Below are positions 1 through 64,000 of a stretch of 64,000 nt of DNA, one piece after another. The translations under genes were made by a program, and so were the position numbers. This DNA is from Argopecten irradians (Eukaryota > Mollusca > Bivalvia > Pectinida > Pectinidae). Each line of letters starts with the position of its first letter. Position 1 is the first letter of the stretch. The notes under the pieces are model-generated. The model was given only the letters and a program-made list of their open reading frames with translations, ran no database searches and was not told where the DNA came from. The stretch covers positions 20,567,655-20,631,654 of the forward strand of contig NC_091137.1 in NCBI RefSeq assembly GCF_041381155.1. The letters are read 5' to 3'.

Positions 1-185
1 CTCATAATGGACTTCTCCAAAGTAAGTCATCCATTCAGGTGATTATATAGCTCCACTCAATGTTAATGATGCCTTCATTCATATGAAATATAAACTAGAT
101 TCTATTTCTGAATTGTATTTTTCATATCAACTTTTACTTAACTGATTATGACTCTATTGCTCCATCAACCTTGAAATATTTAAAA

Positions 186-352
186 CAATTATATTGAACC
201 TATTCATTATACCATTATATCTATTTTTTTTCATTTAGGAAATTCATTAGATAGTTAAGAAAATTTTAATTTCAATTTTATTGAACCTATTCATTATATT
301 ATATCATTATATATCTTTGTTCATTTAGGAAATGTATTAGATAGTTAAGAAA
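186..352. repeat. Tandem duplication, about 90-bp period
   Basis: Two adjacent diverged copies share TTGAACCTATTCATTAT (at about 193 and 281) and TCATTTAGGAAAT (at about 231 and 321). The copies are AT-rich. They lie just before the first visible exon of the FLYWCH gene and are presumably intronic. Confidence 0.7.
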
Positions 353-379
353 ATGTCATTTATGTACCATAATTTCTAG

Positions 380-567
380 GTATTACTATTGAGATGTACA
401 TCGCGACCATGAGAGGTGACGGCGAAGGACTTCTCCATTGGTATTGTAGAGATTGCGAACCACCGGAGTTGTCAATCACGGCACTAACGGATCCGGAGAG
501 CGACGACCAGCCTCCCATTTTGGAGCTTTCCGCTGCAGTAGAGCCAACTCTACCGCACATGGACGAG
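380..567 (+). CDS. FLYWCH gene, first visible exon
   Basis: The acceptor TTTCTAG ends at 379 and the donor GAG|GTAAGA follows 567 in phase 0. The frame is open from the acceptor, with an in-frame ATG at 394. The exon holds a CRDC motif and the first PPILELS motif. It could be internal or the start exon. Confidence 0.7.
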
Positions 568-2792
568 GTAAGAACAGCAAAACACAATGCAACATAACGA
601 TAGCATTTGTAATTGACCCTATAACTTTATTTGTATGTGTGTTATATATATTTTTTTCAATGAACACAAAGACACGTTTAATATGAATTTGACAACGAGT
701 ATGAAATTTATTTATTATTTGTATCTTTTTATTAGCCGCCTGTGTTGGAGCTGTCTGTCCCCATCCCACCACCCGCTTTTGAGCGATTTGACTCCACCTT
801 CATTGGCGACAGAGGTGTTACTAGGTATGAATAATGTTGATTATGATGATATATATACATTGTTTGGTAAATTGAAGTCTATTTAATGAATTAACATTAA
901 TAATGGTAAGTATATCCAACATACATGTAGCATATAAGTTATTATAATTATCTTTAAGTAATTCAACTTATTTATATCTTCAGGAGCTTTGGCCTATCCC
1001 CTGTTCGTCCTGATGCTACTTTTCCTGTAGTGGAGAGACCCTCAGCCTCTGCTACTGATGCGACTGAGATGAGTGCCGAGTGAGTATGCATGCAAAAATA
1101 TCATATTGATTATGTATTTGATATTTCTTTTTCTTATATTACAATTATTATTGAATGTAATTAAACAGTAGAATTTGACTATAATATTATATTGTGAATT
1201 GAATAAAATTGAAAACGGTAAATTATTGCAACATTTACTTCTTTTACAGACTTGACGCATCATTTGACGTGAGGAATGTGATGGATCCAGCTATGGACAT
1301 CGACCCTCTGGATGATACATTCGATCTACCGGACCGGCCTCGCAACAACCCTCCTATTTTAGAGCAGTATGTATCAATGATAATATAAGTGTACATTAAT
1401 TAATATCATTCATATATCATTCTGTTTTTGAATCTGGAATCACTACCCGTAAATTCGTAACTATTTAAGTATCTGCGATAATTCTACATCCCAAATTATA
1501 TGCTTAGCAGTTAATGATTTCTTAAATGATTTACAGGTCCCTGGATGACGTAGTCCCTACTGATTCTGTGTTAGAGGACCAGCCCATACAGTATGATATC
1601 GTGGAGGATGGTTCCAACAAGCGCCGACGCAAGCTTGTAACAACCGACGGATATGCTTACACCGTGAAGGAATGTACTGTCATAAATTGGCTATAAAATT
1701 TGAATGGTGATATGTATTCAATTATCTCAAAGAGATCGGTATTTCAAACAATATATTAATTTTTTCTCATCTTATCATAGTATTAACTCAACATTCCATC
1801 GTTTCATCAACATTGTGCATGAGTTTTCTCTTCCTATTCCACAGAAAGCCACGAACAGAACCACGACCTGGCGATGCAGCGTCCGCAACAAGACTGTTTG
1901 GTGTAAGGCAACGGTGCTGCAGAGAGGCGCAGACTTCATCCCAGGATCTGTTGACCACATCCACGCGCCGGACCACTTGATTGTCAAGCGAGTACGGATC
2001 GCAGCCGAGGTATGCTATATAAACTTTTGTAAGATAAAATGATATTATTGTTATGTACGATTTTTATTATGTTTATACGTTATTATACTATATATATTTT
2101 TTATGTTTATGTTTTTACTGCGTAAAGAATTTAATAGAAAAAGTGAAGATCGTATAGTACTTGCAATCATACAAATCAAACCATTTATTTCTATATTTAC
2201 ACGTTTTCATTTATTTTACAGGCAGCCCGTGCTGCTAACCGTCTTCGCCAGAACCTGCGCCCGCAGGATCCTACATATCTTGACTTCAAGGTATGTTGTC
2301 ACAATGTTATCATCGACATTAAAATAATTATTGTTGTAACGACTGTTATAATTATCTTTATATAAATTATGTATACGAAAATAAAATTGTATATCTGTAT
2401 GTAAATATGCGATAAACATTCATTCTTCTTCGTATTACAGATTGACCATGGCTTCTTGAATTGTCCAGACTTCATCATTGGGGATGTCCGAGTAGGAAAT
2501 CAGCGCCATATTCTCTCCTACGACAGGCCAGACGATGGTACCTTGATGGGACATTCAAGGTATGCCACAACAAAGCAATGTGATGATATAAATCTTACAA
2601 ATATGATACTGGGGATGTCATTGATAATTATAATGATAATGACTATAATGGTGCTGTACTGACGATGATCGAAGGATCCAGGGAATGATCACTGAGCTGT
2701 GGGACGACTATGATGCTGATAGGATTTCCACTTCAGCCTTCCTCATGAGAGTCGGACACATCTATGCACCGCGACCCGCGACGGAACAGTGA
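380..2792 (+). CDS. FLYWCH zinc-finger protein gene, 3' part (nine exons)
   Basis: Nine exons join in one frame: 380-567, 736-824, 984-1079, 1250-1366, 1537-1663, 1845-2009, 2222-2290, 2441-2559 and 2675-2792 (TGA). All have GT donors and AG acceptors, and phases agree throughout. The N-terminal part is acidic, proline-rich and low in complexity, with repeated QPPILELS / PPVLELS / NPPILEQ motifs on separate exons. Exons 5-6 encode a FLYWCH finger: GYAYT, then TWRC, a second Cys eight residues later, and a closing HIH. The family binds DNA or protein, and many members derive from Mutator-like transposases. The C-terminal ~100 residues are not recognised. The 5' end may lie outside the window, because the first exon stays open back to its acceptor; an ATG at 394 is the first in frame. 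Function is unknown. Confidence 0.82.
736..824 (+). CDS. FLYWCH gene exon 2
   Basis: The acceptor TTTTTATTAG precedes CCGCCTGTG and the donor is ACTAG|GTATGA. It enters in phase 0 and leaves in phase 2. It encodes a second PPVLELS motif, then a proline-rich run and FERFDSTFIGDRG. Confidence 0.78.
984..1079 (+). CDS. FLYWCH gene exon 3
   Basis: The acceptor ATCTTCAG ends at 983 and the donor GCCGA|GTGAGT follows 1079. Phases 2 in and 2 out match the neighbours. It encodes an acidic Ser/Ala/Thr-rich segment with no recognised domain. Confidence 0.75.
1250..1366 (+). CDS. FLYWCH gene exon 4
   Basis: The acceptor CTTTTACAG ends at 1249 and the donor GAGCA|GTATGT follows 1366. Phases match on both sides. 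It encodes an Asp-rich stretch (MDIDPLDDTFDLPD) and a third NPPILEQ motif at its end, so the motif recurs at exon ends. Confidence 0.78.
1537..1663 (+). CDS. FLYWCH gene exon 5 (start of zinc finger)
   Basis: The acceptor TTTACAG ends at 1536. The chosen donor ACC|GTGAAG after 1663 is weak, but it is the only one that keeps phase 0 into the finger. The exon ends with a basic NKRRRKLV tract, possibly a nuclear localisation signal, followed by TTDGYAYT, the first strand of the FLYWCH fold. Confidence 0.72.
1845..2009 (+). CDS. FLYWCH gene exon 6 (zinc-finger core)
   Basis: The acceptor ATTCCACAG ends at 1844 and the donor GCCGAG|GTATGC follows 2009; it is phase 0 on both sides. It encodes TTTWRCSVRNKTVWCKA and then VDHIHAP. 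This is the WRC-x8-C ... H-x-H pattern of FLYWCH zinc fingers, and it is the basis for the family call. Confidence 0.88.
2222..2290 (+). CDS. FLYWCH gene exon 7
   Basis: The acceptor TATTTTACAG precedes GCAGCCCGT and the donor is TTCAAG|GTATGT, phase 0 on both sides. It encodes AARAANRLRQNLRPQDPTYL, probably helical. No domain is recognised. Confidence 0.78.
2441..2559 (+). CDS. FLYWCH gene exon 8
   Basis: The acceptor CGTATTACAG ends at 2440 and the donor TCAAG|GTATGC follows 2559; phase 0 in, phase 2 out. It encodes IDHGFLNCPDFIIGDVRVGN and more. The domain is unrecognised. Confidence 0.78.
2675..2792 (+). CDS. FLYWCH gene last exon
   Basis: The frame continues from exon 8 with RIQGMITELWDDYDADRIST and ends at TGA 2790-2792. 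The acceptor GATCGAAG|G has a poor pyrimidine tract, so its exact position is less sure. AATAAA signals lie downstream at 3333-3357. Confidence 0.68.
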
Positions 2793-2795
2793 TTC

Positions 2796-3190
2796 GCTTT
2801 GGACATCTACGCGATCGGATATTATGTGTTTTGGTTTGTTTAGTTTTACGTCCTATTAACAGCCAGGGTCATGTAAGGACGTGCCAGGTTTGTTGGTGGA
2901 GGAAAGCCGGAGTACCCGGAAAAAACCACCGGCCAGCGGTCAGTACCTGGCAACTGCCCCACATGGTATTATGTGACTTAATGTTTTTCCTTCTACGCGA
3001 TCGGACATGTGATTTGCGATCGGATATGTGATTTCAGTGTTTCCCTTCAACGCGATCGGATATAATGTGACTTTAGTGTTTTCCTTCAACGCGATCGGAT
3101 ATAAGTGACTTTAGTGTTTCCTCAACGCGATCGGATATAAGTGACTTTAGTGTTTTCCCGGACTTCTACGCGATCGGATATGTATGTGAT
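2796..3190. repeat. Minisatellite with CGCGATCGGATAT core
   Basis: Seven or more copies of a roughly 40-bp unit carry ACGCGATCGGATAT followed by GTGACTTTAGTGTTTTCC. They run from just after the FLYWCH stop codon and probably lie in its 3' UTR. A SINE fragment interrupts the array at 2829-2967. Confidence 0.8.
2829..2967 (-). mobile_element. 5'-truncated tRNA-derived SINE with target duplication
   Basis: On the minus strand it reads from a GGCAGTTGCCAGGTACTGAC body to a tail with CTGTTAATAGGACG and AAACAAACCAAAA. The octamer ATTATGTG flanks it on both sides (2821-2828 and 2968-2975), a clear target-site duplication. The tRNA-like head is missing. The same tail occurs in the SINE at 61424. Confidence 0.85.
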
Positions 3191-3332
3191 TTTATAACTA
3201 GTGATTCTGATATATTTGATTTTTATAGACTTTAAACAATCGTGTGGCTCTTGCAGAGGGGGCCTCCACGTGGCAAGAGCTGGGCAACACGTGAAACTGC
3301 GGAGGCAGGTTCAGTGTTGGCGGACACCCTCT

Positions 3333-3357
3333 AATAAAATTAATAAAATTCAATAAA
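3333..3357 (+). terminator. Candidate polyadenylation signals of the FLYWCH gene
   Basis: Three AATAAA hexamers lie at 3333, 3343 and 3352, about 540 bp after the stop codon. In an AT-rich region this is only suggestive. Confidence 0.4.
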
Positions 3358-3587
3358 TAAAATGTACTTTTTATATTTACCACTTTTTGTTTATTTTATA
3401 TTTAGTATATTAATATGGATATGCATCTAAATGCATTAACACATAATAGTCTACCGTGGAATTCATTAAAGAAAATAATTTTATGAATACACATATTAAT
3501 TAACAAGACATAATGTTATATTATTACATGATATACATAGATATGTTAATATATAAATCTAATACCATATATTTATATTGCTACGGG

Positions 3588-3703
3588 GCCGTTTTAACTG
3601 GGGCCGTTCTTAACTGGGGCCGTTCTGACTGGGGCCATTATTGCAGTGGGGCCGTTCTGACTGGGGCCGTTTTTACAGTGGGGCCGTTTTAACTGGCATA
3701 CAA
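3588..3703. repeat. Short GC-rich tandem repeat, GGGGCCGTT unit
   Basis: Seven diverged copies of GGGGCCGTTCTGACT-like units of about 17-22 bp form a GC island in AT-rich flanks. The stretch 3700-4569 otherwise shows no gene. Confidence 0.75.
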
Positions 3704-4569
3704 TGTAGGCCTATGTTAGCGTATAAGGTCCCATGGAGTGTACGTCTATATCTTGCAGACGCTCTGATGTTAATTATATATAATCAAACGCAGAGGTGAC
3801 GTATTTTGGTATCGAATGCAACATGACGATTCTCGTTTGGGACTCCCTCATATGTAAACATAAGAAATGGTAAGCCTTCTTTACTGTATATGATAGACGA
3901 TTGTGTGTAAATTGATATTTATTTAATAATTTGGCCATAGTGGCCTGGTCATCATTTTTAAAACTAGGCTAACGAACAGGTGCCCGCAGCCAATTTTTCT
4001 GTGGTCGTTGGCGACAGTTTTATCTTTAGATCCAATAAAATTCGAAACCAGAACAAAGACTATAAGATATACACGGTATTCAGATTATCATCAGGCTGTT
4101 CTACTCATACAATTATCTTTCTAAATTACTGAATTAATATAATCACATCTTGTATTTTATAATACAAAAATATGTAAATTATAGGCCTAATATTGTTATA
4201 GGCCTATGTATAAAAAAATAAACGACTACCTTTTAATAAGGTCAAATACTATTGTTGATAATCGGTGAGTATTCTTGTTAATTGAACTTAATTTGTTCTG
4301 TCAATATGTGCTATTTGACAGGCAAAATCGACGATTTTCCTTAATGCTGCACTAAATTTTAACATTTTACTTTCAACCTTTAAATAAGCTACCCTGTATC
4401 ATATTTTATTCCTGATAATGTGCATATAGAACTCAGTGTAGGGAGGGATAATTTAAGGGGGGAAAAAAAGAAAAACACACAATAATTACATTGCAACTAA
4501 TGGAGCGGCCGAGCCTGAATGAAAGCCTTACGGATTGAGTCTCCATGCAATTTTTCAAACAAGCCATCT

Positions 4570-5821
4570 AGACTCCCCTGACCAGTGCTCGAACAAAAAA
4601 CATGGTTTTTGGCTGTTGAAATTAAAATAGTAAGCAATGGTTGATGTTTGTATTATTGTAGCTTAGAACCAAGGACGTATATGAGAAGGATAAGTCACAG
4701 TGGGTTTTGGGGGAGTACAACGTAGGAGCTTTTGTGTTTGTGCACTGACCGTGACGTTGGGCGACGACCGTTTTCCTTTGATATCTGCCGCGCAGCCTTT
4801 GATGTAGCTTGCGGGTGCGAGGGTTACCGTCTTACTTTCTAAAGCGGGGCCGTCATTTCATGAGCTGTCGTACTTTTTAACGAAAATTTAAGACATTTCT
4901 TCTAAATCTTCCGTCCTTAAAGCAAGTGATAAACGTTGTAAAATTTAATAAAGTTTACATTGGTGTTTCGTTTGACTTGATAAGACAAGTATTTGTTGAG
5001 AAAAACGGTTTTTATTCCCGGTTCATAGGCGTCTCGTGTGGTGTTTAGTAGTGTAAAGAGACAGTCACGAATCCTTCTCACTTATAAATCCTTGCTTAGA
5101 ACAGACTTATGACAAATATTTTCAACAAAATTAAAATGAAGTTCATGTGTTGGTTTGTTTACAACAGCCAGTCAAAGATCACTGTCAAAATGGTGGAAAT
5201 TGCGTAAGAATTAAGGGACCAGTCCTCCAACACCCCAATAAAAAAATAAACATTGTTTTTATGACAAGTTTTCTACCTATTCTGGTATATTTAGATCTCT
5301 ATTTCTCAAAACAGCAACAAAAAATATTTTATAAATCCACAACCTTTTCGTATTCAACAAAAAACAAAGCTAATAATAATAACTATTTCGTGGGTAAAAC
5401 ACCGGAAATCATGGGTCAACATGCGTATTAATGGGGCAGAAAGTGAACCAATATTGATAAAATCACATTTTTTCGTTATTCATGCCAAAAACATGTTGCA
5501 AGTGTTATTTTTCTTCAAGAAGAGAAGTTTTGCTATCATTTTAACATAATAAGATATTTTTAGAATATTTCTAACTTTTCATGCGATGTTGTTTATTTTG
5601 GCGATCGTCAATTTTGTGATTTGCCGTCAGACACTGTCTGCTCATATTCAAATTACGGAACTGCTAAGCAAACTTTTCTTATTGGCAGGAGAAAAGTGTC
5701 AACACACACCATAATTATTATGCACCATGAACAAAAGAATCGACTGATTTTAGAAATGAGATGCAAAAAATAAAATAGGTGTTTGAGTACTGTTCTGTTC
5801 GAGCAATGGTCAGGTAAGTCT
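4570..5821 (+). mobile_element. Non-autonomous DNA transposon with 25-bp TIRs
   Basis: The left TIR (4570-4594) starts AGACTCCCCTGACCAG and the right TIR (5797-5821) is its inverse, with 22 of 25 bases matching. No transposase is encoded; the 94-codon ORF inside is not a recognised protein. Diverged relatives of its interior lie in opposite orientation at about 53230-53385 and 59885-60550, the last keeping one TIR. No target duplication is evident. The superfamily is not identified. Confidence 0.75.
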
Positions 5822-6094
5822 ACCTGGGCCCATTTTTATGAACATTCCTTAACTTTAAGGACCTCCTTAACTTAAAATTCCATATAGGAAAGCGCTACTG
5901 AAGTTAAAAAAAAATAAAGTTAGGAGCCTTCCTTAAAATCTGTAATGCTTTCCTATGTGATGGCCATTTTGATACCACACTCGTGGAGCTGATTACTGAT
6001 ATCTATCATTGTTTCTGTATCACCACATCTAAAACAAACCATAACAAATAGGACACATCACTGACACACATAAAATAATCAAAGTGTAATTTTC

Positions 6095-6645
6095 AGTCCA
6101 CCATCATCAGATGGTGGACTATTCAAATCACCTTTCGTCCATAATCCTTTAACATTCTTGTTATCGCTATTCTCAGAAAATGCTGAAGGGATCTTTCTCA
6201 AATTTCATATGTAGGTTCCCCTAGGGCCGTAGTTATGCATATCACATTTTGGGACCAATTGGTCAACAAGATGGCTGCTAGGGAATTTCGGGACCACTTG
6301 ATAAACAAGATGGCCGCCAGGCAGCCGTTTTGGATTTTGATAGTTAAAGTTTGTTACCACTATTTCTCAGAAAGTGCTGAAGGGATCGTTCTCAAATTTT
6401 CATGTAGGTTCCCCTAGGGCCGTAGTTATGCATATCACATTTTGGGACCGATCTTTCAACCAGATGGCCAACCACCATCTTGGATTTTGAAAGTTTAAGG
6501 TTTGAAAAGCTGAGGAAAGAATTTTAAGTTTGAAAAGCAGAAAAAAAGAAGTTTAAGTTTGAAAAGTAGAGAAAATATCCATTTTGTATTTGTCAGACCT
6601 AGATCAATCTTTGATGGGCACCAAGATCTCCCTGGGATTTCTTGT
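6095..6645 (-). mobile_element. H-III hairpin-ended element
   Basis: On the minus strand it begins ACAAGAAATCCCAGGGAGATC near 6645 and ends in the hairpin with arms AGTCCACCATC and GATGGTGGACT (6095-6120). Internal units of about 180 bp repeat AACAAGATGGCTGCC-type boxes and CTTTCTCAGAAA. It is a short copy with two to three units. The ORF at 6235-6417 is a repeat translation. Confidence 0.75.
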
Positions 6646-7004
6646 TAAATGAAACTATTTGAATGCACTTATGAATTATACAAACCAATATTCACAAATG
6701 AATTTTCTATAACAGATTGATATATATAGGTTGCTTTCAAGATGAGAAAATGTCTTTGAATGGAAAGATAAGTGCAAAACCTAGGCAAAAATTAAGTTAA
6801 ACTGTACAATTTGTAGCATTTCTAATGATAAACATCAATTGGTAGTTCATTTGTGTTTTATTAACCAAAATCTGCTGAATGACTGTAACAATTATAACTT
6901 TTCTAGGAGCAAAGGCAGGAGCCAGTCCTTATGGATTTAAAAAGAAGAGATATTTGTTAATCAAATGGCAATACAAAAGAACTTTATTTTCAATTTTCAT
7001 TTTT

Positions 7005-7024
7005 AGTGCGAGCGTACTCGCACT
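7005..7024. repeat. Hairpin AGTGCGAG/CTCGCACT
   Basis: Two 8-base arms flank a 4-base loop (CGTA) in an AT-rich setting. On the minus strand it is followed by AAAAATG, giving CACTAA, like the 3' ends of the H families. It may be the 3' end of a further, degraded family. Confidence 0.55.
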
Positions 7025-7234
7025 ATTATTTTTTCCTTGTCAGCTGTAGAGTCTATGTACATCTGCTATGCGCAGATTCCAACTGCGCACGCGATACCGA
7101 AAGTCAGTGTCTTATACCGTTTAATAGATTTAGCCGTGATTTAATGACACTAACCTTTCAAAAACAAAGTACTGAGATAAACTAATCTACTATAAATTAA
7201 GAACAGTGACATTACACAGTGCTATACACATTTG

Positions 7235-8342
7235 TTAGGTCATCTGATCGAAGGTCAGGATGACCTATTGTCATCATGTTTTGTCCGTCGTCGTACGCAG
7301 TCCGCCGTGCGTCATGCGTAAGACTATTTATACAAAAGCCTACTCCTCCTTCATCCTTAGATGGATTTCATCCATATTTGGTTTGAAACATCATTGGGGA
7401 AGGACAATCATATTTTATATAAATGAGCCTGGTCCGTCCCTTAGGGTCGGGGGGGGGGGGGGGGGGGCCAAAAGGGCAAATTTTCTTAATTTTAGCTTTA
7501 AAATCCTACTCCTCCTTTATCCTTGGGTTGATTTCATCCATATTTGGTGTAGAATATCACTGGGGAAGGACAATCAAATTTTATATAAATGAGCCTGGTC
7601 CGACCCCTAGGGGCCGAGGGGTGGGCCCCAACGGGCAAATTTTCTTAATTTTAGCTGGCCCACTTCCTGTTTTCAAGTTTCGGTCTCCGATCTCAATGAA
7701 AATTGGTCTATAGGAGTTTTAATTGATGCCGAACAACATGCAAACATTTTCATAAAGATTTTGTTATTGCAAGATGGCTGCTGGCCCACTTCCTGTTTTA
7801 AGGTTTCAGTCTCCGATCTCAATGAAAATTGGTCTATAAGGGTTTTAATTGATGCCGAACAATGCAAACATTTCCGTAAAGATTTTTGTATTCCAAGATG
7901 GCCGCTGGCCCACTTCCTGTGTTCGGGTTCAGTCTCCGATCTCAATGAAAATTGGTCTATAGGGGTTTTAATTGATTCAGAAGGGGGAACTTTAGGTGAG
8001 GACAATCATATTTTATAAAGGACCGAGCTAAGACCCATGGGGATAGTACAGCGGAGGTCCAAAATGGGAGCTTTGCTGAAATTTGGCTTTAAAATCTGAC
8101 TCTTATATTAATCCTTGAATGGGTTACAACCATATATGGATGAAGGGCTACCAAGTTTGTTCAACAAATGACATTTACCTATTTCAGAAACTTACATATT
8201 CAACTAAGGAGTCAGAAACTTACATATTCAACTAAGGAGTTCCTTGTATTGTTTATATTAATTGTTAACCACTACTTTATACTGTGACTTTGTTGTTTTG
8301 TGCCATGAGTCAGATGACCGTTAAGGTCCATGGGCCTCTTGT
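7235..8342 (-). mobile_element. H-IV hairpin-ended element
   Basis: On the minus strand it starts ACAAGAGGCCCATGGACC and soon after has GGTCATCTGA. It ends in a hairpin (7237-7266) whose last arm TCAGATGACC is the exact complement of that box, then CTAA. The interior has two unit types: about 170 bp with a GGGGTCGGACC box, and about 115 bp with CTTCCTGTTTTAAGG. The ORFs here on both strands are repeat translations. A homopolymeric G run lies at about 7449-7467. Confidence 0.8.
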
Positions 8343-10263
8343 TTTGTGTAAACTTCAAGCGGCGTAACATAAAAACTCTTGCATTGGTCACAATATTCTA
8401 AGCATCTGATCGACATAGGAAACTTCCGGAACAATACAATGCAAATCAGGTTTATAAAGTCAATAAAAGAAAGTGATGAAACTGGTAACATTTAGTACCG
8501 GCCACATATTTAATTTATTTCACATCATCCTAGGTCCTAGGTGTAAGTTAAACTGTCGTTTATTATAATTACTTAACCCTGTGACCACAGACCACATTTG
8601 CTGCAGTTCTAATAAATATTTCTGAAATTACACAGCCTTGCGTAGGAGAAACAGAATAAAAAAAAAAAACATTATGAAATATCAGTCTGAGCTCTAGATC
8701 TAATGTACTCCAGAAAGGTGTTCAAGCATGACACAGGTAAGTCACCACGTGCACAGAGACTGGACAGTGTTCTAGCGGACGAATATTTTAAACAGAGAAA
8801 CAAGCCTATCGTATCAATATGATAATAAACACACTTCTATGTAACAAAGAACACAATTGACAAAGTTCTAAGTAATTTCACATTAAAAAATCTGATTAAG
8901 TAAAGGAAAGTAATTATTACAATACACTAAGGGCGTTAACCATCTCCTTGCAATAGTCCCAAGGACAATGAACGAAAGTGCTACATACACCTGTTGCTGA
9001 GAATTAATTCATACTGGAAATAAGTTAAGAAGTAGTTAGCGAGCACTTAATGTCTAACTGACATATTTCTAGTTTATGTTTTTATTTCTGAAAAAATGCA
9101 AATTAGTGGAGAATGAACGACCAGGCAGAATGAATCAGCTTGGGTATGGGATATAATCTAATGAATAATTTTCCCTTTAGAAACCAGTGCAGAAGAAGGA
9201 AAATAAGCGTTCCTATAAAATTCCTTCCCAACCAGGAAGTAAACCCAGGTTTATCGGCATGATAAACGACTGAATGAAAGAAGCATGCTCAGTCAGTGGA
9301 GTGACAGAATGTAGTCAGAATATAGTCTCTCCAATCACTTTCACAGTGATAAATTGTGTATTCTATATGTGAGGAATTGAATGGAGTAGTTTTATTCATA
9401 CCCAGTATGAATTGTTGGGAAATAGTGTGCAATTTATCAGTCAGAACTATAAATCCTAACACATCATATTTAGGGCACATGGACAATTCTATATAATACA
9501 AAGATAATGATTTTGCTGGAGAAGAATTCAGTTATGTTTTACAACCTGTTGACAACAGTAACAAGCTAAAACATAGAGACTAGAGACTCAATTTACATGC
9601 TCATGAATATTTAAGTGACTTTTATCATACAGCTAATTTGATTGGCACTATTTCCTACCTAAATGTCTTTGCTGTGGAACTATAATCACACACTGACTTG
9701 GATTACTGACTATTGATCACTTCTCGGTACCACCTACACACCCGGTATTGTGCCAAGTAGTGATGTGATAGAGAGACGGCTGATTCCTAGCGTTTATTTG
9801 CAGAACTGAAAAAAGAACTATGAGATGAATTAAATCATAGTGTCTGTTGTTGATATTCTGTGATTGGACATACTTTTCTAGCACTTCATTTTAACGGGAA
9901 TATTTTGAACATTTTAGAAATTAGTTTATACTCAGCCTGTTAAACTGATCTCGTCATGAGGCACAGTGTCTCAGTATATCAACTACTGTACAGGACTCTT
10001 AGATAGGTATAGATTTGTGGTTATCTCTGTACCAGGATATCCTGACTGTGTAGAAGTGGGTCAGTAAAATTCAGTGACAGATTCCCCAAGGAATACGCAA
10101 GCAAATTTAAAGCATACATAGAGGAAGTGTTCGTAACAATGCATTACCTAGTAACCCCAAAAAAACGATTTTGTCATAGAAAAGGTAAGTATTAATTTAA
10201 AAATCAACATCAACTTCATGTTATGATTAGTTGTTCTAAAATTTACTTTTGTATTTCTTTCAG
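8343..10263. other. No coding gene seen; GT11 upstream region
   Basis: This AT-rich stretch has no supported coding ORF. A possible non-coding leader exon of the GT11 gene ends at 10184 (AAAAG|GTAAGT), with a short 79-bp intron to the acceptor at 10263. Confidence 0.4.
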
Positions 10264-13200
10264 AGTCTGGAATTTAATGATTGAGTGACCATAATGAGGT
10301 TACGTATTTGTAGACACTGTTTTCGGGTGAGGGGTAAGTATCTCAGGGGATGTGTAAAAGTTATATATTCTGTAACTGGGCAGAAATTTCCAGTTATCTA
10401 TCAAAAATCATCAGGTTTTATTGATTAAGCTGTGAAAGTTATTCAAATGGTCAAACAAACATGTACCATACCTTATAAACATTATTTACACCACATGATT
10501 TATGCATTGTAAAATTCTTGTTTCTATGGTTTTATGTATATTTAGATGGAATCATACCTGTATTAATCATTCTACAATTACTAATAACACTGTAAAAATA
10601 TAAAGTGAAATTGTAGACCACAACATGGATTAATGGTCTGACCCTATGCACTCATTTTACTGCATTGTAGATGTAAGTATAATCGTTTTTAGCAGTAGTA
10701 CCAAAAATTATTTTCAGCTTTTATCTGTACTTGTAGTAACATTAATAAAAGCTATGCATAGTAACGATAATTATATTTCCCAATATGTTGGTATTTTAAA
10801 TGGTAAATAAAATATTAAAAGCTTTTCTTGATTCATAAGTATGAAAATTCCGGGACAATATAACTTTAAAGGATGCTAATTATAGGTTATGGTGTAGTCC
10901 GGAGCTAAAAACTGTGTAAATGTGAAGCAAACAGGTTCAGACCTAGTTGGGCAGAGACATGCTCTCTCACATATAAACATTGTACAGTTTGTAACTTAAC
11001 CACAATAGCCTCAATAGACCTCTGCTTTTATATGAATTAGATATTAGCTTTTATGTGATGCTGTTGACAACAGGGTTTCTCTATAGTGTTCATCCAACCA
11101 TATCGATCAATATTATTCACTACATAAAGAGAGGAAGACATATGTAACATTAATTGATACTGAATATATGAGGTGTGCAGTGTCAATCTGATAAAAATTA
11201 GATCTTTCGTATCATTCCCCATAGATTGCCCACTTGTATGCTTCTATGATCATGAGCAGACGTCAAAAGCGGAAAAAATTGAAGATGAAATTGATGAGAT
11301 TTTATTTTAGGATTTACTTCATTAAACTCATTTTAACAAAGTGATCTGATATCCATACACTTTTTCCTTTTCAACAAATCTTTATTCTCATTTTATAATC
11401 CTAACCTTTTTTAGGTCTTTAATATTTTAAGCATTATGCTATTATCTGGGATATTTTAAATTGGGGTATAATATGCATGGTTCTGCCAACATTAAACAAA
11501 AGTTATACTATGACCATCTTTAATACGATTTGTATAAGGTGCCTGAATTAGGGGTTGGAGCTTGATGAGTTATTGTTTAGTTTAAAACCATGAGAAAGAG
11601 ACTGAAATTATTGCTCGCTAAGAAAACACATTATCTGATCAAAAGAAAGCTTGAAATAGACTGAAATACTGAAATAATTGCTAAGAAAATGCATTCATCT
11701 GATCAAAAGAAAGCTTGAATGTAAAGGTAATTTTCAAAAGTGACTTTTCTATTACAGGTATTTGAATTAAATTTTAATGGGTAAAATGGTCCTTTAGAAT
11801 ACTTAGAATAGAGAACTATTTAACTTTTGTACGATCATATTGGAGTTCTGTGGTGGAAAGTGTTATTTTGCCTTCCCATTGTCCTGTGCTTCCCTCTGTT
11901 TGTTTACTGTCTGTTTGCTTATTATCTTGTTTGGAATCTATTACACATACTAACATTCCTTGTGACCGGCCAAGCTCGAATGACAAGTTCACATGGTAGG
12001 ACAGTGCATTTTATATTAAAACTAGGTCACTGTGATCTGTTTTGACATTTGACATATGTCTACATGAAAAAGAAAAGCTTGTTCAGAAAACTTATTGCAT
12101 GGCTATTTGTCTTTTTTAGCCAACCATCATCAGATGGAACCGATCGGTCAACAAGATGGCTGCCATGTAGCCATCTTTGATTACGATAGTTAAAGTTTGT
12201 TACAGTCATAGCTAGTTAAAGTTTGTTACAGTCATGGCTAGACAAAAAATGGATGGACATTCTTTTTCAGAGACGCTTCGCGTCTATGAAGAATGTCCTT
12301 CTTTTTTTTTGTCTATGACTTCATAACCCCAAAAGATATTGAGAATAATGCTTATAATTTAACTCGGATAACTCACTCGGGTACTAATTAGGCATAAATT
12401 TCCATGATTTTACTTACTTTTACAATAAAACAAATTGAGTTGTGGCACAGTGATATCATAGCCATTAATTCAATTTGGCCAATGACTGTGCCGATTTTAA
12501 AATTCCCCGCAAAACCGTTTTATATATGACGTCATAATACTTGATGTACAATTCTTTTGGTCAATGGAAAAATAACCTCAAAGATCTAACCAATAGAAAT
12601 GAGTGTACAAAACATATGAAATTGAATTATAAATTATTCTTTTAGAGAAGGGGATTGATTTTTGACCTTACGTTTGTAATAGGGTTTGCAATTTTCATTG
12701 TGTTTCACCAGGTGTGAAATTGTTTTTGACTTAAAACTGACAATGCAAGTTAAAAACATGCATTTGAAATATAAAAAAAATATAACGAAATATTTTTTTT
12801 CGCGGAAATTGTTTTTGAGACATCCCCTAGTTATGACAGTGTTGTATCTAAGGAAGTGGCAGCTATTTTTCTTTTGCTCTGCTTAGTAACCTTCACTGGC
12901 CAACCCCCTATATAAAGCACGGGACACTTGACACACATGTGTCATTCTAAACATGTCTTGTCTCAGATACACATACCCCGATATTGCAAATAACAATGTC
13001 AAATTGAAAATAAACACTGCACTCACCTGACAATATTTCATTGAAGTAATAGATGAATGTGTTGTCAGCTATATCCCAACATATGTCCAATACGAACTAA
13101 TAAAACACTAATAATTGTGAAATAATTCAATATACACTAGGTTTTACACGTACATGTACATCAACACGTGTGTGTCCTTGATAGTTGTTGCTCTTTCGGG

Positions 13201-15439
13201 TCAGGTACGTAGTCACGTATATATGGTCAGTTGAGTGCATCGAGTACGATGATGTACGTGGAGATATGTGGACGCTTGTTTGGATTTCTATTCACAATTT
13301 TATTTTGAGAAACATCTAAATGACAACTTAGAGGAGTTGGCATGTTTTCTTGCTAAAACAAGTCCCATATAGTTTTACAGGTGAGGGTTTTATTGACCTA
13401 TTTGTAGGTGATATATACTGTGGACTGTTGGTGTATATGTACATGAATGAGCGCACGTGTGTCGATTCATGCGCTTTACATAGGGGTCGGTGAGTCGTCG
13501 GAATGTAAAACAAAAATGGCTCTCCCCAATCGGGGAATGTCTCATAAACGATTCTTGAAATTCGAGTATACTTATTTAAAAAAAAAAATCATTTTTATAA
13601 TTTTAACTTGCATTGTCAGCTTTAACATTAATTTTTGTTATCATTAAAGGGACATGAACCTTAAATAATTTGTTCTGTATGCTTAGATATGGTTTTCAGA
13701 TGTTTATTGAATATTTTATTACAATGATTGATTATCTAAAATGACAGGAAAACGTGGGGAATACCTACCTCAAAATGATAAAAATAGACCGTCATATTCT
13801 ATTTTTAGAACACAAAACGAAAGCTGGCCAAAAGCGTGGTTATAATGAACAACAACCTTGCTGACGTGACAAGGAATATTAGTTTTCCACATTTAAAAAT
13901 TATTTTCTAATTTACGATGGTTGACAAACGAAGTTTAAGCCATATTTGTTATAAAATAATTTGTATTTAGCGTAAGAATGATAAGTCAAAAGTCAAACGA
14001 GACTTTTCATTCGATCATGACAGGACACCGCGAAGGGGGTTCCTGACTTATTGCACATATGTACATCATGCAAGTATAAAGTGGGGAGTTGCTCACGTCT
14101 CTTGCATTTCAGCGATACATTTATATTTTCCTTATTTTCCAATTGCGCACGTTACTGACTCTTGACGTACACTGTTTTCTATCGGAATTTGTTTGTGTTC
14201 GCTTCACCCACGTTTATGACCCACCATTTTGTTTACATGCATTTAATTTGTGCAGTGCATTGTGGGAGGTCACTGAAGTTCAACACTTCTAAAATATCGT
14301 TACAAAATTCGACCGGGCCGGTTCAAAATACAGAAAGATGGAATTTCCATTATAATTATTTTATTTGACACATTTGCACAATAACTGATATATATTACTT
14401 AGTAAGGTATCTGACATGTCTTAAATATGTATTTTACTCAAATTTACATGGTTTAATTAGGTTCATGTCCCTTAAAAGTAAAATTTTGTTGTATTTGCCA
14501 GGTGTGTACCAAATGATGGGATACTGCCTCCTGTTTCTGTTCATGATTCTCACCCTACAGTTTCGAGATACTGTGTCAGATTGTACGGTATTTAACCTCC
14601 AAGGTACCCTATTTTACCGACCACGTCCTCACTTCTTCTGCCTCAAATACAACGGTAACCTAGGAGACCAGATGTTTCAGTATGCTTTCCTGCTGACGCT
14701 ACAGATCCGCTACAGTACAGAAATCACGCTTCCTTCTAATAACATCCTCACACCTGTGTTCAACATTGTTCCACAAAATGAATTTATTCTTCAATACTGT
14801 GATTGTTTTAGCAAGAGAACCCAAAAGGAGACATCTTATGGCTTTGATCCAACATTGTTAAATATGGATGTGAACTTTGAAGGAAGTTTCCAAAGCTATA
14901 AGTATTTTGAGAGTCAATTTGATGAAGTTCGTGCCAGATTCCACCCTAGAAAGGGGATTACTTCTAAAGTGCGTAAGAATCTGGACCAGATCAGACATGA
15001 ACATGGTGGTAAGAATTCAACCTTGGTGGGTATTTATTTACCTGTTCCTGAAGAGAAGGGAATTATAGGTACTGATGTAGAAAATTTCATGGAGAAAGCA
15101 ATACAAATGTATAAAGAGCAATATAGAAATGTGATTTGTGTTTGTGTGATACAGCTGGGAGCAGAGGCATTCTGGATGAAGACCAAATTCATTAATCAAC
15201 TAGATATATCTGTGTTGGTGGAGTCAGGAGAGGATATTACATTAGGACTTCTGGCGAGCATGGATCATTCCATCATACTGAGAGATTCCCTGGCATGGTG
15301 GGGAGCATGGCTGGCTGGAGGCAAAGTTGTCTACTACAAGGACAACATAGACAGTAACAACAGGGACAACTTGGACGGTAATGACAACCGTCACTTAAAC
15401 AGCATAAGATTTCCTCCAACCTGGATCAGCTTGTCTTAG
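10264..15439 (+). CDS. GT11 alpha-fucosyltransferase-like type II membrane protein
   Basis: Two coding exons, 10294-10333 (within exon 10264-10333) and 14502-15439, join in phase 1 to give 325 residues. The order is typical of Golgi glycosyltransferases: a 13-residue basic cytosolic tail (MRLRICRHCFRVR), one membrane segment at about residues 19-34, then a lumenal domain. Family 11 marks are NGNLGDQMFQYA (about 64-75), QSYKYFE (about 142-148) and SMDHSIILRDSLAWWGAW with LAGG (about 266-287), equivalent to the third motif of alpha-1,2-fucosyltransferases. The GDP-fucose-binding HxRRxD motif is replaced by VGIYLPVPEEKG at about 189-200, so activity or donor may differ. One sequon is at Asn185. 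A TTAA-flanked repeat abuts the second exon. Confidence 0.85.
10294..10333 (+). CDS. GT11-like gene, first coding exon
   Basis: The acceptor TTTCTTTCAG ends at 10263, ATG is at 10294-10296 and the donor is GTGAGG G|GTAAGT. It encodes MRLRICRHCFRVR plus one base, a short basic tail, and continues in frame into GVYQMMGYCLLF after the 4.2-kb intron. It was found by phase and topology, not by homology. Confidence 0.68.
12117..12238 (-). mobile_element. H-III 3'-end fragment
   Basis: TAGCCAACCATCATCAGATGG followed by CGGTCAACAAGATGGCTGCC matches the hairpin end and first unit of H-III elements in minus orientation. The rest is missing. It lies in the GT11 intron and is followed directly by a palindromic element. 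Confidence 0.6.
12239..12315. repeat. 77-bp palindromic hairpin element
   Basis: Imperfect arms of about 36 bases, running from TAGACAAAAAA through GGACATTCTT and AGACG, pair with CGTCT...AAGAATGTCC...TTTTTTGTCTA around a short CTTCG loop. No coding potential. It may be a foldback element or a hairpin terminus. Confidence 0.75.
13648..14471. mobile_element. TTAA-flanked TIR element (MITE-like)
   Basis: Inverted ends GGGACATGAACCT (left, about 13649) and AGGTTCATGTCCC (right, 14459-14471) are each flanked by TTAA (13644-13647 and 14472-14475). A TTAA target duplication suggests piggyBac-type mobilisation. No transposase is present. The right end stops about 30 bp before the acceptor of the GT11 main exon. 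Confidence 0.7.
14502..15439 (+). CDS. GT11-like gene, main exon
   Basis: The acceptor TATTTGCCAG ends at 14501 and the stop TAG is at 15437-15439. It holds the membrane segment and the whole lumenal catalytic-type domain. An upstream ATG at 14465 is open in frame, but it lies in the flanking transposon TIR and before the acceptor, so it is not taken as the start. Confidence 0.9.
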
Positions 15440-16269
15440 TAACACAACTGACGCTTATCTTAGTAATATAACTGACACAGCATTAAATTTACGACAACCT
15501 TCATAAAATCCAATTAGATGTACCTCACATGATAATGTGAAACCACCCGTCCTTTGTATAAATTGAATTTATTTGGTTAATTCGGAGAACATTAATGTTC
15601 CTAAAAAAAGCCAGTGAAGTGACTCCAAATGTTTTTTTTTCCAGAAAATAACTGTTCATAAATGATTTTTATGTTTTTCAGTAAGTAAAATTTTACTGAA
15701 ATGTGATGTTTCATTTACTGTAAACCAAATTTCTTTCACCGTCACAAGATTTTGTGATTTCTATTTCAAAGCATTTTTGCGGAGATCAAGTTTCCTGGAT
15801 TTATAATTAAATTAATTAAATTGTACAAGAATTGTGCAAGGGATTGATTTCGCTGAGATAATTTACGAAAATAAATCAAACATGAAAGAAAGTTGGTTTA
15901 CAGTATTGAAAGAATTGATTGTTAGGCCAGAGACTGGTAGTAAGCCTACATGTAACTCCACCGTCCATAGAGAGTTTTAAGTGCTGGTATATGTAAATTA
16001 TGTCTTTTTCATTTTTCGTGTGTCATAATAATAATATTGGGTTTTCTTTCAAATAAGCAATTTGATCTTAGTGATATGAGATTGAATAAGCACTATTTTG
16101 ACAGTTCAATTTATCCTTGTAAATTTCTACAATCATTTCCTTAAAATCATCAAGTTATCCCTAATGTTGAGCTATGATTAAATCATAATGTAAAATAACC
16201 AAATTGCTAGAGTCATTCGAATCTTACACATTATTGATTGCATGCATATATGTTGTAGCATTAGTTTAT
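15440..16269. other. GT11 3' flank, no other gene seen
   Basis: AT-rich sequence without a supported ORF. It contains possible polyadenylation hexamers (ATTAAA near 15483, AATAAA near 15870). Confidence 0.4.
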
Positions 16270-17611
16270 TAGCTCACCTGGCCCGAAGTGCCGGTGAGCT
16301 AATGTCGTGGCGCGGTGTCCGTCGTCCGTCTGTCCGTCCGTCCGTCCGTCAACATTTCCTTTAAATCGCTACTAGTCATAGAGTTCTGCATGGATTGTAA
16401 CCAAATTTGGCCACAAACATCCTTGGGGGAGGAGGAACAGAATTTGTATAAATTTTGGCTCTGACCCCTGGGGGCAGGAGGGGCGGGGCCCAATAGGGAA
16501 AATAGAGGTAAATCCTTTAAATCGCTACTTGTCCTAGAGTTCTGCATGGATTGTAACCAAATTTGGCTACAAACATCCTTGGGGGAAGGAGAACATAACT
16601 TGTATAAATTTTGGCTCACGTCCCCCAGGGGCAGGAGGGGGCGGGGCCCAATAGGGGAAATAGAGGTAAATCCTTTAAATCGCTACTAGTCATAGTGTTC
16701 TACATGAATTGTAACACATAATTTGGCTACTAAAACCTTGGGGGATTTGGAAACAGAATTTTATAAGTTTGGGCTCAAGTCCATGGGGGGAGGGGCGATA
16801 CAGGCCACCAATGGGGTATTCTTTCACCTTAGAGGTAATAATCTTTTAAATTATTCTAGTCATAGAGTTCTACTAACCCCAAATATTGTGCCACCGAATA
16901 CATCCTTTGGGGGAGGGCTAGGAACAAGAACTTGTAAATATTTTTTTTTGGCTATAAATCTTGCAGGGGCAGGTATCGAGGCTCGGGGGATCCCAGTAGG
17001 GGAAATAGAGTTACCTATAACCCTATATTTCGACTACTTGTCTACCCCGTCTTGCTTCATGTGATTGTAGAACCATTTATGATATTGGCCACAAACATAC
17101 CTCTCAGGGAGGTGCTGAAGTAGGATTTTGTTAGAATTTTGGCTCTGACCCCCGGGGGCAGGAGGGTCGGGGCCCAATAGGGGAAATAGAGGTAAATCCT
17201 TTAAATCGCTACTTGTCCTAGAGTTCTGCATGGATTGTAACCAAAATTAGCCGCAAACATCCCTTGGGGGAAGGGGAACAGAACTTGTATAAATTTTGGC
17301 TCTGATCCTCCATGGTGCAGGAGGGACGGGGGCCCAATAGGGGAAATAGAGGTAAAATCTTTAAATCGCTACTAGTCATAGAGTTCTGAATAGAATGTAA
17401 CCAAATTTGGCTGCAAACATCCTTGGGGGAAGGGGAACATAATAGAACTTTTGGCTCTGACTCCGGGGGGCAGAAGGGGGCGGGCCCAATAGGGGAAATA
17501 GAGGTCAATCCTATAAATTGCTACTTGTCCTAGAGTTCTACATGGAATTGTAACAAAATTTGGCCACAAAACATCCTTGGGGGAAGGGGAACATAACCTT
17601 GTATAAATTTT
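16270..17611 (-). mobile_element. H-I element, 5'-truncated
   Basis: The 3' hairpin AGCTCACCTG...CCGGTGAGCT (16271-16300) is followed inward by a CCGTCCGTCCGTC tract. About eight units of roughly 165 bp come next (TCCTTTAAATCGCTACT, CATCCTTGGGGGA and CCCCTGGGGGCAGG boxes). It runs straight into H-II sequence at about 17611 and lacks its 5' end. ORFs here are repeat translations. Confidence 0.8.
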
Positions 17612-19002
17612 GGCATGAAATTTCATGGCCCTGGGGTCTCCATTTCCACCTGGGGGGGGGTCAAATATACTATAGTTTTATATAGAAAAAACACATTTAT
17701 GAGCATTATTTGCTTAATTTTTAGCTCACTTGGCCCGATGGGCTGGTGAGCTTATGTCATGGTGCGGCGTCCATCCGTCCGTCTGTACGTCGTCCGTATA
17801 ACATTTCCGTTAATTCACATTTCCGTTCAATGGATGTAACCAAATTTAGCCACAAACATCCTTGGATGAAGAGGAACATAAACTTGTATAAATTTTGGCC
17901 CTGACCCCACCGGGGGCAAGAGGGGGTGGGCCCAATAGGGAAAGAGGTATCTCCTATAAATCGCTACCCCAGTACTTGTCATAGAGTTCTGCATGGATTG
18001 TAAACAAATTTGGCCACAAACGTCCTTGGGGGAAGGGGAACAGAACTTGTATAAATTTTGGCTCTAACCCCCTGGGGGCAGGAGGGGTGGGGCCCGATAA
18101 GGGAATTAGAGGTAAATATTCAAATTCTTTCAGAAAAGAAATAATGAACCTGTATTCAGAACATAACTTGGCATAAAAAACCAAGTGAGCGATACAGGCC
18201 CTTTGGGCCTCTTGTCATAGTAAATGAGTCAATCTTGGTTAGAATTATCAGCCGAAGAAAGTAGTTTAACATCAATCCATATACCCATAGGCATAGGTCT
18301 TGGCTGACCCCCAGGATCATGAGGGGCGGGGCCAAAAAGTGTCAAAATGGCTAAAATTTAAAAAATATTCTCCACTTGGAGATGTGGTAGAATCAAATAC
18401 TCTTCATAGATTGGAAGGTCTTAAAGCCCTCTATAAATTTTCTGAATTTCATGACCATGGGGTCTGAGATTTTTCCCCGGGGAGGGGGTCATATTTACTT
18501 TAGTTTATATAGGAATAACATTGATGAGTATCATTTGCTCAATTTTCGTAAGAAATGAGTTACTTGGTTAGAATTATAAGCCTGAGATAGTATTTTAACA
18601 TCATATCCAGATAGATCCATGACTGACTCTTAGGTGTCAGATGGGCGGGGCCAAAAGGGGTCAAAATGGCTAAAATTTGAGATATGATGGAACCAAAATA
18701 CTCTTCATATATTGAATGGTCTCAAGGCCCTCTACAATATTTGTGGCCCTGGTGTCTCAGATTTTTACTTCAGTTTATATATATAGTGAAAACACATTTA
18801 TGAGTATTATTTGCTCAGTTTTTATAGGAAATGTAACAGATGCAATGGAATAAAAACCTCTTCATAGATTAAAAGGTCAAATTGATATAATCATTGACAG
18901 ACTTCAAGAGCCTGATGGGCCCATATTTATGTAGTGTTTATATGTCTTTGATTCATTCTTTATCTGAACTCAGGTGACTGTTAAAGTCCACAGGTCTCTT
19001 GT
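17612..19002 (-). mobile_element. H-II element, interrupted by H-I
   Basis: The minus-strand 5' end ACAAGAGACCTGTGGAC then CAGTCACCTGAGTTC lies at about 18965-19002. Units of about 330 bp follow, with GAGTATTTGATTC-type and GGGGTC boxes. The array is split at 17722-18215 by an H-I insertion. The 3' hairpin is missing. Confidence 0.75.
17722..18215 (-). mobile_element. Complete H-I element nested in H-II
   Basis: On the minus strand it runs from ACAAGAGGCCCAAAGGGCCT and CGCTCACTTG to the terminal hairpin ending CAAGTGAGCTA. The joined flanks (AATTTT|CATAGTAAATGAG) match the paralogous H-II unit at about 18540 (AATTTTCGTAAGAAATGAG), so the insertion is exact and without duplication. It has two units. 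Confidence 0.85.
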
Positions 19003-20899
19003 TTGTTTGTTAAAAGCTGTTTCATTACATGTCGAACAGACGTGATGTCACTGGAAAACCAATTGTCACAATTTGCAAGACAAGATAAATTCATTTTTGA
19101 AATTGTGCTTTATTATGTTAGAAGTATTAATTCACACAAACTCAATTTCATTTTATGTAGTATTTTTCACTCTTATTTAAGAAACAAGGTTTACACCAAC
19201 TACTTGGATTTGTGTAACCGCTATTTATTCATTACAAAATTGTCTTGACTAGCCAATGATCATGGTGATGTATTCTGTAATATATTCCTTTATGATATTT
19301 AAATCAAACAATACTTTTACTCTGTAAGTGCCCACCGTCAGTGCAATATAATAAGATTTTGCTAAACTTTCTAAAAATCAAATCCACTCCACTTACCTGT
19401 ATTCAAAGTTCCACACTGCAAGTCATACTTTTGTCTAGGAGACGATCACTATTGTGTAGTGTTTGCATTTTACAGAGTTGTCTGCCCTTCCATTTAGGTA
19501 TTAGTTGTAACATCATGTGTTTTTAGAGTCTGACATCACATCAAAACAAATGTCAGGCTTTCACTCACAAAATCAAGGATACTGCCAACTAAGGGAGATA
19601 ACTTGGTAATATGCAAAGACAGAATTTTAGTGTATGTGATAATGCTAATATATGAATATTATACAGAAAGTGAAGGAAGCAGGGCCTATTTAACCTATGT
19701 CTTGGATCAGTTTAGTTTAACTGACTCAAAACAAATATAAACTTGAAACATTCCATGGTCGATACTTGTAAATGATGGTCATGATTATTACACGGCTCTC
19801 TATTTAAGCACACATTAACTACATTTTTGTATATAGAAAAGCACACATACCGCCCCGTAAACACTGCTAATCGATATCCTTGACTTGTTGCCAGGTGTGC
19901 TACAATAACACTGTTGCATGAGCCGGAAATGTTTGGTTTTGTCTGTTCTCAGAAATAGCAAAGTTCCTGCAGCTGTTAATGTGTTCTTGTTTTTAATTCA
20001 AAAATTATTTGATTAATATTTAAATAGGGAGTCTGGTGATAAATGATTTTTTTTTAGGTACTTTTGCATCAGTGAAATCATTGACCTTTATTAGCAGTGA
20101 ACTGCTCAACTCAAGTTACCTCATGTCAAAGTTTTGACTGTTCTCTTAGTACAAAAAACTAAACAAAAACAAAACCGAATTGTATATACATGTACATTAC
20201 TATGGCATATCTACAGCTGATACTTGTTAATTATTTTAAAGGCCCACCTTACTGAAAAGGCTTCTTATTTTCAAAATGGAAATGTAAAACGAGATTGATA
20301 ATTTTGTCACAAAAGTTATTAGCTTACTGTTATTACTACACTTATCATCACCCTCTAAACATTTTATTTAAAATAAATTAAATATTAATTATCATAACGC
20401 GGGTCATTTTATGTTTTCCGCCGTCGTCCTAATCACTGAGCCTTAGTTGAATATAATTACGCCAGACAGCAAAACAGCGAAATAAATCGTTACTGTTTAC
20501 AAAGTTAACACAGCTGAGTATTGGTGATATTTTTTGTGCTGTTGCATCATCTTAGGCCTTCGGTACAATTTTTCTTATGTTTCTTTTAGTGTTTAAGAAT
20601 CTTATAAATTTTTTACGGAAAGGTAATGGGCTGTTAATTACAACATGTACTGATGTGATATTTATATTAAATCCAAGTAGGATTGAATGTGTTGATGTAA
20701 TGAGGTTCTGATGATATGCCTGACAATAGGTGCATGTGTTCTGTCATGACATATTTACATTTACTTTAGAGACAATTTTTGGTGCAATCTTCATAGACTT
20801 TTCGTTAAGAAACTGTCAGAATGGTATTCAGAATTATCTGAAATGAATGCAATATTAATACTTAATTAATATGAAATACATAAAAATCTAAGTTTATTT
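19003..20899. other. No gene seen
   Basis: This AT-rich sequence has short ORFs only (81 codons at most), none resembling a known protein. No clear repeat structure was noticed. Confidence 0.4.
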
Positions 20900-21405
20900 T
20901 TGTTGAAATCCAATATTGAAATTAGGATATGTACATTTATATATATTTGTTAAAAATATCTTGGTGTTGAAATCCAAGTGAAATCATGAATTTAAATGTT
21001 TCGTGTATATGTGTATATATTCGTTAAATATATCTTAGTGTTGAAATTCAACTGAATTTATGAATTTAAATGTCATATACACTAATTGCAATATCTTAAT
21101 GTTGAAATCCAAGCAAAATCATAAAATCAAATGTTTCATATAGATGTTAACTTGTTACAATATTATAGTTTGAAATCTAAGTGAATTTATGAATTTAAAT
21201 GTTTTCTATAAACTTACAATATCTCATTGTAAAAACCAAGAGAAATCATGAATTCAAATGTCTTCTATAAACTTGTTGAAATGTCTTAAGTGTTGAAATC
21301 CAAGCGAAGTCATGAATTTAAATGTTTTGCATGTATATATATGTACACAATGAAAATATCTTCAGTGTTGAAATCCAGGTGAAATCATGATTTCAAATGT
21401 GTCCT
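20900..21405. repeat. Minisatellite, about 70-bp unit
   Basis: Seven or so diverged copies of a unit containing GTTGAAATCCAAGTGAAATC, ATGAATTTAAATGTTT and a TATATA stretch. It is intergenic. Beyond it, a 36-bp segment GACCTTTGACACACATTAAT... occurs twice (about 21455 and 21553). Confidence 0.8.
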
Positions 21406-22068
21406 TCACTGGTAGTTCGGGTGGATTAATTTTTACTCTGGTTGGTCCATCCTCGACCTTTGACACACATTAATCTAACTTCTAATCTACTAATTTTAGA
21501 TGCGGTAGCATAATCATATTGAAAGTAGGTCAATGTGATGTACCGGTACATTTTGACCTTTGACACACATTAATCTAACTTCTACTCTACTACCAGTGGG
21601 GAGAAAAAAATCACCAAATATAAAAAAAAATCACTAAATTTTTAAATCCAAATAGACTAAGTACAGTGTACCGTCCTTACTTTTTATCTACGTGTGTTTT
21701 TAACTTGTTCTTGATCATGGAAGTTATTTATTGAAATATTTTTACTACCTATACATGTACATATTCTTGATCATGGATGTAATTATATGGTTATTTAGTA
21801 TTATTTGTATGAACTTTTAAGGTTAAGTAATACAATAAACTAAACCTTGTTATAGCCTTGTGTATAGTGTTTTATGTGATAATACAACTCTGAACTACAG
21901 GTCATTGTAAGTCACTACAAGTTGTATTCCTTTATTTTTACATTATTGACAAAAATGAGACCTAAAATTACCAGAACCTTATGTGTATTTTACTGGGTAA
22001 ATCTTATCAAGGACAAAACAAAGTCTAATATGAATCCTACTTGAGCTTGCTACACTATCTACAGTCGA

Positions 22069-22137
22069 GACTGTCTTATGTGACTTTCCAAGAGACCATT
22101 ACAAAAAAGTCACATAAGACAGGGAGACACTTAAGAC
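22069..22137. repeat. Short inverted repeat
   Basis: GACTGTCTTATGTGACTT and AAGTCACATAAGACAG pair around a loop of about 20 bases, with further complementary bases outside (AAGACAGTCC). It may be a small foldback element. Confidence 0.6.
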
Positions 22138-22194
22138 AGTCCAATCACAACATCACTGTTAGAAAATCTGTCTTTTAATGTTTTTAAATACATT

Positions 22195-22783
22195 CTCGTT
22201 CATAATTTGAGACAGATCCCTTCAGAACTTTCTGAGAAATAACAGTAACAAACATCAACTACCAAAATCCAAGATGTCTGCCTTGTGGCCATATTGCTTT
22301 TCCCAAATCAGTCTGCAAATCAGCATGACACACACACTTAGGGTCACTAGCAAATAGCATCCATTTCAGTACAATTTGATAATAACAGTAACAAACATCA
22401 ACCCAGCAAAACCACCAGATGGTCTTGGCCTGGTGGCCCATATTGCCCTTTTTTCCCAAATCATCTGAAATCAGCATGACACTCATAGGGTCCTAGGAAA
22501 ACCTACATATAAAATTTGAAACAGATCCCTTCTGTGCTTTCTGAAAAATAGCGGTAACAAACATCAACTGCCAAAATCCAAGATGGCTGCCTTGCGGCCA
22601 TATTTTTTTCCCTGGTCAGTCTGAAAATCTGCACGACACTCCTAGGTCCTTAGGGAACTCTGCATATGAAATTTGAAAAATATCTGTGCAATACTTCTCA
22701 AGAAAAAGTGGTAACAAGCATCGTTTACAGACGGAACATGGACAAAAGGCAATTTGAATAGACCATCTGATGATGGTGGGCTA
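22195..22783 (+). mobile_element. H-III element, 5'-truncated
   Basis: Three units of about 180 bp (GACAGATCCCTTC, AACAGTAACAAACATCAAC, AAAATCCAAGATGGC) end in the hairpin ACCATCTGATGATGGT followed by GGGCTA. It lacks the ACAAGAGATCC start. ORFs within are repeat translations. Confidence 0.75.
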
Positions 22784-22824
22784 AAAAACTGAAAAATGAT
22801 TTTTTTTTTTTTTTTCAATAAAAA

Positions 22825-24400
22825 ACAAGAGGCCCAGAGGGCCTGTATCGCTCACCTGTTTTTTTGTTAGTAATTATCACAAGACTCTGACAATTAGAAA
22901 AATAAGCAAAATTGACTCCCAAAGTTTAATTTTGAATCACAACCATACAATGATGCTATTGATACCATACAAATATGCTATCCAATACATGTACATAGGT
23001 TCAGAGACAAAGTAATTTATATGAAAGTAGTAGCCTAATTGACCTTTTTGACCTCGCATCTATTGCCGTCTAAGGCCCGGGGGTCAGCCCTATCATTTGT
23101 ACAATTTCAAATCCCAACCCTATAAGGATGCTACCATTGCATTATAAGTGCTCTTCCATTCTTAGTTGCAGAGAAGAAGTCGTTTATATGGAAATAGCTA
23201 AATTAACCCCTTTTGACCCCACCCTTCAGGCCCCGGGGGGTCAGCCCATCATTTGCAAAATTTTGAATCCCACCCTATAAGGATGTAACCATTGCATTAT
23301 GAGCGTAATCCCATGTTAAGTTGCAGAGAAAAAGTCATTTATATGGAAATTGACACTTTTGACCCCGCCCCTCAGGCCCCCGGGGGGTCAGCCCCATCAT
23401 TTGCACAATTTTGAATCCCCACCCTATAAGGATGCTTCCATTGCATTATGGGTGCTATACCATGCTTAGTTGCAGAGAAGAAGTCATTTATATGGAAATA
23501 GCCAAATTGACCCCTTTTGACCCCCCCCCTCAGGCCCCCGGGGGACCTATCATTTGCACAATTTTGAATCCCCACACTATAAAGGATGCTTACCATTGTA
23601 TTATGGGTGCTATACATGCTTAGTTTCAGAGAAAAAGTCGTTTATATGGAAATAGCCAAATTGGCCCCTTTTGACCCCGCCCCTCAGGCCCCCGGGGTCA
23701 GCCATTTGGACCACCAGCCCCATCATTTTGCACAATTTTGTCTTTTAGGAAAAGCAAATGACCCCCCTCACCCGGGGGTCCCACCAAATTTGAATATAAG
23801 GATGCTACCATTGCTTTATGGGTGCTACCATGCTTGTTTCAGAGAAGAAGTCGTTATATGGGCCAAATTGCCCTCAGGCCCCTCGGGGTCAGCCCCATCA
23901 TTTGTACAATTTTGAATCCCACCCTATAACGATACTACCATTGCATTATGAGTGCTATCTCTTGCTTAGTTTCAGAGAAGAAGTCGTTTATATGGAAATA
24001 GCCAAATTGACCCCATTTGACCCCGCCCCTCAGGCCCCGGGGGGTCAGCCCCATCATTTGTACAATTTTGAATCCCCACCCTATAAGGATGCTACCATTG
24101 CATTATGGGTGCTATCCCATGCTTGGTTTCAGAGAAGAAGTTGTTTATATGGAAATAGCCAAATTGACCCCTTTTGGCCCCGCCCCTCAGGCCCCCGGGG
24201 GGTCAGCCCCATCATTTGTACAATTTTCAGTTAGTAGCCCATAAGGATGCTACCAGTCAAATTTTGTTGAAATCCCGACCAGTGGTTATGGAGAAGAAGT
24301 CGATTGTTGACGGACGGACCGGACCCTGGCGCCAGACGCCGGACGCCGGACGCTGCGGTATCCCATAAGCTCACCTCGGTCCTTCGGACCAGGTGAGCTA
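22825..24400 (+). mobile_element. Full-length H-I element
   Basis: It runs from ACAAGAGGCCCAGAGGGCCT and CGCTCACCTG to the hairpin AGCTCACCT...AGGTGAGCT (24368-24399). About seven units of 160-170 bp carry ATCCCCACCCTATAAGGATG, GAGAAGAAGTCGTTTATATG and CCCCGCCCCTCAGGCCCC boxes. A GACGGACGG / GACGCCGGACGC tract precedes the hairpin. The first ~500 bp are nearly identical to the copy at 28812. It lies just 3' of INTS5. Confidence 0.88.
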
Positions 24401-24922
24401 ATAAATACAAGCAGACGTACATTGGTGTTTGGCTTTACTTATTAAACTGTGTTAAAGAGAAGAAAATTCTGGAAGGGTTGTAATTTTGTGTTCAACATTC
24501 TAATTTTTTTGCACTTAATGAATACCATGTTTTTATATTTGTGGTGCCAATGTTACCATTAATGATCAATGAACATTCCTTGGTATACAGTAGTATATAA
24601 CCAGCCATGCCAGTGTAACTTCGAGATTGTTATATACAGAGATAAGAATGTAAACACCAAAACTTCCAAGTTTATGGACATTAATATTTTGTTTTTGTAT
24701 ATTAGAGTTATCTCCCTTGTTGGTAGGTATATATTGTGATGTCATCAATATACAAGCAAAACTTGCATTATATAATTATTTTATTTTAAAAAGTATGATG
24801 TTACGCTTGCAATCACAACGCTGCTGTCAATATCAACCTGCAGGGGCAGATAACTCTGATAAGCAAATGCAGAATGTCATTCATTAATTAAGTAAAACAA
24901 GCTCTTGATGTACATTTAACAA

Positions 24923-24928
24923 TTTATT
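24923..24928 (-). terminator. Candidate INTS5 polyadenylation signal
   Basis: AATAAA on the minus strand, about 53 bp after the INTS5 stop codon, in the right place for a short 3' UTR. Confidence 0.6.
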
Positions 24929-24980
24929 AACAAGTGTAAACACTAAGAAAAGTTCCAACATGGCCTCCATCAGTAAGGTA

Positions 24981-25075
24981 TCATTCCTTGAAGAATCTGA
25001 AGAAGAGGTGACCCATCTTGTCTATGTTACTATGGAGAATCGCTCTTACAACATCTGTATGGCGAGTTTCACACA
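24981..25075 (-). CDS. INTS5: INTS5 exon 22 (last)
   Basis: The acceptor is TCTTTTCAG|TGTGTG, entered in phase 1; the stop TGA lies at 24983-24981. It encodes [20 protein letters not shown], matching the C-terminal LHSVLHRNIDRLGLF block. Confidence 0.93.
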
Positions 25076-28000
25076 CTGAAAAGACAGAAAACCAATGATG
25101 AACAGCCAAAGGTCTCAAGATAACATAAATAGTTCATGTATATAAAAGGACATTATGACTTCTGTCTCTGAGTGTTCTATACTGTGTAGTGTCACAGCTG
25201 AAATCTCAAATGTTCAGAATGGCCAAGAGTTTTAAGGTCCTGAGGAACTGACCATCTTGTAATCTTGCATACGATGATAAACGTTTTACTGGTATCTTAA
25301 TTAAGACTTATAGAAGTATGCAAGGTGACCTAATGTAGGATACTATCACAGTGCCATTATACCACTCTGACCCTGAATACTAACCCCGTCGCTTTGCTTC
25401 CTCTGGATCCTCTGTTGGAGGGTTTTCCTGAAACAGATATTTGTGTCTTTTTTACATCATGAGTGTATCACAATCACACTTCACTTTTTGTTATTTGTTA
25501 ACAGACATTCTATAATCTATTCTGAAGGACATTTTGAATGTTCAAAAACACTGAATATGTTTACCTTCATGTATTTCCAAACTGCTAGTAGTAATAAATA
25601 GGCCTCGTATGATGAAACAAGGGCAAACAACTCTGACACATACTTCAGAGGATACGGCAGTAGTGAACTCTACAAAGACACACAAAAAACCTAGTGTTTG
25701 CGTAAACAAAGCATTAGTAATACATAGGTTTTCAGTTAGTGAAAATGATGTTGATAAAGTTTTTGAAAAACCCTAAAAATGTTTATAAAACACAAATGCC
25801 CCTGCTGCCTCCATATGTACAGTAATATGGACAGGATGGTGAATGTTACAGGATGGACAAGGGTGGGGTTGAAATATCATAGATCTATCCTGTTTTCCTC
25901 AAAGTATACATTCATAAAATCTTTCATCAGTCAATTTAATAAAATTTCAATATGATTTTAATAACTAATTGTTCTTATCAGAATATAGATACAAACTTAA
26001 TTTTACCAAGCTAAGTAAACAATGTTCCAATTTTATCTCAAAACTCTTTCATCAGAATATACATACAAACTAATTTTACCAAGCAATACAGTACAATGTT
26101 CCGGTTATAAATCCACACAAATTAAAAGCTATTTTACCCGCGACAGGCAGTGTATCAGACGACAAGCACATTCGTTCTGCTTTGGTGTGTCACAGGCCCG
26201 CAGAAGACGAGAACACTCAAAGTGGTTCATTAGAGCTGCCATCAGAGATTTAAGTACTGGAGAGCACCGACACATTGCAAGGGAGTCTGTAACACACAAT
26301 GTATATGTAACTTTGTAAAATAACAAATTTTTGAAGATTCCTTATATACAGCATTCAAATTAACGCCTGTGCAACTGCAACCAGCAATTTTATAGCTGGC
26401 CCTTTGATCGGAAACTTTTTGGTCCAGATAGAGGATATTATACAAAACAAAAAATCCCAGTAGAATTGTAGAATGGTTGAAGATCAAACTGTACAAAACA
26501 AATTGTCATAGCTTTCTGGTTTTCAGTCATGATACTTACTTCCAGAGTATAACTCAATTACATCCCATAGTACAGGATTTTCTTCAAACACTTTCCAAAC
26601 ATAAAGATCTCTGAAAGCATCAAAATATCAGGATAAAATATATAAAGACAGTAAAATATATTGTACTGATAAATCAGAACAAGAACCAAAATTTATGAAA
26701 GCCCTTTTTCCTTCCCCCAAGGATGTATCTGACCAAATATGGTTTTAAGAAATCCTTTTACAACTTTTTGACAAGTAGTGTTTTGAAGGGAATTAAAACT
26801 TAGGGAGTCTTCTTTATTTCAATGGGACATGAAAATTCATTGGAATACAAACCAAATTGAGGTTATTGGTTCAGTGTTAGAGTTTATAGATACCGTTCTA
26901 CAGTAAAGCGCAAAGAGTCCTCTTCTGGCCAGAATCGGATGTTGTTATACAGTACATCTGGAGTGGTCAGTTCTGTTATTAGACTGCCAATCATACGACA
27001 AAGGTCATCACTCAAGGTCAGAGGGCGGACCTTATCACGGAATGGATGTGATTGGACGGTATCAGTTTCCATGGTAACATCAACATTGTTATCAGAGTTG
27101 TGTCTTGAGCAGGTATGTAGTATATCCAGTAGGCATCTTTTGTTACGTTTTACATGTACCTGTCAAATATACAAGCATAGTGTAAACATAGTGTGTATCC
27201 TACTGCCTGAATATGGACATAGCGTACAAGTGTACATTTAGTGTACATTCTACCATCTGAATATGGACATATAGTACATTCTATGCCTGAATATGGAAAT
27301 AGCGTACATCCCACTGCCTGAATATGGACATAGCGTACATCCTACTGCCTGAATATGGACATAGCGTACATCCTACTGCCTGAATATGATCAGTGTATGG
27401 TGTACATTTAGTGTACATTCTACTGCCTGAATATGGACATATAGTACATCCTACTGCCTGAAAATGGACATATAGTACATCCTACTGCCTGAAAATGGAC
27501 ATAGCATACATCGCACTGCCTGAATATGGACATAGCCTACATCCTACTGCCTGAATATGGACATAGCCTACATCCTACTGCCTGAATATGGACATAGCGT
27601 ACATCCTACTGCCTGAATATGGACATATAGTACATCCTACTCCCTGAATATGGACATATAGTACATCCTACTGCCTGAATATGGACATAGCGTGTATCCT
27701 ACTGCCTGAATATGGACATATAGTACATCTTACTGCCTGAATATGATCAATGTATAGTGTATATTTAGTGTACATTCTACCACCTGAATAAGGGCTCATA
27801 TCAGTATTTATAAATGTTACAATAATTATTGGAAATTACTGCAGTTTCAGCGAATGGTATTTTGGGAATGGTAGTTTTGCTAAATACTGTATTAAACAGA
27901 GACTAATTTGCAATCATGTGATATATGAAATCTTGCGTATATGTTATCTCACTAAACCATTATTTCTGAGGACGCCCTTGACCTCTGACTTAATTATATT

Positions 28001-31000
28001 AAACTCACCTGTGATAAACACGTCCCCGATGACCTTGACCTCAGTCCACTACCTATGACCCCAGCATGGAACACACTGGACTGTGAGCGAGGTAAGGTAA
28101 GTGTTGTACCATGTTTACTGTTCTCCACCAGAAGTGAGACCTTTGGGTTCTGATCCCTATGCTCATCGCCAGACGATGGCTTAGCACCAAACAATAAACT
28201 TGTGTCCTACAATATAACAAGAATCTCATTCAGGTTGATTATTCTCCCATATTAAATTCTTAGTTCAAAGAATTGGCAATCATTTTACTTTCTAATGATT
28301 AAAAGTAATCTTACCCTCTTGTTAACTAGAACTGTCGCTGACTTATACTCCCCTTAATAGAGGACATTGCAGACACCTTTTATATATAACTTACATAACT
28401 CCCCTTCACATCAGGGTTCTGTGTATCAAATTTTATCAAAATCTGTCCAGTAGTTTAGGAGGAGTTTGCCGGACAAAGTTGTGTCTACAGAGACAGATGG
28501 ACAGAGTGATTCCAGTACCCACCCCCTTTACTTCTTTAGGTATAATGAATTAACCTCCTCCTATTTGTTATGAGGAACATACATTTAAATTACCACAGTA
28601 AAGGGTGAAGTCTAGTTAGCTCAATCCTGACTTTGAGAAATAACCTAAGAAAATATATCTTTATTGCCAAAAGATAATGTTGAGAAATGTTAGCACTGTA
28701 CTAAAACAGCTGAATGACTTATATGTGCAAAACTTATAAGATTATATTATCCTATCGGTAATATGGTAACCTAAACCTGTTGGTAAGAATATAATTTCAT
28801 CCTATTATAAGACAAGAGGCTCAGAGGGCCTGTATCGCTCACCTGGTTTTTTGTTAGTAATTATCACAAGACTCTGACAATTAGAAAAATAAGCAAAATT
28901 GACTCCCAAAGTTTAATTTTGAATCACAACCATACAATGATGCTATTGATACCATACAAATATGCTATCCAATACATAGGTTCAGAGACAAAGTAATTTA
29001 TATGAAAGTAGTAGCCTAATTGACCTTTTTGACCTCGCATCTATTGCCGTCTAAGGCCCCGGGGGTCAGCCCTATCATTTGTACAATTTCAAATCCCAAC
29101 CCTATAAGGATGCTACCATTGCATTATAAGTGCTCTTCCATTCTTAGTTGCAGAGAAGAAGTCGTTTATATGGAAATAGCTAAATTAACCCCTTTTGACC
29201 CCACCCTTCAGGCCCCCGGGGGGTCAGCCCCATCATTTGCAAAATTTTGAATCCAAACCCTATAAGGATGTAACCATTGCATTATGAGCGTAATCCCATG
29301 TTAAGTTGCAGAGAAAAAGTCATTTATATGGAAATTGACCACTTTTGACCCCGCCCCTCAGGCCCCCGGGGGTCAGCCCCGGGGTCAGCCCTATCATTTG
29401 CACAATTTTGAATCCCCACCCTATAAGGATGCTACCATTGCATTATGGGTGCTATACCATGCTTAGTTGCAGAGAAGAAGTCATTTATATGGAAATAGCC
29501 AAATTGACCCCTTTTGACCCCGCCCCTCAGGCCCCCGGGGGGGTCAGCCCTATCATTTGCACAATTTTGAATCCCCACCCTATAAGGATGCTACCATTGC
29601 ATTATGGGTGCTATACCATGCTTAGTTTCAGAGAAGAAGTCGTTTATATGGAAATAGCCAAATTGGCCCCTTTTGCCCCGCCCCTCAGCCCCCGGGGGGT
29701 CAGCCCTATCATTTGCACAATTTTGAATCCCCACCCTATAAGGATGCTACCATTGCATTATGGGTGCTATACCATGCTTAGTTTCAGAGAAGAAGTTGTT
29801 TATATGGAAATAGCCAAATTGGCCCCTTTTGACCCCGCCCCTCAGGCCCCCCGGGAGGTCAGCCCCATCATTTGTACAATTTTGAATCCCCACCCTATAA
29901 GGATGCTACCATTGCATTATGGGTGCTATCCCATGCTTGGTTTCAGAGAAGAAGTCGTTATATGGAAATAGCCAAATTACCCCTTTTGACCCCCCCTCAG
30001 GCCCCCCGGGGGTCACCATCAAATATTTTGAATCCCCACCCTAACCAAATTATGGTGACCTGCTTAGTTTCAGAGAGAAGTCGATTTTGTGGAAATAGCC
30101 AAATTGACCCCATTTGACCCCGCCCCTCAGGCCCCCGGGGGGTCAGCCCCATCATTTGTACAATTTTGAATCCCCACCCTATAAGGATGCTACCATTGCA
30201 TTATGGGTGCTATCCCATGCTTGGTTTCAGAGAAGAAGTCGTTTATATGGAAATAGCCAAATTGACCCCTTTTGGCCCCGCCCCTCAGGCCCCTGGGGGA
30301 TCAGCCCCATCATTTGTACAATTTTCAGTTAGTAGCCCATAAGGATGCTACCAGTCAAATTTTGTTGAAATCCGACCAGTGGTTATGGAGAAGAAGTCGA
30401 TTGTTGACGGACGCCGGACGGATGCCGGACGCCGGACGCCGGACGCTGCGGTATCCCATAAGCTCACCTCGGTCCTTCGAACCAGGTGAGCTAATAAATT
30501 ACCCTGTTAGCAATTAACTAAAATTCCCCCCTACCCTTGAGATCATGGCAACCAAATATTACTCCATTTTGTTTCCACGCTAACTGTTATTAAAGCATGA
30601 TGTGTCAAATAATTAATATTCATATATGTTACAATAATTGACAAAGTGAGAAAAAAACAGATACAAACCTATGCCTTATTGACCATTTTAGCAAACTTGG
30701 GTATAGTGACCAGCTGGTTACCGAGGCAACGAAAATGAGTTTACCTTCTGTAGGTAATCTTACCGTGTTAGTAATTCCCTCCAGAAGGAAGCGTAGTAGG
30801 ATACACTGGATAAAGCTATGATGGCATAGCTGAAGAAGACACTGTTTACACACCTGTACTGACCGCTGTGCCTTGTGGGCATCTGTATACAACATTTTAT
30901 ATCAGAAACCTTAAGCAGCAAAGTGATATAATCATGAATTATAATGTATTCAGCTAAAACACACATGAATATTAAGTTATTGTCACTTTTGTTCCATCGG

Positions 31001-34000
31001 CTTACCATGAATATTTCTATATGTAATTATACCAAAGCTCCAAACAAAAATGCATACAATATTTCATGTTACACAGTACCAGTTATTTGACATATAGACT
31101 AACCTGTCAATTCCAGTGATTTAAAGAACACAATAACAAGGGCAGAGGACATTCGAATGGCTGACACACTAGACATTGGTCTGGTCAGGCCCACAATCTC
31201 CAGAATCTGGAGCGTTTTCATGGTAACAGTGAGGTCAGTGTGAGACAAAAGTGGTATTAGTGATTCCCAATTTTCTCGCATGTAAAACAGCAGTGTTGAT
31301 CTGTAATAACAACAAAAGGCTTCAGTGGCCTACAACTATAGAGATTTATATGTTAAAACTCATATGACAACTAGTTGACAACAAACATAAAAAAAAATTT
31401 TTAGGCCCTAAGGCCTTAATGCTACTTCTGGAAAAATCAAAATTGAAAAGCTTCCATTTTCCTTAACATTAGAACAGTTCGATCCCACAGGAACTGCATG
31501 AATTCCCTCAAGGTATACTATATGTTCTCCTTGATCATAACCCAAAGACAAAAATAGAACAAGTAGTAATTCTACAGAGATTCTATTGGACAAATACTGT
31601 GATATATATAGCATAACCGACAGACATGAGGATGAAAAAGATACTTGACAAGAAAGGAATATAAATACATATCACCTTGGCCAGTGTCAGTTATATGGTA
31701 CTGTTAACCATGCCTACACCTTCTAACAAGAGAAGACAACCTACCGTATAACTTTGTTTTCTCTGGCCTTATTCTCCTGTTGTAGCAGCGTTAGGACATT
31801 TTTAAGGAGGCGTTGAGGACAGTACACAATAGGAGGCTGAAGGTAGGCCATCAGTTTACATGTGGTACGGCCCAGGATATCCCCAAGTCGAACTTCCTTC
31901 ACCAGCTGTAGCTCCAGGAACCGCTTCAACTGTACAATTAACAATGGTTAATTAGGGCTGACACCATGTGGTGAATAGACCTATTGTTTTTGTTCTGTTT
32001 TTTATTATTATTATTACATTTAACCGATACTTACATTATATATATCATTGGCTTCTTAGGTAAAACCTGTGTTTTTGTTAAATATCACATACAGTGTATA
32101 TAACAATAATGATAATAAAAAAGCTAACCGAATTTTATAACATATATGTATTATTCATTTTTCACAAAAGTAATACGGGCAGGCACTTGGAACGTCATGA
32201 TATTCACGTGCATATCAAAAGGTCTCCAATACCTTTAAATGACATACGTATCATTTTACTAGTAAATGTTTCTGTCATAATTTACGTGCCCCTGTGTTTT
32301 GGCTGAACCTGTGTTTTTGTTGCATTTTACGGTCTCGGAATAGCACTTGAGACTGCTTGCTTTACACATGTTCATAGAAGTTTAACTGTCGAAAACAGAT
32401 ATATCTAGATTTAATACCATGAAAAGTTACATAATATAAGACCACAATCGATAGCATCGTGGGTAGCGATAGGCTAAGGACCTCTCCTTGCAGGCGGGGT
32501 ATGGGATTTGCAAATTAAATGATTATTCTAATTACTGGTTTATGTAAATAATTAATGTACTTGCAATATTTCCAACGTTGGACATTTTTATTTTGCTATA
32601 ATTAATATGAGGTGAGATGAGGAGGTTTTGCCGAGTCGTCTCGGATTTCCCTGTCGACACCAAAATAAAACTTGTATTGTAAGATAGTGACCGTGTATAC
32701 TGTTTATCCTGCAACTTTTTCATTATACTTACAGAAGATGGTATTCAAAACGAAAGCAAATTGCCTGTTATTTACGCGATTTCGCTCAAAGCAAAACGCC
32801 ACTTTGATGATCAAGAAAAGATGCATTTACTAAATCGAATGAGTGTGTACTCCTTTTTACCACCGTGGGAAATATGTAAGCGACGTCATTCCGGTGATTG
32901 TGACGTCACTGTTTGGCGGGACTGTCTGTCGTTTCATTCACTATAAGTGACGTCACTGGAATGTTTGGGATCAAGTCATCAAATTTAGTAACTGAATCAA
33001 ACGAAAGAAATTAAACATTTTTTTACTGACATCGTAATATTTTCCTATTGCAACTATTATTTTCTTATTATATGGTATCGAGTTCTGTGCCCGACTTATG
33101 TCGGCATAAGAGCTGAAATGCATTGTACAATTTCTTGATATTGCTCCGTTTTTTTTTGTTGACTTTAAATTCGTAAATGAACTTAACCTACGAAGGGCGT
33201 CAAAACGCTTGTGTTCAATGGTAATAAACACTGTAGTGATAAAGACCTTCCAAGTATGGCAACAGTGAATATTTGTATCAGGGAAATAGGGACACAAAAA
33301 GTCGATTTTCTCCAAAAGTAAGTAAATTACACTACATTAATTTTGCTGGAACACTTCAAAAATCGATCTGATTTCAGAACAATTGAAATTATGAAGATAC
33401 CTCTTACAGTATTTTTATTATTATTATTATATATAATGTAAGTTAATTATTATTCTACACTTTTTTTGTGTCCAAAAGATCTTCAAAATGGTAAGAGGTA
33501 TGCCAATGGCCTTATTGTTATATTGTATGGCATGAATTGAAGGGGTGACTGCAACACTTTTAAGTAGGTCAAAAATCCAAGATGGCCACCATGACGTCAT
33601 ACCTAAAAAGTTTAAAACAGCCATAACTCAAAAACCGTTTAAGATACAGCAAATATTTTTGATGTTTTATGTAGATCGTATAAAAGACTAACTTTTATTC
33701 AATTACAGCAATTAGGTTAAAGGTCAAACAAAAAAGTTCGCTATGGGGTCAATTTTCACGAATTTTTATTTTTTTGATTTTGTGAAATTTCTTTTTACAT
33801 ATCGATGCAGAATGTCATTCTGATGAATTTGGTGTCTTTTATTTTTCGGTAGCACTTCCGGTTAATGCTGTATGCCATTTTGAAAAACAATCCTTTGATC
33901 TTTGCTAAATTCCCGCCAAAATGTTTAACATTATATATTGTCGAACTGAATGACTAAATATAGTCTGCAATTGCTATAGAAAAGATCCCTCTAATGTTCT

Positions 34001-37000
34001 CTAACGTTCGATATGATTTTCATCTTCATCAAAAAAACAAAATGGCCGCTATGACGTTATATCTTAAAATTTAAAAATGCTTATAACTCACTAACAGTTC
34101 TTTTCACAGATTTCATCCAGTAATATTTTTTGCAGATGATCTAAAGCGTAAACTTTTTCTCTCTACATGTTATTACAAAAAATGGCAACTTCCGGTTTTC
34201 GGTAAGAGTCAAATGTTAAAGGTCCTGTTTTTAACAATAAACTTGAAAACTTTTCTCCTGAAGTTCTGTAAGGTCTAGGATCCTCATATTTCATATATAA
34301 GATGTCCAGGGGATGGGCTATAAAGTCAGACACTAGGAATGACCTTGACACATATTCAAGTTCACAGGGGTCAAATACACATATCATAAATAAATTGTTT
34401 AAATTGTCATAACTAACTTATCATTGGTTTTACAGCTTTCATGCAATTATGTTATTTGAAGATAATCTACAGGGCAATGTTTTTCTAATAATAACTTGTT
34501 ATAACAAGAGATCCCAGAGGGATCTTGGCGCCCACCATTGAGTGAACTTTATTGGATCTTTGTAAGACTAATCTTTTCTCTGCTTTTCCTTCTTTCCCTG
34601 CTTCCTCCACCTGTCGGCCATGTTGTTTTCCGATTGGTCCCAAAATGCAATATGCATAACTAGGGACCAAGGGGAACCTACACGTGAAATTTCAGAAATA
34701 TCCCTTTAGTGCTTTCTGAGAAATAGCGATAAGAAACGTCAAATGACAAAATCCAAGATGACGTTAAGGTGCATTCGATCTCGTTATCATTTGCTCGAAC
34801 GAATTTGGAAATATGAATTGGATCTTCACTAAAACACTTTTATTCAGGGCTGAAAGTCAAGGTCATTTATTGGTTACAACTTCAAAACCCATGCATTACC
34901 TAGTTCTTAACTTACCTGGCAATGACGGTATTGTAAACTAAATATAGTGAAAATTAAGCCTGCCAAATTGTCTATGACAATTTCTAGTTGTTTTTGAATC
35001 TATTATGCTAATATGAAACCAGTATTATAATTAATATCTCTCAATATTCACATTCTATAGAAAAGATATCTTTAATGAAGCAAACAAGTTAAATGAAAAT
35101 GAGCACAGCAGTTGTGAAACAGCTGGTTTATTGTCCATGGTTGAGTCACAGTCACAAGTCATGTGTCTGCATTCTGATCATTTGTACCTAGTGTTGTTAC
35201 AATGAAGGTAAAATGAAGATCTATTCAACTGTCTAGGTGTTATCTAATAAGGTGTCAATGTTCTAAGGAACAAAAGCTCCTATGGAATTCCAAATCAACT
35301 TAATTCAAGTAGGAACATATGATCAAGGAGACAATAGATGAGTTATGTTAATGATGCTATCACTTTCATTCTCTCCATGTCATCATGGTGTATGTATGTC
35401 CTATGAATAAATATTTCTACCATATATTCAATCTAAGTTTCTACAGAATGCTTATTCACAAGTTTCTGAATCCTGTAATGCTTTCAAAGTTATCTAAAAA
35501 GTGTTCCTAAAAGAGGAGGAATAGGTAGGAATATGGCACCCACCATCAAACTACATTTAAAGTGAATAGACGGGCAAAGAAAACCAGTCTAAATGCGTTC
35601 ATTGGCCTTCCAAAAGTTCTCACATATTAATACAATGGTCAAGTTCTGCTTAGTTTCCCAGTTCTGACCATTTAAGTAAAGAAAAGTTGAAAGCATTGAA
35701 AGCGAGGCTGCGTGGAAATGTAACCACACATAGTGAGCCGGGAGGACGTTTTAGAATTCCCATACTTTAAATTAATTTCTTCGTACGCAGACAGATTTTG
35801 ACAAGAGATTTTATTTTTCTATTTCATAAGAAATAGTACTGGATACATTCACACCATTTTTACCGACTTTAGCCATCCTTGCCCGACTGTTCACTTTAAC
35901 AGTCATGCATTGTCTCCATTATACTGCTGGACTTATATAATTACCTGGTTCCATTCTTTGGACTCTGTGATGATATATGCCAGGATTTCAGCTGTGCAAT
36001 CCTCTCCGTTATACAAACCAATGAAAGATAATAGCTTCACCAGACATTCTGCCCTACAACAGAGAAATCATTGGAATCAAACTCTGAAAGACATCAATGA
36101 AAGTCCAATATCAACCCTGGTAAATATGATTTTAAAGGTTTGTAGGTTCATGATTTAATATCGAATTTTTCAATACCTTTTTCATCTGTACTTAACATAT
36201 TCATCTAAATTATTTAAAATCAATGCCAAACTAATGTACATGTAAAAAATATGACCAGGATCCAATGGAACATTTTAAGAGTAACTTCATAATTCCTTTT
36301 TTCTCAAATGATTGAGACTGTTGAGTAAAATGAAGGACCTACCTGAGTCCCTGAGTGTCCAGTACCATGAAGGACCTACCTGTGTCCCTGTCAATTGAGT
36401 AACATGACTGATCTACCTGTGTCCCTGACTGTTAAGTAACATGAACAACCTACCTGTGTCCCTGACTGTTAAGTAATATGAAGGACCTACCTATGTCCCT
36501 GACTGTTAAGTAATATGAAGGACCTACCTGTGTTCCTGACTGTTAAGTAATATGAAGGACCTACCTGTGTCCCTGTCTGTTGAGTAACATGAATGACCTA
36601 CCTGTGTCCCTGTCTGTTAAGTAACATGAACAACCTACCTGTGTCCCTGACTGTTAAGTAACATGAAGAACCTACCTGTGTCCCTGACTGTTAAATAATA
36701 TGAAGTACCTACCTGTGTTCCTGACTGTTAAGTAACACGAAGGACCTATCTGTTTCCCTGTCTGTTGAGTAACATGAATGACCTACCTGTGTTTCTGTCT
36801 GTTGAGTAACATGAACAACCTACCTGTGTCCCTGTCTGTTAAGTAACATGAATGACCTACCTGTGTCCCTGACTGTTGAGTAACATGAATGACCTACCTG
36901 TGTCCCTGACTGTTAAGTAACATGAATGACCTACCTGTGTCCCTGTCTGTTAAGTAACATGAATGACCTACCTGTGTCCCTGTCTGTTGAGTAACATGAA

Positions 37001-40000
37001 CAACCTACCTGTGTCCCTTACTGTTAAGTAATATGAAGGACCTACCTGTGTCCCTGACTGTTGAGTAACATGTCTGTGATATTGATAGCCTGTGGAGTAA
37101 GAGAAGCTAACAAAGGGACGTCACTCTTGCCATCTCTCTGGCGATGAAACACCGCTCTCTGTAGTTCAGTCACTAAGCGATTCTGGAAAAAATAACATAA
37201 GAGTGACCACTGAGAGTTGCTATTGACTTACATCTATATAAAGAACAAATCAAAGAATTGTTTTATAAATTGATCACCACCAATATTGTCATATGAAACA
37301 CAGTAAAACATGTATTGGGGCCACTTTTCTATACACTTAAAAGGACCACTTTTCTAAATGGCCAGTTTCATTTTGATAAAGGCAAATTTGAGGACAGTTT
37401 TTTGAAGGAGTCAAAGTCATGTGAGAAATTATTATATTTTGGCAAATTCATTCTGGTGACCTTAAGTTGGGGTTACGGTACTGTTCTTTATCACATCACG
37501 GACCAGTTCTTGTATCTGGTTCATCCCTTTGGACAGTGCTTAATACTGGGATTAAGTACAATATCAGGTCTCAGAAAACTCTTACTTATAAAAGAAGTTT
37601 ATTTTTGAACCCCATCACCTTAAAGAAAGGTCAAGGTCAATCATTTCAACAATCTTGTATTCCTTCTTTAGCCTAAAATACTGTGTAAACACTTACCAAC
37701 AGTACAGCACATGTCTGTCTCACTTCTGCATTGGGCATCTCTGTTCCTGGCTTCTCTGGGGACAAAATAGCATAAATGGTTAGGTTTAAAGAATCAATTA
37801 ATATGAACAATCTAATAGGCGGTTATCCTGCTAACAAGATTTGTGGAAATAAGAAAGCAAGAGGCCCATGGGCCTTAGCGGTCACCTGAGTTCGGATACA
37901 GAATGAAACAAAGACACAAAAACACTATATATTGGCCCATCAGGCCCTTGAAACCAGTCAGTGATTTTATAACTGACTTTTCAATCTATGAAGAGTATTT
38001 GGTTCCATCAAATCTGTGAATTCAGAAGATTTTTTTTTTCTTATTTTAGTCATTTTGACCCCTTTTGGCCCCGCCCATCTACCCCTGGAGGTTGACCAGG
38101 ACCAATATGGATATGATGATGCTATCACAGGGTAATAATTCTAATCAAGTTTGACCTATTGAAAATTAAGAAAATAATGCTCATAAATGTGTTTTCCCTA
38201 TATAAACTTAAGTAAACTTGATCCCCCTCCCCAGGGGGGAACCTTAGACCCCAGGGTCATATAATTCAAAATATTTGTAAAGGACCTCAAGACCTTTCAA
38301 TCTATGAAGAGTATTTGATTCTGCCATTTCTGGAATATCATAAGCAGATTTTTGAAGTTTTAGCCTATTTACCCCTTTTGGCCCCACCTCTCAGGCCCCT
38401 GGAGGTCAGTCGTGGAAAAATTGTTAATAGGATTAAATGGCCTTCTCATACTGATAATTCTGACAACATTTGACTTATTTCCTATTACAAATGACCAAAT
38501 AATGCTCAAAAATGTCTTTTCCCTGTATAAACTATAGTAAACTTTATCCCCTCCCCAGGGGGGAACGTGAGACCCCAGGGTCATATAATTCACAATTTTT
38601 GTAAAGGACCTCAAGTCCTTTTAATATATGAAGAGTATTTGATTCTACCATTTCTGGAATTTCAGAAGAAGATTTTTGAAGTTTTAGCCTATTCGACCCC
38701 CTTTTGGCCCCACCTCTCAGGCCCCTGGGGGTCAGTCGTGGAAAAATTGTTAATAGGATTCAATGGCCTTCTCATACTGATAATTCTGACAACATTTGAC
38801 TTATTTCCTATTACAAATGACCAAATAATGCTCAAAAATGTCTTTTCCCTATATAAACTATAGCAAACTTGACCCCCTCCCTAAGGGGGGAACGTGAGAC
38901 CCCAGGGTCATATAATTCACAATTTTTGTAAAGGACCTCAAGACCTTTTAATTTATGAAGAGTATTTGATTCTACCATTTCTGGAATTTCAGAAGAAGAT
39001 TTTTAGAAGTTTTAGCCTATTTGACCCCTTTTGGCCCCACCCCTCAGGCCCCTGGGGGTCAGTCGTTGAAAAATTGTTTAAAGGATTCAATGGCCTTCTC
39101 ATACTGATCATTCTGACAACATTTGACTCATTTCCTAGTACAAATGACCAAATAATGCTCACAAATGTATTTTCCCTGTATAAACTATAGTAAACTTGAC
39201 CCCTCCCTAGTGGGGGGGGGGGGGACATGAGACCCCAGGGTCATATAATTCACAATTTTTGTAAAGGACCTTAAGACCTTTCTATCTATGAAGTGTATTT
39301 GATTCCACCACATCTGTGAGTAGAGAAGAAGATTTTTGAAATTTTACTCAATTTTACCCCTTTTGGCCCCTCCCACAGCCCCCTGGGGGGTGGGGACCAT
39401 ATAATTCACAATTTTGATTGGCCTTATGCCTTAGACGGTTTGTGCAAAATTTCATTGAAATTGCTTCAACAGTTTTGGAGAAGAAGTCAAAAATGTAAAT
39501 TGTTTACGGATATACGACGGACGACGCACGATGCACGACGGACGATGACAGACAAAAGATGATTAGAATTGATTCTACCATTTCTGGAATTTCAGAAGAA
39601 GATTTTTGAAGTTTTAGCCTATTTGACCCCTTTTAGCCCCACCCCTCAGGCTCCTGGGTGGCTGGGACCATATAATTCACAATTTTGGTTGACCTTTGGC
39701 TATGGAAGGTTTCTGCAAAATTTCAACAAATTTGGTTCAGTAGTTTTGGAGAAGAAGTCGAAAAAGTAAATTGTTTATCGCCATACGACGGACGACGCAC
39801 GACTGACGACGGACGACGACGGACAAAAGGCGATTAGAATAGGTCACTTGAGACTTCGTCTCAGGTGACCTAAAAAAGAAGAAAAATAAGAATAAAAAAA
39901 AATAACAATAGGGATTTCCATCTGTAAATGGAAATCCCTAATAACCAAATTGACCCTTTTAGCCCGCCACTCCATCCCCCCTGGGGTCAGCCCCACAATT

Positions 40001-43000
40001 TGTATAATTTTGAATCCCCACCCCATAAGGATGTTACCAAAGCCATATGGGTGCTATCCAATGCTTAGTTTCAAAGAAGTAGTCGTTTATATATAAATAG
40101 CCAGATTGACCCTTTTGGCCCCGCCCCTCAGGCCCCTGTAGGGTCAGCCCCACTATGTGTACAATTTTGAATCCCAACCTCATAAGGATGCTACCATTGC
40201 AATATGAGTGCTATCAAATGCTTATATTACGAAAAAAGAGTTGTTTATATGGAAATAGCCAAATTGACACTTTTGGCACCGCCCCTCAGGCCTCCGAGGG
40301 GTCAGCCCAACCATTTGTACAATTTTCAGTTGGTGCCCCATAAGGATGCCACCAGTTAAATTTCGGTGAATTCTGACCAACGGTTATTAAGAAGAAGTTG
40401 ATTGTTGACAGATGGACACTGCAGTATCGCTAAGCTCAACTTGGTACTTTGGAGCAGGTGAGCTAAAAATTACATAATCCTTAAGTAATCATTCTGACAG
40501 ATTATGCCATGGTCAACTTACCTTGAGGATCAGCCATGTTAAGGAAGAACTGTAGCACCTGGTAGGAACCGACGTCGATCATGGTGATAAGATGAATAAC
40601 AAGACTAAGGAAACTGTAAAAATAAACAACGTAGCCAATCATAACCCACAAAAATGTTAGGTTAGGAAAATTAGGGTACATAAAGGATATTCACCTCCCC
40701 ATTGGGAGTAATGTATAAAAAATAGGGATCACACATGAAGTAATATGAAAAATATTCACACAAACTTATTCACCTTCCCATTGGGAGTAATTATGAAAAA
40801 TAGGGATCACACAAACTTATTTACTTCTCATGGGATATGTATAAAAATAGGATCACAACTTATTCACCTTCCCATTGGAAGTAATTATGAAAAATAGGGA
40901 TCACACAAACTTATTCACCTTCCCATTGGGAGTAATGTATAAAAAATAGGGATCACACAAACTTATTCACCTTCCCATTGGGAGTAATGTATAAAAAATA
41001 GGGATCACACAAACTTATTCACCTTCCCATTGGAAGTAATGTATGAAAAATAGGGATCACACAAACTTATTCACCTTCCCATTGGAAGTAATGTATGAAA
41101 TAATAGGGAGCACAAACTTATTCACCTTCCCATTGGAAGTAATGTATGAAATAATAGGGCATACAAATTTATTCACTTCCCATTGGAGGTAATGTATGAA
41201 ACAATAAGGATAACACAAACTAAACTTATTCAAACCTTCCCATTAAGGAGTAATTCCCCATGAATGTATGAAATAATAGGGATCACACAAACTTATTCAC
41301 TTCCCCATTAGAATGTATGAAATAATAGCTATAGGGAGCATACAAACTTATTCACCTTCCCATTGGAAGTAATGTATGAAATAAATATGGAGGGATGAAA
41401 CACACAAACTTATTCACCTTCCCATTGGAAGTAATGTATGAAAAATAGGGATCACACAAACTTATTCACCTTCCCATTGGAAGTAATGTATAAAAAATAG
41501 GGATCACACAAACTTATTCACCTTCCCATTGGAAGTAATTATGAAATAATTAGGAACATACAAACTTATTCACCTTCCCATTGGAAGTAATGTATGAAAT
41601 AATAGGGAACATACAAACTTATTCACCTTCCCATTGGAAGTAATGTATGAAATAATAGGGAGCATACAAACTTATTCACCTTCCCATTGGAAGTAATGTA
41701 TGAAATAATAGGAAGCATACAAATTTATTCACTTCCCCATTGGAGGTAATGTATGAAACAATAAGAATAACACAAACTTATTCACCTCCCCATTGGAATG
41801 TATGAAATAATAGGGAGCATACAAACTTATTCACCTTCCTATTGGAATGTATGAAATAATAGGGAGCATACAAACTTATTCACTTCCCCATTGGAATGTA
41901 TGAAATAATAGGGATCACACAAACTTATTCACTCCCCATTAGAATGTATGAAATAATAGCTATAGGGAGCATACAAACTTATTCACCTTCCCATTGGAAG
42001 TAATGTATGAAATAATAGGTAGCATACAAATTTATTCACTTCCCCATTGGAGGTAATGTATGAAACAATAAGGATAACACAAACTTATTCACCTCCCCAT
42101 TGGAATGTATGAAATAACAGGGAGCATACAAACTTATTCACCTTCCTATTGGAATGTATGAAATAATAAAGAGCATACAAACTTATTCACTTCCCCATTG
42201 GAATGTATGAAATAATAGGGATCACACAAACTTATTCACTTCCCCATTAGAATGTATGAAATAATAGCTATAGGGAGCATACAAACTTATTCACCTTCCC
42301 ATTGGAAGTAATGTATGAAATAATAGGAAGCATACAAACTTATTCACCTTCCCATTGGAAGTAATGTATGAAATAATAGGAAGCATACAAACTTATTCAC
42401 CTCCCCATTGGAAGTAATGTATGAAACAATAGGGATCACACAAACTTATTCACCTCCCCATTGGAATGTATGAAATAATAGGTAGCATACAAACTTATTC
42501 AACTCCCCATTGGAAATAATGTATGAAACAATAGGGATCACACAAACTTATTCACCTCCCCATTGGAATGTATGAAATAATAGGGAGCATATAAACTTAT
42601 TCACCTCCCCATTGGAAGTAATGTATGAAACAATAGGGATCACACAAACTTGTTCACCTCCCCATTGGATTACAGAATGTATGAAATAATAAGGAGAATA
42701 CAAATTTATTCACTTCCCCATTGGAAGTAATGTATGAAGTAATAGGGATCATACAAACTTATTCACCTCCCCATTGGAATGTATGAAATAATAGGGAGCA
42801 TACAAACTTATTCACTTTCTCATTGGAAGTAATGTATGAAACAATAGGGATCACACAAACGTATTCACTTCCCCATTAGAATGTATGAAATAATAGCTAT
42901 AGGAAGCATACAAACTTATTCACCTCCCCATTGGAAGTAATGTATGAAACAATAGGGATCACACAAACTAATTCATCGCACCATTGGAATGTATGAAATA

Positions 43001-46000
43001 ATAGGGAACATACAAACTTATTCACTTCTCCATTGGAATGTATGAAATAATAGGGAGCATACAAACTTATTCACCTCCCCATTGGAGTAAAGTGTGAAAT
43101 TTTAGGGAGTATACAAACTTTTTCATCTCCCCAATTTGTCGTACTGTATATGAATTTAATGTATACAAATGGATTATTTTCTCCCACTGATAGTAGTGTT
43201 TGAGATATAGGGACTAGACTAGCTTATTTTATAAAGTAGGTCAATGATCATAGAGTAGGTCACATTTACCAATTTTTGATAGATAGAAGGGCAAATACAA
43301 AGTTAAAGTCCCCTCCTTTAACGTACCTCAGATAATAATTGACATGTTTTAATCACAATCTTACAGATACCATCCAACATCTACCTTTCATATTCATGGA
43401 GATTGGATCCCTTCCAATTAGCAAACTGGCTGCTGAGTTTGTTAAGTACATTAGGAGTCACTGAAAATACAATATAAAGTGTTTAATCTTAGTACTAAAT
43501 GTTCATGTCATAGTAGAGTTTCCTTATTATAATATCCATAGCTCATATTTTATAGTGTCAATATCATAATGCAAACTGTTCAGCATAAAAAGCATTGTAG
43601 GACAAGCCATTCATTTACAGAAGATATTGACTGTGTAAGTGTAGGTACAACTTCCTTATTGATAAGGTTATAAAATTGTATTTTCAGTTTGGTTCATTAT
43701 TCATTGGCACTAATTGGGTGTCACATGGTATTACTCAAACTCTAAATTGGTCAATGTCAGTGCAGCAATATGTTATACACGTATAATGGTGGGCTATGTC
43801 AAAATTACAGTACAGTAACAAAGGGAAGGTGTCACACCTAATGTGTTACTGTCAACCCATTTACTTGAGTAAAGTTTACATATAATGCTTCATCAATATG
43901 TTGTCAGAAATATACACTTACATCCTTGAATGAGGTCGGTGGTCAGGATTTGGAGAAGCATGGGTGACATGGAGGCCAGCTGCAGAAGGAACGGAACAGT
44001 TGTCACCTTCAATGTGTCGCTCTGTGTGTGTATACTGTCCTGTATCAATAAAATCAAGATGTCAGTAGGCTCCATGACTCGGTCAGAGGATCTGTATGAG
44101 CCAGAGTTTCTGAGGAGATTGTATCACATAAGCCACCCCATTCTTTATCACATCAGATCTAAATCAGGTAAACAAACTCCAGTATTATAGTGACATGTTC
44201 CAGCTTACCACAAGTTGGTTTGATATCCATGTTCTTTACATCTATATATATTTACAGTAAGTCTATAAATCCTCCTATAAATCAATCAATGCATCTAAAC
44301 TTGATTTAAACAAATCTCACTCTTAGTTATTGGAATTTAAGCTGACAACATCAGAAATTCAATGTATTTTTTATAGATTTCCTTGGGTGACATACCAGAA
44401 CCAATTGGACAAATTAACTTGAGAACTTTTCTTACATAGAAGTTTTCTACCCATCAATCAATTCTTCCAAAGTATTTTTTACCCAACAACTGAAATGGAT
44501 ACAAGTCAAGATATGATCTTATGCAGACCATCCTGCTATCAATCTAAAAGTAATAACAATAAGTAAATTGCCTACCTCAAACAGTTTCATGAGAGCCAGG
44601 CGTATTTCTTGGCTGTGTTTGGAAGCAAGGTGTCCCAGGATGCCAACAACAGACGCCATCTTTGGTATCCTTTCCTCCGACATCATCTCCAAGTCTGCTG
44701 TCTTTCCTCCATTTTGACAGAAATCTTTTAGACCACACATCAACACTCGAGTTATAATCGTATCAGGAAAACATGATCTGGCAACATAAAATCAGGAAAA
44801 CATGATCTGGAAACAAAAAATCAGGAAAACATGATCTGGAAACATAAAATCAGGAAAACATGATCTGGAAACATAAAATCAGGAAAACATGATCTGAAAA
44901 CATAAAATCAGGAAAACATGATCTGGAAACATAAAATCAGGAAAACATGATCTGAAAACATAAAATCAGGAAAACATGATTTGAAAACATAAAATCAGGA
45001 AAACATGATCTGGAAACATAAAATCAGGAAAACATGATCTGAAAACATACAAGAGATCCCAGAGGGATCTTGGCGCCCACCAAAGAATGATCTATATCTG
45101 ACAAAGGAAAGATGGATCTTTTCTCTACTTTTTAAACTTTTTTCAAACATACTACATATAAAATTTGAGACAGATCGCTTCAGTACCTTTTGAGAAATAG
45201 CAGTAACAAACTTCAACTATCAAAATCCAAGATGACTCCTTTGCGGCCATCTTGTTGATCAATTGGTCCCAAATCACAATATGCACAACTAGGGCCTAGG
45301 GGAACCTACATGTGAAATTTGAGAAAGATCCATTCAATACTTTCTGAGAAATAGCGATAACAAACTTTGAATATAAAAAACAAAGATGGCTGCCTGGCAG
45401 CAATTTTGTTGACCGATCCCAAATCAAATCACAACTAGGCCTAGGGAACCACATATAATTTGAGATCCCAACTAGAATACATAACAACTAATACAAACAG
45501 ATGACTCCTTCTCTGTCCAAAATGAAGCCTGATACTACATAAAAATTTGAGACAGATCATTCAAATATCTTTGAGAAATAGCGGTAACAAACTTCAACTA
45601 TCAAAATCCAAGATGACTCCTTGGAGGCCATCTTGTTGATCAATCGGTCACCCAAATCACAATATGCACAACTAGGGCCCGAGGGGAACCTACATGTGAA
45701 ATTTGAGAAAGATCCATTCAATACTTTCTGAGAAATAGCGATAACAAACTTTGAATCAAAAATCAAAGATGGCTGCCTGGCGGCCATCTTGTTTTTCCGA
45801 TCAGCCTCAAAATCTGTATGGCACAACTAGGGACCAAGGGTAACCTCCATGTGAAGTTTGAACAAAATCCCTTCAGTAGTTCTCAAGAAATATCGATAAC
45901 AAACTTTCAACTGCCAAAATCAAAGATGGCTGCCTGGCGGCCATCTTGTTTTTCCGATCAGCCTCAAAAACCATATGGCACAACTAGGGACCAAGGGTAA

Positions 46001-49000
46001 CCTCCATGTGAAGTTTAACAAAATCCCTTCAGTAGTTCTCAAGAAATATTAACAAATTCAACTGCCAAAATCAAAGATGGCTGCCTGGCGGCCATCTTGT
46101 TTTTCCGATCAGCCTCAAAATCTGTATGGCACCTAGGACCAAGGGTAACCTCCATGTGAAGTTTGAACAAAATCCCTTCAGTAGTTCTAAATCGATAACA
46201 AACTTCAACTGCCAAAATCAAAGATGGCTGCCTGGCGGCCATCTTGTTTTTCCTATCAGCCTCAAAATCTGTATGGCACAAATAGGGACCAAGGGTAACC
46301 TCCATGTGAAGTTTGAACAAAATCCCTTCAGTAGTTCTCAAGAAATATCGATAACAAACTTCAACTGCCAAAATCAAAGATGGCTGCCTGGCTGCCATCT
46401 TGTTTTTCCAATCAGCCTCAAAATCTGTATGGCACAAATATGGACCAAGGGGTCCCTCCATGTGAAGTTTGAACAAAATCCCTGCAGCAATTTTTAAGAA
46501 ATAGTGATAACAAGCATTGTTTACGGACGGACGACGGACGACAGACGGCGGACAATGGACGACGGACCACGGACGCAGGGCGATTTTAATAGCCCACCAT
46601 CTGATGATGGTGGGCTAAAAATCAGGAAAACATGATCTGGAAACATAAAATCAGGAAAACATGATCTGGAAACATAAAATCAGGAAAACATGATCTGGAA
46701 ACATAAAATCAGGAAAACATGATCTGAAAACATAAAATCAGGAAAACATGATCTGGAAACATAAAATCAGGAAAACATGATCTGAAAACATAAAATCAGG
46801 AAAACATGATCTGGAAACATAAAATCAGGAAAACATGATCTGAAAACATAAAATCAGGAAAACATGATGATCTGAAAACATAAAATCAGGAAAACATGAT
46901 CTGGAAACATAAAATCAGGAAAACATGATCTGAAAACATAAAATCAGGAAACCATGATCTGGAAACATAAAATCAATGGATATCATAACAAGAACAAAAC
47001 TGTTCTCTGAATTGACAAAACAAGAAATGCAGGTAATTATCTGTCTCACTCCTAGATTACTACTTTTGACATAATTTCATTTTTATTACAGACGGCTTGT
47101 TTACCAGACTTTTATAGTGGAAAATAAAATGATATGTTGTGGAAAATAAAATGATACTGGGGTATTTGATAATGGTTTAACTTTTCCACTGATGCAAGGT
47201 CCAACAAAGTCAAATATTCTGGATGATCAAAACATGAATGACTTGAGGTCTTAATAACGTTCTATACTGGGTAACTCTATTTGAAGTCATGTGAATATCA
47301 GAATGATAGATTTTGACAAATGGGTCTGCAAAGTCATAGTGCTTCGTAGCCTTTGAACTCTACACTAAATGATAATGTCCTGTAACTGTATTCCAAGTGT
47401 ATTTCATGTCAGACTGATATGTTTTGAAAAACAAATCTAATCCAAGGTTAAATCCTACATTGCATGTACATGAAGATATGCTGATGTCGACCTTTACTAC
47501 ATTTAGTTTATGTCGGACAGGTAGTCTTTGAAAATTAAATCTTAACTAAACTTTAAAGTCTGTCTGTGATTCAGAATCCTTAAGTTTCACAGCCGTTGAA
47601 TTCAGTTTCTCTTTCCAACACAGGTGTGGGTTTTGAACATTTGGATTTATTCCACATAATGTGGACAACTCAATGTGCAGTGGTTGTACTTACCCTATGT
47701 GGGCCACCACCCAGTCAAAGTGTGGGCTGTATTTAACCGAAGCCTCCAGGAGAGCATCGACACAAGAATCTGGCGCACCTTGAATCCTGTAACATGAACA
47801 ATCGTTAAGCTATTAAACATTTACCTACATAAACTTCTTCCAGTAAATTTGTCATTCATGAGTATTTGTATTGTATTTGTCCCCTATGATCTTGAATGAT
47901 GGTCAAGAAATTATTTGTAAACAATAATATATGTAGCTAACCCAATAGGATATTTGTTTGGGATGTATGAATAATGACCGTTATCTTCGTGAGTCCTGTT
48001 GTAACTAACCATACACTACAGTGATGGTGATGTGTACACGATGGTACATGTAGAGGCGCTGTGACACCTACATTGCTGCGAAACATTCCGTAGCCACCTC
48101 CATGAGAGACTTGGTGGGAGTACAGGTCATCCACAGCTGTAGGAGCTCATTGAGAGAGTTGGCATGAGGAACCATTCGATGAGAGGCATACTTCTGGCTG
48201 ATCTGACCAAGTAGCTCCAAGGACCACTGCACACAGGCAAACAAAAAGACAGAATTAAACATTCACTTATTTCATCATCATATCACACCCACAGAGCTGT
48301 TTAAAAGTGCTTCACAAACTAATGTTTATGTTGTAAGGTTTTTCACAGTGACACTTTATGTCAGTGCTGGGTATCAAGCTATAACAACAGTATAGCAGAA
48401 TCACACAGCTATCACATAGCTGAATGTCCTTACACTTGACCACTGTTCTCAACTCATCACCCCCGCAGACACAAATGAAGTCTTCTAATTCTATTGTTGG
48501 AAGAGTGCATTATGAAATTTTAGGTGTGAATTATTTAATTTACCACGGAGAATGAACTTTCCTATGTAATTTGATATGCAAGATGATACATGTGATAATT
48601 ACAAAGACTTACGCTAGAGATGATGGGTGCCCAGGCCTGGGGACCTGTCCTTATGAAGTTATACAGAACACCACAGGCGTCTTGAATCACACCATCCAAA
48701 CTGCCATGGCTTTCATCTTCAAGTAAAAAGTAACAATTAACCAAAGATAAAATTTGTTACTCAAAGCTATATGTGATGAAATTTTTAAGCATTAAACTAT
48801 CTTTCTATGGCATCTATTGTCTATATAGATGCTAGAGCTTTAAGTTTGCAGACAATCTTCATAATGCGCTTATAATGCGCACAAGCACATTATGAGATGA
48901 TTGTCTGCAAAGCTCTGGTATCTATATATACCATAGATGCCATAGGAAGATAGTTCAATACTTATATTTACATTATAAAATCATTTTGGGGTCTCTGCAT

Positions 49001-52000
49001 TAACATTGTTTAAGCTAGACCAGTAAAACCGTTTATCAACAACTATTTAATCCACGAGATGGAACAGCCATTTTGACGGTGATCAGTTGACGACACCACG
49101 TCAACATTAGTGACGTCATAATAGTCACGTTTTGGGTGGTTTTAATTCATATAGAAGAAGTGACAAGTAAATGTAAAAATGTGCCAATATCAATCAATTT
49201 GGCACAATATATTACATATATACAGAGGACTGAGGTAAATACTTTCAGTGACCATGTGTCCCAAGATCACCAAAAAATTGAAAGAATTACCAAAACTGTC
49301 AAGACTAGTGGTGGTAGTCCCCTATACCACTAACCATCAATAGTTCCTAATTCTATCTGCTTGGATCAATACAGACACATTTTTGACCTAAGATGTATAA
49401 ACCCTTATACATATTCAAATATTTTTCTTTCATACCTTTTAAGGATACTTCTCCAAAAGAAAAAAATAAATGCCCACTGAATAAAATAAGTAAGTATCAA
49501 CCCCTGTTGTACTTTTACTCTTATTTTGATGAAATTTGTCTCAATTCTAAGTATTATCAAACAAAGTTTTATTGCATTACCGACAGGGTTTTCCGAGTTG
49601 TTTAACAAAAGCCTCATCAAATGGTCATTGACTGCTTCATCAAAGACACTGCATAGATGTTCTAATACAGCAAATCTGGCGGTGGGTAGGGTTTGTAGGA
49701 GATACAGCGCTGACTTGGTGTAACTCTCTCTTCCCATAGACTGCTCCTTGCTGGCACCTCTAAGAAATTTCCTCACTTCATTGAGAATTGTCTGCCAGAG
49801 TATATAAAAACAGTTTTTTAGTTGTCACACATACATAATTAAGACACATACCATGTTTGCCGTATTTAGAGCCCAGGGCACTTAAAAAATTGTAAGAAAG
49901 GGGCACTTATTAGTGAACCAAAATGTAAGAAGTGGACGAAAAAAGGTCAGCCATATTTTAAATTTTTCTGTACTCATGACACATTAATCTGTTACAGTAA
50001 ACATGCATATATGCATTTTAACCTTTGAGTTCACTGAAAGTAAACCATAATTAAACCGTAAGATTGCAAACTCAACCATATCTCTCCTCTCTATACTGTA
50101 GATTATTATGTTGTGATTCACATGTAAAAGACTGACAACGTGCTGATGTTAGAGGCATCACATGCTGTAACACATTGTTAAAACCAACTCTATACAACTT
50201 CAACTCCTTATCCAGAAAAGGGGAGGGGCTCTAATTGCGGTGAATACGGTAAGAGCAAATTATGAACAACAAATATCAAAATTATTGTAAGCTGGGTTGG
50301 AACTTATAAATCATAATAAAATCATATGATTTTCACAACAAATAACTAATAATTAATATAACATCCAGAAAAATGAAAAGTGACAATGCCTTCAAACAAT
50401 GTCAATGTCCATATTCAACTTTGACAATTAAGTATCATATCTTAATCTATACTTAGTGTATCTAGGTGAGATCTGAGTGTTTACATTAAAACCTATATGT
50501 ATTTTGATTCATTTTTTCAATCAAAATGCTGACTGCTGCGTATAAACTTAAGCCTTCTATATTACATGATGACCTTTAAGGTTCTTTGCAAAAATGTGTT
50601 TTGAAAATTCAAAGATTGAAGAAAAGGATAAAGAATTAGAAAAGCTTTGAATCAAAAAGAAGTGGTATATCTTACAATTAGAAAAATTAGCAAAATTGAC
50701 TCCAAAATTTGTTTAATTTTGAGTCATCATTTGTACATTTTGAATCCCCATCCTATAAGGATGCTACCGTTGCATTATGAGTGCTATCCCATGCTGAATT
50801 TCAGAGAAGTCGTTTATATGGAACAAGAGATCCCAGAGGGATCTTGGCGCCCACCTAAGAACGATCTTTGTCTGACAAAGGAAAGAGGGATCTTTTCTCT
50901 GCTTTTCAAGCTTCTACTAAATATTACTACACATGAAATTTGAGAAAGATCCTTTGACTACTTTCTGAGATATATAACAGTAACAAACTTCAATTATCAA
51001 AGTCCAAGATGGCTATCTACCTGTTGGCCATCTTATTCACCAATCGGTCCTAAAATGCAATTTGCACAACTAGAACCCTAGAAGAACCTGCACATACAAT
51101 TTGAGACAGATCCCTTCAGTACATTCTTAGACATAGCGGAAAAAAACTTCAATTGTCAAAATCCAAGATGGCGTCCTGTCGGCCATCTTGTTCACCGATC
51201 AGTACCAAAATGCAATATACATAACCAGGGACCTAGGGGAACCTGCACATGAAATTTGAGACAGATCCCTTCAGTACTTTCTAAGAAATATTGGTAACAA
51301 GCTTCAACTATCAAAGTCCAAGATGGCTACCTGTTGGCCATCTTATTCACCAATCGGTCCTAAAATGCAATTTGCACAACTAGAACCCTAGAAGAACCTG
51401 CACATACAATTTGAGACAGATCCCTTCAGTACATTCTTAGACATAGCGGAAAAAAACTTCAATTGTCAAAATCCAAGATGGCGTCCTGTCGGCCATCTTG
51501 TTCACCGATCAGTACCAAAATGCAATATGCATAACCAGGGACCTAGGGGAACCTGCACATGAAATTTGAGACAGATCCCTTCAGTACTTTCTAAGAAATA
51601 GTGGTAACAAGCTTCAACTATCAAAGTCCAAGATGGCTACCTGTTGGCCATCTTATTCACCGATCGGTCCTAAAATGCAATATGCACAACTTGGCCCCTA
51701 GGGGAACCTGCACATGCAATTTGAGACAGATCCCTTCAGTGCTTTCTGAGAAATAGCTGTAACAAACTTTAACTATCAAAATCCAAGATGGCTGCCTGGC
51801 GGCCATTTTGTTGACCGATTGGTCCCAAAATACAATATGCACAACTAGGGCCCTATAGAGGAACCTACATATGAAATTTGAGAAACATCCCTTCAGTACT
51901 TTCTGAGAAATAGCGGTAACAAGAATTGTTAACGGACGGACGGACCACGGACAAAAAGCGATTTGAATAGCCCACCATCTGTTGATGGTTGGCTAAAAAG

Positions 52001-55000
52001 CTAAATTGACCCCTTTTGACCCCGCCCCCTCAGGCCCCAAGGGGTTCAGCCCCATCATTTGTACAATTTTGAATCCCCACCCTATAAGGATGCTACCATT
52101 GTATTATGAGTGCTATCCCATGCTTAGTTTCAGAGAAGAAGTCGTTTACATGGAAATAGCTAAATTGAACACTTTTGACCCGCCCTTCAGGCCCCCGGGG
52201 GGTCAGTCCCATCATTTGTACAATTTTGAATCCCCACCCATGGTTATGGAGATGAAGTCGATTGTTTACGGATGGACAGACGACGGACGACAAACAACGG
52301 ACGCCGGACCCCACGGTATGGCATAAGCTCACCTTGGTTCTTCGAATTCGGACCAGGTGAGCTAAAAAGTGATATACTTTCTGTGACACACATATATGCG
52401 CATGCACCGAGACTAACAGAGCATCGGATATATTGGCAATTTCACATTACAATTTTGATACTTTTTTTTATCAAAGGCAGGGTTGGATCCCGGTACTTGA
52501 TAGCAATATGATATTGTTACTCTCTTTAAAAATTCGTCATTTATTTAAGGCGAGTCCAGAAGACTAATTTCCAAATTTTGATGAGTACCAGTACAAAGAA
52601 ATTACCGTAGTAATGAGTCTAGTACTCATCTAGACGAGTCCCATAAATCACTGAAATTACTGGTATATACACATTTTAAAATGTATCAATACTCTAGATC
52701 TTGACTAAATGACAAGTGTGTGTAAGAACATGATCTTCTAAAGTCTTGCAATTCTGTTTTATAATGAAAACTACATTGTTTGCACAAAAACTTGTGTATT
52801 TTCTTATGATATATCATAAATTACAATGTTAAAACAAATGAAGTCTTCTTTTTCTATGTATGACAACCAGTGTATTTCTTCAAAAGTATCAATATCAATA
52901 AAATCCGGCATCATGTCATTGGTATCGGTATGAAATTGTACCGTTTCGTTCTTAATGATATTCAACCCTAATCAAAAGCCACCCTGCATCTAGACCTTGA
53001 TTAACCTAAGCTTAGTCTTATTTCTGCATTAAACAATATTTAGGATTTTTTTTTATTCAAAATTCTAGTAAATTACTTTTAAAGGCCCACTGCATTTCCC
53101 CAAGGATTTATAGGTGATAATAAGGATTTGTCACTCTTTCTTTACACTACTAATAAACACCAAGGAGAGAAGATTTAGAAAAAATGTTGCATTTTTCACT
53201 AAAAAAATATTGTTTAATGTAATGACTGCCTGCTTCAGAAAGTAAGACGGTAACCCTCGCACCCGCAATCTACATGTATCAAAGGTTGTACTGGCGGATA
53301 TCAAAGGAAAATCAGTCAAAACAATGTATTTGTCCAAAACCCTGAGTGACTTATCCTCACCATCTACATCCTTGCTTTACCAAATGGCTTTTAAATTTAA
53401 AATGTAATGATATGGTCACAAAGATCGGGCGATATCCGGGAATAGGAGAAATCGGGAGTACATCGTTGGTTTTAACCATTTTCCCGACATCGGACTGCAC
53501 CGGTCAAAATATTTGTCACATCATTTACATAGGAAGAGGCCTAGAGGGCCGGTATCGCTCACCTGGTTTGTAATGCCAAATATTATATATATGCTGAATA
53601 CAGGTTAATTGTTTCTTTTCTAGGGGGAATTAAAGTTAAATATTTAAATTCCTATCAGGCCCCACCCCTCCTACCCCCTGGTGGGGTCAAAGCCAAAATT
53701 TATACAAACTCTGTTCTCCTTCCCCCAAATATGTTTCTGGCCGAATTTGGTTAGAATCCATGCTGAACTCTATGACTAGTAGCAATTTAAAGGATTTACC
53801 TTTATTTCCCCGATTTGGCAACACCCCTCCTGCCCTCGGGGGTCAGAGCCAAAATTTATACAAACTCTGTTCTCCTTTCCCCTGGGATGTTTCTGGCCAA
53901 ATTTGGTTAGAATCCATGTAGAACTCAATGACCAGTAGCAATTTGGAGGATTTATTTCTATTTCATTTCTTGGGCCCCGCCTCTCCTGCCCCTGGGGGTC
54001 AGAGCTGAAATCTATACAAACCCTGTTTCCCTTCCCCCAAGAATGTTTTTGGCCAAATTTAGTTACAATCCATGCAGAACTCTATGACAAGTAGCGATTT
54101 AAACGATTGACCTCTATTTCCCCCTATTGGGCCACGCCCCTCCTGTGTCCGGGGGTTCAGAGCCTAAATTTATACAATCTTTCTTCTCCTTTCCCCTAGG
54201 ATGCTTCTGGCAAAATTTGATAACAATCCATGCAGAACTTTATGACTAGTAGCTATATAGCGATTTAAAGGATTTACTTCGAATTCTATTTCCTTTATTG
54301 GGCCACGCCCATCCTACCCCTGGGGGGTCAGAGCCAAAATTTATACAAACGCTGTTCCTCTTCCCCCAAGGATGTGTTTGGCCAAATTTGGTTACATAAC
54401 AGAACTCTATGACTAGTAGCGATTTAAAGGATTTACCCCTATTTCCCCTATTGTCCCCCCCCACCTCCTGCCCTGGAGGATCAGAGCCAAAATTTATGCA
54501 AACACTATTCCCCTTTGGGCCAGGTGAGCTTAAAATGAGGCTGTGTGGTAATTGTACAGCGTCTGTTCCCAAAGAGAATGTTTTGGGAGCCGGTGAGGCA
54601 GTGCACATCGACCGAAACATGTAATGTTAACCGGCCGATTATCATACATGTCCAGGCTATAACGGGCCTATTCACCCGACATTTTGTACAGATATCTTAT
54701 GGATAATGAACGATAGTTGTGCCAGGCCTGGCCAATTGTCGGTTGTGTGATTGCCACTCGATTCCCGACCGTAATAAGGTGTGGCCTTAAGAAACTATCA
54801 ATGTTGGACTAATGGTGGAGACTATTGGTAGAGACTATGTCTCCACCTCTGGGATCGCATCTACTTTTTGTCCCAAAATTTCTGTGCACTCATGTGTACA
54901 TGCTCGACAGAATGTAGTTCTGGGTATTTCTAAGTTAAAAACAATTTTCAGGCGTGATATGTCAAAATACAAAGCAGGTAAGAAATGGTTAATGATGTGC

Positions 55001-58000
55001 CTTTGTACACAGAATTTGTGATAGAATATTTGTCACAATTTTGAAATTAATTGGTCAGAAACATGTGTGTCGAGTAAATATACATTCTGTTACCATTGTT
55101 TCTAGGTTGGAGGGTCCAACTATCTGTTAGGGTTGAATTACGTTGTCAGCTTTATACAGGAATAAATGACAGAGACTTAACAGTAAATATAATTTCTGGT
55201 ATATTGTATATAAACGTAAATGGGATCTATATCTAGTAACAACAGGATTAAGTATACAAACTCACAAAATATATACTGTCCTTTATGTAGAATATCCATA
55301 TAGCAAACTTACCAGTAATGTTGCGAATAAATACAGTGGATTTGATTAATGGCCTTCTCAGCTTCTATAGCTAGCGTTGACATCTGAAGCTGGCCCCTAC
55401 ACCTTATCGTTGACATCTGAAGCTGGCCCCTACACCTTATCGTTGACATCTGAAGCTGGCCCCTACACCTTATCGCGCTACGGTGCATAGCTGACACCAC
55501 AATGTTAGGGAAGGGGATTGACTATAGCTCTAATGAGGAGGAGGACATCAAATTGATAGTTTGTTGAGAGGGAATTAAGCTAAAGTTATGATAGCCAAAT
55601 CTAAAAAGCTCTTGGAACATAATTCTACATGCCCCCTACATAGGGAAACCCAAATTTACACATAATACCTGATATTGTTGAAGATGAATAAAAATGGGTA
55701 TCAAATTCCTAATTTTTGTTTACCCTATATTGAGTCACTTCAATGAAAGCCTACTTCCATTATGTACTAATACAATTGAAGTGTAAAATCTGAGTTTTTA
55801 CAAGTGGAATACAAAGTTTAAGTAACTGACATTAATAGCTTCAATACAGAATAGCTTGGGTGGACATCGGATTATATATACCTTTATTATATATTTATAT
55901 AGCTATATCTATAGGTGCTATAGCTACCAGTCAACAAGAGACATAGGTAGAATGGTAACAGAATATAATAAGAGTAATCAAAACTTCTCAACAATTTCGG
56001 CCATTCACCTCCTACAACAATGCTGACCAAAGACATATTTTATACAATTCAACTAGTTTTAATGTGTATAGAGTGATCATGAGGGTACGTAATTTCACAC
56101 AGTACTTAATTTCGGACACCTGACGATTTTTGCAATTTTCCTTGAAATGTCAGAAAGTTTTGCTCTGTTGTTTATGATGTGACTAAAGGAGGCCTCTCAC
56201 TGTGATTTTGTCATATTTAGTTAAACTTTTCAGGATAAGTTTGTTTTGAAAAACGAAACTGGAATAATACGGCCTATCTAACTAAAGAAATTTATAGAAA
56301 ATAAACCACTTGATGTAAAATAATTCTGGGAGATAAATAACTGACTCACGTACAAATATGTAGAAAAATTATCCCTTTTTAGAATATAACGAAAACCATA
56401 TGAAAATCCATAAAGTATAAGTGAAAAATAGATATTTTCTGCGGACACCCTATGACTTTCTGGACCTCGTTTACATTGTTTACAATGAGGAGCAGTCATT
56501 TTTTGTAACGAAAATGACGGCGTGATGTCACTTTTTCATTTCGAAATATAATTGGGTTTTGATGTCATTTCAAGATTGGAACTGTACTTCATCATTGTTT
56601 ATGATGTTGTTGGTCTATGAAACGTTTGAAAATAATTATTTTCTCCAAAAACAAGAAAATTTGAGAGGTGTCCCCAAACATGTTCAACCATAGGTTTAAT
56701 CTCAAGTTTATAACAGCTCCCGTGCGCAGTGATACGTCTACACATATCCGGTTACATAAGCGTCTGTTGTGAAGCACTTGTACATCTGCCGATGTAAGTC
56801 AAGTCTTTTTCATTCGGAATGAAATAATTTAAATTCATTAAAATCAATGCCAAAACTGTGCAAAATTACGTACCCCACTCTACGCTTGAAAAAGAGTGAT
56901 TCATGTTACTGATGTTCCTATGGAATACCATAGAATATATTGCTTATAAGAGCGCAGCTCTCTGCGCGGCCGAAGGCCGTGTAGAGCGAAGCTCTACTAA
57001 CCATAACATGTGTGTGAGCAGAATCCAATACATTCCAGTACCCCTTGGACTTTGAAATTGTGTCCCATGCGTCCATGCAGGCAGCCATGTTTTAATTCTC
57101 GTTATCAGCACGACAAGATTTTAATTTTTCTCTGTAGGCAAAACATATCACCAGAATACACTTTGAAATTACTGCAAGCATATTTAGATAACTACACAAG
57201 GACAAGAACGACACGATAAATGTACTGGTCAAAATGATATACTGTCTGTGTGTTGTCAAGTGCATGGCACCGTCAGCCTTGACGTCAGGAAGCTTGATGC
57301 TAAAGATGATGCCACATATTCTCCCGCATTTTTTATACATGGCATGTTGCCAAGTTTTCCACATTGGAACTCAAGAGAAAGATCGAAAAAAATGAAATAA
57401 TCCAGTTGAATATTTCTTTCTGACCTGTATATGACGACTGTTAGACACAAATATTGAAGAATAGCATTTGCTAAAAATCAATGATCGGACTACAAGTTTA
57501 AACAGTTTAAATCTCATTCTGAGGTTATAATTCTAACTATATTTACATTTTTATACGTAGCTGTGCTCTTCTGAGGCTTTGCCTTAAATTCATATTAACC
57601 AGGGTATCAACTTATTCTGCATGGTATGTCCAGTTCTTCAATTTTCGTTTTAAACATCTTTGATCCATATCCCTTCAATTTTACCAAAAACATATTATGA
57701 AGCCTCCACCTTTTAGTACCTTCAGTATTTTGATTTTGTTTCGGAAAGGTACATGTAGGCCTTTAAAAATCAGACCGATTTTATGTTGGGTATTAAAAGC
57801 ACAAATGCATACAATTAAAAACGCTTTTTCTTGACTGTGTAAAATAAACACTGATGTTTCGCTGTAAAAAAATCATATTTATGGTGAAACATCTAAGAAA
57901 GTGATTGTAATTTTATGGTGAAACGACCCGTCATCGATCAGTTTACACTCTTCTTCTTCTTATAAGAAACACAAATCCATCGATGCCGATGATTATATTG

Positions 58001-58807
58001 TGCGGATTGGCAGAGGCGTGATTGTGGAAAAAAAAGAGCGAAGTTATTTACAGTGATCGTGAAGGTGCATGTTATTTTTTTTTTTTATTATTTTCTTTTA
58101 GTGACAGTTATAAGATAAAAATATGAAAGAAATTTTTAGGGAGTGGGGTTTAGGTCTTCAAGTTCTGTTTTTAGGATATGTGACTTGAAGACCTCTAGTG
58201 TAGTGCTTTGTACTGTAGCCACCGGTAGGATGTTCCATTGTTTAATTGTGTGTGGAAAAAAAGAGTGTTTGAATATGTCCTTGGTGGCAACTATATGTCT
58301 ATATGTGAATGGATGTGATTGTCTCGTCCTGAAGTCTGTCAGATTGAGAATTTGACTATAGTTTTATTGCCACATGATGGTGTATGATTTTATAAAATAA
58401 AATTAAACGTGTTCTTGTTCTGCGTGTTTGTAGTGAGGTCCAGTTGAGGTTTTCCATCATGTCTTGTACTGAACTTGTGTTGTGGTATCTGCTTGTTGTA
58501 TAGCGTGCTGCTCTGCGTTGTGTTTTTTCGATTTGCATGATTTGATTTGTCTGGTGGGGGTCCCATACGGAGGAGCAGTACTCCAGTTTGGGTCTGACTA
58601 TGGCTTTGTATGCATGTTCTTTTATATGTTGCGAGTTTATCACTAACATGATAAAAATACTAAAATTGGACATAAGCACTTTGTTTAACAGTATGATAAG
58701 TTAACAAGATCCTCTATTTCAGTTACACAATATCAAATTCTATGAAAAACGTAACAAATACAAACCTCCGACGATGACCGTCCCGTGCTTTCGATGGCGG
58801 CCGCCAT
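24981..58807 (-). CDS. INTS5: Integrator complex subunit 5 (INTS5), complete, 22 coding exons
   Basis: Twenty-two exons join with consistent phases to 2826 nt, 941 residues plus TGA, close to the roughly 1020 of vertebrate INTS5. INTS5 is a helical-repeat subunit of Integrator, the nuclear complex that cleaves snRNA precursors and nascent RNA behind paused RNA polymerase II; it packs with INTS8 in the shoulder of the complex. Conserved blocks in order are: [119 protein letters not shown] and [12 protein letters not shown]. From the 5' end: 58807-58766, 49791-49581, 48716-48613, 48226-48072, 47786-47694, 44777-44576, 44039-43922, 43460-43385, 40613-40522, 37755-37697, 37182-37046, 36053-35945, 31929-31745, 31300-31104, 30882-30764, 28206-28009, 27159-26894, 26610-26540, 26286-26138, 25669-25565, 25427-25385, 25075-24981. 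Introns are full of repeats; two minisatellites contain its splice sites. Confidence 0.95.
25385..25427 (-). CDS. INTS5: INTS5 exon 21
   Basis: The acceptor is CTGTTTCAG|GAAAA and the donor GACGGG|GTTAGT. It is phase 0 in, 1 out. It encodes [14 protein letters not shown], a short charged linker that is shorter than in vertebrates. Confidence 0.8.
25565..25669 (-). CDS. INTS5: INTS5 exon 20
   Basis: The acceptor is CTTTGTAG|AGTTC and the donor ATGAAG|GTAAAC, phase 0 on both sides, residues 862-896. It encodes [15 protein letters not shown] and [13 protein letters not shown], aligning with GSLLPPALGNMHEVF and RLLLLSVWGFLRE. Confidence 0.92.
26138..26286 (-). CDS. INTS5: INTS5 exon 19
   Basis: The acceptor is GTGTTACAG|ACTCC and the donor TCGCGG|GTAAAA. 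It is phase 1 in, 0 out, residues 812-861. It encodes [20 protein letters not shown], aligning with LCYCSVLLRGLLAALLGHW. Confidence 0.92.
26540..26610 (-). CDS. INTS5: INTS5 exon 18
   Basis: The acceptor is GCTTTCAG|AGATC and the donor TCTGGAA|GTAAGT. It is phase 2 in, 1 out, residues 788-811. It encodes [20 protein letters not shown] and completes the VERDL block. Confidence 0.9.
26894..27159 (-). CDS. INTS5: INTS5 exon 17
   Basis: The acceptor is TTTGACAG|GTACATG and the donor GAACG|GTATCT. It is phase 0 in, 2 out, residues 700-787. It encodes [18 protein letters not shown] and [13 protein letters not shown], the family's WPPEEHARATVERDL block. A 31-bp minisatellite starts about 15 bp upstream of its acceptor. 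Confidence 0.94.
27175..27790. repeat. Minisatellite, 31-bp unit, INTS5 intron 16
   Basis: About 18 copies of TACTGCCTGAATATGGACAT plus AGCGTACATCC. The array starts about 15 bp upstream of the exon-17 acceptor. On the coding strand each unit holds CATATTCAGG, an acceptor-like CAG|G. Confidence 0.9.
28009..28206 (-). CDS. INTS5: INTS5 exon 16
   Basis: The acceptor is TATTGTAG|GACACA and the donor TCACAG|GTGAGT, phase 0 on both sides, residues 634-699. It contains [16 protein letters not shown], the most recognisable INTS5 signature. A full H-I element sits in the intron on its 5' side. Confidence 0.95.
28812..30493 (+). mobile_element. Full-length H-I element in INTS5 intron 15
   Basis: It has ACAAGAGGCTCAGAGGGCCT and CGCTCACCTG at the start and a hairpin AGCTCACCT...AGGTGAGCT at 30461-30492. 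About eight units of roughly 160 bp lie between. The first ~500 bp match the copy at 22825 almost base for base, apart from a 6-bp GTACAT-type indel. The 208-codon ORF (29345-29971) is a repeat translation. Confidence 0.88.
30764..30882 (-). CDS. INTS5: INTS5 exon 15
   Basis: The acceptor is TTGTATACAG|ATGCC and the donor AACACG|GTAAGA. It is phase 1 in, 0 out, residues 594-633. It encodes [16 protein letters not shown] and [10 protein letters not shown], matching the cysteine/leucine-rich block before GALHRGN in vertebrates. Confidence 0.9.
31104..31300 (-). CDS. INTS5: INTS5 exon 14
   Basis: The acceptor is TATTACAG|ATCAAC and the donor TGACAG|GTTAGT. It is phase 2 in, 1 out, residues 528-593. 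It encodes [20 protein letters not shown] and [13 protein letters not shown], typical helical-repeat sequence in the expected place. Confidence 0.9.
31745..31929 (-). CDS. INTS5: INTS5 exon 13
   Basis: The acceptor is TTGTACAG|TTGAAG and the donor TATACG|GTAGGT. It is phase 0 in, 2 out, residues 467-527. It encodes [20 protein letters not shown], equivalent to the LQPPFTARFLRNLALL block. Confidence 0.92.
33560..34500. repeat. Degenerate repeat units, INTS5 intron 12
   Basis: Segments near 33600, 34060 and 34395 share a CATAACTCA-type box, a TTTTACAG-like box and a GATGATCTA/GATAATCTA box. Two carry AAGATGGCC-type and CACTTCCGGTT motifs. They look like old tandem units of an unrecognised element just before the H-III copy at 34504. 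Confidence 0.4.
34504..34766 (+). mobile_element. H-III element, 3'-truncated
   Basis: Its 5' end ACAAGAGATCCCAGAGGGAT then TTGGCGCCCACC is intact. It breaks off at about 34766 after one unit and has no 3' hairpin. It lies in INTS5 intron 12. Confidence 0.8.
34767..35944. other. INTS5 intron sequence, nothing recognised
   Basis: AT-rich intron with no supported ORF or repeat. Confidence 0.4.
35945..36053 (-). CDS. INTS5: INTS5 exon 12
   Basis: The acceptor is GTTGTAG|GGCAG and the donor AACCAG|GTAATT. It is phase 2 in, 0 out, residues 430-466. It encodes [20 protein letters not shown], matching the LLGLLSVY region of the family. Confidence 0.9.
36343..37045. repeat. 37-bp minisatellite carrying the exon-11 splice donor
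   Basis: Nineteen 37-bp units (19 x 37 = 703 bp, exactly filling the span) follow the last part of exon 11. On the coding strand each reads ATGTTACTCAACAGTCAGGG, then ACACAG|GTAGGTC and a few variable bases. The array is therefore a serial copy of exon end plus donor. Most copies keep the donor GTAGGT. Confidence 0.95.
37046..37182 (-). CDS. INTS5: INTS5 exon 11 (donor amplified as minisatellite)
   Basis: The acceptor is TTTTTTCCAG|AATCG and the first donor ACACAG|GTAGGTCC. It is phase 0 in, 2 out, residues 385-429. It encodes [20 protein letters not shown] and ends LLNSQGH. The last 26 exon bases plus 11 intron bases recur 19 times downstream. Use of any later donor would read into TAG at once (CAC AGG TAG). 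Confidence 0.92.
37697..37755 (-). CDS. INTS5: INTS5 exon 10
   Basis: The acceptor is TTTGTCCCCAG|AGAAG and the donor CTGTTG|GTAAGT. It is phase 1 in, 0 out, residues 365-384. It encodes [20 protein letters not shown]. The preceding intron holds the H-II and H-I elements at 37.9-40.5 kb. Confidence 0.9.
37859..39871 (+). mobile_element. Full-length H-II element in INTS5 intron 9
   Basis: It starts CAAGAGGCCCATGGGCCT and GCGGTCACCTGAG, and ends in a hairpin at 39841-39870 whose last arm CTCAGGTGACC is the exact complement of that box. Units of about 327 bp (GAAGAGTATTTGATTC, CCCCTTTTGGCCCCACC, GGGGTCAGTCGT) repeat about 3.5 times. ACGACGGACGACG tracts precede the hairpin. The twin 98-codon ORFs at 38567 and 38894 are repeat translations. 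Confidence 0.88.
39908..39937. repeat. Perfect 12-bp-arm hairpin
   Basis: AGGGATTTCCAT and ATGGAAATCCCT flank a 6-base loop. It marks the junction where a truncated H-I element follows an H-II element. Confidence 0.7.
39938..40464 (+). mobile_element. H-I element, 5'-truncated, INTS5 intron 9
   Basis: Three to four H-I units (AGGATGTTACC, CCCCGCCCCTCAGGCCCC) end in the hairpin arms AAGCTCAACTTGG and GCAGGTGAGCTA. There is no ACAAGAG start. The open frame at 40155-40343 is a repeat translation. Confidence 0.75.
40522..40613 (-). CDS. INTS5: INTS5 exon 9
   Basis: The acceptor is TTTTTACAG|TTTCC and the donor CCTCAAG|GTAAGT. It is phase 2 in, 1 out, residues 334-364. It encodes [20 protein letters not shown], aligning with the NLAVHLVSQ...YRLLQFL block. 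Confidence 0.92.
40676..43115. repeat. 2.4-kb minisatellite, about 54-bp unit, INTS5 intron 8
   Basis: More than 40 copies of ACAAACTTATTCACCTTCCC, ATTGGAAGTAATGTATGAA and ATAATAGGGAGCAT in several variants. The variants (with or without AGTA; GGGATCACA or GGGAGCATA endings) recur in blocks, suggesting higher-order amplification. Confidence 0.92.
43385..43460 (-). CDS. INTS5: INTS5 exon 8
   Basis: The acceptor is GTATTTTCAG|TGAC and the donor TATGAAAG|GTAGAT. It is phase 1 in, 2 out, residues 309-333. It encodes [15 protein letters not shown]. The large 54-bp minisatellite fills the following intron. Confidence 0.88.
43922..44039 (-). CDS. INTS5: INTS5 exon 7
   Basis: The acceptor is GATACAG|GACAG and the donor CAAGGAT|GTAAGT. 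It is phase 0 in, 1 out, residues 270-308. It encodes [18 protein letters not shown], matching the conserved [13 protein letters not shown] block. Confidence 0.94.
44576..44777 (-). CDS. INTS5: INTS5 exon 6
   Basis: The acceptor is GTTGCCAG|ATCATG and the donor TTTGAG|GTAGGC. It is phase 2 in, 0 out, residues 202-269. It encodes [18 protein letters not shown] and [16 protein letters not shown], diagnostic of INTS5. The first 17 exon bases plus the acceptor are the seed of the 29-bp minisatellite upstream. Confidence 0.95.
44766..45048. repeat. 29-bp minisatellite carrying the exon-6 acceptor (left part)
   Basis: About ten units of ATAAAATCAGGAAAACATGA plus TCTGGAAAC lie directly upstream of exon 6. 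On the coding strand each unit reads ATGTTTCCAG|ATCATG and TTTTCCTGAT, i.e. acceptor AG plus the first exon bases. The array resumes at 46618. Confidence 0.93.
45049..46617 (+). mobile_element. Full-length H-III element inserted in the minisatellite
   Basis: It has ACAAGAGATCCCAGAGGGAT and GGCGCCCACC at the start and a hairpin AGCCCACCATC...GATGGTGGGCT at 46591-46616, then A. About eight units of roughly 170 bp carry AAAATCAAAGATGGCTGCC. Removing it restores the 29-bp repeat register exactly (AAACAT|AAAATCAGG), with no duplicated bases. ORFs on both strands are repeat translations. Confidence 0.92.
46618..46975. repeat. 29-bp minisatellite carrying the exon-6 acceptor (right part)
   Basis: About twelve further units continue the array at 44766-45048 in the same register after the H-III element. 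Both TCTGGAAACAT and TCTGAAAACAT variants occur; each keeps CAG on the coding strand. One unit has an extra ATG. Confidence 0.93.
47694..47786 (-). CDS. INTS5: INTS5 exon 5
   Basis: The acceptor is TTACAG|GATTC and the donor CATAGG|GTAAGT. It is phase 2 in and out, residues 171-201. It encodes [16 protein letters not shown] and [11 protein letters not shown]. The intron that follows contains the exon-6 acceptor minisatellite and the H-III element. Confidence 0.93.
48072..48226 (-). CDS. INTS5: INTS5 exon 4
   Basis: The acceptor is TGTGTGCAG|TGG and the donor GCAGCAAT|GTAGGT. It is phase 0 in, 2 out, residues 120-170. It encodes [10 protein letters not shown] and [12 protein letters not shown], one of the best-conserved INTS5 blocks. 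Confidence 0.94.
48613..48716 (-). CDS. INTS5: INTS5 exon 3
   Basis: The acceptor is ACTTGAAG|ATGAAAG and the donor TCTAGC|GTAAGT. It is phase 1 in, 0 out, residues 85-119. It encodes [15 protein letters not shown] and [11 protein letters not shown], matching the IRANPKAWAPVIS block of the family. Confidence 0.92.
48793..48957. mobile_element. Foldback MITE-like inverted repeat, INTS5 intron 3
   Basis: The outer arms TAAACTATCTTTCTATGGCA and its near-inverse ending ATGCCATAGGAAGATAGTT are followed inward by more pairing (CAGACAATC with GATTGTCTG). Nearly the whole 165 bp folds back. No coding content; TA may be the target duplication. Confidence 0.75.
49581..49791 (-). CDS. INTS5: INTS5 exon 2
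   Basis: The acceptor is TCTGGCAG|ACAATT and the donor CTGTCG|GTAATG. It is phase 0 in, 1 out, residues 15-84. It encodes [16 protein letters not shown] and [17 protein letters not shown], the conserved N-terminal block of INTS5. The preceding intron is about 9 kb. Confidence 0.93.
49792..50650. other. INTS5 intron 1 segment, no gene seen
   Basis: AT-rich intron sequence without supported ORFs. Confidence 0.4.
50660..52364 (+). mobile_element. H-I element interrupted by H-III
   Basis: H-I units lie on both sides (about 50660-50822 and 51996-52364). The right part ends in the hairpin AGCTCACCTTGG...GGACCAGGTGAGCT (52326-52363). The 5' start is missing. An H-III element splits a unit at TATATGGA|AATAGCTAAATTG. 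Confidence 0.8.
50823..51995 (+). mobile_element. Full-length H-III element nested in H-I
   Basis: It runs from ACAAGAGATCCCAGAGGGAT and GGCGCCCACC to the hairpin CCCACCATCTGTTGATGGTT and GGCTA. Units of about 180 bp occur; two adjacent ~300-bp blocks (around 51000 and 51310) are near identical. The joined flanks equal an H-I unit with one substitution and no duplication. Confidence 0.88.
53230..53385 (-). mobile_element. Fragment related to the TIR transposon at 4570
   Basis: AAGACGGTAACCCTCGCACC, GATATCAAAGGAAAA and GACTTATCCT match, in reverse, 4660-4845. Only the interior is present, without TIRs. Confidence 0.6.
53531..54531 (+). mobile_element. H-I element with the 16270-type units
   Basis: The 5' end is slightly diverged (AGGAAGAGGCCTAGAGGGCC then CGCTCACCTGG) and the 3' end is GGGCCAGGTGAGCTT with the first hairpin arm lost. 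Six units of about 165 bp (GCAGAACTCTATGACTAGTA, CCCCTCCTGCCCCTGGGGG) match the 16270 element. It lies in INTS5 intron 1. Confidence 0.82.
55376..55474. repeat. 33-bp sequence repeated three times
   Basis: CGTTGACATCTGAAGCTGGC and CCCTACACCTTAT occur three times without change. Perfect identity suggests a recent expansion. It lies in INTS5 intron 1. Confidence 0.95.
55475..58060. other. INTS5 intron 1 segment, no gene seen
   Basis: AT-rich sequence with no recognised exon. A GC-rich foldback, AGAGCGCAGCTCTCTGCGCG with GCCGAAGGCCGTGTAGAGCG, lies at about 56950-56993. Confidence 0.4.
58070..58643 (-). pseudogene. 5'-truncated non-LTR retrotransposon, RT C-terminal end
   Basis: Minus-strand translation gives [34 protein letters not shown] and [17 protein letters not shown]. 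This is the thumb/C-terminal part of reverse transcriptases of CR1/Jockey-type LINEs. After a frameshift near 58352 the other frame continues with the usual [18 protein letters not shown] end. An A-rich tail follows at about 58080. It is a dead 5'-truncated copy in INTS5 intron 1. Confidence 0.82.
58766..58807 (-). CDS. INTS5: INTS5 exon 1 (start)
   Basis: The ATG at 58807 sits in AACATGGCGGCCGCC, a YY1-like context common at metazoan starts. The exon encodes [14 protein letters not shown] and ends GAG|GTTTGT in phase 0, which fits exon 2 directly. The sequence itself is not conserved, so the call rests on frame, donor and position. Confidence 0.75.
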
Positions 58808-59109
58808 GTTTTTTTTCAATCGATTGTCAGGATGCAAATGGAACGAAACTGATATCAAGACATAAATTAAAATAGAGTCTAGCCATGTTTACCATACAAT
58901 TATGTTTAAGAATAAAATAATTATATCGGTCAGTATTTTTACATTTTTTTTAAGAAAAAAGGCAATAAATTATTAAAATTTTGTTTCGTTTTTGTACGAG
59001 AGCAGTGTGATTCTTTAAAATGCATTAACTTCCTGTTGTTTCCCTCGCGCGTACCACTAACTAACTCGGGCCAGCGCAGGCCTTGTGTTGTCAGAAAAAC
59101 CTACGACGG
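58808..59109. promoter_or_regulatory. Candidate bidirectional promoter INTS5 / DAXX-like
   Basis: This is the interval between the INTS5 start codon and a possible non-coding first exon of the DAXX-like gene ending at 59109 (GACGG|GTATGT). The right half is locally GC-richer (CCTCGCGCGTACC, GGGCCAGCGCAGG). No TATA box was assigned. The exact starts are inferred. Confidence 0.45.
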
Positions 59110-59884
59110 GTATGTATTTAACGATATGTGTTATCTCAGGTGTTTTAGGATAGAATTTCAATCGTTCTTTGATATACATCTGATGTTTTAGATTGACGTT
59201 TGGCGAAATTAGGTAATTTTATTTTACATGTTGACTTCATGTGTTGTCAGCTTTCTCGGAACAGGCTAATTACAAACTGACAGGGAACGCTGTAGGCCTA
59301 GTTTTTCCATTATTCTTCAATACCACTAACCACTGTGAATTTGTTTTTGAAAAAAATGGATATGGTATGACTATAACTTTCAAAAAGTGGTGATATCTTT
59401 GACAAAATCTTCTGTGTTATATCGATTTAAATGAGATTTTGATTCGAGCTTTTTACTTACACATTAAATGTATATATGTATAGTAAAAATACTAGAATGA
59501 ATCATGCATGGCATGGAAAGAACTAAGCTCTACTTGTGTATTTTATTTTTTATTTCATGTAGAAGACATAATTTAGAAATAAAAGGACGGACTTTAAACT
59601 ATATAACTATATGATATAATAATTGTCTAGCATAAACTCAAAGAAATGAACTCAAAAGTTTCGGATTTCTCTGTGCCCATTCAAGGCCTGGAGTGCTGCG
59701 TATGCGAATCCTATGATTTTCGCGCCATTTGTTGACGTTATGTGACGTCAAGATTCCTTGTTCTCATCTTCGCTTGGGGGATATTTTGACTGTATTCCAT
59801 ATCTTTTAATCTTCAAAGTATTATTTTTATTATTAAAAAATAATAAATAATGTTTAATCACTCCTTTTATGTATTTGCATTAGT

Positions 59885-60550
59885 TTTCTTCTGTTAATAA
59901 GAAAAGTTCGCTTAGTAGTTCCGTAATTTGAATATGAGCAGATGACGTTTGACGACAAATCACAAAATTGACAATCGCCAAAATAAACAGTATCGCATGA
60001 TTCTAAAAATATTTGATTATGCTAAAATGATAGCAAAACTTCTCTTCTTAAAGAAAAATAACACTTAAAACATGTTTTTGGCTCGAATAACGAAAAAAAT
60101 GATTTTCTCAATTTTGGTTCACTTCCTGCCCTGTTAAAACGCGTATTAACCCATGATTTCTGGTATATTACCCACGAAATAGTTGACTTAGTTTTTTGTT
60201 AAATATGAACAGGTTGTAGATAGAAAATACTTTTATTGCTATTTTGAAAAAAAGACATCTAAATATACCTGAATAGAATGAAAAAATGTCATATAAATAC
60301 AATGTTTGCTTTTTTTCATTTGGGTGTTCGAGGACTGGTCCCTTCATACGCAATTTCCGCCATTTTGACAGTGATCTCTGACACACTGTCGTAAACAAAC
60401 CAACATGTGAACTTCATTTTAATTTTGTTGAAAATAGTTGTCATAAGTCTGTCCTAAGTTACAATAATACAAACATCAACCATTGCTTACCATTTTAATT
60501 TTAACAGCCAAAAACCATGTTTTTTGTTCGAGCACTGGTCAGGGGAGTCT
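59885..60550 (-). mobile_element. Diverged copy of the TIR transposon at 4570
   Basis: It is inverted relative to 4570-5821 and matches over most of its length (for example TTCAACAAAATTAAAATGAA on the minus strand). It keeps one TIR, GTTCGAGCACTGGTCAGG... at 60526-60550; the other end is lost. The central 400 bp of the longer copy are missing. The ORF here is not a gene. Confidence 0.75.
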
Positions 60551-61065
60551 ATGGTAGTAGTATATTTAATAGGCATTAATAAAAAGTTACCAGATTGAAC
60601 ATACAGTTGATATGAAGCCCATCCGGAAGAAAGATAAATAGAATGGCATCCTTCTGCTTAATGACGACATGCTGATGCATATTTATATTTCTGACCAAGG
60701 ATTTACAACTGTAACTGTGTAAGAATTTTAGGCCCTAGGGTGGGGTCTGATATTGGGCTTGTTGCATGCTGGGATAAAGGGTTACCAAGTGTGATCAAAT
60801 TAATGACCTTGACCATTATTCAAGGTCACAAGTGACAAAAATTCTGAAATATTTATGAATGATTTTTGTTAGTGCATTTGATTCTTTTGTATTAACGAAA
60901 TATTTTCACTACTATATTCTTTGACTATGTTGTATTGTGCCAATAGTCAGATGACCATCAAGACTCATTGGCCACTTGTTTGCTATTTATTTTTGATCAT
61001 GTAGATATTTAAATAACAAAATAATGTCAATTTACTTTCAGGTTTGAAGAAAGTGGAATGTTATC

Positions 61066-61089
61066 ATGTCTGAAGAAGTATTAAACAAT
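61066..61089 (+). CDS. DAXX: DAXX-like gene, first coding exon
   Basis: The exon begins at 61042 after TTTACTTTCAG; ATG is at 61066 and the donor AACAAT|GTAGGT follows 61089. It encodes MSEEVLNN, which continues naturally into FLDHIQSY. It is too short to prove by homology. Confidence 0.65.
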
Positions 61090-63455
61090 GTAGGTGTTTT
61101 TGGACATGTACGGTAATGAATGCACACTCAGTATTACTAAATAATGCAGGGCTTTTTCTCACTGCTTTTGGAATAAGGCCTGTGGCTTTTAATTTGGGAA
61201 AATGTGCAACAAAAACAAGATTTGAGAAAAATATGAAAAAAGGCATAACAAATAAGTTCATGCAATTTATTTTTGGATAGTTGTCAAGAAACTTAATGTT
61301 TGGGAAATTTAAGGCTTGAACAGGAGGAAAAATAGAGGATTTGCCATCAGGAATTGGGTCGAAAATTGGCCCCAAATCATGCTAAAATAAGCACTGTAAT
61401 GATAACTTTGTATGATGCTAATTGGGGCCGTTGTGGCCGAGTGGTTAAGATGTCCCGACATTTTACAACAAGCCAGCTCTCCATATCTGGCTTTCCTCCA
61501 CCAACAAACCTAACCTGTCCTTACATAACCCTGGCTGTTAATAGGAAGTTAAATTAATAAAACCAAAAACATGATGCTAGTTAGTGTAATTAATGTTACT
61601 GATGTAGTGATTTATAATAACATATAGCAGCTTGATTCTTCAGTACTTAAAGATGCTCCATCAATGGCAGAGCATAAACTATACTCACCATTAGAGCATT
61701 GATTGGTGTTTAATCATATATATATAATTGTCTAATTAACACAAAAAATAATATCAAATAATATGTTTGCTTTTGGTGCATGCACAATCAGTACTTCATT
61801 CCATTTCATAGGACATATGTAGTCCCACAGAATTTTGAATATTTTTATCTTGAAGTAAAATTAACAGCTCAAACGTTTCACTGGTGGTATTAAAGAAAAA
61901 TGCTTAATTGTCTGCTCCTGTTTTTGATAGAGAAAAAATACCATTTGTCAGCGATGGATTATCACAATTTGCTGTCAATTTTTTCTTTAGAAATTTTAAT
62001 GAATATCTAGCAATTATTCTCAGATTTTAAAGTCAGTGTCTGAATTACATTGCCAAGGAATTCGAAGGGTTCTTGACTCTAAAATCCATGACTTACATAT
62101 ATCTATGTCTTAAAGAATTAACTACACTAGTAATTAATACACTAATATGTTCATTATGTGAATCAATAATTCTCCGTTACACATGTATACATTTTCATCT
62201 GTTTCAGTTTTTGGATCACATACAAAGCTACATAGAAAACACTCCTGATTTGTCACTTCTGATAAAGAAGCGGTTCAAGGAATGCTCAGAGTCCTATATA
62301 CAATCAAGTAAATTTGAGGACAGTTTACATGCAACACAAGCTAAAATTGACAGTGACAATAGTAGAGTATTTGTTTATCTGAGAGATTTTCTCAATGAAT
62401 TAAAATCAAATAAGGCAGAAAGAAAGTTAAAAAAGAAGCGTAAACTTTTAGACACTGGCTTTGATAGCTCAGAGGCGCCAAGTCCAAAATCAGTCTGCTC
62501 CAATGATACTGACTGTAGTGTTGTAGAAATTGATGAAATTTTCAGTCAAGCTCAGCAACAACATAACAAAGTAAACAAATTATCTCTCAAACACTCTAAA
62601 CAAAATTGCGAAAATGTAGATAAATCAGAATTACCACAAGGAGTTTTAAATGGTCATTGTGAGGGAGAGGGTACTGTTAAAGCTCGGAAATCAAACAGAG
62701 AGGAGAGTAGAAGTCCAACCAAGCACGGAGAAAGTAACAATACAGAATCTGACAAGCTGAAAACTCTGGAATCAAACAAGGAGGAAAGTACTGGTCACAA
62801 ACTGCTGGGTACATCTTGTTTCAATGATCTTGTACAGATATCAGACGGAGAAAAGTCAGTGGAAGATCTAGTCCTACCTGACATACCAAATAACATAGAC
62901 AAATCTAAAGGCAGCTCTAACAGCAACGTTAAAAATGATGAAATTGAATGCATCACAATTGATGATGACGACGATGAGGAGGAAGGAGATAGTGTTGAAT
63001 TATTACCAGAAGAATCAATCAAAGAAATAAAAACAAAAGTATCTCAAGTTTTGTTTGGCTCCTTAGCTGAAAATTTTGTAAGTGAACATTCAAACAACAA
63101 CGATACTAAACAATCCAGTAGTTTAAAAGAGGCTAAAGAACAGATCTGTAGTGGAAATACTGAAAAGATTTGTGATGAACTTAAAAAAGAATATGTTGAG
63201 ATCACCTCTAATATTGAAGGTGAAGGGAAAAAACCAAAGCGTGTGGAAATTAAGACATTAGAACTTCACCAAACAGGTAATGGGAATAACCAGACTACAG
63301 ATGGTGTACAAGAAGGCAGCACAAGTGAGACAGTCTGCACCGATAGTCAGGAAGAATCAGCAACAACAGTTACAGACTCAATGGAAAGGGAGTCCTCAGA
63401 ACCTGTGAAAAAGGGCTCCCAACGTCAGATACGGCGCCTAGAAAATCTACTGGAG
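61066..63455 (+). CDS. DAXX: DAXX-like histone chaperone, 5' part
   Basis: Two coding exons, 61066-61089 (MSEEVLNN) and 62208-63455, join in phase 0 to give 424 residues; the gene continues beyond the window. DAXX deposits histone H3.3 with ATRX and scaffolds nuclear-body and SUMO interactions. Residues 9-74 match the DAXX N-terminal helical bundle (FLDHIQSYIENTPD, KFEDSLHATQAKIDSDNSRV, FVYLRDFLNELKS). A lysine-rich tract follows at 76-90. Residues 411-424, GSQRQIRRLENLLE, open the histone-binding domain. Between them is an acidic, Ser/Lys-rich linker of about 320 residues, far longer than in vertebrates. It holds a SUMO-interaction-like CITIDDDDDEEE at about 256-267 and possibly SVVEIDEI. 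Start choice: the exon 1 acceptor is TACTTTCAG at 61041 and the ATG precedes a clean phase-0 donor. Confidence 0.85.
61424..61570 (+). mobile_element. tRNA-derived SINE, internally deleted
   Basis: The head GGCCGAGTGGTTAAGATG is an RNA polymerase III A-box region of a tRNA. The tail has AACCCTGGCTGTTAATAGG and AATAAAACCAAAAAC. Flanking 12-mers ATGATGCTAATT (61412) and ATGATGCTAGTT (61571) are the target duplication, with one mismatch. The middle is shorter than usual. It lies in a DAXX-like intron. Confidence 0.85.
62208..63455 (+). CDS. DAXX: DAXX-like gene, second coding exon
   Basis: The acceptor CATCTGTTTCAG ends at 62207 and the donor CTGGAG|GTAAGA follows 63455; phase 0 on both sides, 416 codons. 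The open frame extends further both ways, but homology starts at the acceptor and stops at the donor. It carries the helical bundle, the long acidic linker and the first helix of the histone-binding domain. Confidence 0.88.
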
Positions 63456-64000
63456 GTAAGATCTTTCATGACATCTAAAGTCAATTTAACATTATGCTGA
63501 AGTGTTTTCTGTTGGTTTACTAAAACAAATGGCAGGGGTGATTAAACAACATTCCCAAAATCAAATAGAATAATATATCTATCTAATTCAATAATATATA
63601 TCTATCTAATTCTAATTTTGTATGTCTTGATAAAGGGGCAGATCGCCTCGAATTTGACAATTTTGTTTCGTCCACACGGTTGGAATTACTTCCTTGTCCA
63701 TATCTAATTCAATGATATTTCAGTTCTGATAATTTCATACCTGAAAATGCCCCCTCTAGGTCGATGGAAATAAGTATTGAAAAACAGAGAACTTATTTCA
63801 GTTCTGATAATATCATACCTGAAAATGCCCCCTCTAGGTCGATGGAAATAAGTATTGAAAAACAGAGAACTGTTTTGAATTTCAAAGTGAGAACCTGTAT
63901 ATTAAAAAAAAAAATCGAATTTACATTTAACAAGAACATACTATTAATTCTAATGTAATACATTTGGGGAATTCTTTTCATTGAATGTGGAGAACAGATT
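63456..64000. other. DAXX-like intron with 78-bp duplication
   Basis: A 78-bp segment (TTCTGATAAT..., CCCCCTCTAGGTCGATGG, AAAACAGAGAACT) occurs twice in tandem at about 63718-63873. No further exon was found before the window ends. Confidence 0.6.

Follow-up and report, generated by a model that had tools for sequence, protein, structure and literature searches.

The four repeat families (H-I to H-IV) in the 64,000-nucleotide stretch of the Argopecten irradians genome analysed here (the window) are, with a probability of roughly 0.9, satellite-carrying non-autonomous Helentrons (HINEs), a class assigned from the anatomy of their ends. This identity rests on an arrangement that, read on the Helentron strand, matches the layouts described in three reports feature by feature (PMC7492417, PMC4067079, PMC2374699). 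A coding Helentron with ends of the H-II type was also identified in the same genome.

Anatomy of the window elements

On the Helentron strand, each element follows a T-rich flank with TAG and is composed, in this order, of a subterminal inverted repeat (subTIR) on the 5′ side, the inverted partner of this repeat, a GTCC/GTCG microsatellite, a tandem array, a 3′ subTIR, a palindrome, and CTCTTG(T). All the motifs described in the initial annotation are real features of the window sequence: the starts with ACAAGAG, the short palindromes, the boxes of each family, and the hairpins at the termini. They had been read in the wrong 5′/3′ orientation: the elements lie on the opposite strand, in agreement with the published HINE layout. 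What was called the "terminal hairpin" thus corresponds to the 5′ subTIR together with the adjacent inverted repeat (IR), what was called the "5′ box" corresponds to the 3′ subTIR, and the ACAAGAG palindrome forms the 3′ stem-loop just short of the element end. The features of the window are as follows.

6094..6645, + strand: degenerate H-III element with mismatched ends; 5′ hairpin GTCCACC..GGTGGAC, 3′ subTIR GATGGGC
7236..8342, + strand: H-IV element; 5′ subTIR/IR hairpin 7236-7267, GTCC-type microsatellite, 126-bp array 7654-7976, 3′ subTIR TCAGATGACC 8310-8319, palindrome, CTCTTGT to 8342
16268..18215, + strand: H-I composite; 5′ hairpin 16268-16303, about 160-bp array 16357-17614, second 5′ hairpin from 17722 (CTCACTTG), 3′ subTIR CAAGTGAG 18182-18189, palindrome, end 18215
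18969..19002, + strand: H-II 3′ end alone; CTCAGGTGACT, palindrome, CTCTTGT
22825..24402, - strand: H-I element; 5′ hairpin 24365-24402, about 155-157-bp arrays, 3′ subTIR 22851-22858, palindrome, end 22825
28812..30495, - strand: H-I element; 5′ hairpin 30458-30495, about 159-bp arrays, 3′ subTIR 28838-28845, end 28812
37857..39872, - strand: H-II element; 5′ hairpin 39840-39872, GTCG microsatellite, 327-bp array 38172-39389, 3′ subTIR 37880-37890, palindrome
44762..45049, strand not given: host 29-bp tandem array, one flank of the empty site
45049..46617, - strand: H-III element inside the 29-bp tandem array; 5′ hairpin 46590-46617, 156-bp array 45574-46513, 3′ subTIR 45075-45081, palindrome
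46618..46975, strand not given: host 29-bp tandem array, opposite flank of the empty site
50823..51995, - strand: H-III element with mismatched subTIRs; 5′ hairpin 51968-51995 (GCCAACC), 155-bp array, 3′ subTIR 50849-50855 (GGTGGGC)
52324..52365, - strand: H-I 5′ hairpin; behind it lie array repeats that directly adjoin the H-III element
53535..54531, - strand: H-I element; 5′ subTIR 54521-54528, IR missing, 156-bp array, 3′ subTIR 53558-53565, palindrome

The inverted repeat next to the 5′ subTIR is present in the window elements and absent from the copy ending at 54531. A GTCY-type microsatellite followed by a tandem array was also found, though some copies are without it, and the palindrome expected of a HINE lies behind the 3′ subTIR. 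No H-I 3′ end was seen between the H-I hairpin at 52324..52365 and the adjoining H-III element. The H-III copies at 50823-51995 and 6094-6645 had not been listed in the initial annotation, the latter lying outside its range.

The H-III copy at 45049-46617 interrupts the 29-bp tandem array, making the empty site readable; for this one copy, insertion was between T and T (T|T), with no target duplication. Canonical Helitrons, which begin with 5′ TC, end with 3′ CTRR, and insert between A and T, belong to the same superfamily and likewise have a palindrome near the 3′ end and a Rep/helicase protein. However, the ends here are TAG... and ...CTCTTG, with subTIRs and an IR, the single empty site is T|T, and in the coding element the helicase is followed by an endonuclease match. 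It is therefore very improbable that these are canonical Helitrons.

Family-wise matching of the two ends

As annotated, each family has a box that is reverse-complementary to its last hairpin arm; this was borne out in the window and in fetched loci. Both ends can be seen in nine window elements, and in seven of these, as counted by eye, the two subTIRs match exactly. When the window and fetched loci L001-L070 were paired by script (83 starts, 34 with a resolved far end and 49 without; L071-L074 left out), both ends belonged to the same family in 32 of the 34 resolved pairs (24 of H-I, six of H-III, and two of H-II). The script resolved no H-IV pairs and missed some window pairs, for example 28812-30495 and 7236-8342. 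Two pairs were discordant, those from the window starts at 34519 and about 18989; both span other elements and were kept among the 34. In 100,000 label shuffles, which ignore relatedness, the maximum was 29 concordant pairs.

Across the genome, exact start signatures number 6467 for family I and 3498 for family III, with 3015 start signatures for families II/IV and 3619 matches to the H-IV box context; reversed-pattern controls gave no matches genome-wide. The boxes are just 7-11 bases long, which could invite an explanation by chance similarity of short motifs, but there are thousands of exact start signatures and the observed concordance exceeds the shuffle maximum. On these counts chance similarity can be excluded for practical purposes.

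Covariation between individual copies

The initial annotation had also pointed to a matched change in the copy at 17722 and proposed that new families arise when both ends change together. The CTCACTTG/CAAGTGAG copy (17722-18215) is real, yet it is the sole such pair among 38 boxes and 47 arms. Twenty CTCACTTG-box copies were fetched, 15 of which could be resolved, and none of the 15 has CAAGTGAG at the far end; 14 have CAGGTGAG and one CAGGTAAG. Outside the 15 are locus L064, with a far end of CAGGTGAG and a degenerate first arm, L065, in which the hairpin comes after two other starts, and L054, L062, and L070, which are without a far end. Boxes with mismatched hairpins, which the annotation itself had named as evidence against its proposal, are therefore found inside H-I.

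Coordinate pairing genome-wide gave the same picture. With strict sequence contexts required for both variants, one of 38 T-variant boxes was paired, in element order, with one of 47 arms (about 0.24 expected by chance), this being the window copy 17722-18215, and none of 50 A-variant boxes was paired with one of 30 arms (about 0.21 expected). Among the listed consensus boxes, a consensus arm was found 0.2-6 kb away downstream for 51 of 100, versus upstream for 16 of 100; the pairing detects only arms preceded by GGGCC, and another H-I subtype has GGACC there. Six G variants were also found; the copy-level pairing covers the T and A variants.

Covariation copy by copy is rejected as a rule on the fetched copies, the coordinate pairing, and the counter-examples in the window, where the H-III copies 50823-51995 and 6094-6645 are mismatched. 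The two ends might nonetheless co-evolve in each copy, a change in one subTIR selecting for, or being copied into, the other, so that families arise in small paired steps. The window copy 17722-18215 and the different but matching subTIR pairs of the families would fit this, whereas the far ends of the fetched copies and the near absence of paired T- and A-boxes do not, and it is considered improbable. Since fixed copies are not under selection, coupling may still operate in source elements. The proposal that new families arise by changing both ends together stands insofar as the subTIR pair differs from family to family, and holds in no wider sense.

A coding Helentron in the same genome

The initial annotation suggested looking for an autonomous Rep/helicase copy bearing these ends, and a coding copy with ends of this type was found. 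The element at C1:16377930-16393660 (15.7 kb) has H-II-type ends and a satellite-like array near its 5′ end. Its open frame of 1482 codons contains Helitron_like_N (Rep) and PIF1 matches above cut-off, and a C-terminal Exo_endo_phos match falls below the Pfam cut-off (21.9 bits versus 24.5; E 0.00016). Read on the coding strand, the element has its hairpin at the 5′ end and its palindrome at the 3′ end. The 5′ boundary is fixed by three copies, whose homology begins at the T-run preceding the H-II-type 5′ end. For the 3′ end, all six long matches were located 5.0-6.4 kb downstream from a same-strand PF14214 match, among the 40 of 1098 candidates that were scored.

The subTIRs of this element match at 10 of 11 bases. 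Its 3′ end is about equally near to H-IV (94 % over 36 bases) and H-II (91 % over 43), and its 5′ part is about 79-82 % like the window H-II element 37857..39872. The evidence for a coding partner with shared ends, as expected of a HINE, concerns the H-II type.

Comparison with known elements

Bivalve pearl elements (CvA, CvE, CvG) are described as modular, with tandem core repeats, and have been re-classed as non-autonomous Helentrons (PMC7492417, PMC5139131, PMC11136912). The window elements resemble them in this modular build, the likeness being one of layout; the hint in the initial annotation at pearl and Helentron-type elements was correct. In Crassostrea gigas, the Cg_HINE elements are reported to have a 5′ subTIR, a complementary IR, a GTCY/GTCC/GTCK microsatellite, a tandem array, a 3′ subTIR, and a palindrome, to prefer TT, and to show subTIR and IR changes specific to the element (PMC7492417). 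Going by this description, the window elements share their layout, TT insertion, and element-specific subTIR/IR changes. Drosophila DINE-1 has 13-bp subTIRs, a partial IR beside the 5′ subTIR, a GTCY-rich microsatellite, central repeats, a 3′ stem-loop, TT insertion, and several subTIR types within one species (PMC2374699, PMC4067079). This layout is common to both, whereas the subterminal sequences differ, as does subTIR length (7-11 bases here, read by eye).

Helentron families are defined by their subTIR pair, each having its own, and coding Helentrons are described as carrying Rep, helicase, and endonuclease in a single protein, with ends shared with non-autonomous partners and OTU-like proteins reported among them (PMC4067079). 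Unlike those, the coding element identified here has an array near its own 5′ end and a weak endonuclease match. The 2020 oyster study could not tie Cg_HINEs to autonomous Helentrons (PMC7492417), whereas here a coding element has both H-II-type ends and an array. No bivalve paper linking HINEs to a coding partner was found in a search mostly at the level of titles and abstract openings.

Proposed mechanism

By analogy with these named families, coding Helentrons most likely supply the Rep/PIF1-helicase/endonuclease proteins that copy the window elements in trans, through rolling-circle copying and insertion at TT. The palindrome would serve as the terminator of copying and the two subTIRs as a common recognition or pairing site. 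The claim that both ends work as a single unit agrees with published work in which subTIRs are regarded as functional (PMC2374699); recognition or pairing itself is inferred. The family-wise subTIR matching would be inherited from the founder of each family, ordinary copies, once made, probably mutating independently at both ends.

A more speculative and rather unlikely extension is that the subTIR pair of each family is a specificity code for its own Helentron protein. The 5′ subTIR would alternate between its local IR and the distant 3′ subTIR during transfer, and families would be founded when a source changes both ends at once, for example with one copied from the other. There would then be several satellite-carrying lineages, each with its own coding partner.

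Significance

The element layout and the family-wise subTIR matching are already published, and the architecture is ordinary. New are the largely negative genome-wide test of copy-level covariation, for one family, and a coding Helentron that has the end type and satellite-like array of a HINE family. This link, which is of modest use, had been left unsettled in the 2020 oyster study. Should coding partners exist for the other families as well, the way in which satellite arrays spread could be tested one family at a time.

Layout and abundance of the elements

The window, part of an 846-Mb genome, contains interspersed elements bearing the motifs given in the initial annotation, which had assigned one end architecture to four repeat families (H-I to H-IV, non-autonomous Helentrons or HINEs). 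The motifs are real and the layout is a known one; the orientation was reversed, the Helentron strand being the opposite strand. Read on that strand, a complete element has first a T-rich flank and TAG. Next come a subterminal inverted repeat (subTIR), 7-11 bases long, a partial inverted partner to it, and a GTCC/GTCG-rich microsatellite. An array follows, then the other subTIR, a palindrome, and finally CTCTTG(T). The arrays have units of different lengths in the different families, and the window also contains three unrelated tandem arrays.

Array units of the elements and unrelated tandem arrays in the window
H-IV copy: array unit of 126 bp
H-I and H-III: array unit of ~155-160 bp
H-II: array unit of 327 bp
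27239-27745: unrelated tandem array, unit of 31 bases
36316-37072: unrelated tandem array, unit of 37 bases
41401-43133: unrelated tandem array, unit of 53 bases

A further repeat family is present as inverted pairs at 4569-5695 and 59884-60551, which are 88-96 % alike and ~55 kb apart.

The same order of parts is described for oyster HINEs in PMC7492417: a 5′ subTIR, complementary inverted repeat (IR), and microsatellite on the left, then tandem repeats, with the right side formed by the 3′ subTIR and a palindrome. There, a TT preference and element-specific changes in the subTIR and IR are also described. DINE-1 has this layout too, with a partial IR and GTCY-rich microsatellite, and one species has three subTIR types (PMC2374699). 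In PMC4067079, subTIR identity is the criterion that defines Helentron families. The four-family finding is the HINE/DINE-1 layout viewed from the other strand. This also explains the observation that a family-specific box near one end fits the last arm of the terminal hairpin better than the first arm does; box and last arm are the subTIR pair, versus the weaker IR.

Genome-wide, the palindrome start signature of H-I occurs 6467 times, that of H-III 3498 times, and that common to H-II and H-IV 3015 times. The H-IV box context occurs 3619 times, this list overlapping with the H-II/H-IV start list at many places. Six H-II/H-IV start signatures lie on one strand at C1:5414617-5431419 (G000), spaced 3354-3357 bases apart, a pattern resembling whole elements repeated in tandem. 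Within the window, head-to-tail composites are seen at 16268-18215, 37857-40465, and 50823-52365, where the array behind an H-I 5′ hairpin abuts another element, belonging to H-I, H-II, or H-III. No H-I 3′ end was seen between the joined elements of these three composites, which resemble 3′-truncated tandem copies mentioned in PMC7492417. One fetched locus (L052, minus strand; 47-2155 after reversal) shows nesting: an H-I element contains a complete H-III element just behind the H-I 3′ subTIR.

Insertion site

A 29-bp tandem array is interrupted by one H-III copy, at 45049-46617. The neighbouring array units give the empty host sequence as AACATA|AAATCAGG. On the Helentron strand this places the insertion at T|T, with ambiguity as to which base of the run is the exact point.

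A coding Helentron with H-II-type ends

There are 104 matches to PF14214 in the genome, and one of these (C1:16387016) has an H-II/H-IV start signature ~6 kb away. The stretches fetched here contain a 1482-codon open frame that matches Helitron_like_N and PIF1 and, at its C-terminus, Exo_endo_phos, the last of these weakly and below the cut-off. Upstream are frames matching DUF6570 and PF04843, the latter of which we take to be the OTU-like protease reported in Helentrons. The 3′ end of this 15.7 kb coding Helentron (C1:16377930-16393660) is TCAGGTGACCGTTAAGGCCCATGGGCCTCTTGT. In three copies (C1, C644, and C2), homology begins at the T-run before TAGGTCACCTGAGACGAAG, which is an H-II-type 5′ end, and an H-II-like array is present in all three. 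The subTIRs of the coding Helentron match at 10 out of 11 bases, and the strand of the coding frame fixes the orientation independently. A stretch within the coding Helentron (L072:8099-8429) resembles the window's H-III array, with pieces reaching up to ~86-90 % similarity.

With 40 of 1098 candidates scored, the last 385 bases of the coding Helentron gave 58 matches, six of which cover at least 298 bases. A comparison of positions by hand places each of these six 5.0-6.4 kb downstream of a same-strand PF14214 match. The remaining 52 are 120 bases or shorter, three being beside three of the six long ones and 49 elsewhere.

Matching of the two ends

In the window and the fetched loci L001-L070, the far end was resolved for 34 of 83 starts, and 32 of these 34 agree in family, compared with a maximum of 29 in 100,000 label shuffles. 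Shared ancestry within families contributes to this agreement, alongside any function.

The initial annotation had further noted a matching change at both ends of one copy; as a rule for single copies, such matching is not upheld. At the sixth base, 94 H-I boxes in exact context depart from CTCACCTG, with T in 38, A in 50, and G in 6, compared with 4960 consensus boxes. Corresponding arms number 47 (T) and 30 (A), and consensus arms 3650. A variant box with its matching arm in element order was found as one pair genome-wide, the window copy at 17722-18215, where ~0.24 (T) and ~0.21 (A) pairs are expected by chance. This expectation is based on the 51 out of 100 consensus boxes that have a consensus arm 0.2-6 kb downstream; the background of this coordinate pairing is given by the 16 out of 100 with a consensus arm upstream. 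The far end was resolved in 15 of 20 fetched CTCACTTG copies, being CAGGTGAG in 14 and CAGGTAAG in one; the matching arm, CAAGTGAG, was found in none of the 15. Because fixed copies are not under selection, these data refute such a rule at the level of single copies but do not speak against coupling in active source elements.

Proposed mechanism and significance

The named families suggest a mechanism by analogy: starting at the 5′ end, a Rep/helicase protein would copy one strand or peel it off, the palindrome at the 3′ end would mark the stop, and the product would insert at TT. The subTIRs may serve as binding sites for the protein, or they may pair with one another.

Overall, the finding is real and well explained, with its known layout, corrected orientation, and rejected copy-level rule. 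The coding link is useful, for one family.
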